Shown here: in pieces, positions 1 to 27,102 of the stretch | Layout of the letters: each line of letters opens with the position of its first letter | How positions within the stretch are numbered: the first letter of the stretch is position 1 | Source: a virus | IMG/VR virus record: IMGVR_UViG_3300043446_000327 | Coordinates: 1-27,102 of that record | Length of the DNA stretch: 27,102 nucleotides | Direction: 5' to 3' (one strand) | Program-made: the position numbers and the translations under genes | The notes under the pieces: model-generated | The model's database searches: none | The model's input: the letters and a program-made list of their open reading frames with translations, nothing else | Told to the model about the DNA's origin: nothing

Positions 1-1801
1 CAGCAGGTGCTGCTGATGGGGCTGCAGATGTTGGCGCAGCTTTAGGCTCTGCCGCTTTAGGCTCTTTCTTGCCGCCAAAATACTTGTCGTAGATAGCGTC
101 AGTGTTGCGCTCAAGATCGCTGTAAAGTTTTTTGTAACCAGCAGACTCGGTGAACTCATCAATCGACTTGTTGGGGTTAGCCTTCTCCCACCGCAAGAGC
201 TCAGTCTTCACTGCCTTATCAAACGCAGCACGCTGCAATAAAGTCTCAGTCTGAGCCAGAGCCACAGTACGGCGGTTACCCACACCGCCAGAGACTTGAC
301 GAACGATTGCACGCTCACCCTCAGTAACCGCACCCTCACCCTTTAGATACAGCCGGGTGAAGTTCAGTTCAATCTCTGAGTAGTTACGAGACAGCATCTG
401 CAGAGCATTAAGAATTTGCTCGCGTTCTTTAGGGTCACCAGTGACTTTTGCCACAGCTTCACGGACAGCAGGAATGCCCATTCTAAATGGGCCGATTTGG
501 ACTCCATCTGCAGTTACACCAGCAACAGCACTGAATACATCAGGGTTCTCTAACAGGCCAAGCGCCTTACTTTTAACTGGATCGGAAGCAATCTTGAAGA
601 TTTGGGTTGCAGGCTTCTCAATAACCATCGCAGTCTTAGCGTTTGAGATTATCTCGTCACGCGACTTAACTTCAGACTTGGCTTTTTCTTCAGCAATACG
701 CTCACGACGTTTCTGTTCTGCGACGCGCTCTTCTTCAGTCAAGAATGGCTTTGCTTCAGCCTTTGTAGGCTCACCACCTACAGGTTTTCTACGAAGGTTT
801 TTATCAACCCACTCTTCGCCTTTGTTTTCTTTAACAGCTTCGCGATAAGCCTTAAAGTCTCTTGGCAGCATTGCAACAGTGCCGCCAACTTCAGGAATAA
901 AGTACGGCTTTGTTTCAATGCCTTTAGCTACTTCAATTTCTTCTGCCGCTTCAGCCGGTGTTTTTAAGCGATAGTTCTCACCTTCTTTGACGAATGGGAA
1001 GGGCAAAGCGTACTTTTCATATAATCTCTGAGCCGTTTTATAGTCCTTCTTTTCAATTGCATTAGACATGCGATCAGCGTCTATCTTAGGCACCGAAACC
1101 TTTACGCCGCCACTTTCAATGGTTACACGCTCTTTAGACTCTACCTCGCGCTGCTGAAGACCTAACTTCGCCTCTTCCAAAGCGCGTTTATCTTCCTCGG
1201 AGAGTAATTTGTATAACTCAGGATCACTCTCCATCATCAGCAAAGCATCCATACCTGTCGGCATCCGACGCTGGAACCCAACAGGGGCTGCAGCAGGGGC
1301 CGCAGCAGGCGGCGCAGCTTCTGGCAATACCGCAGGTGCTGCAGGCGTTGAAGCCTGAGGAACTTCGGTTAATGGTTGGGCGGCTACTGGAGCTGCTGCC
1401 GGAGCTGTTGGAGCTGCAGGCTTACCGCCAAAGAACTGCTGACGCAACTTCAAGGCGTCCATAGCTTTTTGCTGCTCTAGCTTCTTCTGGCCTAACTCAA
1501 ACTCGAGCTTGGCAAGATCAATCCCACGCATTGCCTGCTTTTCGCCTTCTTCGGCGGCGGCAGTCGTGGCATAACCTAAAGATTCGCCAAATGAACCTGT
1601 CTTTGTAGGCTGCAACAAGGCACCCGCTACCCGCATAAGAACAGGGTCAAACGGCATGTTCTTGCGAACATTTAAAGCGTCCATCAGCTTCTGCATCTGG
1701 CGCTCAGCCTCTTCCTTACGCGCCATAACAGACTCAAGGTAAGCCTGAGACAGCCCTGTTGGAGACTGTTGAGGTTGCTCCGGTGTCATTTCATCAGCCA
1801 T
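1..1801 (-). CDS. Large internal virion (ejection-type) protein, C-terminus beyond window
   Basis: I traced an open frame from the ATG at 1799-1801 to the left edge without a stop, giving about 600 residues; the C-terminus is missing. The start follows the stop of the upstream gene by 3 nt. Residues 1-65 are polar, with the stretch KNMPFDPVLMRVAGALLQPT, followed by GSFGESLGYA and a Gln/Lys/Glu-rich helix (about 85-120). An Ala/Pro-rich linker follows (about 127-172), then charged helical sequence with heptad-like Lys/Glu (about 185-420) and a mostly helical tail. Near the window edge a second Ala/Pro/Lys linker begins, suggesting another domain beyond it. The N-terminal pattern resembles, from memory, large internal proteins of environmental podovirus-like phages that enter the cell with the genome. 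No enzymatic motif is visible. A lytic transglycosylase further on is possible but unseen. Confidence 0.75.
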   Translation of the reverse strand, partial: MADEMTPEQPQQSPTGLSQAYLESVMARKEEAERQMQKLMDALNVRKNMPFDPVLMRVAGALLQPTKTGSFGESLGYATTAAAEEGEKQAMRGIDLAKLEFELGQKKLEQQKAMDALKLRQQFFGGKPAAPTAPAAAPVAAQPLTEVPQASTPAAPAVLPEAAPPAAAPAAAPVGFQRRMPTGMDALLMMESDPELYKLLSEEDKRALEEAKLGLQQREVESKERVTIESGGVKVSVPKIDADRMSNAIEKKDYKTAQRLYEKYALPFPFVKEGENYRLKTPAEAAEEIEVAKGIETKPYFIPEVGGTVAMLPRDFKAYREAVKENKGEEWVDKNLRRKPVGGEPTKAEAKPFLTEEERVAEQKRRERIAEEKAKSEVKSRDEIISNAKTAMVIEKPATQIFKIASDPVKSKALGLLENPDVFSAVAGVTADGVQIGPFRMGIPAVREAVAKVTGDPKEREQILNALQMLSRNYSEIELNFTRLYLKGEGAVTEGERAIVRQVSGGVGNRRTVALAQTETLLQRAAFDKAVKTELLRWEKANPNKSIDEFTESAGYKKLYSDLERNTDAIYDKYFGGKKEPKAAEPKAAPTSAAPSAAPA

Positions 1802-1804
1802 GAT

Positions 1805-2830
1805 TTACCCCACCATTGTTCCGTTAGCATCGTACATATTGCCATCAATATCGGTATAAGCAACTTCAGGAGAAACCATGCCGCCATCGGCTTTACCAAC
1901 AGGCCGTGCGCCACCAGTAAAGTCGTAAGTTGGGCCTAAGCTGTCGCCGGTGCCAATTAAACCCAATAAACTACCTAACAAGTTGCCGCTACCGCCACTA
2001 GTAGTAGTTCCGCCCTGACCGCCAAACGAACCTAACGCCGCTAACAAGCCAGTTATCTGAGCCAGCGGGCTTGTCGCGTAACCGGTAGAGCCGACTACTT
2101 GTTTAGTCGCAGTCGTGGGGATTGCATAGCCCTGCATTAACTTGGCAAAAGTTTGAGCGTTTAACAAGGGTTGGTCTAAAACCTTTTGGCCCAACTTTTG
2201 TTCTTCCGTGCCAAGATCAAACATAGTCTTTAGCCCTTCTCGACCAATACGCTGCTGAGCCTCACCTAAAGCACCTAAAGACTGACCAGCCAGCGCTTGC
2301 CGATTTAAGTCAGAACCAGCCGTTGATAAAGCATTTTTATAGCCTTCTGACAAAGCGGTATATTGTTTACCCAATAAATCAGCTTGTAGGTCTCTTAAAG
2401 TCTGTCCCGTGACCTGTGCAGCTCTCTGGCTTCCGAACTGACCTGTACCTGCTGCACCAGCTCGAAGGTTCGGCAATACGTTCTCTTGGATACCACGCTG
2501 CTGCAGACGACTCATCTCGCTCACTACATTTTGCATGTAGGGATCCATATATTGACCGACCAGCGCAGATGATGGAGTCGCGCCAGCAGCAGTTAAATAC
2601 TGCTGACCTGTGCCTGCAGTTCCTGATCCAGCAAACGCCACTTCAGGAGCCAAAGACAGTGCTTGAGCCTGTAGCGGACTAAAGCCTGCAACACCCCCCT
2701 GCTGGATGCCTGCCGTGCCAAGATTGGCAATATCCTGCAGATAGTTAGTATAGAACTCAGGCGCAGAAGTAGCGTCAGTTGTTGTTGCAACGGTTGCCGG
2801 TAGGGGCGCACCTTGAAATATATCTGCCAT
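1805..2830 (-). CDS. Internal/ejection-type virion protein
   Basis: The 341-residue product starts at the ATG at 2830, with GGAG seven bases upstream. It is rich in Ala, Gly, Gln and Ser. The core (about 90-215) is probably helical and holds YMDPYMQNVVSEM and AGTGQFGSQRAAQ. I associate that arrangement (DPY-x-QNVV followed by FG-S-R) with a family of small internal or ejection proteins encoded next to large ejection proteins in tailed phages. Residues about 255-300 are a Gly/Leu-rich low-complexity segment that could insert in a membrane. The C-terminus carries KADGGMVSPEVAYTDIDG, one of the GG motifs found in several genes here. It lies between the HNH gene and the next large internal protein and is co-transcribed with both. 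Function is inferred from context and pattern only. Confidence 0.7.
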   Translation of the reverse strand: MADIFQGAPLPATVATTTDATSAPEFYTNYLQDIANLGTAGIQQGGVAGFSPLQAQALSLAPEVAFAGSGTAGTGQQYLTAAGATPSSALVGQYMDPYMQNVVSEMSRLQQRGIQENVLPNLRAGAAGTGQFGSQRAAQVTGQTLRDLQADLLGKQYTALSEGYKNALSTAGSDLNRQALAGQSLGALGEAQQRIGREGLKTMFDLGTEEQKLGQKVLDQPLLNAQTFAKLMQGYAIPTTATKQVVGSTGYATSPLAQITGLLAALGSFGGQGGTTTSGGSGNLLGSLLGLIGTGDSLGPTYDFTGGARPVGKADGGMVSPEVAYTDIDGNMYDANGTMVG

Positions 2831-2832
2831 TT

Positions 2833-3321
2833 TTAGGCTCCATCAAATTTATTGCATTTTTTCACATTCTCAATCCAAGGAATTACTTGAAGATTTGATG
2901 GAACGTGAAGGCCAGAAACATTTTTTCCTCTAACTGGAATTATGTGATCAACGTGCCACAAAAACCCTGTCATTTTTGTTCTTAAAGAAGCCAAGTCATA
3001 AATTTCTTTTATCATCCACAAGTCGTTTTTTGAGAGCCACTTTGGCGTTCTTTGCAATTTTGCTTGTTGATATTTTGATTCATAAAAAGACCTCATGTAT
3101 TTTTTATTTACAAACCAGTCCTTTGATCGCTTTCTTCTGTTTTGCTTTTCCTCTTCCGATTCTTGATCCCTTTGTTTTTGTGACTTCAACGCTCTACAGG
3201 CCAAACAAGATTTACATTTTACGTGCCTTAAAGAAACATGCCCATACTTACAAGGAACGCCAGTGAAGTAATGCGTTTCGCCTTTTTGCATGGCTTCATA
3301 TCTGGCACCTCTTTTAGGCAC
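2833..3321 (-). CDS. Free-standing HNH endonuclease
   Basis: A 162-residue protein. The GTG start at 3321 is supported by AAGGAG six bases upstream, inside the 3' end of the preceding gene; the two genes overlap by 8 nt. Residues 24-42 form a probable zinc knuckle (Cys24, His28, Cys36/Cys39/Cys42). A Lys/Arg-rich basic helix (45-95) would contact DNA. The nuclease core is at 120-157: WHVDHIIPV (His123, Asp125, His126), then PSNLQVIPWIENVKKCNK (Asn143, Asn152, Asn157). This is the usual layout of small phage HNH nucleases, which often act as homing or intron-like selfish genes and sometimes help packaging. Its base composition is low: row 3061-3120 has 16 G/C of 60, against about half in neighbouring structural genes. 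Placement in the middle of the ejection-protein genes, far from any terminase, favours a mobile nuclease. HNH identity is near certain; the role is inferred. Confidence 0.92.
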   Translation of the reverse strand: MPKRGARYEAMQKGETHYFTGVPCKYGHVSLRHVKCKSCLACRALKSQKQRDQESEEEKQNRRKRSKDWFVNKKYMRSFYESKYQQAKLQRTPKWLSKNDLWMIKEIYDLASLRTKMTGFLWHVDHIIPVRGKNVSGLHVPSNLQVIPWIENVKKCNKFDGA

Positions 3322-5731
3322 GGCTTGCTCCTTTCATCTTCTTCTGTGCCGCTGCTAGATAAGCTAACGGACTCTTACTCGGTGGCGGTATCTTATTCAC
3401 AGGAGCCGACCGCTTATGTTGTCTAATTTCTTCGCGGAATTTGTCTAGCATCTGTGACCCAGCCTTTGTAGAACCATTACCTAATTGAGCGACGGTGTCT
3501 GCATCAAATACATATTCGCCGTCCGCTAACATCGCAGGGATGTCATCCGATTGACCATCTCCCGGCCCTGTTACTGCTGAACCCTGACGGTAGTCTTTGC
3601 GGCCTTGAACGATAGGGGCGTTATCAGCATGATGTACGCCACCATGAGCTAGTCCACCATAAGCCATGCCGTTCTCATTACCAAGGTAATCCAATGGGTC
3701 AACACTCTGACCATAAGTGTAGTAGGCAGCACCACCGTCAGCCATAGGCGTTGGCATGATGGTATTCAGGGGGCGCGCTAGAGGGTTAACCATGCCTTCA
3801 GTCGGCGTGAAGCTCGTCATCGGGGTTTGACTGGCTCTCAGAGCTCCTACATTGATTGGGCTGCTAACCGCTGAGGGAATCTCTGGTAGCGACGCATACT
3901 GACGGTATGGAGCAAACCTTGCAGGGCCTACCATCGTTGTCCTTGGAGGAATAACACCTACTTTAGACATATCAATGCCCTTGTAGGCGTTCGCCGCCTG
4001 AGACTGCGCCTGAGCATTAAGTAATTGGCTAATCAGTGCACCAAACAAGGCACCTCGAACTGGCGTAGATCCAAGCAATGTATCTAAACCAGAAGTGATT
4101 TGAGAAAAACCACCGTCAGCAAAATGGGGAACCATACCGCCCTCTTTCATTAAAGGGGTCGCAAGACCACCGTTTTTTGACAATATATTTTTAATGCCGC
4201 CGCCAACATCCGAAAAGCCTTGAGATGCAACTTTTGTTGCCCCTCCCAAAATGTCACCAATCGCAGAAAACGTATTATTTTGAGCACCCGGCAAAAAAGA
4301 TGATATGACTGATCCGAGCAAAGCCCCAGTCAAAGGATCAACTGTAGAGTTACTTGTCGGAATAAACGGTTGCGGCTCAGTAGTCTTTTGTTGACCCGAT
4401 CCTGCTTGAGTTATTGTGTATGGCTGGAACCCCAGCATTGCAGGCGTTTCACCAATAGTAGTCGGACGCTCCTGTGGAAAGGCCAACCCACGGAAGTCCC
4501 CAACAGTTCCAACAACATCAGGAGGCGGAGGTGGCTTTACTTGGTCAGGCTGTACAGTGTTTGGATTGTAAAACCCCAATCCAGAAGTAAAAATATTTTT
4601 TAATTCTTGATCAATTGGAATTTGAAGTTGTGTAAATAAATTATTTTTTATGTCATCCGCAGTCATAAATGTGCGGATTGGCTTCCCAGTTAATGGGTCA
4701 ATTGTTAAATTTTTCTGAGTAAAAGGAAACTTGATGCCCAATTCTTTCGCCACTTCTTCTTGTAAAAGTGTCGATGGATTAATATTTTTTCCTGTTGTGA
4801 GCCTTGCTTTATCTACAATTTTTTGACGGGCAGCAGATTCTGCCATCGCAAGAGATGCATCCGCGTCTTCACCAACTTGCACGCCAAGCGTATCCAAAAC
4901 TACGGAAGCCTTTGGATTTGCTAAAAGCGAATACAGCGTGTTTGCTTTGGGGTCTTTGCTGCCGGTAATTGCTCTAAATTGCTCAGGGCTAGAAATTGCC
5001 TGCAAAATTTTGTCTGCATCTTTTTTTCCTAACGCGCCAGACTCTTGTGCAAGATTTACCGCTTGCCTAACCCTGTCAGGCTGCAATACATCATTTCCAG
5101 CAAAAACCTTAAACTTCCCGTCCGGTGTATAGCCACTATATGCAGGCTGCTCCGTAATAGGATTTACAAATTGTATATATTGCCCAGCCGCAGTTTGAGA
5201 AACATTTGGCGTGGCTTTAGCTTTTTCAATTGCGGTTTTTGTTTTTTTGCCTGTTGAAGAAACAGGTTCATCAAAAATATATGGATTGTCTACCGCATAC
5301 ATTCCAGAATATGGATCTGCTCGAAGCGCCTCACTTGTAATGTTTAAAAAACCTTGAGGATTATTTTTAATCGCTTCAACATCAACGCCAGCGGCGCCTC
5401 CTTTGATGGCATCTGCAAGCTCTTTTGAGTTTTTTAACTCAACATCTTCTTTACCAAGCCAATACTGAGCTCCAGCTTGATCTGGGTCTCTACCAAAATT
5501 TTTTCGATAAGCAGAAACGACGTTTTGAACGTCGTAGTTATATCCTTCAGTTGAGCGGTCTATTTCTTCGGCAATTCGTTGTGGAGTTTTGCTGCCAGAG
5601 GAAAGCTCGTTTTTATAAAAATTAAGTCCAGCCTCATCAGGTTCTCGCCCTAGTTGCTCTATATAAATTTGTTTGACGGCGTCTTCTGCATCTCCGCCGC
5701 CAGCCATGTGTACAAGTGCGCCACGTTTCAT
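3314..5731 (-). CDS. Large ejection-type protein with DUF4214-like repeats and tape-measure-like C-terminus
   Basis: An 805-residue product; its ATG overlaps the stop of the upstream gene (ATGA). The N-terminus holds two DUF4214-like repeats: about 17-58 (IYIEQLGREPDEAGLNFY) and 69-105 (AYRKNFGRDPDQAGAQYW). The middle is polar and Pro/Gln-rich, with several KEGGMVP, ADGG and AYGG motifs between about residues 525 and 705. The C-terminus (about 720-765) reads GPGDGQSDDIPAMLADGEYV then ends basic. That SD-IPA-LxDGE pattern is one I know from the C-termini of phage tape measure and related internal proteins. Rows inside the gene at 4561-4680 have 34 G/C of 120, while its 3' part is near or above half (32 of 60 at 3841-3900), so the gene looks like a mosaic. 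Probable role: an internal protein expelled with DNA to form a channel or scaffold. No enzymatic motif is seen. Confidence 0.75.
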   Translation of the reverse strand: MKRGALVHMAGGGDAEDAVKQIYIEQLGREPDEAGLNFYKNELSSGSKTPQRIAEEIDRSTEGYNYDVQNVVSAYRKNFGRDPDQAGAQYWLGKEDVELKNSKELADAIKGGAAGVDVEAIKNNPQGFLNITSEALRADPYSGMYAVDNPYIFDEPVSSTGKKTKTAIEKAKATPNVSQTAAGQYIQFVNPITEQPAYSGYTPDGKFKVFAGNDVLQPDRVRQAVNLAQESGALGKKDADKILQAISSPEQFRAITGSKDPKANTLYSLLANPKASVVLDTLGVQVGEDADASLAMAESAARQKIVDKARLTTGKNINPSTLLQEEVAKELGIKFPFTQKNLTIDPLTGKPIRTFMTADDIKNNLFTQLQIPIDQELKNIFTSGLGFYNPNTVQPDQVKPPPPPDVVGTVGDFRGLAFPQERPTTIGETPAMLGFQPYTITQAGSGQQKTTEPQPFIPTSNSTVDPLTGALLGSVISSFLPGAQNNTFSAIGDILGGATKVASQGFSDVGGGIKNILSKNGGLATPLMKEGGMVPHFADGGFSQITSGLDTLLGSTPVRGALFGALISQLLNAQAQSQAANAYKGIDMSKVGVIPPRTTMVGPARFAPYRQYASLPEIPSAVSSPINVGALRASQTPMTSFTPTEGMVNPLARPLNTIMPTPMADGGAAYYTYGQSVDPLDYLGNENGMAYGGLAHGGVHHADNAPIVQGRKDYRQGSAVTGPGDGQSDDIPAMLADGEYVFDADTVAQLGNGSTKAGSQMLDKFREEIRQHKRSAPVNKIPPPSKSPLAYLAAAQKKMKGASRA
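3328..3333 (-). promoter_or_regulatory. Ribosome-binding site of the HNH gene
   Basis: On the minus strand this reads AAGGAG, six bases before the GTG at 3321-3319. It decides the non-ATG start of the HNH gene and lies within the last codons of the upstream gene, so the HNH gene brought or acquired its own initiation signal without breaking its neighbour. Confidence 0.7.
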
Positions 5732-7650
5732 GTTGAACCCCTTAGTGCGCCCAATCCGCCGACAAATGTTCGTCTGGGAGTGGTCATTTCAATCCATTTT
5801 TCAATTGGAATCATTATATTTGTTTGCGGGAAAATATCGGCAACAGTTAAACCTCTTCTTAACCCGCCTTGAGGCTGTTGTTGCTGTTGTTGACCGCCTG
5901 AAACTATGTCAGACAAGTCTTTGGCTTTACCCAAAACATCTTTGGCTTTGTCGATGAGAGATGTGCCGCCCGTTGGCGTACTCGGGAGATACCACTCTGG
6001 CGCTTTAATGCCTACCATCCCTTTGCCAATCTGCTCGGCACCAGCGCCTATCTTAGACCCAATGTTAGGAGCCAAACCTTGGTTTGGAGGTATCTTTAAG
6101 CCACCAGCACCACTTCCAGCCCCGCCCGGAACCGTTGGCATCTTCAATCCGCCGCCCAACATTTCAGTGCCACCGCCTGCGGGTAGTCCCGGCATCGTAG
6201 GCGTTGAAAAGATATTTGTCGGAATCGTAGTGCCAGCATATCCCGGCGTTGCCGCGCCTACGGATATAGGAAATCCAGCGGCTCCAGTTCCAACCGAGGT
6301 TCCAAATACCGCCTGATTCCAAGCCGCAGGCGTAGCGCCAGCCGCAAAGTTATACGTCGGGCCTAGTGAGCCTAGCGTTCCTCCAGCCCCCGCAGCTCCT
6401 GCGCCCCCTAAGACTTGGCTTAAACCATACGCCCCTAACATCACGCCGCCTGCAGCCAGCAGGAACTTCATGAACGTATTGTCATGAGTGTGGTTGTAGT
6501 ACGTCTGGTAGTCACCAGCGACTTTGTCTACCTTCTTAGCGGTTACGTTCGCTATGTCATTAGGGTCTGCCCCTAATTCAATCGCCCGATTTGAAATGTC
6601 TTTGTACCGCTGAGCTAAAGCCGCTAACTTGTCTTTGTTCGCCCCAGATTCAGTCACGCCGGGGTCGATGTTCTGCTCTAACCAGTTATTGACATAAACC
6701 CCAGCAGCAGCATCTTTCATAAACCCCGCAGGATCTTTGGCATAAGCCTCAACCGCAGCCGCAGGGCCGTACAACTCAACCATCCGTTTAGCTTTTTCTT
6801 CATCCGTAAACGCCGCTGTTCCCGCCTTAGAGAACCACATCGCAGTTACAGGGATGTCGTACAGGTCAGCGCCTGAATGAACATCATATTCAGACGGGCT
6901 GTCGCCGCCAAAGATGCCAGATTCAAAGGCGATCGGCTTCATGAGGTTTAAACCCTCCATGCCAGCCCGATTGTCTTGGTAAGGGTTTCTTAGCTGAGCT
7001 AACGCAGAAAAGTCGTCAGGCAGCTCTATGCCCCTCTCAGCGGCATAAGCACGCGCCTGCTCATCAAACTTTGAGTTGATGTACTGCTGAGCCTCTGGCG
7101 ACCAACCCACTTCTTCGATCCGCTTAGGATCCATCTTGAAGTCGTAGTTAGTATCGACTAACTTCTGCTCACGACGAGACTGCTGCCCCATTACATCCTG
7201 ACCTTTAGGGGGCTCGGCTTCAAACTGCGTTAAGTAGTTTCGGTACGCCTCTTCATCTGGTAACCGACCAAGGTAGTTCTTGTAGACTCGGACTAAATTG
7301 GCTTCTGGCAACTTCATCAAATCGTTACGCAGAACCGACGGTTTAAAGTCCAGACGTTGGGCTTGCTCTCTTGAGCCCATCGTCATCGGCTCATAGTTGA
7401 AATAGTCATCCATCGACTGGATGCGCTGCATTTCACTCTCGCTTGGGCCTCGACCTAAGACGTTCTGGAACTGCCGAGTAATCTGATCTTCTGGGGTTAG
7501 GCTCTTGTACTCGTCTGAACTTGTAATCGTGCTAACAAGCTGCGAACGATCAATATCCTGCCCTACGAGGTCGGCAATAGCCCCCTCATCTGGGTCGCGC
7601 CCTAGATAGCTTTGGTAGACGTAATTAACGTCGGATCTTGTTAGAGGCAT
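5728..7650 (-). CDS. Large internal virion protein with three DUF4214-like repeats
   Basis: A 640-residue product starting at the ATG at 7650 in a TAATG junction. Three N-terminal copies of a DUF4214-like repeat are visible: 7-48 (VYQSYLGRDPDEGAI), 57-80 (FQNVLGRGPSESEM) and 118-143 (VYKNYLGRLPDEEAY). Residues about 165-385 are charged and largely helical. At about 394-417 a hydrophobic stretch (FMKFLLAAGGVMLGAYGLSQ) could be a membrane segment. The C-terminal third is Gly/Pro-rich, with a six-Gln run near 578-583. The next gene begins with the same repeat type and overlaps by 4 nt, so the two are likely partners or products of duplication. Probable internal/ejection protein, by position after the nozzle gene and by composition. 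The exact family is not recognised. Confidence 0.7.
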   Translation of the reverse strand: MPLTRSDVNYVYQSYLGRDPDEGAIADLVGQDIDRSQLVSTITSSDEYKSLTPEDQITRQFQNVLGRGPSESEMQRIQSMDDYFNYEPMTMGSREQAQRLDFKPSVLRNDLMKLPEANLVRVYKNYLGRLPDEEAYRNYLTQFEAEPPKGQDVMGQQSRREQKLVDTNYDFKMDPKRIEEVGWSPEAQQYINSKFDEQARAYAAERGIELPDDFSALAQLRNPYQDNRAGMEGLNLMKPIAFESGIFGGDSPSEYDVHSGADLYDIPVTAMWFSKAGTAAFTDEEKAKRMVELYGPAAAVEAYAKDPAGFMKDAAAGVYVNNWLEQNIDPGVTESGANKDKLAALAQRYKDISNRAIELGADPNDIANVTAKKVDKVAGDYQTYYNHTHDNTFMKFLLAAGGVMLGAYGLSQVLGGAGAAGAGGTLGSLGPTYNFAAGATPAAWNQAVFGTSVGTGAAGFPISVGAATPGYAGTTIPTNIFSTPTMPGLPAGGGTEMLGGGLKMPTVPGGAGSGAGGLKIPPNQGLAPNIGSKIGAGAEQIGKGMVGIKAPEWYLPSTPTGGTSLIDKAKDVLGKAKDLSDIVSGGQQQQQQPQGGLRRGLTVADIFPQTNIMIPIEKWIEMTTPRRTFVGGLGALRGST

Positions 7651-7913
7651 TATTTCAACGGAGGATAAGGGTTTACATTTATTGCGTTTACTAACGCAGC
7701 CGCCCAGTCTTGCCAGTTATCGAACACGTAAGGGCCGGGAATGGCCTCGTTACTAAATACGTCAATCGCCTTTAAAGACGCTGCCCAAGGCTTCCAGTCA
7801 GCCTCACCATCAGGAATAGCTAACTGCTGACCTGCGTAAGCCTCGACCATCAAGGAAGCCCAAGACTCCCAAGTGTGATAACGCGGATCGTAAACAAGCG
7901 CAATATCAGCCAT
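7650..7913 (-). CDS. Small acidic protein with three Trp-x-x-Trp-Ala repeats
   Basis: An 87-residue product if translation starts at the ATG at 7913 (MADIALVYDP), which I prefer; an upstream in-frame start at 7931 would add six residues and overlap the nozzle gene more. The protein contains three copies of W-x-x-W-A-[AS]-[LM] or similar: WESWASLM, WKPWAASL and WQDWAAAL. They are spaced about 25-30 residues apart, so it is probably an internally repeated small fold. It sits between the tail nozzle gene and the ejection proteins. Similar short proteins recur at this location in environmental phages to my recollection, but I do not know a function. It could be a small tail or ejection-complex component. 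Confidence 0.65.
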   Translation of the reverse strand: MADIALVYDPRYHTWESWASLMVEAYAGQQLAIPDGEADWKPWAASLKAIDVFSNEAIPGPYVFDNWQDWAAALVNAINVNPYPPLK

Positions 7914-9999
7914 AACCGCGAACATCACCAAAGTTAGCGTTAACTAAGACGCGACCCATTTGGTAGTTGCCACCAGTCACGTTGCTACCAAACCTGAACC
8001 GCCCCAGCCTTCTCTGCTCACGCATATCAATCTTGCCAGTATTCGGATCAAAAACGTATGGCTGTGAGTAAACATCGTCTACTTGGGCATAAGGCCTACC
8101 TATGACTTGTACGTACATTTCCCCGTTTTGGACAAAGTCAGGCTCAATCCGCTCAACATGCAGCCACTTGTTCTCGCCCACGCCACCGCCGGGGAACTGC
8201 GGAGACTGGGCAGGACCACCCGCCACCCAGCCTAAGTCCGATGTTTCAAAGTAGCTCTCAATCGCTACAAAGTTATCTCCATTAACGGCATCTGTACCCG
8301 TTTCATGCTGCCAAATCGTAGATAAACCTGCCATCGTATTAAATACGGCGGTTACAGTAGCGGTTGCCGTTGCATTCTTTGAAAGCGTTACTTTAATGTT
8401 TCCCGGCGTAGCACTTGGAGCTATAGCTATGACATATGACCCCGTTTGAACCCCCGTAGCGACTACAACCTGATTCAAAGCAATCTGGTTTGTGTTTGCC
8501 ATTTGAATATCAGCGCTTCCGTTTGTCGTACTAATTGACGAACTAAACACCGGCTGCTGAGTTGTCAGGTTAGTGCCTGCATTGACAGGGAAGCGGAACA
8601 CTTGAGAAAAGTAACCAGCCGATCTAGCCGCGCCCGGACTAAATCCACCGTCATACCAAGTGTTTTCACGGACGTTGTAGATGATGCAGTTATTGCACTC
8701 TTCCGAATCCCCGTGAGGATAGAACCACCAAATCTCGCCATATCTGGGAACTTTAGTCGCCCAAACTTTCTGTCTTTGAGCATAGTTCAGATTGTCAAAA
8801 AAGTAGTTTTGGTTCATCGAGTTGGGAATCTCTTTGACTACCCCGTTATATAGGAGAAATCTATCAACCCCAGCCCAGTAATAAATACCGTCATATTCAA
8901 TAACAGACTGAGAAGAAAGAATAGAACTTTGCGTAGAAATGGTGTCATAGCGCCAATAGGTAGCAGGTGCCCAGTTCTGACTCCCAGCCACACCTAGTGA
9001 CTGAGGCGCATAGGACACCCTAATCAACGAATCTAGCGACCAAAATAAGCCCGATGGGGAGTTAGATCCACCTCGAACAGGCAAGCCCTTCACGATCTTT
9101 GTAGAGGCTGCTGAGACCTCATTAGACTCAGCGCTGTTCCAATCAAACGGATCACCCGCCGCTGAGTTCTTAATCAGGCCGTTATCCCCATAGACAAACA
9201 CGTAAGGATGAAGAACGACTACCCCACCGGAAACCTCAATCACATTACCTGTAGGCGCGGCTCCATTTATGTCTTTTAATGGGGTCATAACAGAACCCAA
9301 TACCGACCCACTTAAGACAGGGGTGATTGCAGTGCTATCAATCTGTGCCAAGTTTTGACCCGAATGCGCAAATAGCAGGGTGTTCTGAGACCCCGCCGCA
9401 TCGTACATAGCATCAAACTGCCAGAGGTTTAGGCTGCTTGCGGTAAATCCTGATTGAACTGTCGCAACTTTTACCGAAAACCCAGAACCTGTGCCACCAA
9501 TAGCTGAAGCTGGCGCACTCAAAGAATCGCCAACCGAATAAGAAGTCCCGCTTGTTGTAATAGTGACAGTCGTGACGGCATTACCAGACACAACTATCGT
9601 TGCTTTAGCGCCAGTACCAGTACCGCCAGTAAGGCTAATATTTGTATAGGTGCCGTTAGTGTATGAAGATCCACCAGTAAGTGTTCCTAAAGTGAGTATT
9701 GATCCGCCAAATGTAAATGGCGTCAAACCAGCACCAATGCCGTTGTTATCGACTAAAAAAGTCTCTAGACCCGCAGAATAACCGCTGTAGATACGGTTAA
9801 ATCCATCCTCAGAATTGACATAAATACCACGAGAAAGACCTTTTATTTCGTTGGTCATAGCGCGATAGCCCGCAATCTTACGAGGACGTCCACGTTGAAA
9901 TCTTACCCAACGACCATCGACGTAGAAGTTTTTGTCAAAGAACGTACCGTCTCTTTGAATACCCGGCTGGGTGTCGAGCGTAAAAACCTTAGAGGTCAT
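7906..9999 (-). CDS. Tail nozzle/hub protein (T7 gp12 / P22 gp10-like)
   Basis: A 697-residue product. Its ATG overlaps the upstream stop (ATGA). Near the N-terminus, residues 24-45 (NFYVDGRWVRFQRGRPRKIA) match the common opening of podovirus nozzle proteins, where the phage sets out a beta-propeller-like tube. Mid-protein has repeated short beta elements such as GIYYWAGVDRFLLYNG and a Cys pair (EECNNC). The C-terminus has REQRRLGRFRFGSN and GGNYQMGRV, a motif usual at the end of these proteins. Two inserts interrupt this: about 103-182, Gly/Thr-rich with GGTGTGAKATIVVSGN and GGTGSGF; and about 483-555, with TTNGSADIQMANTNQI and LSKNATATATV. Both look like small beta modules used widely in phage surface proteins. 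It would extend the portal/adaptor into the cell-facing tube. It follows a fibre-like gene and the adaptor gene, as expected. Confidence 0.75.
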   Translation of the reverse strand: MTSKVFTLDTQPGIQRDGTFFDKNFYVDGRWVRFQRGRPRKIAGYRAMTNEIKGLSRGIYVNSEDGFNRIYSGYSAGLETFLVDNNGIGAGLTPFTFGGSILTLGTLTGGSSYTNGTYTNISLTGGTGTGAKATIVVSGNAVTTVTITTSGTSYSVGDSLSAPASAIGGTGSGFSVKVATVQSGFTASSLNLWQFDAMYDAAGSQNTLLFAHSGQNLAQIDSTAITPVLSGSVLGSVMTPLKDINGAAPTGNVIEVSGGVVVLHPYVFVYGDNGLIKNSAAGDPFDWNSAESNEVSAASTKIVKGLPVRGGSNSPSGLFWSLDSLIRVSYAPQSLGVAGSQNWAPATYWRYDTISTQSSILSSQSVIEYDGIYYWAGVDRFLLYNGVVKEIPNSMNQNYFFDNLNYAQRQKVWATKVPRYGEIWWFYPHGDSEECNNCIIYNVRENTWYDGGFSPGAARSAGYFSQVFRFPVNAGTNLTTQQPVFSSSISTTNGSADIQMANTNQIALNQVVVATGVQTGSYVIAIAPSATPGNIKVTLSKNATATATVTAVFNTMAGLSTIWQHETGTDAVNGDNFVAIESYFETSDLGWVAGGPAQSPQFPGGGVGENKWLHVERIEPDFVQNGEMYVQVIGRPYAQVDDVYSQPYVFDPNTGKIDMREQRRLGRFRFGSNVTGGNYQMGRVLVNANFGDVRGYG

Positions 10000-11255
10000 A
10001 CAAACGTCCCGCCCGAGATACCGCTAGTGAATGTTCCAGTGGTGCCAGATACACCGCCAACAATAGCTAATCCAGTGGCGCTTAAAGTTGATCTTTTTAC
10101 CCCAAGAATGGCAGTATTAAACTCTCCAGAAGCATTTCGATAGATACCCGTACTAACTTCGTTAGCAAAATTAAGCGGTGGCGCTGCTACTGCGCCATCA
10201 GGAAGAGAAACGGTTGTCAAACCCACTGATACGGTTACAGCCGCGATTAGGTTTACAGAATCGCAAACAACGATAGAGCTCTGCCCCTGACTTATTGAAA
10301 CGGTGTTTCCTAAACCAGTAGAAAGCGTGACGGTGTAGTTACTTGGGCCACCTACAGCCTCGTTAATAATGTAGTAAACCTGAACCGTCGGAGGAACAAT
10401 AACCGTCGCGTTACCCGCTAATGTTCCTGTGTATTTCTGAATGACGTTCGAGGCTTCGGTAGTAGTCAGCGTGAATGTGCCGCCTGCGGATACGTCTTTC
10501 GTCAACTGAGTAAAGTTGAACTGCGTAGACTTACCCAAACCCACTGTGTAGAAAGCCGTACCAGAGCAGACAACAATCGCAGAGTCCGTCGGCTGCATGA
10601 TGATCGACGATGACCCATTAATTAATGTGCCACCTTGAGCCGCTACCGTTAAAGCTCCAGTTCCAGCGTTTCTCAGCATCACAAACCAGTTGTTGCCAAG
10701 ATTGCTGACCGTATCTAAAGTTAGCGTACCAGCGCCACCATTCCAAACATACGTCTGCGCTCTGTAAGCCGCTGTAGCCGTTGAGTTGTTACTAAATGTG
10801 GTAACAGGGTGCGACTGATTTAACGTGACGCCAGAAGCCAGTAAACCGTAGCCAGCCAACGTATTAGCATCGGCATTCGAAGAGCCAACACCAAACGAGA
10901 TAACACCCCACGTACCCGCTTCATCAGGGTTAGTCGTGATGTAGATGTACTTTGTCTCACCCGCTGCAACCGAGATGATCGTGCCAGCGTTGTCGTAAGT
11001 CTTAACGGTGAACGTGTTTGACCCTACGTTACGGATTAAAGCATCGTTACCTACAGAGGTCTGATTAGCAGGCGGCATGTACAGCGACAAACTCGAAGTC
11101 GTCGCCGTGACATTCATAATCCGAGCCGCGTAGTCATCCGTAGCGTTACCGTTGATAGGCCATTGAAGCTGCGTATTCGCAGATAAAGTTACCGCACGGA
11201 AAGAAACATCCGTTGGTTGAATTACCTGCCCAGTAAAAGGACTGTTGTAGCTCAT
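9996..11255 (-). CDS. Beta-rich fibre-like or tail-associated structural protein
   Basis: A 419-residue product between the adaptor and the nozzle. It is rich in Thr, Val, Ser, Gly and Asn with few charged residues, typical of beta-structured virion proteins. Residues 1-120 resemble a domain common in phage tail proteins (WPINGNATDDYAARIMNVT followed by NVGSNTFTVKTYD). The C-terminal part has the fibre module LNFANEVSTGIYRNASGEF, and the last residues are SGISGGTFV. The long fibre at 18230-21403 also ends in SGGTF. The last codons contain GGGCGGG eight bases before the nozzle ATG, so they double as its ribosome-binding site. No enzyme motif. Likely a fibre or collar attached near the nozzle; the exact role is unknown. 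Confidence 0.65.
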   Translation of the reverse strand: MSYNSPFTGQVIQPTDVSFRAVTLSANTQLQWPINGNATDDYAARIMNVTATTSSLSLYMPPANQTSVGNDALIRNVGSNTFTVKTYDNAGTIISVAAGETKYIYITTNPDEAGTWGVISFGVGSSNADANTLAGYGLLASGVTLNQSHPVTTFSNNSTATAAYRAQTYVWNGGAGTLTLDTVSNLGNNWFVMLRNAGTGALTVAAQGGTLINGSSSIIMQPTDSAIVVCSGTAFYTVGLGKSTQFNFTQLTKDVSAGGTFTLTTTEASNVIQKYTGTLAGNATVIVPPTVQVYYIINEAVGGPSNYTVTLSTGLGNTVSISQGQSSIVVCDSVNLIAAVTVSVGLTTVSLPDGAVAAPPLNFANEVSTGIYRNASGEFNTAILGVKRSTLSATGLAIVGGVSGTTGTFTSGISGGTFV

Positions 11256-11257
11256 GA

Positions 11258-11893
11258 TTAACTATCCAATGCAACGGCTTGACGGTCACCCATACGCTGG
11301 ATGTCTTCAGCCTTCAAGACCTGCATGATCTTGTCGTACTGAGCCTGCCACATCGGTATGCGCTCGTCGTTCTTGAGGAATGGCATTGCTTGGAGTAACG
11401 ATCCATACAGCAACGCCTGCGGTGCATAAATCGTGAACCAGTTCGTCTGGTTCGAGGAATCTAGCGGCTGGATACGCTCGTAGTACAGCACCTCAAAGTT
11501 GTAAGCAACATCAGGGGTGGGAGCGATTAACCAGTGGGTGTAGTCGTAATCTGCGTAGTATCTCGGAGCACCTGTGTCTGTAGGGTCAGGCCAATACTCA
11601 CGCAGATATTCGTATTTGCGCAGGAATACAGGCTGTCTGACGCCCGCTACGGTCACGTTCATAGATACAGTCTTGTGCCACCGTGCAGGCTTGTCTATGA
11701 CCGCCTGATTAGCTACAAGGGTAGATGTCATCGGCGTTAGGTTGCCGAGAAACTTAATCTCCGCAGCAATCACCTGCTCTGCCAGCATGATGAAAGTCGG
11801 AATCTTTTCCAGCGTCGCTTGGTCGGTACGCTCTAGATAGCTTGATATGTCGGCTACCAAGCTCGAATACGTCATTACGGCTGCTGTCGTCAT
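11258..11893 (-). CDS. Head-to-tail adaptor (T7 gp11 / SU10 adaptor-like)
   Basis: A 211-residue product. I choose the ATG at 11893, which overlaps the upstream stop (TAATG) and has AAGGTG five bases before it; a GTG at 11899 would add two residues. The N-terminus (YSSLVADISSYLERTDQAT then FIMLAEQVIAAEIKFLG) is the helical start of the tail tubular protein A / SU10 adaptor group. The middle has PARWHKTVSMNV and FLRKYEYLREYWPDP, and the end has YAPQALLYGSLLQAMPFLK with a C-terminal helix. These proteins form a dodecameric ring under the portal that receives the nozzle. Its location two genes upstream of the nozzle candidate supports this. The length is close to the family's usual 190-220 residues. 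Confidence 0.85.
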   Translation of the reverse strand: MTTAAVMTYSSLVADISSYLERTDQATLEKIPTFIMLAEQVIAAEIKFLGNLTPMTSTLVANQAVIDKPARWHKTVSMNVTVAGVRQPVFLRKYEYLREYWPDPTDTGAPRYYADYDYTHWLIAPTPDVAYNFEVLYYERIQPLDSSNQTNWFTIYAPQALLYGSLLQAMPFLKNDERIPMWQAQYDKIMQVLKAEDIQRMGDRQAVALDS

Positions 11894-12285
11894 TACCACA
11901 CCTTTTTCTTGATAGATTCAGGCTGCGGGACGAATTGTTTGCCTTGTCGTGTACCCTCTCTCTTGGCACGGGTCGTAGCACCGTACTCGGCAGGAGTTAA
12001 TTTTTCTCGGGCTTGTTTCGGCAAATATCGTTCGCCTGTCGCCTCGGAACCTTGTGTGGACGGCTTACCAGACTTTGTGCCCCAGTCTTCTTTTGTCCAC
12101 TTTGCAAGTGAATTATCGGCCTTTTTTGCGCCTTTGTAACCCCCTCCCGAGGCTTTATATTTCTGCGTTGCTAACTGAGCTTTGCGGGCGCTCCATTCCC
12201 CCGGATCACCCCCCTTACCAGAGGCTTTCACGGAGGCAACAATACGCTTCCACTTAGCCGGATCAGACTTAACGGCGCTGCTCAT
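11893..12285 (-). CDS. DUF5872-like small basic protein
   Basis: A 130-residue, strongly basic product from the ATG at 12285; the gene overlaps the end of Rz by 17 nt. Sequence features are DPAKWKRIVASVKASGKGG, WSARKAQLATQKYKASGGGY, NSLAKWTKEDWGTKSGKPS, then GERYLPKQAREKLTPAEYGA and a Lys-rich end finishing in Trp. I recognise this as the DUF5872-type domain, which is widespread in phages, large viruses and some bacteria and has no known function to my knowledge. The conserved Trp and Lys/Gly content suggests nucleic acid or protein binding, but that is inference. It sits between the lysis genes and the adaptor. Confidence 0.8.
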   Translation of the reverse strand: MSSAVKSDPAKWKRIVASVKASGKGGDPGEWSARKAQLATQKYKASGGGYKGAKKADNSLAKWTKEDWGTKSGKPSTQGSEATGERYLPKQAREKLTPAEYGATTRAKREGTRQGKQFVPQPESIKKKVW

Positions 12286-12748
12286 AGCTCTGCCTCACTT
12301 CGTTGTATTGGGCGTAGCACTGTTTGAGGGCGATTCTGATTTCGTCGGCTTCTCTAGCGATCCCGACAACCACCTCGCTATCCTCTCGGTAAAGCTCTCT
12401 GGCGGTACAGGCACTTGATCCAGCGCCGGAGGGATTGGACACGGCACTGGTTTGGGTGGGGCGCTCCGGCCTGTTGCGCAGGCTGTTAGCCAAAGCGGTA
12501 TTACGAGCAACCAAATCACGCGTTTCACGGTCTTTCTCCTGTCTTAGCTTGTCTGCACCCATCTGAAGCTGCTGCTGCCGTTCTACGGCCTCCTGAAGGG
12601 CTTTAGCGTGGGCTTCGTGCTGCTTTAGGCGCTCCGCATCCCATTCTGCATGTACAGCCGCCTCACCATCGCTCTGCCCCTTAAAATAGCCCCCAGAAGC
12701 CGCTAAAACGACCGCTAGGACGCCCGCAAGAATAAGATAGGGGTTCAC
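12269..12748 (-). CDS. Rz: Rz-like inner-membrane spanin (i-spanin)
   Basis: A 159-residue product. The start is a GTG overlapping the endolysin stop (GTGA), with GGAG five bases upstream. Residues 3-21 are a single N-terminal membrane segment (YLILAGVLAVVLAASGGYF), followed by a charged, Gln/Glu/Lys-rich coiled coil (about 28-85). The periplasmic C-terminal part holds CTARELYREDSEV and KQCYAQYNEVR, with two cysteines in the usual Rz positions. With the lipoprotein Rz1, which is encoded inside this gene, it would bridge the periplasm and fuse the inner and outer membranes after the endolysin has cut the wall. Gene order holin-endolysin-Rz is classical. It implies a Gram-negative host. Confidence 0.9.
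   Translation of the reverse strand: MNPYLILAGVLAVVLAASGGYFKGQSDGEAAVHAEWDAERLKQHEAHAKALQEAVERQQQLQMGADKLRQEKDRETRDLVARNTALANSLRNRPERPTQTSAVSNPSGAGSSACTARELYREDSEVVVGIAREADEIRIALKQCYAQYNEVRQSYEQRR
12295..12528 (-). CDS. Rz1: Rz1-like outer-membrane spanin lipoprotein, embedded in Rz
   Basis: A 77-residue product in another frame, lying wholly inside Rz. The GTG start at 12528 has AGGAG seven bases upstream. The N-terminus MKRVIWLLVIPLWLTACATG is a lipoprotein signal with lipobox LTAC, so Cys17 would be lipidated. The mature part is short and proline-rich (APPKPVPCPIPP, then VPVPPE), as usual for o-spanins. It would pair with Rz. The embedded arrangement is as in lambda. There is little alternative explanation for a lipobox plus proline-rich tail at this position. 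Confidence 0.9.
   Translation of the reverse strand: MKRVIWLLVIPLWLTACATGRSAPPKPVPCPIPPALDQVPVPPESFTERIARWLSGSLEKPTKSESPSNSATPNTTK
12536..12540 (-). promoter_or_regulatory. Ribosome-binding site of the embedded Rz1 gene
   Basis: AGGAG on the minus strand, seven bases before the GTG at 12528. It lies inside the Rz coding sequence and gives the nested Rz1 frame its own initiation signal. Confidence 0.65.
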
Positions 12749-13230
12749 TTAGGCTCCGCAAAATACAACGCTATTTCGTCATTCCTGCGCTTTACCAGCC
12801 CCGGCAATACCTTGCCGCCAGCCTTGGTGAACTTCAGGAACTCCTGCTTAGCACCCTCAAAATCCCCACGGTTATGCTTCTGCCGCAGAGTAGACCGCTG
12901 AAGAGTGCCTAGCCCAACATTGAATGCAAAGCTGACCAACGCTCCCAAGCGATTTTCGTTAAGATTGTCAGGACAGTAACGAAGAACACCAACGACAAAA
13001 CGCTGTAGGTCTTTCTCAAGGATCGAATCAACTTCCTCTTTGCTAAATACACGGGAGTCCTCCGGTTTCAAAGCAAACTTGTCACGTTGATCTATCGGCA
13101 TCTTGCCCTGCTCAGGGTAAAGCACATGCCCCACCCCAACAGTCCACAACTTAGCCGGACACTTATACGGCTTATATTTCACACCTTCATGGTGTTTAAT
13201 CATTGCAATTGTGGCAACTGGCAGTTTCAT
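12745..13230 (-). CDS. Endolysin, GH24 lysozyme (muramidase)
   Basis: A 161-residue product. Its ATG overlaps the holin stop (ATGA). The N-terminal catalytic signature is IKHHEGVKYKPYKCPAKLWT followed by VGVGH: Glu15, Cys24 and Thr30 fit the E-8aa-[D/C]-5aa-T triad of lambdoid/T4-type lysozymes. Downstream it has NRLGALVSFAFNVGLGTLQR and GLVKRRNDEIALY, both family hallmarks. Length is usual for the family. There is no N-terminal signal or SAR anchor (the first residues MKLPVATIAMIKHH are short and polar-interrupted), so release would depend on the neighbouring holin. It cleaves the N-acetylmuramic acid to N-acetylglucosamine bond in peptidoglycan. Confidence 0.95.
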   Translation of the reverse strand: MKLPVATIAMIKHHEGVKYKPYKCPAKLWTVGVGHVLYPEQGKMPIDQRDKFALKPEDSRVFSKEEVDSILEKDLQRFVVGVLRYCPDNLNENRLGALVSFAFNVGLGTLQRSTLRQKHNRGDFEGAKQEFLKFTKAGGKVLPGLVKRRNDEIALYFAEPK

Positions 13231-13739
13231 TTACCAGCCTTCGAGTTACCACGGGAACCGAACCACATAGCGATGATCGTACCCAAGAGCGCCATCTCAT
13301 CAGCGTCGAACACAATCTCCATGATCTGAATCAACTCATCAATCGATGTCACCTTGTCGCCGTGTATAAATATCCACAGCATGGTCAGCAGGTTGATCAG
13401 CACCAGCTCAAGCACGAAGATGAACGTGACGAACGGACGAGTAGCCGCAGTCATGTCTTTGACCCACTGGGAAGAGGACTCCAGCAGTTTCTCTTGATTG
13501 TTGTAGATGGCACCAATCTGAGCCATGTATTGTTGATGATCTTGCTCGTCGTTCTCTCGAACTTCCTCAGTCTTGTCTGCCGGTGAGTAACCTTTGTCTG
13601 TCAATCGAATTTGCTGCTGCATTTGCATGTGCAGGATGTCTAGCTCGTGCTTCTTGTCCGCACGGTCTTGCAGCATGTCAAACAGTCTTGGAAAAAGAGC
13701 GACTATGTAGCCGCCGATAGTAGAAATAAGTGTCAGCAT
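13227..13739 (-). CDS. Holin, three-TM GTA-type
   Basis: A 170-residue product. I choose the ATG at 13739, five bases from AAGGAG; a GTG one codon earlier is only two bases from it. A short hydrophobic N-terminus (LISTIGGYIVALFPRLF) is followed by a charged helical domain (about 25-95), then hydrophobic segments at about 102-126 (VTFIFVLELVLINLLTMLWI) and about 148-160. The pattern ATRP before the second segment and MWFGSRG at the end is what I know from the GTA_holin_3TM family. Immediately downstream is the endolysin, with a 4-nt overlap. It would form the inner-membrane lesion that sets lysis timing. Confidence 0.85.
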   Translation of the reverse strand: MLTLISTIGGYIVALFPRLFDMLQDRADKKHELDILHMQMQQQIRLTDKGYSPADKTEEVRENDEQDHQQYMAQIGAIYNNQEKLLESSSQWVKDMTAATRPFVTFIFVLELVLINLLTMLWIFIHGDKVTSIDELIQIMEIVFDADEMALLGTIIAMWFGSRGNSKAGK

Positions 13740-13744
13740 CACCG

Positions 13745-13750
13745 CTCCTT
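13745..13750 (-). promoter_or_regulatory. Ribosome-binding site of the holin gene
   Basis: AAGGAG on the minus strand, overlapping the TAA stop of the upstream gene. Spacing of five bases to the ATG at 13739 (against two to the GTG at 13742) favours the ATG. A paired GTG-ATG start could still give two holin forms. Confidence 0.6.
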
Positions 13751-14054
13751 ATTGTCCGTACATCCGTTCAATCTGTATCTCTTTGCGTAGCTCTCGCATC
13801 TTCCTGACTTCATGCACCGCTGCTTGGGTTGCGTAATACATGTCGTAGTACATAAAAGCTAACACCGGCATCACAATAAAAAACATCAGTAGCACAGCCA
13901 GCACTACCACGATAAGTGACCAAGGTACGTCCTCTGGATTGCGCTTCTCGTTGTCAGCCACATTAGAAACCCCGCCCAAATTACTACGAAAATTACTGCC
14001 AAACCCCACACCGCTTTTGCCCTGAGTTCCGCTATTTTTCTTTTGCGTCGCCAT
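13749..14054 (-). CDS. Small single-TM protein upstream of the lysis cassette
   Basis: A 101-residue product if the ATG at 14054 is used. It then overlaps the C-terminal 151 nt of the previous gene in another frame. Residues 1-43 are polar; residues about 45-69 form one strong membrane segment (SLIVVVLAVLLMFFIVMPVL); the end is charged (EVRKMRELRKEIQIERMYGQ). No clear ribosome-binding site stands before the ATG. A GTG at 13961 (residue 32) has a GC-rich GGGCGGGG about eight bases upstream, and starting there would shorten the overlap to about 58 nt. It abuts the holin gene, so a lysis role (for example antiholin or pinholin) is possible, but nothing in the sequence proves it. Confidence 0.6.
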   Translation of the reverse strand: MATQKKNSGTQGKSGVGFGSNFRSNLGGVSNVADNEKRNPEDVPWSLIVVVLAVLLMFFIVMPVLAFMYYDMYYATQAAVHEVRKMRELRKEIQIERMYGQ

Positions 14055-14605
14055 CTTGCTATCTGAGCTAACCTCAGTTCCTCCGCGTGGGCTACCTCCT
14101 GTTCAGCGACTATGCGCTGCCACATCTCTTCAAACTTGCTCCACAGACTACCCAACTCCGGCGGGGCTTTGTACACCATCGTCTCTCGAATCTCTGCCAA
14201 CATCGCATCTAGCCTTGTCGTAATCAGAATCCGTCTTAACGCCCGTCGCCCGATACTCTCATCACCCCTGTACACTTGCTTGGCTTCTAGCTCTTCCTTC
14301 TGCAACGCCTTGTGGATTGCATCATAAGCATCCATCAACGTACCTAGCTGATTGCCTATGTCGGTATACACATCTGCCGGATCAGTCTTGGCTATTTCCT
14401 GCACACGCTGTACTTCCGCGTGGTACTGCTGTTTCTGCGCTGGAGTCGGGTTACCGCCTGTTACTTTGTCGTACTGCTCCTTTAAGTCTTTTAAAACACC
14501 GCTAACTTCACCTGCCGCACCTTTAATTTCTTTGTAAAGTTGGCATCCTTTCTTAACTGCGGCAACAGCAGCGTTAGCAGCGGCTAGAAGGGTGAGCGGG
14601 TCCAC
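13904..14605 (-). CDS. Coiled-coil, C-terminally membrane-anchored protein of unknown function
   Basis: A 233-residue product from a GTG at 14605. The N-terminus LTLLAAANAAVAAVKKGCQL then LYKEIKGAAGEVSGVLKDLK is an amphipathic helical start I have seen in proteins from environmental phages without assigned function. Residues 60-195 are charged and helical, with likely coiled coil (LGTLMDAYDAIHKALQKEEL, IVAEQEVAHAEELRLAQIAR). A basic stretch (WRRKRKIAELRAK) precedes a membrane segment at about 198-217 (WGLAVIFVVIWAGFLMWL). A short extra-membrane tail ends it. Adjacent to lysis genes and after the glycine-rich genes. It could be a membrane-associated lysis regulator or a virion-membrane link. 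Confidence 0.7.
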   Translation of the reverse strand: MDPLTLLAAANAAVAAVKKGCQLYKEIKGAAGEVSGVLKDLKEQYDKVTGGNPTPAQKQQYHAEVQRVQEIAKTDPADVYTDIGNQLGTLMDAYDAIHKALQKEELEAKQVYRGDESIGRRALRRILITTRLDAMLAEIRETMVYKAPPELGSLWSKFEEMWQRIVAEQEVAHAEELRLAQIARWRRKRKIAELRAKAVWGLAVIFVVIWAGFLMWLTTRSAIQRTYLGHLSW

Positions 14606-14612
14606 ATCCTAG

Positions 14613-15452
14613 TTACCACGACCAAATAAATACAGCACCATCACCGCCGCGACCACCAGCGCCGCCAATAGTTGTTCCTCTACCACCACCACCGCCGCCA
14701 CAGCCAGTGCCGCCGCTTCCGCCGCTTCCCCCAGCAGCCGTACTATTTCCACCGCCGCCAGAACCACCAACGCCAACCATTATTGGAGACGCAATAAAAT
14801 AACCAGCTACACCATTTCCACCCGTTATTCCAACTCCGCCAGAAATACTTGGGTAGCTGTAATTTGGGGCGTTAGAATATCCAGTGGTTCCTGTCGTTGA
14901 AGCTCCACTAGCGCCGCCAGTTAAAAAAATAGTTGCAGATCCGGTTTGGTTTGCGTTTCTTGTGCCATCTTGCCCCGCCGTTGAAGAAAATATTCCACAC
15001 GCGCCAAAAAAATTATTTGCAAAAACAACACCCCCAGCGCCAACAACAGTAGTAGCACTACCCCCTCCGCCACCATTTGCTGTTAATAACGTATAACCAG
15101 TACCATCTTTTTGTTGGTATATAACAGAACTATTACTACCACTCGCGCCTGCATTTGGCGTTGATGTTGATGATCCAGCGCCACCAGCGCCACCCGCTCC
15201 TAAAGACACGCGCAATATATCTGGAATAAAAATAGCTGGGCCTATCCACTCTGTAACAGCCCCCGAACCTCCCCCATTACAACCGCTTGTTGTGCCTACA
15301 CCACCACCAGAACCACCACCGCCAGCGCCAATCAATAACATCCTTACCATTGACGCGCCGCGAGGCTTGACCCAATCGCGTGTAGATCCGCCACCATAAA
15401 ATTCTTGGTAATTGCTTTGCTGCGGAGAAGGAAAATTGAATACGTCTAGCAT
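14613..15452 (-). CDS. Glycine-rich receptor-binding-like protein, third paralogue
   Basis: A 279-residue product, ATG at 15452. The N-terminus MLDVFNFPSPQQSNYQEFYG leads into RDWVKPRGASMVRMLLIGAG, the core shared with the two genes upstream. Then come long Gly-rich runs (for example GAGGAGGAGSS and GGSGGSGGTGCGGGGGGRG), GSGAVTEWIGPAIFIPDILR, a tail segment GYFIASPIMVGVGGSGGGG, and the end GGDGAVFIWSW. Dense glycine with short beta strands suggests polyglycine-II type packing, as in the gp38 adhesin of phage S16, or the Gly_rich_2-type domain of tail proteins. It is the last and most glycine-rich member. Probably tip adhesin; receptor unknown. Confidence 0.7.
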   Translation of the reverse strand: MLDVFNFPSPQQSNYQEFYGGGSTRDWVKPRGASMVRMLLIGAGGGGSGGGVGTTSGCNGGGSGAVTEWIGPAIFIPDILRVSLGAGGAGGAGSSTSTPNAGASGSNSSVIYQQKDGTGYTLLTANGGGGGSATTVVGAGGVVFANNFFGACGIFSSTAGQDGTRNANQTGSATIFLTGGASGASTTGTTGYSNAPNYSYPSISGGVGITGGNGVAGYFIASPIMVGVGGSGGGGNSTAAGGSGGSGGTGCGGGGGGRGTTIGGAGGRGGDGAVFIWSW

Positions 15453-15456
15453 CGCG

Positions 15457-16245
15457 TCACCATGTGATTATTACTACGAGGCCATCACCGCCTCTTGACC
15501 CGTAGGTGAGGTTGCCTGTACCACTACCCGTTCCACCACCACCACCACAACCAAAATGACTTGTACTGGTTCTAGATGGATTATTTGCTCCCGTAGAGGC
15601 AAAAGTAGATGTGGGCGCTCCAACGCCTACGATTATGGGCTGGAACTGAAAATAACCGTTCGTATTTTGCGGAACTGAGTAACCATAATTACTAGTCCGA
15701 GTCGATGTGGCATTCCCACCGCTAAGAAATGTCGTACCACTTACAGTATCAAGCGCTCCACTGTCACCGATCTGACCAGCCACCGACTGGAACAACCCCA
15801 TGCAGGAAAAATAATTAGATGCAGATGCAGCACCACCCGGGCCACCACTTCCGGCGGTTGATTGAACACCATTTGTACCTGATTTACCAGCTGATGCCTG
15901 CAATAATAAGTAGGTGGATTTTGACACGTAATTTACGGTCGTATCTGTGCCATCGGACGTCGCTGCACCTTGACCATCAATGCCGCCCCGTCCAACGGAA
16001 ACCTGAAGAACGTCTGGTATTAAAAACGCTGGAACCATACAATTCGTTACCGCGCCAGAACCGCCACCGCCACCGTCTGCCGTTCCGTTGCCAGCGCCAC
16101 GACCACCAGCGCCACCAGCGCCTATCAAAGTGAACCAAACAAACGACGCACCTTGGGGCTTGACCCAATCGGACGTTGCTCCGCCTACATTGAATATTTG
16201 GATGTTTGCGCCCTGCGGCGTTGGGTAATTTATTGGGTAGCTCAT
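15457..16245 (-). CDS. Glycine-rich receptor-binding-like protein, second paralogue
   Basis: A 262-residue product. I choose the ATG at 16245 (MSYPINYPTPQGAN), in a TAATATG junction; a TTG at 16260 would add five residues. It shares the core TSDWVKPQGASFVWFTLIGA, GSGAVTNCMVPAFLIPDVLQ, GYFQFQPIIVGVG and the end RGGDGLVVIITW with its neighbours. Glycine-rich loops (GAGGAGGRGAGNG, GCGGGGGTGSGTG) alternate with short strands. Central parts diverge strongly from the other two copies. Same likely role as its paralogues: an interchangeable tip that sees a surface receptor. Confidence 0.7.
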   Translation of the reverse strand: MSYPINYPTPQGANIQIFNVGGATSDWVKPQGASFVWFTLIGAGGAGGRGAGNGTADGGGGGSGAVTNCMVPAFLIPDVLQVSVGRGGIDGQGAATSDGTDTTVNYVSKSTYLLLQASAGKSGTNGVQSTAGSGGPGGAASASNYFSCMGLFQSVAGQIGDSGALDTVSGTTFLSGGNATSTRTSNYGYSVPQNTNGYFQFQPIIVGVGAPTSTFASTGANNPSRTSTSHFGCGGGGGTGSGTGNLTYGSRGGDGLVVIITW

Positions 16246-16246
16246 A

Positions 16247-16915
16247 TTACCAACTCGCAATCAATGCAAAACCGGGTCCACCCACAGTTGAGTTTCCTGA
16301 TCCTCCGCAACCTATAGCAGTGCGATCAGAGCTGTTGTCGCCAGAAGCTACACCTACAATAATTGGTTGAAAAATAAAATAACCTAATCTGGTACTACTC
16401 GTATAACCATAACCATAGTTTGCCGTCACTGTTGCAGTTGTAGTTCCCGAAGACAAAAAAGTTGTTGCCGATGGAGTTGCATTACCACTAACGCCAGCTA
16501 TACCATCCGTGCTTTTGTAAAAACCAGATGAGGCAAATGAAGTTGCAGGGGACAAATTGGCGCCGCTAGTGGAGCTCGATGAATTGGCAGTTAAAAGACT
16601 TACTAACCCACTAGATGACCTATATGCTACTACTGTCTCATAACCATTTGAATTAGCTCCGCGCACATAAATTGCCAATGAGTCAGGAACATTTTGCGCC
16701 GCCCCGTACCAAACGGTAACAGCTCCGCATCCACCACCAAAAGTTCCATTTCCGTTTCCACCCCCGCCAATTAAAAGCATATAAACATGGCTTACCCCGC
16801 GAGGTTTATTCCAAGTCATGTAATTTCTGTCGGTAATTGTGCCCTGATTTCCAAAACCATAAAAATTTTGAATATCACAATTCTGCGGCTTAGCGATGTT
16901 AAAGACATCAAGCAT
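16247..16915 (-). CDS. Glycine-rich receptor-binding-like protein, first paralogue
   Basis: A 222-residue product. The ATG at 16915 (MLDVFNIAKPQNC) has AGGAG about five bases upstream and is preferred to the upstream in-frame start at 16939. It shares MLDVFN with the third copy, and WNKPRGVSHVYMLLIGGGG, GCGAVTVWYGAAQNVPDSL, GYFIFQPIIVGVA and the end IASW with the group, but has fewer glycine runs and an extra loop near residues 20-35. It directly follows a 64-residue gene. Divergence from the other two suggests old duplication or import. Probable adhesin, same reasoning. Confidence 0.7.
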   Translation of the reverse strand: MLDVFNIAKPQNCDIQNFYGFGNQGTITDRNYMTWNKPRGVSHVYMLLIGGGGNGNGTFGGGCGAVTVWYGAAQNVPDSLAIYVRGANSNGYETVVAYRSSSGLVSLLTANSSSSTSGANLSPATSFASSGFYKSTDGIAGVSGNATPSATTFLSSGTTTATVTANYGYGYTSSTRLGYFIFQPIIVGVASGDNSSDRTAIGCGGSGNSTVGGPGFALIASW

Positions 16916-16917
16916 AT

Positions 16918-17112
16918 TTACTCCTGTGGCACATACCAACTAGGTGCGGCAGCGTTATCGTTTACGCAGGTGTACTCCACATTCTCTTCACCCAAAGGCG
17001 TACCGTCAGCACGATAAACGCCTATGTACGATCCTGACGAATCCAAATGCGCATATCCATCAGAACCGTCTGAGAACTGAAGCAAAAACCAGCTATCAGT
17101 ATCGCGCCACAT
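16918..17112 (-). CDS. Small aromatic-rich protein of unknown function
   Basis: A 64-residue product, ATG at 17112 in a TAATATG junction with the upstream stop. It is rich in Trp, Tyr, Asp and Ser: DTDSWFLLQFSDGSDGYAHL and IGVYRADGTPLGEENVEYTC. Tight packing between flanking genes and lack of a better frame support it as real. It may be a small fibre-linked or adhesin-chaperone protein, given that it precedes the glycine-rich genes. I do not recognise a family. Confidence 0.6.
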   Translation of the reverse strand: MWRDTDSWFLLQFSDGSDGYAHLDSSGSYIGVYRADGTPLGEENVEYTCVNDNAAAPSWYVPQE

Positions 17113-17113
17113 A

Positions 17114-17554
17114 TTAGTAGTCCCCTGCTACGCAAACGACCGAGTAACCAGTACCAGCCGAACCAGTCGATGTACCGAAGGTCACATACAGCAGATAGTT
17201 GGCGTTCAGCGCAAAGTTAATTGGCAGCTCAAACACTGAAGATGCCGCTGTCTGAGATAGCGTCACCGCAGGCAGTGTAATCTCGTCGTACAACCAAGTG
17301 TTCGTGGCATTAGTAGTTGTGCTGCTAGACACAAACACACGGCACACAGTCGCGGCAGGTGATCCTACAGGACGAAAGCGAATCTTCTGGATGTAGCTAC
17401 CATTAGCGCCTGCTGTGAATAGCTTGTAGATGTTCGCGCCTGTACCATCCAGTGCGGTGTTAGCGCTTGGGCCTACGATAAGACCCGTATTGTTTTGCGC
17501 TACCGATTGAACATCACCGGTAATCGAATAAATGGGGCTAGTATTTGCTGGCAT
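17114..17554 (-). CDS. Beta-rich accessory virion protein
   Basis: A 146-residue product from the ATG at 17554, with AAGGAG six bases upstream. It is rich in Thr, Ser, Ala, Asn and Gly: TSPIYSITGDVQSVAQNNTG, YIQKIRFRPVGSPAATVCRV, and LPINFALNANYLLYVTFGTS. The alternating hydrophobic pattern fits a small jelly-roll or beta sandwich. It follows fibre genes and precedes the glycine-rich genes, so it may decorate or cap the fibre. No family recognised. Confidence 0.6.
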   Translation of the reverse strand: MPANTSPIYSITGDVQSVAQNNTGLIVGPSANTALDGTGANIYKLFTAGANGSYIQKIRFRPVGSPAATVCRVFVSSSTTTNATNTWLYDEITLPAVTLSQTAASSVFELPINFALNANYLLYVTFGTSTGSAGTGYSVVCVAGDY

Positions 17555-17564
17555 AATTTACTCC

Positions 17565-18230
17565 TTAAGGAAGAATGCAGTTAATGGCGATGGCACGAAC
17601 CAAGCCGATTGAAGTTGATGAAGTGGCTGTGGCAGTAAGCGTTCCTGCTGCAAATGTTAAGCCAGTGCCAATCGTCACATTGCTAAACCCACCAGAACCA
17701 TTTCCATACAAAATTGAAGTGCCGGATGTGGCTGGTGCGTAATCAGTTCCTGATACTGCGGCAGAAATAGCCGTGCCGTTACCCTTTAGAACGCCCGTAA
17801 TTGAGGTACTAAGAGTGATTGCAGGGGTAGTAGTTGCGTTTGCAACCGAGCCTGCCAGACCATTTGCAGAAACTACAGAAACACTTGTGACCGTACCGCC
17901 GCTACCTGTTGCGGCAATTGTGATTGATCCACTGCCATTTGTAATGGAAACACCAGAGCCAGCAGTAAGTGTGGCTCTAGTAAACCCAGTGCCATTGCCA
18001 ATATCTAGCTGACCATTGGTTGGGGTACTGGTTAGTCCAGTCCCACCAGCGCTGACGGGAACCGTCTTCCAACCGATCACCTGCACCGCATTCGCGTTAT
18101 CCTTGTAAAACAGCTTTCCATCGGTAATGTTAATCGCCAATTCCCCACTGGCGAGGTTACCCGCAGTAGGTGCTGCCGCAGCCGTGGTGCTGTAGTACAG
18201 TGAAATGGGTGTGTAGCCTGCCTGTGCCAT
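17565..18230 (-). CDS. Fibre-like protein with common fibre modules
   Basis: A 221-residue product; its ATG overlaps the long fibre stop (TGATG). The N-terminus has NLASGELAINITDGKLFYKD, a module common in phage tail fibres. Then GGTGLTSTPTNGQLDIGNG, SVVSANGLAGSVANATTTPA and TGVLKGNGTAISAA, repeats seen in long fibre proteins. The end is LVRAIAINCILP. Its ribosome-binding site (GGAGGG) lies in the last codons of the long fibre. It is either a fibre segment or a partner protein binding the distal end. Confidence 0.7.
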   Translation of the reverse strand: MAQAGYTPISLYYSTTAAAAPTAGNLASGELAINITDGKLFYKDNANAVQVIGWKTVPVSAGGTGLTSTPTNGQLDIGNGTGFTRATLTAGSGVSITNGSGSITIAATGSGGTVTSVSVVSANGLAGSVANATTTPAITLSTSITGVLKGNGTAISAAVSGTDYAPATSGTSILYGNGSGGFSNVTIGTGLTFAAGTLTATATSSTSIGLVRAIAINCILP

Positions 18231-21200
18231 CAGAATGTCCCTCCAGAGATGCCGCCTGTAATAGCACCAGTGCTTGGGTTACAGGTGATAGCTGAGTTTA
18301 CTAACTGACCAAGATTTCCGGTAGTGGCAGAAACAAAAGTCAGATAATTTGTTGCGTTAGTTGAGTTTGCCGTAACTGCTGTGTTCGTTGCGTTTGTGGC
18401 AGATCCTACCGACAATGTGCTTTGCGCAACATATTGAGGTGCCGAAGCCCCAGCGGTCAATACAAAATTTGTTGTGCCTAGCGCTAAAGTCGTTGTGGTG
18501 CTTGCGGCACTTTGATAAACCAAAGAGCCAGTTGCCCCACCAGAAATATTAGTCGCCGTAGTCGCTGTCGTTGCAGATGTCGCAGATGTCGCCGTGGCAG
18601 CATTACCGCTGATGCTAATACCCCAAGTGCCCGTAGCGTTGGTGCCAGATGTGCTTGGAGCGCCTATCGTGTTGTAGCTGATCGTCCTAGCCGCCGAACC
18701 GTCAAACGTAGTACCAGATGCTGCTCCTGCGCCACCGTTATTGAACGTAACTGCATTGGTTACCGACCCCGCCGTGGTCGCAGTCGCAGCCGACCCTACA
18801 GAGAGAGTCGATTGATTGACATACTGCGGAGCCGATGCCCCAGCAGTCAATACCTGCCCAGAAGTGCCTAGCGCCAACTTCGATAGGGTTGTCGCTCCGC
18901 TGGCGTAGATCAGGTCGCCATTTGCATAGGTTGTCAGCCCTGTTCCACCGTACCCTACACCGATCGTAGTCGCGTTCCAAGTTCCCGCAGTCAGCGTACC
19001 AACCCCAGTAATCCCAGTGTATGAGCCGCTGATATAGCTGCTACCAATGGTTCCAGAGGTAATCTGACTACCAGCGATTGCAATTGAGGAATTTGATGCA
19101 GTAGTGATCTGACCCTGAGCGTTTACCGCGATCACAGGTACGCTGGAAGATGACCCGTAAGTCGCCGCGCTGACACCGGTGGTCGCTATGTTAAATGTGT
19201 ACGCAGGCGATTCGGTTAAGCCTGTACCGGCGCTGTAAGTCAGCGGCGCACCAAACTGGCTGAATACGATTCCCGTCGTGCCCATCGTAATAGGCAGCGG
19301 AGTCTGTTGAACCCACGAAGTATTGGCGTTAGCCGTACCAGCCGTGACCAAGAAGAAGTCACCTGCATCAATTTGATTGACCCCAGTTCCCGGCGTATTA
19401 AAGTCAGTCGCACGGGTCAGAATAAATGGCGCACCGGCATTACCTGCTTGGGTCAGCGTATAAACGCCGTTGTAGGCTGCATTTGCCTGATTTTTGACCA
19501 GAATCCGAGTGCCGTTGTCCGCAGGCGATGTAAACGTATAGCCGTCAACCGTCAGCGCACCATTAGCGTTAGCAGTAATTGTCGCGCCTACCCCAGATGT
19601 TCCGTTGTTGTAGGTCGAAGCAGGCAGCGCTGCTGTCGTTGCATACTTAACTGCCTGATGGAAATTGATGCCCGCAGCAATTGAATCCGCGTAAGTCTTG
19701 TTAACGATGTCGTTGCCATTCGTCGGGGCGGTTGTAATTGTTCCCGAGGTCATCGCAACCGACGTAAACGTGCCAGCAGCCGGAGTCGTACCGCCTATCG
19801 TTGCGCCGTCTATTGAGCCGCCCGTAATCGCCACAGAAGAGGCGCTTTGGGTAGACATCGAGCCCAAGCCAGTAATGTCGGTATTCGGGATCGCGGCACT
19901 CGCAGTCATCGCGGAAGTGCCATTACCCTTCACATAACCCGTCAGACTCGTAGTACCTGTACCGCCGTTAGCGACGTTTAACGTACCAGCAAGGGTAATG
20001 CTGCCTGAAGATGTAATTGGACCGCCAGAGGTCGTCAGGCCTGTCGTGCCACCCGATACGTCTACCGATGTAACCGTACCAGCGCCTGCAATCGCGCCCC
20101 AAACAAACGCCGAGCCGTTCCATTTAAGAAACGTATCGGTAACTGTTGGGGCAACAACAAAAGTTGTCGATCCAAAGCCCTGCTGATACACAATCCGGTT
20201 TGCAGCACCATCCGCCACGTTCGTTGCGGCAGTAGCGGTGGCTGCATTGCCACTGATATTGATGCCCCATGTACCTGTAGCGCCAGTTCCATCAGCCTTA
20301 GGCGCACCAACTGAGCTGTAATCAATCGTGCGTGCTACAGAACCGTTATAAGTCGTTCCTGCCGCAGCGCCACCAGTGCTATTAAACGTAACAGCATTAG
20401 CAACAGAACCAGCCTGCCCAGTAGTGTTTTGATTTAATTGCGGAACATCAGAGACTTGAATTGTGGACATGACAACATTCGTGCCATCGCCACGCAGGTA
20501 CTGTCCACTTGCAACCGATCCAGCCAGCGCATTAATAGCACCCTGAGCAGAAGTCTGTCCTGTACCACCGTTAGTGATAGCAAGAGTGCCATCTAAAGTA
20601 ATTGTGCCCGAGGTAGTGATTGGGCCACCGGAAGTCGTTAGCCCTGTTGAACCCCCCGAAACATTTACTGAAGTAACAGTACCATCACCACCACCAAAGT
20701 CTTGCCAAGAACCGCCCCGATAACCTTCAAATTTTGCGGTAGTGGAGTTATAACGAACCTCACCATTTACCCCAACAGGACGCTCTGCAGTCGTTCCTAC
20801 AGGAATAACCATACCCTCAACACCGGGGATCACAGGATTGTCAGCAAGTCCCACCGTGGGATTGCCCGATAGTCCATTACTATTGGCAACGCTAATCTGA
20901 TTGGCTGTGCCTTGAATAGACACAGACCCCACAGACGTACCGTTTTGCAGCGTTAACAGACCAGACCCGCCAAGGCCGTTAATCGTGCCTACAGGGCCAT
21001 TCAGGGCAATGACAGGGTTACCTGCCACCCCATCGCCGTTCGTGACTGTAACGCCCGTAGAAGAGCCTATAAGCGTCCTTCCTACGACCGTATTGCCGCT
21101 AGTCTTGGCGATAATGCCGTTTGTTGAGACTTCGAGGCTTCCAGACGCGCCGTTTAAGGTAATTGAGATTGCCCCCAAAGACCCCGTATCCGTCAGCCCT

Positions 21201-21403
21201 ACGCCTGTACCACCCTGCAATCTACGAGAGTTGGGCAGCGTTACTTCTTGGTTAACAGTAATGAACGTCTGCTGTTGGGTTGGCGAGTTAGCAATAGCCG
21301 CGACAGTGGTTTGAACCGTTAGGCCGTTCTGGCTTATGGGAACAGACTCAGTTCCAGCCAGAGGCTGCGCTTGCGGCAGTTGTGTGATTGTTAACTGCGC
21401 CAT
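18230..21403 (-). CDS. Long tail fibre, repeat-rich
   Basis: A 1057-residue product from the ATG at 21403 (TAATG junction). The N-terminus (ITQLPQAQPLAGTESVPISQ then VQTTVAAIAN) matches that of the 182-residue fibre-like protein at 24249-24797, so it is probably the virion-attachment part. The shaft consists of beta repeats: VTSVNVSGGSTGLTTSGGPI and VTSVDVSGGTTGLTTSGGPI near residues 240 and 440; GTWGINISGNAATAT and GTWGISISGNAATAT; and two LTAGASAPQYV copies near the end. About residues 580-740 carry a known fibre domain (NGTRILVKNQANAAYNGVYT, then LTRATDFNTPGTGVNQIDAG). It ends SGGISGGTF, like the 419-residue protein. Almost no charged residues. Likely trimeric; binds host surface with the downstream proteins. 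Confidence 0.85.
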   Translation of the reverse strand: MAQLTITQLPQAQPLAGTESVPISQNGLTVQTTVAAIANSPTQQQTFITVNQEVTLPNSRRLQGGTGVGLTDTGSLGAISITLNGASGSLEVSTNGIIAKTSGNTVVGRTLIGSSTGVTVTNGDGVAGNPVIALNGPVGTINGLGGSGLLTLQNGTSVGSVSIQGTANQISVANSNGLSGNPTVGLADNPVIPGVEGMVIPVGTTAERPVGVNGEVRYNSTTAKFEGYRGGSWQDFGGGDGTVTSVNVSGGSTGLTTSGGPITTSGTITLDGTLAITNGGTGQTSAQGAINALAGSVASGQYLRGDGTNVVMSTIQVSDVPQLNQNTTGQAGSVANAVTFNSTGGAAAGTTYNGSVARTIDYSSVGAPKADGTGATGTWGINISGNAATATAATNVADGAANRIVYQQGFGSTTFVVAPTVTDTFLKWNGSAFVWGAIAGAGTVTSVDVSGGTTGLTTSGGPITSSGSITLAGTLNVANGGTGTTSLTGYVKGNGTSAMTASAAIPNTDITGLGSMSTQSASSVAITGGSIDGATIGGTTPAAGTFTSVAMTSGTITTAPTNGNDIVNKTYADSIAAGINFHQAVKYATTAALPASTYNNGTSGVGATITANANGALTVDGYTFTSPADNGTRILVKNQANAAYNGVYTLTQAGNAGAPFILTRATDFNTPGTGVNQIDAGDFFLVTAGTANANTSWVQQTPLPITMGTTGIVFSQFGAPLTYSAGTGLTESPAYTFNIATTGVSAATYGSSSSVPVIAVNAQGQITTASNSSIAIAGSQITSGTIGSSYISGSYTGITGVGTLTAGTWNATTIGVGYGGTGLTTYANGDLIYASGATTLSKLALGTSGQVLTAGASAPQYVNQSTLSVGSAATATTAGSVTNAVTFNNGGAGAASGTTFDGSAARTISYNTIGAPSTSGTNATGTWGISISGNAATATSATSATTATTATNISGGATGSLVYQSAASTTTTLALGTTNFVLTAGASAPQYVAQSTLSVGSATNATNTAVTANSTNATNYLTFVSATTGNLGQLVNSAITCNPSTGAITGGISGGTF

Positions 21404-21738
21404 TATTCAACCGGATTTATGTTATCAATATTGCCGTTGTTTTCAGGTGTGTTTAGGTTTTGGTTTGTCGCCAGAACAAAGCCACCACCTACAGCCAAAT
21501 CATTAGGGTCAACCGCTACGCTCACATCAGGCCGAGGAAATCGAATCGTAATCCGCTCAGTCTTTCTTGCAGGCAAGCGATAAGGGTCAAACTCATCTTT
21601 GCACCCAAGATTACATACCATCAACCCCGGAAAGTTCGGGTCTTTTGACAAATCGGCGTGCGGACGCTTCATCTTGCAGCGATCACACACTGCAATCGCA
21701 ATGTCCGAATAACCCCGAGTGTCGAGAAATATCGGCAT
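21403..21738 (-). CDS. Small protein with a four-cysteine zinc-binding-like motif
   Basis: A 111-residue product from the ATG at 21738. Residues 18-46 hold CDRCKMKRPHADL then MVCNLGCKDEF: Cys18, Cys21, Cys42 and Cys46 (CxxC-x20-CxxxC), a probable metal-binding knuckle, followed by FDPYRLPARKTERITIRFPR. The C-terminal third is Asn/Gly/Pro-rich and probably disordered. The gene lies between the discoidin-bearing neck protein and the long fibre. Similar short CxxC proteins occur next to neck genes in other phages, as I recall. A structural or chaperone role is more likely than a regulator, but this is inference. Confidence 0.65.
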   Translation of the reverse strand: MPIFLDTRGYSDIAIAVCDRCKMKRPHADLSKDPNFPGLMVCNLGCKDEFDPYRLPARKTERITIRFPRPDVSVAVDPNDLAVGGGFVLATNQNLNTPENNGNIDNINPVE

Positions 21739-21740
21739 AG

Positions 21741-22811
21741 TTATCTCGAATAAACTGCGATATTCGGCGCCATATACACAGGCGACTTGTCGCGCTCTTC
21801 AGACTGCGCCAGCATCAGGTACTTCTCTGCCTGCGCCTCTAAATACTGAATCCTCGCCATATCAATGCCCGGCAACTCCATCGACATCTGGTGCGCCAAC
21901 ATGTTCTGAATAGCTAAGTACCAGCGATCAGGTATCTCTAGCTGCCCATTTAACGCCCCTACGTCCATAATCTGCCGCGAGTAGTACACGACAATCTGAA
22001 CAAAAGGGTCGCTAGGCACAGGCCAAAGATTAATCTGCGGTCTTGGAATAGTGCGGTTGAACCAGAACTGATACGGCTGGTTAGCAGTAAAGTTCTTATT
22101 CGGCAGCGAGACGTAATCATCACGGTTTAGACGCGCCATCGGCACTTCTCGGCTGTTATTACCGACGTAGAACTCTCTGACCTGCAGCGTATTGCCGCCA
22201 GTCTCGCGCATCCGATACCATTGCTTTGTTTGACCGGGCTCGATTTGATACCAAAGCCACTCGTTATCGACCCAAGTTTCTACTCCGGTGTCTTCGAGTA
22301 GCTCCCATGTCGAACCGTCATCGGAAACTTCCAAAAGGATGTGAAAACTTCCTGACACTCCCGGAAGAATACCAATAGAGCCAGCGTAAATAGGGTTGTC
22401 AGTGCCATAATCCACCGCTATGTAACCGTTAGGGGATGTCTGAATATCGACGGTGTTCACATTCCCATCAAATGCATTCTCAACCACACCAGATGATGCG
22501 TAATATGCGCCCGTTATGTTAGGAACAGGCCGAGCCATTGTGCGATAGTTGGCATTTAGGACGTCAATACCGCCTAAAGGCAGCTCATAGATGTACTGAT
22601 CGGCTTTTAGACCGATAACTTCTTGCCCAATCGCCCAATAATTGATGCCGATATTGGCTAAATTGGATAAAAGATAGAAAAGAGACTGTTTGGCAGAGTA
22701 AATTTGCTCAGAAGTCAGCTCTTCAGCCAACTTTCCAGAGCGTCGCGCTCCGTGATCGATCAAATCCTGTACCGGAATAATAGTCTGACCGATAGTGCCT
22801 GAGTAAGCCAT
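21741..22811 (-). CDS. Neck/adaptor-like protein with inserted discoidin (F5/8 type C)-like domain
   Basis: A 356-residue product from the ATG at 22811, with GGGGAG just upstream. Residues 1-94 are helical (LIDHGARRSGKLAEELTSEQ, SLFYLLSNLANIGINYWAIG), then GLKADQYIYELPLGGIDVL. Residues 225-356 (RLNRDDYVSLPNKNFTANQP, IPRPQINLWPVP, ending in a helical stretch MARIQYLEAQAEKYLMLAQ) complete a fold that resembles phage head-tail adaptor/stabiliser proteins. Between them, about 95-220, lies a discoidin-like domain: VVENAFDGNVNTVDIQTSPN, YIAVDYGTDNP, FHILLEVSDDGSTWELLEDT and QWYRMRETGGNTLQVREFYV. Such domains usually bind glycans or lipids. It would form part of the neck, with the discoidin facing outwards. 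Confidence 0.75.
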   Translation of the reverse strand: MAYSGTIGQTIIPVQDLIDHGARRSGKLAEELTSEQIYSAKQSLFYLLSNLANIGINYWAIGQEVIGLKADQYIYELPLGGIDVLNANYRTMARPVPNITGAYYASSGVVENAFDGNVNTVDIQTSPNGYIAVDYGTDNPIYAGSIGILPGVSGSFHILLEVSDDGSTWELLEDTGVETWVDNEWLWYQIEPGQTKQWYRMRETGGNTLQVREFYVGNNSREVPMARLNRDDYVSLPNKNFTANQPYQFWFNRTIPRPQINLWPVPSDPFVQIVVYYSRQIMDVGALNGQLEIPDRWYLAIQNMLAHQMSMELPGIDMARIQYLEAQAEKYLMLAQSEERDKSPVYMAPNIAVYSR

Positions 22812-22820
22812 GTGCTCCCC

Positions 22821-23108
22821 TTACCACTTTGGGCATTTAGATGATCTTTTTTCGCCTGTAGACATCTTGGTAGTAGCCTTGCCGCCTTTTTTCATGCCCT
22901 GACCAGTACCCTGCGCAGGTTCTTGCGAGGTTTCTGAGTAAGGGCGGAAGTCATTACTTGCTGGCGCAAACTGCGTTGACTGAGCCAATCGATCACTCAT
23001 AGCGCCCATGTTTCCCGCAGTGCTGCCGGGAACACTTACTGATGATTGCTCACCATCAGTCACAAGGCTGCTTAGCCCACCCATTGCCATCTTTTTAGCT
23101 TTTTTCAT
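22821..23108 (-). CDS. Small basic protein with Lys-Gly-Gly motif and Pro-x-Trp end
   Basis: A 95-residue product if started at the ATG at 23108, which has GAGG seven bases upstream; an upstream in-frame start at 23168 would overlap the previous gene. The N-terminus is MKKAKKMAMGGLSSLVTDGE, the middle is Ser/Ala/Gln-rich and polar, and the C-terminus is MKKGGKATTKM followed by GEKRSSKCPKW. The MKKGG motif and the final Pro-x-Trp recur in the two genes upstream. No enzymatic signature. It may be a small virion or scaffold-like protein. Confidence 0.65.
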   Translation of the reverse strand: MKKAKKMAMGGLSSLVTDGEQSSVSVPGSTAGNMGAMSDRLAQSTQFAPASNDFRPYSETSQEPAQGTGQGMKKGGKATTKMSTGEKRSSKCPKW

Positions 23109-23115
23109 GTTTACC

Positions 23116-23826
23116 TCACCATCTAGGCGAACTTTTTGACTTCTGTGCAGTAGAAACGCCGCAAGCATCTAGGTTTATCTTGCCGCCTTTGGTGTATTTT
23201 TTCGCCTCACCGCCTTTTTTCATCATAGACGCATTATTCTGACCAAGCTGCTGCAAACCTTGCACACGCTGAGCAAATGGCATATTTAATTGTTGCTTAC
23301 TTACAAAATCATCACCTTGTTGAGCTTTCGGCAAAGATTGCAAGCCCTGTCTTATTTTTTCAACATCGATACCAGCGGGAGGCTTTGCATTTGGGTTTAT
23401 GCCGCCCAATGATCCTTTCTTTGCAAACTTCTCATAAGGATCAATGCGACCTTCATATAAATTTTTACCACTAACAGATTGTGGCTTTGCGGGAGGCATT
23501 ACTTGTGGCTTATTAGCTCCACTAGCCTGACGAAATGCATCTCCATAGGCTTTCTGTAATCCATAGGCTTTCTGTAATTCACTCTGATTTATTTGCGGCT
23601 TCACGGAAGGCATGACTTGTGGCTTTAGAGGTTTACCTAAACCACCCATAGTCGGCTTTGGTGGAACCTTAGGGGCTGGCAAAGGAGTTGAAGGTTTCGG
23701 TGGAACTTTAGGCCCACTACCACCTCTAGGCCCGTAAAACTTCGCATCTTGCTGCTTTATGTAATCATTTATTTGCTGATTGGTCATGCCACTAGCCTGC
23801 ATACCGCCAATATCATAACTGCTCAT
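23116..23826 (-). CDS. Proline/glutamine-rich protein with Lys-Gly-Gly motif and Pro-x-Trp end
   Basis: A 236-residue product from the ATG at 23826, with AAGGAG six bases upstream. Its start is SSYDIGGMQASGMTNQQIND. Then comes a Pro/Lys-rich spacer (PPKPSTPLPAPKVPPKPT), repeats of KPQVMP, and a perfect tandem duplication of LQKAYG (about residues 83-94). The C-terminus reads MMKKGGEAKKYTKGGKINLD and ends SSPRW. Largely disordered by composition. The MKKGG and Pro-x-Trp ends tie it to its two neighbours. Function unknown. Confidence 0.65.
   Translation of the reverse strand: MSSYDIGGMQASGMTNQQINDYIKQQDAKFYGPRGGSGPKVPPKPSTPLPAPKVPPKPTMGGLGKPLKPQVMPSVKPQINQSELQKAYGLQKAYGDAFRQASGANKPQVMPPAKPQSVSGKNLYEGRIDPYEKFAKKGSLGGINPNAKPPAGIDVEKIRQGLQSLPKAQQGDDFVSKQQLNMPFAQRVQGLQQLGQNNASMMKKGGEAKKYTKGGKINLDACGVSTAQKSKSSPRW
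23543..23578 (-). repeat. Perfect 18-bp tandem duplication inside the 236-residue gene
   Basis: The plus-strand unit ccataggctttctgtaat occurs at 23543-23560 and again, unchanged, at 23561-23578. It is in frame and duplicates six codons (LQKAYG). Identity of the copies suggests a recent replication-slippage event. Confidence 0.9.
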
Positions 23827-23841
23827 AATCTTCTCCTTAAC

Positions 23842-24246
23842 TTACCAACCGGGACAATTCCAGCGCTTCATCGAAGCGCGCGCTCGACTACCTTTTTCAC
23901 TCTTCTCAGCAACAGGCCCCATACGCGCACAAAAAGAATCCCTCCGCTTGCCACCTTCAGGCTGCGGAGCCTTCAAGTTGCTGCCAGTCTCGCGGTTGTA
24001 CTTCGCTCTTCCCTTAGCCGTTAGCCCAGCGCCTTGCTCAGCAGGCAACTTCTCACCCCTGCCAATAGCCAAACTCACGCCACCCTTCTTCATTGCTTCA
24101 GGAAGTTTGCCGTAAGCCTTCTTGCCGACGTTAGACTCAGTGAACTCTTTAGCAACATCCTCAGATATGCCAACCTTCTTAGCAATCTTAGGGTTGTACT
24201 GAGCCGCCTTCATCAAGCGGAACTGAGCTTTAGACTTGGCTGGCAT
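23842..24246 (-). CDS. Small basic protein with Cys/Trp C-terminal domain (DUF6321-like)
   Basis: A 134-residue product if started at the ATG at 24246, two bases after the upstream stop and with AAGGCGAG before it; the longer frame from 24321 begins with an unlikely Cys-rich stretch overlapping the upstream gene. The N-terminus PAKSKAQFRLMKAAQYNPKI is helical. MKKGGVSLAIGRGEKL follows, and the C-terminal half (GLTAKGRAKYNRETGSNLKA, then RRDSFCARMGPV and SMKRWNCPGW) matches a phage domain I recall as DUF6321. Two Cys and the final Trp are notable. No enzymatic function is known to me. Neighbours are other small GG-motif proteins. Confidence 0.75.
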   Translation of the reverse strand: MPAKSKAQFRLMKAAQYNPKIAKKVGISEDVAKEFTESNVGKKAYGKLPEAMKKGGVSLAIGRGEKLPAEQGAGLTAKGRAKYNRETGSNLKAPQPEGGKRRDSFCARMGPVAEKSEKGSRARASMKRWNCPGW

Positions 24247-24248
24247 GA

Positions 24249-24797
24249 TTAACTCGCCTTCAATAACAACGCAGCAAAGTTTGCATCGCTTACTGTAATT
24301 GCAGTGCCAGCAGTTGCACATGCTGCCTGAACAATTACATCATCTCCAGCAGCCACCGTTACAAACGCCGATACCGCTACAAACATAGGGTCTACAGAAT
24401 GCGAATGCGACTTTACGACTGTATTTAAGTAAGGCGTATTCGTTGTGCTGTTCAAACAACGAAACGTAAATGTTTTGTTATTTGAGTCAGTAAACGTAAT
24501 AAAAAACTGAACTAGATACTGCCCAGCAACATCAAAGGTAATCTTATTGCTGGCAGCAACAGGAGTCATATTGTTTGACAGCCCATCTGTTGTAAACGCG
24601 GTTAACGTGTAAAACTGATTTGCGTTTGTCAGCGTCTGAGAAGTCGTTCCGCTTGCAACGTAAATCTCAGCATAAGTTGCAGCGGTTAATGTGTATACGT
24701 TTGTTTGAACATTTGCCCCACTTTGAACAAGAGGAACAAGCTCCGCGCCTGTCAGCGTAGTAGCCGATGGCATCGCTGAAATCTTCTGATCTGCCAT
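24249..24797 (-). CDS. Short fibre-like protein with C1q/TNF-like head
   Basis: A 182-residue product from the ATG at 24797 (TAATG junction, GGAGG seven bases upstream). N-terminal 40 residues (KISAMPSATTLTGAELVPLV then QTNVYTLTA) match the start of the long fibre, so this is likely the virion-docking part. The rest looks like a jelly-roll: NKITFDVAGQYLVQFFITFT, KTFTFRCLNSTTNTPYLNTV, and SAFVTVAAGDDVIVQAACAT. This resembles C1q/TNF-like heads used in phage fibres. It could be a short fibre or head decoration. Confidence 0.7.
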   Translation of the reverse strand: MADQKISAMPSATTLTGAELVPLVQSGANVQTNVYTLTAATYAEIYVASGTTSQTLTNANQFYTLTAFTTDGLSNNMTPVAASNKITFDVAGQYLVQFFITFTDSNNKTFTFRCLNSTTNTPYLNTVVKSHSHSVDPMFVAVSAFVTVAAGDDVIVQAACATAGTAITVSDANFAALLLKAS

Positions 24798-25036
24798 TAC
24801 GAAGCCTCCAATACGATCTTGTCGTTATTCTCCTGAAGCACATAGCCCGGAGAAGATTCATCGGCAATGTAGAAAGTAGTCACTGGTGTAGCGCCATACA
24901 CATCAACCACACCATCGTCGCCAACGTCTAAGCCAAAGTCAGTGCCGCCAATTACATTCTGCGCACCAACGCCCAAAGCAAATCCATCGCTGGTATTCGC
25001 TTGGTTAGCAACGGAGCTGTAACCAACCTTTCCCAT
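24797..25036 (-). CDS. Small acidic virion-like protein
   Basis: A 79-residue product from the ATG at 25036, overlapping the upstream stop by 1 nt (TAATG). Gly/Asp/Val-rich: GFALGVGAQNVIGGTDFGLD then VGDDGVVDVYGATPVTTFYI. Probably beta-structured. It lies between two other small putative virion proteins. No family is recognised; coding potential is supported by tight spacing on both sides. Confidence 0.55.
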   Translation of the reverse strand: MGKVGYSSVANQANTSDGFALGVGAQNVIGGTDFGLDVGDDGVVDVYGATPVTTFYIADESSPGYVLQENNDKIVLEAS

Positions 25037-25338
25037 TAAATGCCTGCCTGAAGTAACTTCAGCGTTGCAGTGCCATCACCGCTGTTTACTAGCACCTTAA
25101 TGCCAGTCACAGGGAATGCGTAGTTGCCGTCAGCGTTTGCCGCTTGACTTGCTACCGTCGGATGAGAAAACCAAGTGCTAAATCCCACCGCAGGGTCATC
25201 AAAAGTATGCTGAACGGTGTAATCAACCGTGCCAGTCACAATCACACCAAAGCCCACATTAAATGGGCTGATGTCTGTATTCATTACGAGGGCGCTGCTG
25301 CTGCCCACTCCGGTCTTTGAAACAGTCTGAAGTTTCAT
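25036..25338 (-). CDS. Small beta-rich virion-like protein
   Basis: A 100-residue product from the ATG at 25338. Sequence: LQTVSKTGVGSSSALVMNTD, FGVIVTGTVDYTVQHTFDDP, and GIKVLVNSGDGTATLKLLQA. The pattern of a Val/Thr-rich sandwich with an 'SGDGTATL' type strand is common in small decoration-like phage proteins. It is the first gene after the hairpin-bearing gap. A role as capsid decoration is possible but unproven. Confidence 0.6.
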   Translation of the reverse strand: MKLQTVSKTGVGSSSALVMNTDISPFNVGFGVIVTGTVDYTVQHTFDDPAVGFSTWFSHPTVASQAANADGNYAFPVTGIKVLVNSGDGTATLKLLQAGI

Positions 25339-25359
25339 GTCAAAGCCCCATAAATGACA

Positions 25360-25375
25360 GGGAGCCGAAGCTCCC
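25360..25375 (-). terminator. cUUCGg hairpin in the largest intergenic gap (possible attenuator or weak terminator)
   Basis: In the 45-nt gap between two genes, the minus strand reads GGGAGC-TTCG-GCTCCC: a 6-bp stem with a C(UUCG)G tetraloop, a very stable RNA loop. It is not followed by a strong T-run in the minus direction (TGTCATTTATG follows). In the plus direction CGCCGTTTTT follows, but there are no plus genes ending here. It may dampen transcription, protect mRNA ends, or act as a processing site between the upstream and downstream genes. A true terminator is less likely. Confidence 0.55.
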
Positions 25376-25383
25376 CGCCGTTT

Positions 25384-26619
25384 TTAACAAGCACCACCGT
25401 AGCGCTTTTTCAACGGAGTAACCGTTACAGACTCTTTTGTCTTAGTGACGCTATCGCCTGCTGGTTTTCTGCCAAACATCTCTACGGCCTTGTCATAAGC
25501 CTCTTTGAGCATGTCTAGCGGGTTCATCGCCTGCTCAAGCTCTCGTTGATACTTTGGGGTATCTTCGTAGGCTTTTTGCATAGCTTTCCGTTGCTTATCT
25601 TCTGCTACGTCAGCAGGACCGCCCTCTAAATACTTCTTCACAGAGCCACCTTTTTTATAGGTGCCAGAGAGACGGTTAATGCTGACAGGGGTGGGCGGCG
25701 ATTTCTGAGGCATCTTTTCAGCCTTGCCTGAATCGTTTACCGATCCACCCCTAGCAAACTTTTTTGGGGCACCGCCCTTCTTGTAGCCACCAGCATTGCC
25801 TTTGCGAACACTACCAGTTGTCGTGCCACTTACGCCCGGAGGTGTAGTGCTGACGTTACCTTCAACGCCGCCACCTTTAGCATAAGTTGCTGGCTTGTTA
25901 ATAGCCTGCGGCAGAGGACGACGAGGGCCAACAACAGGTCTACCGGCGCCAGCATCGTTAGGGCCGGTGCCGCGAGTTGGGCGGGGAATCGCACTAACAG
26001 GCTTATTAATAGCCTGCGGCAAAGGCATCCTACCGCCCATAGCCATCTTGACCTTACCGCCCTTCTTATAACCACCAGCGTTACCCATCTTCACGCCACC
26101 AGTATTGGCAGGTGAACGATCAGGCTTCGTTGTGTGCATTTTGGTCTCAGCATAGCCCTCAGCGCCTCTCTTCGAAGCACTCACAGGAATGACGCTGCCG
26201 CCATCCTTGTAGCCACCCTGACCCATTGCAACACCACCGGTTTTCAGACCCTTATGAGCTTTGGAAGCAGGCATAGACTCGTGTTTCTTGAGCTCTTTTG
26301 CCGTGCCTTCCATCTTCTTCATTTCGGCCTTGTGTTCAGCAGCGCTTTCGCCACCTTCAGCCATCTTCTTGCGACCCATCATCGCTTTGCGACGAGCAGC
26401 CATTGAAGGTTTTGCAGGACTCGGGCCACCAACAGGACCCGGAGGTAGGCCAGCACGAGCGAGGACTCCCGGCATACCGCCGTCAGCCATCTTCTTGTGA
26501 CCCGATCCGTGATCTTTAGCCTTCATCTTGGGCATAGCTACATGCCCACCCTTTTTGAGCTTCAGCTCGATGCTGGGCTCAGTGGTGTACATCTTCACCA
26601 TCGGTTTGAATTGGCCCAT
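25384..26619 (-). CDS. Basic Lys-Gly-Gly repeat protein
   Basis: A 411-residue product. The ATG at 26619 (MGQFKPMVKMYTTEPS) has a perfect AGGAGG six bases upstream; the longer frame begins with TTG and is unlikely. The protein is low-complexity, rich in Lys, Gly, Met and Pro, and strongly basic. GG motifs recur: LKKGGHVAMP, ADGGMP, MAEGG, GGYKDGGSV, NAGGYKKGGKVKMAMGG, NAGGYKKGGAPKKFARGG, TYKKGGSVKKYLEGG. PLPQAINKP occurs twice. The last 80 residues are more charged and helical, ending KKRYGGAC. It may bind DNA, RNA or acidic virion proteins, given charge and repeats. No known family. Confidence 0.7.
   Translation of the reverse strand: MGQFKPMVKMYTTEPSIELKLKKGGHVAMPKMKAKDHGSGHKKMADGGMPGVLARAGLPPGPVGGPSPAKPSMAARRKAMMGRKKMAEGGESAAEHKAEMKKMEGTAKELKKHESMPASKAHKGLKTGGVAMGQGGYKDGGSVIPVSASKRGAEGYAETKMHTTKPDRSPANTGGVKMGNAGGYKKGGKVKMAMGGRMPLPQAINKPVSAIPRPTRGTGPNDAGAGRPVVGPRRPLPQAINKPATYAKGGGVEGNVSTTPPGVSGTTTGSVRKGNAGGYKKGGAPKKFARGGSVNDSGKAEKMPQKSPPTPVSINRLSGTYKKGGSVKKYLEGGPADVAEDKQRKAMQKAYEDTPKYQRELEQAMNPLDMLKEAYDKAVEMFGRKPAGDSVTKTKESVTVTPLKKRYGGAC
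25892..26023 (-). repeat. Duplicated segment in the Lys-Gly-Gly repeat gene
   Basis: Plus-strand ggcttgttaatagcctgcgg at 25892-25911 recurs with one change (ggcttattaatagcctgcgg) at 26000-26019, and the similarity continues a few bases on. Both copies encode PLPQAINKP. Near them the NAGGYKKGG-coding segments also recur. This is an imperfect internal duplication spaced by 108 bp, a multiple of three. Confidence 0.75.
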
Positions 26620-26625
26620 GATGTG

Positions 26626-26631
26626 CCTCCT
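26626..26631 (-). promoter_or_regulatory. Strong ribosome-binding site fixing the start of the Lys-Gly-Gly gene
   Basis: AGGAGG on the minus strand, six bases before the ATG at 26619, overlapping the stop of the upstream gene. It shows that the TTG at 26634 is not the start. Confidence 0.75.
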
Positions 26632-27080
26632 CAAACTTTTTGCGCATACACAACAGTCAGACGAACAATCGCCTGCGTTGTGAGGATAGTGCCATCTGGA
26701 TCAAGCGTGATGACAACTGACTGGTTAGTGCTAATGTCAGCCATCGCAGCAAGCTGCGCGGCAGTAAAGGTGAGAGCAGTACGACCGCCAGCGAAGACAT
26801 CTGTGGAAGATACGTATTGTGTACCCGCCGCAGCAGTTCCGATGGTCATTGCAATCGCAGTAGCCGTGCCAGCGCCTACCGACTTGTCTTGAACAGTATC
26901 AACAAAAAAGTCGATGATCTGAGACGAAGCCGGAAGAGTAATTGTAGCGCTGGTAGCAGTTCCCGCAGATGCAGTGGTAACAGTAGTGGTTTGGCTAACA
27001 ACAACAAAGCCACCATCCGTCGTGTCGGTCAGCGTGCCCGAACCGGTTCTAAGCGTAGAACCAATGTAGGTCTGAGCCAT
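26631..27080 (-). CDS. Beta-rich virion-like protein, possibly decoration
   Basis: A 149-residue product from the ATG at 27080, with AGGAG six bases upstream. It is Thr/Ala/Val/Ser-rich: GGFVVVSQTTTVTTASAGTA, TITLPASSQIIDFFVDTVQD, TAIAMTIGTAAAGTQYVSST, and DGTILTTQAIVRLTVVYAQK. The alternating pattern is typical of small head decoration or tail-associated proteins, which often follow the major capsid gene. The capsid gene itself would lie to the right of the window. No family is assigned. Confidence 0.65.
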   Translation of the reverse strand: MAQTYIGSTLRTGSGTLTDTTDGGFVVVSQTTTVTTASAGTATSATITLPASSQIIDFFVDTVQDKSVGAGTATAIAMTIGTAAAGTQYVSSTDVFAGGRTALTFTAAQLAAMADISTNQSVVITLDPDGTILTTQAIVRLTVVYAQKV

Positions 27081-27102
27081 AAATTTCTCCTGTGAAGAAG
27101 GG

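Follow-up and report, generated by a model that had tools for sequence, protein, structure and literature searches.

Encapsulin cargo-loading (targeting) peptides are short, often C-terminal sequences that occur on unrelated proteins and recruit them to an HK97-fold shell. In bacteriophage T4, the internal proteins IPI-IPIII and Alt have a capsid targeting sequence in common, a short peptide by which unrelated late proteins enter the phage head; it is N-terminal and is removed by the prohead protease. Polyvalent proteins encoded beside the portal gene are predicted to be packaged and injected, and the sections of their description used here (PMC5512222) mention no GG motif or C-terminal tag shared by them. 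Likewise, the parts of a review of podovirus ejection (internal virion) proteins used here (PMC8954989) describe no short motif common to these proteins. The tape measure protein gpH of bacteriophage lambda is proteolytically cleaved in tail assembly (PMC3224144).

Here we analyse a 27.1-kb virus record (27,102 nucleotides, the whole stretch of DNA studied and called the window below), which is a late-gene block of an uncultivated tailed phage, with all convincing genes on the minus strand. Six of its proteins carry a short Gly-Gly motif, and in some of the small ones the motif is followed by a C-terminal tail. Unlike encapsulin peptides, from which its consensus differs, this arrangement combines an internal repeated motif with a clade-specific tail and belongs to tailed phages. 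Unlike the T4 targeting sequence, motif and tail are internal or C-terminal, not N-terminal. One class of carriers in relatives resembles polyvalent proteins, being large and encoded next to the portal gene, in the position for which packaging and injection are predicted in the sections of PMC5512222 used here; most carriers, unlike polyvalent proteins, are small.

Results

Position of the window and its relatives

Relatives place the window directly 3′ of the major capsid gene. Longer records show, in this order, a polyvalent-type gene, the portal gene, a GroES-like gene, a scaffold-like gene, the capsid gene and then the genes of the window, from 27080 downwards (genes in related loci are simple ORF calls). 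The capsid protein of the group matches Phage_capsid_4 and Mu-like gpT, that is, an HK97-fold shell. The nearest annotated record is MW202545, an uncultured Manatee Spring phage, and isolates with related capsids include phages of Caulobacter, Roseobacter, Pelagibacter and Planktothrix. One relative is contained in a Betaproteobacteria MAG, a weak hint at the host. The carriers and their motifs are listed in Table 1.

Table 1. Motif-carrying proteins of the window, with selected motifs and tails
Feature	Position	Strand	Remarks
341-aa DNA-ejection-type protein	1805..2830	-	phrog_4287 DNA ejection protein, E 1.6e-7
Relaxed motif KADGGMV of 341-aa protein	1880-1894	-	in variable C-terminal tail
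805-aa ejection/tape-measure-like protein	3314..5731	-	N-terminal DUF4214; tape-measure-type C-terminus GPGDGQSDDIPAMLADGEYVF
Motif copies MADGGAAYYTYGQ and MAYGGLAHGG of 805-aa protein	3653..3745	-	directly before tape-measure-type domain
Motif pair MKEGGMVPHFADGG of 805-aa protein	4109..4150	-	orthologue comparison
115-aa protein	22821..23168	-	MAMGG and MKKGG
C-terminal tail of 115-aa protein, MKKGGKATTKMSTGEKRSSKCPKW-COOH	22824..22895	-	24 residues; same tail type as 236-aa protein
236-aa protein	23116..23826	-	MMKKGG, YTKGG, plus C-terminal tail
C-terminal tail of 236-aa protein, YTKGGKINLDACGVSTAQKSKSSPRW-COOH	23119..23196	-	26 residues, motif start to end; common to unrelated proteins of relatives
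Modular DUF6321 protein, 134-aa (159-aa from upstream start)	23842..24246	-	N-terminal module MPAKSKAQ..., C-terminal DUF6321, end KRWNCPGW
AMKKGG motif at module boundary of DUF6321 protein	24079-24093	-	between N-terminal module and DUF6321
411-aa basic, predicted disordered protein	25384..26619	-	about 9-11 motif copies: LKKGG, MADGG, MAEGG, YKDGG, YKKGG x3, YAKGG, FARGG ...

The motif and its enrichment

An earlier note on this DNA had pointed to a Lys/Asp-Gly-Gly peptide recurring in six named proteins. The recurrence was confirmed, every quoted peptide being found in the named minus-strand genes. Lys/Asp, however, did not hold up as the core of the motif: the charged residue is its non-conserved part, and K, D, E, T, Q and R are freely interchanged directly before GG. 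What stays fixed is Y/F/M at -3, A/K at -2, the two glycines and often V/I at +3. Judged from these sequences, the motif is better written as [Tyr/Phe/Met]-[Ala/Lys]-x-Gly-Gly, frequently followed by x-Val; its copies are frequently paired, 7 to 9 residues apart. A literature search found no paper that has the peptides searched in a relevant context.

The pattern [YFM][AKTM]xGG occurred 19 times in the six carriers, as compared with 0.9 copies expected from composition-matched within-protein shuffles (z 18.6); such shuffles thus fail to give the observed density. All other proteins of the window together had 1 copy versus 2.2 expected from shuffles. Taken one by one, the 416/411-aa, 805-aa, 236-aa and 115-aa proteins showed a strong excess and the 159-aa protein a marginal one (p 0.04). 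There was none in the 341-aa protein, in which the KADGG copy is without the aromatic or Met residue of the strict pattern. Since the pattern was chosen after viewing the window, the count in the window alone is not a fair test. Fairer tests came from 156 related loci, 43 distant loci and nine long records, many of whose sequences are mutually related. The 156 related loci held 1158 copies versus 153 in shuffles, counts that come from kindred sequences and are not independent. The 43 loci, which belong to a more distant group and were retrieved via the ejection protein alone, held 192 copies versus 36.5 expected. The nine long related records had 107 copies on the capsid strand, where 14.6 were expected, and 2 versus 1.7 on the opposite strand; the split is coarse, as the capsid strand holds other genes too.

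The carriers had been taken to be late proteins, and in relatives they consistently were: per-gene lists show mostly the named late genes, and the carrier classes are the 411-aa, DUF6321, 115-aa and 236-aa families, the polyvalent-type proteins and the ejection cassette. No excess was seen in the control phages (lambda, 2 versus 1.8 expected; T7, 1 versus 1.3; HTVC010P, 0 versus 1.1; HTVC019P, 0 versus 1.8), and the isolates with related capsids were mostly motif-poor (Caulobacter phage RW, 4 versus 2.5; CRP-901, 2 versus 2.9; HTVC023P, 5 versus 3.3). Phage RW, with a capsid 76% identical to that of the group, has two motif copies in one tape-like protein and is without the small carriers; the capsid alone, therefore, cannot dictate the tag.

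The glycine pair is encoded in various ways (GGC GGC 146 times, GGT GGC 142, GGT GGT 73, GGC GGT 56, plus others), indicating that the motif is conserved at the level of protein and is not a DNA repeat. We rejected a DNA-level origin of the motif in general (repeats, recombination or ribosome-binding sites), given these varied codons and the rarity of a GGA first codon, which makes AAGGAGG (5 of ~530). Charge was also rejected as the conserved feature, as the mean net charge around the motif differs between families: it was +2.2 in the 411-aa family (in a 17-residue window around the motif), -0.66 in the 805-aa family, -0.03 in the polyvalent-type proteins and -0.33 in the distant ejection proteins. 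Because the charge is positive in the first and negative or neutral in the others, the motif appears to be hydrophobic-plus-glycine, not electrostatic.

Repeated copies in the 411-aa protein

The 411-aa protein has 9 strict copies versus 0.33 in shuffles. Alignment of relatives supported 26619 as the better start of this protein, since conservation begins at M6 of the TTG-started 416-aa ORF. In an alignment of 30 relatives, the GG positions of the motif had a mean top frequency of 0.86 versus 0.52 elsewhere. In the same 30 sequences Y, F and M exchange at -3, K and A alternate at -2, the residue at -1 is variable (K, D, E, T, R), and V at +3 is invariant at two sites. The AlphaFold2 model had a mean pLDDT of 47.5, with the motifs outside the few predicted helices, and the motifs would be conserved islands in a chain that is predicted to be disordered. 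No relatives of solved structure were found for the 411-aa and 805-aa proteins.

Small carriers and their C-terminal tails

The start of the DUF6321 protein at 24246 proved better than the upstream one. DUF6321 itself was recognised in the 159-aa form (Pfam E 2.2e-14, 54.3 bits versus a gathering cut-off of 28.5), and the N-terminal module is matched by PHROG virion structural proteins. The motif is present in 74 of the 131 members of the DUF6321 family, a domain that our literature search found named in no paper, and in all 8 members of the 115-aa family. The 115-aa protein probably starts at residue 21, MKKAKKMAMGG.

The carriers had been described as otherwise unrelated, which is true of most of them but not of the 236-aa and 115-aa proteins, as these have a common C-terminal tail. 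The start of the motif in the small carriers lies about 24-29 residues before the C-terminus, and the common tail follows directly. About eleven protein groups of the window clade, including these two proteins, have the ending KGG...ST...SKKxPxW or one close to it. A related clade has a different ending: four adjacent genes of a single genome code for RGDG(I)AxRGKT(R/K)Gxxx, or a variant of it, at the C-terminus, and the consensus of the relatives' tail is R[G/A]DG[I/C]AxRGKT[R/K]Gxxx-COOH.

We scanned for the latter tail with the degenerate DNA of a 15-residue peptide, a pattern in which no stop codon was required; the figures that follow are among the matches listed. The 15-residue RGKT-type tag ended the protein in 80 of 81 ORFs, and the last three residues, which lay outside the search pattern, were constrained among these matches (basic, then M/F/Y/I, then V/C/I/L). 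The core motif was present in 68 of the 81 tagged ORFs listed (3.8 expected), its start peaking 25-29 residues from the C-terminus, as compared with spacings of 24 and 26 in the window. After removal of the last 45 residues, the bodies of the 92 tagged proteins listed formed at least 51 clusters; by this comparison the tag appears to sit on roughly 51 unrelated bodies among the matches listed. At least 21 contigs (21 of 77 among the matches listed) had 2-3 tagged proteins. In these matches a capsid homologue lay on the same strand as the tagged genes, at a distance of about 1-3 kb, and the mean net charge over the last 20 residues of the tagged products was +4.7. The phage tag is, thus, like encapsulin cargo peptides in its C-terminal position, in being common to unrelated proteins and in the nearness of its genes to the gene of an HK97-fold shell. 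Each clade's tail was absent from the loci of the other clade in our data set, of which the distant set is mostly ejection-region DNA. No tblastn match to the tails was obtained in cultured phages with 28-residue queries, which at such a length is weak evidence of absence.

Ejection cassette and polyvalent-type carriers

The 805-aa and 341-aa genes share one cassette, and the proteins resemble podovirus ejection proteins through the match of the 341-aa protein to a PHROG DNA-ejection family. The 805-aa protein has 5 strict motif copies versus 0.19 expected, and PHROG tape measure matches at residues 711-754; its AlphaFold2 model (mean pLDDT 35.7) was unusable except for short stretches such as the N-terminal DUF4214 region. 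In the motif pair of Table 1, MKEGG was invariant and the second copy was kept as xxGG in all orthologues compared, a result biased for the first copy, as orthologue sets were retrieved with peptide patterns and one of these, MKEGGMVP, includes that copy and itself picked some of the sequences. Most orthologues of the 341-aa protein have one or two motif copies in the C-terminal tail, with the surrounding sequence changing, and several have the strict form (GYADGGMV, FAEGGEV, GYAKGGKVK). In distant relatives, three consecutive genes of the ejection cassette each have the motif. The polyvalent-type carriers of relatives (807-aa to 1273-aa) have tandem MAEGGAVDYESRFNEMLQKH repeats and are encoded directly before the portal gene; their multidomain make-up is partly seen, with partial Pfam and PHROG matches.

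Discussion

Three roles had been proposed for the peptide. A sorting or packaging tag fits best, because the tails are locked to the C-terminus on many unrelated bodies about 1-3 kb from the capsid gene, and because the motif is found in polyvalent-type and ejection proteins; processing is possible, and binding of nucleic acid by the motif is disfavoured. Our tentative proposal is that motif and tail act as a short linear motif plus a C-terminal tag that would draw late proteins to the virion during its assembly. From the position and company of the carriers we infer packaging and ejection, and also which structures could be the partner. The peptide would be a docking motif, [YFM]-[AK]-x-G-G-x-[VI], in flexible parts of late proteins. 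The small proteins whose genes directly follow the capsid gene would have it as one unit with the clade-specific tail directly behind it. Motif and tail would be recognised by a partner within the particle under assembly (capsid interior, scaffold or portal), and this recognition would bring the small proteins into the virion. The 411-aa protein, with its many copies, may be a multivalent adaptor or filler, and the same motif would make the ejection and polyvalent-type proteins part of the internal, ejected set. The tails of the clades differ in sequence, and one shared receptor is not implied.

Alternatively, a phage or host protease might cut at or near the GG in assembly and so split modules of late proteins, as may occur in lambda gpH. 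We consider this unlikely. No protease, including a prohead protease such as removes the targeting sequence of T4, was recognised in the capsid-block genes examined, and no phage-wide link of a protease to the motif was found. The adenovirus protease (adenain) cuts at (M/I/L)xGG sites, with the hydrophobic residue two before the first G; here such a residue stands at -3, further from GG by one position, and -2 is mostly A or K, a register mismatch on which we rejected this cleavage consensus. Val at +3 is likewise conserved, which argues against processing, and nine or more cuts would leave the 411-aa protein as small peptides. Processing is nevertheless worth considering, mainly because the only two motif copies of lambda are both in the cleaved gpH (residues 733-737 and 778-782, about 116 and 71 residues from its C-terminal end); in addition, the motif is frequently at module boundaries. 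The C-terminal region of gpH, HFATGGFTG...KYEPAGIVHRGEFVF, is like the motif carriers in having an F/Y-A-x-GG motif before a related-looking glycine-rich stretch, although lambda, unlike the window phage, has these two copies only and no small tagged proteins. A cut after GG737 would yield fragments of 80.1 and 12.2 kDa (computed). The gpH papers used here, however, map no cleavage position, and the virion tail tip still contains residues 818-842 (PMC10721106).

It is also quite improbable, in our view, that the small basic proteins, with their KKGG repeats and basic tails, serve to condense or bind phage DNA. The net charge of the 411-aa family (+2.2 in the 17-residue window) and of the RGKT-type tails (+4.7 over the last 20 residues, among the matches listed) would suit such a role, but three other families (805-aa, polyvalent-type and distant ejection) have the same motif in negative or neutral surroundings, D or E frequently precedes GG, and conservation is on the hydrophobic and glycine positions. 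Binding of nucleic acid may hold for the basic tails and less for the motif itself. Finally, the motif could be a mere flexible linker or turn, a GG hinge that precedes modules and is spread by module shuffling, with no binding partner. GG is a common turn former, and the motif does occur in disordered regions and at module starts. A plain linker is nonetheless a doubtful explanation: it needs neither Y/F/M at -3, residues exchanged mostly among themselves, nor V at +3, which never changes at two sites among the 30 sequences, and it leaves the C-terminus-locked tails unexplained.

Returning to the tag proposal, the mode of action of motif and tail would resemble that of encapsulin cargo peptides or of the T4 targeting sequence; membership in either is not claimed. 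It is possible, though on balance not probable, that phages of this capsid clade, which are abundant in fresh and sea water, share a modular addressing scheme. The [YFM][AK]xGG docking motif, combined with interchangeable, clade-specific C-terminal tags, would then direct many small proteins, a repertoire that changes quickly, into the virion, and would assign ejection and polyvalent-type proteins to that compartment as well. Nothing of this kind was described in the literature searched. If the motif were instead a processing site, it would suggest the position of the cut in lambda gpH. If the tag is a loading label, it could be used to load a reporter into a capsid under laboratory conditions. 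Functions are unassigned for most of the small late genes in environmental phages. Should the tag mark proteins inside the particle, each clade would offer dozens of unrelated hypothetical proteins as predictable virion cargo and possible injected effectors.

A conserved codon stretch in the ejection-type gene

Within the 805-aa ejection/tape-measure-like gene, the ten codons encoding PLMKEGGMVP showed zero synonymous changes across the 9 distinct orthologues compared; for conserved codons of the gene, by contrast, 51% of pairs differed. A degenerate scan for the stretch recovered the same 11 contigs only. The region contains AAAGAGG 5 bases upstream of an in-frame ATG, a sequence arrangement that may provide an internal start for a C-terminal product. 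The feature is absent from more distant relatives.

The GG motif and its carriers in other phages

In phage lambda the GG motif, [YFM]-[AK]-x-G-G, occurs in two copies only, both inside gpH, which is a proteolytically processed tape measure protein. Caulobacter phage RW (L159), whose capsid is 76% identical to that of the group, lacks the small GG carriers, their place being taken by unrelated genes, and retains the motif in the tape-like gp066.

The DUF6321 protein of the window is modular. Its N-terminal module is similar to the small phiKZ protein PHIKZ165.1 (81% identity with the relative in L256) and also to the beginning of virion structural proteins in PHROG. In relatives, a third module, GLYANIHAKRERIAEGSGEKMRKPGS, is inserted between GG motif copies.

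A scan of related sequences also revealed a 15-residue C-terminal tag, R[GA]DG[IC]AxRGKT[RK]Gxxx-COOH, on at least about 100 distinct small proteins.

Other genes of the window

Three neighbouring glycine-rich paralogues, probably of the tail-fibre type, each end in Trp. The 130-aa basic protein, in which the strict GG motif ([YFM][AKTM]xGG) is not present, likewise has a C-terminal Trp (SIKKKVW). As for nuclease-like genes, relatives have, instead of the HNH-like gene of the window, endonuclease VII-type or GIY-YIG-like genes close to the capsid gene.

Positions of the features discussed (window coordinates unless stated)
Feature	Position	Strand	Remark
PLMKEGGMVP, codons 526-535 of 805-aa gene	4127-4156	-	orthologue codon comparison
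HNH-endonuclease-like gene	2833-3321		between the two ejection-cassette genes
130-aa basic protein	11893-12285		PHROG phrog_14910; weak DUF5872 match, below cut-off
Glycine-rich paralogues	14613-16939
DUF6321 protein	23842-24246
GG motif copies in gpH	residues 733-737 and 778-782		gene at 10542-13103 of L297 (lambda)
C-terminal tag carriers	L307-L386; L255/L256 of record G001		loci of related sequences

Follow-up and report, generated by a model that had tools for sequence, protein, structure and literature searches.

Tandem glycine-rich tip genes in a fibre cassette of uncultured viruses probably encode a heterotrimeric receptor-binding tip

A glycine-rich sandwich is found at the fibre tip of Salmonella phage S16 in the adhesin gp38 (PDB 6F45), a monomer that sits on the gp37 trimer. 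In phage Pam3, gp24 is a homotrimeric fibre composed of a TNF-like and a glycine-rich domain, whose variable tip was proposed to bind the receptor (PMC9608196). Polyglycine domains of the Bxb1 type are associated with a central fibre and are presumed to contact lipid-rich layers of the cell wall (PMC13252515; PMC13243795). Heterotrimers made from three consecutive genes have also been described. The tail of virophage DSLV2 is such a heterotrimer as judged by co-purification, with subunits that form positional clades and have homotrimeric relatives in phages (PMC12724248), and cryo-EM of mycobacteriophage Mysterious, reported in a preprint, revealed a heterotrimer of gp35, gp36 and gp37 in the virion (PMC13252515). 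With these two systems published, the logic of building one heterotrimer from three genes is not new.

The window analysed here, a viral record of 27.1 kb with nearly all of its large ORFs on the minus strand, carries three adjacent tip genes on that strand, which we named A, B and C in transcription order. Tip protein A (16247..16915, 222 aa; alignment A2) is of the TNF-like plus glycine-rich type and is followed by B (15457..16245, 262 aa; alignment A3) and C (14613..15452, 279 aa; alignment A4), with 1 nt between the stop of A and the start of B and 4 nt between the stop of B and the start of C. For B, the ORF listing puts a TTG start upstream; the conserved start is the ATG of MSYPINYP. 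All three ORFs are intact and lie exactly where an earlier note on this DNA had seen three adjacent paralogues, at 14613-16915. Relative to C, identity is 49% for B and 44% for A. The core motifs that the note had described as shared (W-x-KP-x-G, LIG-x-GG, GAVT, P-D, GYF..PI.VGV and a terminal W) are all present in the alignment of A, B and C, and 51 positions are at least 80% conserved across the three families. Its statement that loops and glycine content differ strongly also holds, with 16, 22 and 29% Gly in A, B and C respectively. The gathering cut-off of Pfam Gly_rich_2 (PF21722; 24.3 bits) is passed by B (51.0 bits, 2.5e-13) and C (37.8 bits); A does not match this family, although it is homologous to B and C. 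Because one profile built from A, B and C together recovers the whole families, and because B and C pass Gly_rich_2, the likeness of the three proteins reflects homology and not shared composition.

IMG/VR scans led by C, B and A yielded 66 non-redundant locus groups; every relative in which the triad occurs is a contig of an uncultured virus. Where no contig end truncates the array, which is the case for 55 non-redundant loci, there are always exactly three copies in a fixed order; the 11 groups with fewer copies all stop about 100 nt or less from such an end. At least 700 nt remain on both flanks in 43 of the 55 three-copy loci, and contig ends therefore do not cap the number of copies there. 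A scan led by g146, a neighbouring protein described below, is independent of the tips, with many contigs common to both approaches; its best 80 loci included 55 with three copies and 14 that are cut, and every uncut array again held three. A tree built from 35 loci (105 proteins) placed the members of each position in a single clade (SH-aLRT 100 for A, 98 for B and 99 for C). Four of the 55 loci contained one copy that was best scored by the profile of another position (ACC or CBC patterns). Spacing is equally constrained: the A-B gap is -1 to 9 nt and the B-C gap 3-4 nt in all 55 loci, distances that would suit equimolar synthesis. On sequence grounds, A-B-C is an ancient fixed triad. Three such genes in series, which the earlier note had considered unusual, are thus the rule in this family, and a search for copy-number variants among the IMG/VR relatives found none in the clade. 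Beyond these contigs, a search of genome contigs with B retrieved no relative. A, B and C also had no tblastn match in 50,697 phage records, for B even at E 10, probably owing to low-complexity masking of glycine-rich stretches; g146 was used as the handle instead.

The triad stands at the end of a cassette that begins with a tagged fibre, followed by g146 and g64. In the window, the distal fibre protein (17565..18230, minus strand, 221 aa), which has PHROG long-tail-fibre matches, ends in the tag GLVRAIAINCILP, its last 13 residues (about 17568-17606, minus strand). The fibres that precede g146 elsewhere are very different in length and sequence, yet they always end in a tag of this kind, which occurs exactly once per locus in 49 loci, while the remaining six start downstream of it. 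Collagen-like GPTGPTG repeats in some fibres suggest a trimeric shaft; in two loci (L056 and L083) they lie directly before the conserved tag. The highly conserved g146 (17114..17554, minus strand, 146 aa) and the small conserved g64 between g146 and A (16918..17112, minus strand, 64 aa) each occur in 52 of the 55 loci. The three loci without g146 have no upstream DNA; g64 seems to be missing in L029 and is absent or unrecognised in most distant relatives. Mean pairwise identity is 84% for g146, versus 52% for A, 54% for B and 60% for C. It is probable that g146 is an adaptor joining the fibre end to the tips, and g64, for which no family match was found, may be a chaperone, a spacer or a fourth tip part. 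One tag and one g146 per cassette point to one docking point for three proteins.

The cassette is portable. Few of the 55 loci contain the adaptor, lysis and tail genes that also flank it in the window. When the window's own adaptor was compared with 16 longer carrier contigs, two had close relatives (66 and 85% identical), six matched in short pieces (26-38%) and eight gave none; g146 is about 73% or more identical in the carriers listed despite this divergence; the cassette has thus moved between distant phages. A contractile-sheath gene was not found in the 16 carrier contigs.

AlphaFold2 models built with the family alignments were confident for both C (pLDDT 89, pTM 0.87) and A (pLDDT 86.8, pTM 0.86). 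Both N-termini consist of about 10 disordered residues followed by strands, with no helix. The glycine-rich part was also confidently modelled, and DSSP assigned hardly any of it to helix or sheet, which fits a stack of extended glycine strands. In a structure search, the best match of the C model was chain Q of the Bxb1 tail tip (PDB 9D93; Z 20.4, 205 residues); Pam3 gp24 (7YPX) matched with Z 17.2 over 200 residues (rmsd 2.8), and the TNF-like/glycine-rich domains of ALK and LTK with Z about 8-10. A weak match (Z 5.6) linked residues 172-272 of C to a springtail antifreeze protein of polyproline-II helices. S16 gp38, to which the earlier note had pointed, was absent among the reported structural matches of the C model, and the closest structural relatives found are instead Pam3 gp24 and the Bxb1 glycine-rich domain.

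Like C, Pam3 gp24 (PDB 7YPX, 7YFW) has a TNF-like domain and then a glycine-rich distal domain, with a conserved stem and a hypervariable tip, and it is likewise the fibre end of an aquatic phage. It differs in being a homotrimer encoded by one gene, in its long helical domain at the N-terminus and in having gp25 as a Tfa-like chaperone; A-B-C, known from genes and single-chain models, comprises three genes whose products start with a short peptide, and a chaperone was not recognised. The Bxb1 domain belongs to a siphophage tail tip of mycobacteria; searches of PDB sequences with profiles of A+B+C, C and B gave no match to it and nothing else meaningful. The tripartite tail of DSLV2 (QIG59353-QIG59355) shares with A-B-C the three consecutive related genes, the positional clades and the homotrimeric phage relative, but its fold is unrelated, being a T4 gp37-like needle with a collar domain (PF07484) that has no match in A, B or C, and its bearer is a virophage and not a tailed phage. 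Mysterious gp35/gp36/gp37 resemble the proposed A:B:C complex as three consecutive gene products in a heterotrimer, but are baseplate accessory beta-sandwich proteins not described as glycine-rich.

Sequence variation follows the modelled fold. Entropy is low in the strands and high in between (about 84-121, 126-149, 181-216 and 231-249 in C numbering), and the loop regions are unlike even between close relatives. The earlier note had named, as a finding that would speak against its reading, relatives that keep all three genes with no loop diversity; all three are indeed kept, but the loop diversity is large. Its prediction of a receptor-binding tip is backed by the fold, the genome slot and this hypervariability. 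Residues fixed in a paralogue-specific manner lie in the N-terminal peptide and the TNF-like strands, not in the loops: 11 of 18 fall in strands, which make up 19% of the protein. Examples are residues 35/37 (H,Y in A, F,W in B and M,R in C) and 275/277 (L,A, V,I and F,W respectively; C numbering). Residue 70 is a further position of this kind. The N-terminal peptides of the three proteins are homologous (P-x-PQ..N.Q.F) and have been swapped between positions, which suggests equivalent docking sites; the C proteins of L011, L012 and L042 start with the B-type MSYPINYPTPQ, and some A proteins, that of the window among them, with a C-like MLDVFN.

Comparisons of cassettes indicate that whole single genes are exchanged between them. 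Loci L028 and L006 have A in common (95% identity) but not B (61%) or C (62%); L051 and L095 share A (93%) and not B (47%); and L041 and L095 share C (92%) and not B (46%). In such swapped cassettes, DNA identity shifts at or near the gene borders. Tree distances of A, B and C correlate weakly (r 0.19-0.35), giving no sign of tight pairwise coevolution; as evidence for coevolution we rejected this correlation, which is weak and explained by reassortment.

More distant relatives of g146 carry other numbers of tips. In Rhodobacter phages such as RcOceanus, the fibre is followed by a g146 homologue (gp22) and then by one glycine-rich tip (gp23) that, in RcOceanus and its relatives, ends in GGRGGDGFVFI; both proteins are annotated as hypothetical, and the single tip gene sets this arrangement apart from A-B-C. 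In Pseudanabaena phage Pam2, the g146 homologue precedes a different protein that is not glycine-rich. This protein (UQS94934.1; L173:6372-7169) is annotated as 'botulinum neurotoxin type A', a name that looks like a misannotation because it reads as an ordinary lectin-like (LamG/ConA-type) domain. A g146 search of genome contigs detected 11 distant loci in MAGs, all of which lack the A-B-C set. Among complete non-redundant loci of distant g146 relatives, 14 had no tip, 28 had one, 14 had two and 36 had three; none had four or more. An apparent set of four, in L334, consists of three genes, the first of which is split by a frameshift into 151 and 202 aa (L334:1957-2936), reflecting decay or a sequencing error. 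Taking the mean of about 2.1 tips observed, a simple geometric model predicts roughly 11 loci with four or more, against none seen; the estimate is rough, as it leaves relatedness aside and as the query used to collect the distant loci was itself headed by a three-copy locus. On the poorly resolved g146 tree, tip number changes about 20 times. The triad proteins A, B and C group in a clade of their own, separate from the tips in these other g146 loci (support 98-99), and several of the distant two- and three-copy sets are separate duplications. Nearest neighbours within the same locus are rare, occurring in 5 of 37 distant three-copy loci, and a check of long ORFs revealed no two tips naturally fused into one protein.

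Taken together, the single tag and g146, the close gene spacing, the clade formed by each position, the existence of a relative that trimerises and the upper limit of three tips lead us to favour a predicted A:B:C heterotrimer (1:1:1) as the tip of a trimeric fibre, with three specificity slots that can each be exchanged, an interpretation that we regard as probable; receptor binding, the trimeric fibre, docking on g146 and 1:1:1 assembly are what we infer. Here A, B and C would be paralogues derived from a single receptor-binding tip protein, each with its own specialisation. The shaft of the fibre would be a trimer; g146 would bind its C-terminal tag and, perhaps helped by g64, provide one pseudo-threefold platform for the short homologous N-terminal peptides of A, B and C. 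The TNF-like domains would pack as one heterotrimer, like the three gp24 chains in Pam3, which is in keeping with the position of the paralogue-specific residues in the N-terminal peptide and the TNF-like strands. The glycine-rich sandwiches would face away from the fibre and display three different hypervariable loop sets, each subunit serving as a specificity slot that can be exchanged on its own. The starting point may have been a single tip gene, as seen in the Rhodobacter phages, which was duplicated and diverged into three obligate subunits, and such an expansion may have occurred more than once, stopping at three. Of the two readings offered in the earlier note, this hetero-oligomeric tip is the better supported. 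The other, an adhesin array for wide or switchable host range in which copies are gained, lost or exchanged within the genome, would account for tandem paralogues with divergent loops, unlike even between close relatives, but is largely refuted, and we give it hardly any credence: count and order are invariant in the clade, the genes are intact except in cut loci, all frames are open, silent partial copies were not found, close in-locus neighbours are rare, and no invertase, reverse transcriptase or template repeat is present among the annotated genes of the window.

Alternatively, A, B and C could be three separate homotrimeric receptor-binding proteins, each with its own fibre or place, that recognise three receptors or are used one per fibre at random and so give one phage several host specificities. 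Independent exchange and different loop sets are what one expects of separate adhesins, the Pam3 relative is a homotrimer, and loci with one or two tips exist; one or two tips suffice in many relatives, which itself speaks against an obligate A:B:C complex. Homotrimers with self-specific interfaces would leave identical paralogue-specific residues, and a heterotrimer that survives the swapping of single genes needs a generic interface. We nevertheless consider separate homotrimers unlikely, since each cassette whose contig extends that far has a single fibre tag and a single g146, the number and order of the genes and their positional clades do not vary, the position-swapped N-terminal peptides suggest equivalent docking sites, and the ceiling of three would be left unexplained, although that ceiling could have another cause. 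Another possibility, that A, B and C are not specific receptor-binding proteins but accessory ones with a structural or wall-binding role, for instance lipid-binding brush domains, would fit the best structural match, as the Bxb1 domain belongs to the presumed lipid-contacting polyglycine domains. This is very unlikely on genomic grounds: A-B-C lies at the end of the fibre genes, its loops are hypervariable around a fixed core, and the same stretch of the tail-related phage MW202545 has genes annotated as tail fibre and endo-N-acetylneuraminidase.

If the heterotrimer holds, one tip would show three different receptor-binding sites instead of three equal copies, and recombination could replace them singly, so that host range would change in a combinatorial way. 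Heterotrimeric tips would then be a recurrent phage solution with a testable rule, a copy number of at most three. As far as the literature was searched, novelty lies in the glycine-rich fold, in a portable cassette marked by a fibre tag, and in tip numbers that have repeatedly approached three. We see about an even chance for the broader proposal that tailed phages repeatedly turned a homotrimeric TNF-like/polyglycine tip into an obligate three-gene heterotrimer, capped at three because the fibre is a trimer, and that the tag-bearing cassette passes between distant phages and evolves as its three specificity subunits are reassorted into new combinations. The conserved tag itself offers a handle for finding such tips in unannotated phage genomes.

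Two smaller observations concern the third gene and its surroundings. In L065, the C ORF encodes 377 aa, about 100 residues above the usual length. Two minus-strand ORFs in different frames (13749-14054 and 13904-14605) come just after C in the window and share about 150 nt. The former contains a membrane-like segment, and the latter, of 233 aa, has a homologue in only four of the 55 loci.
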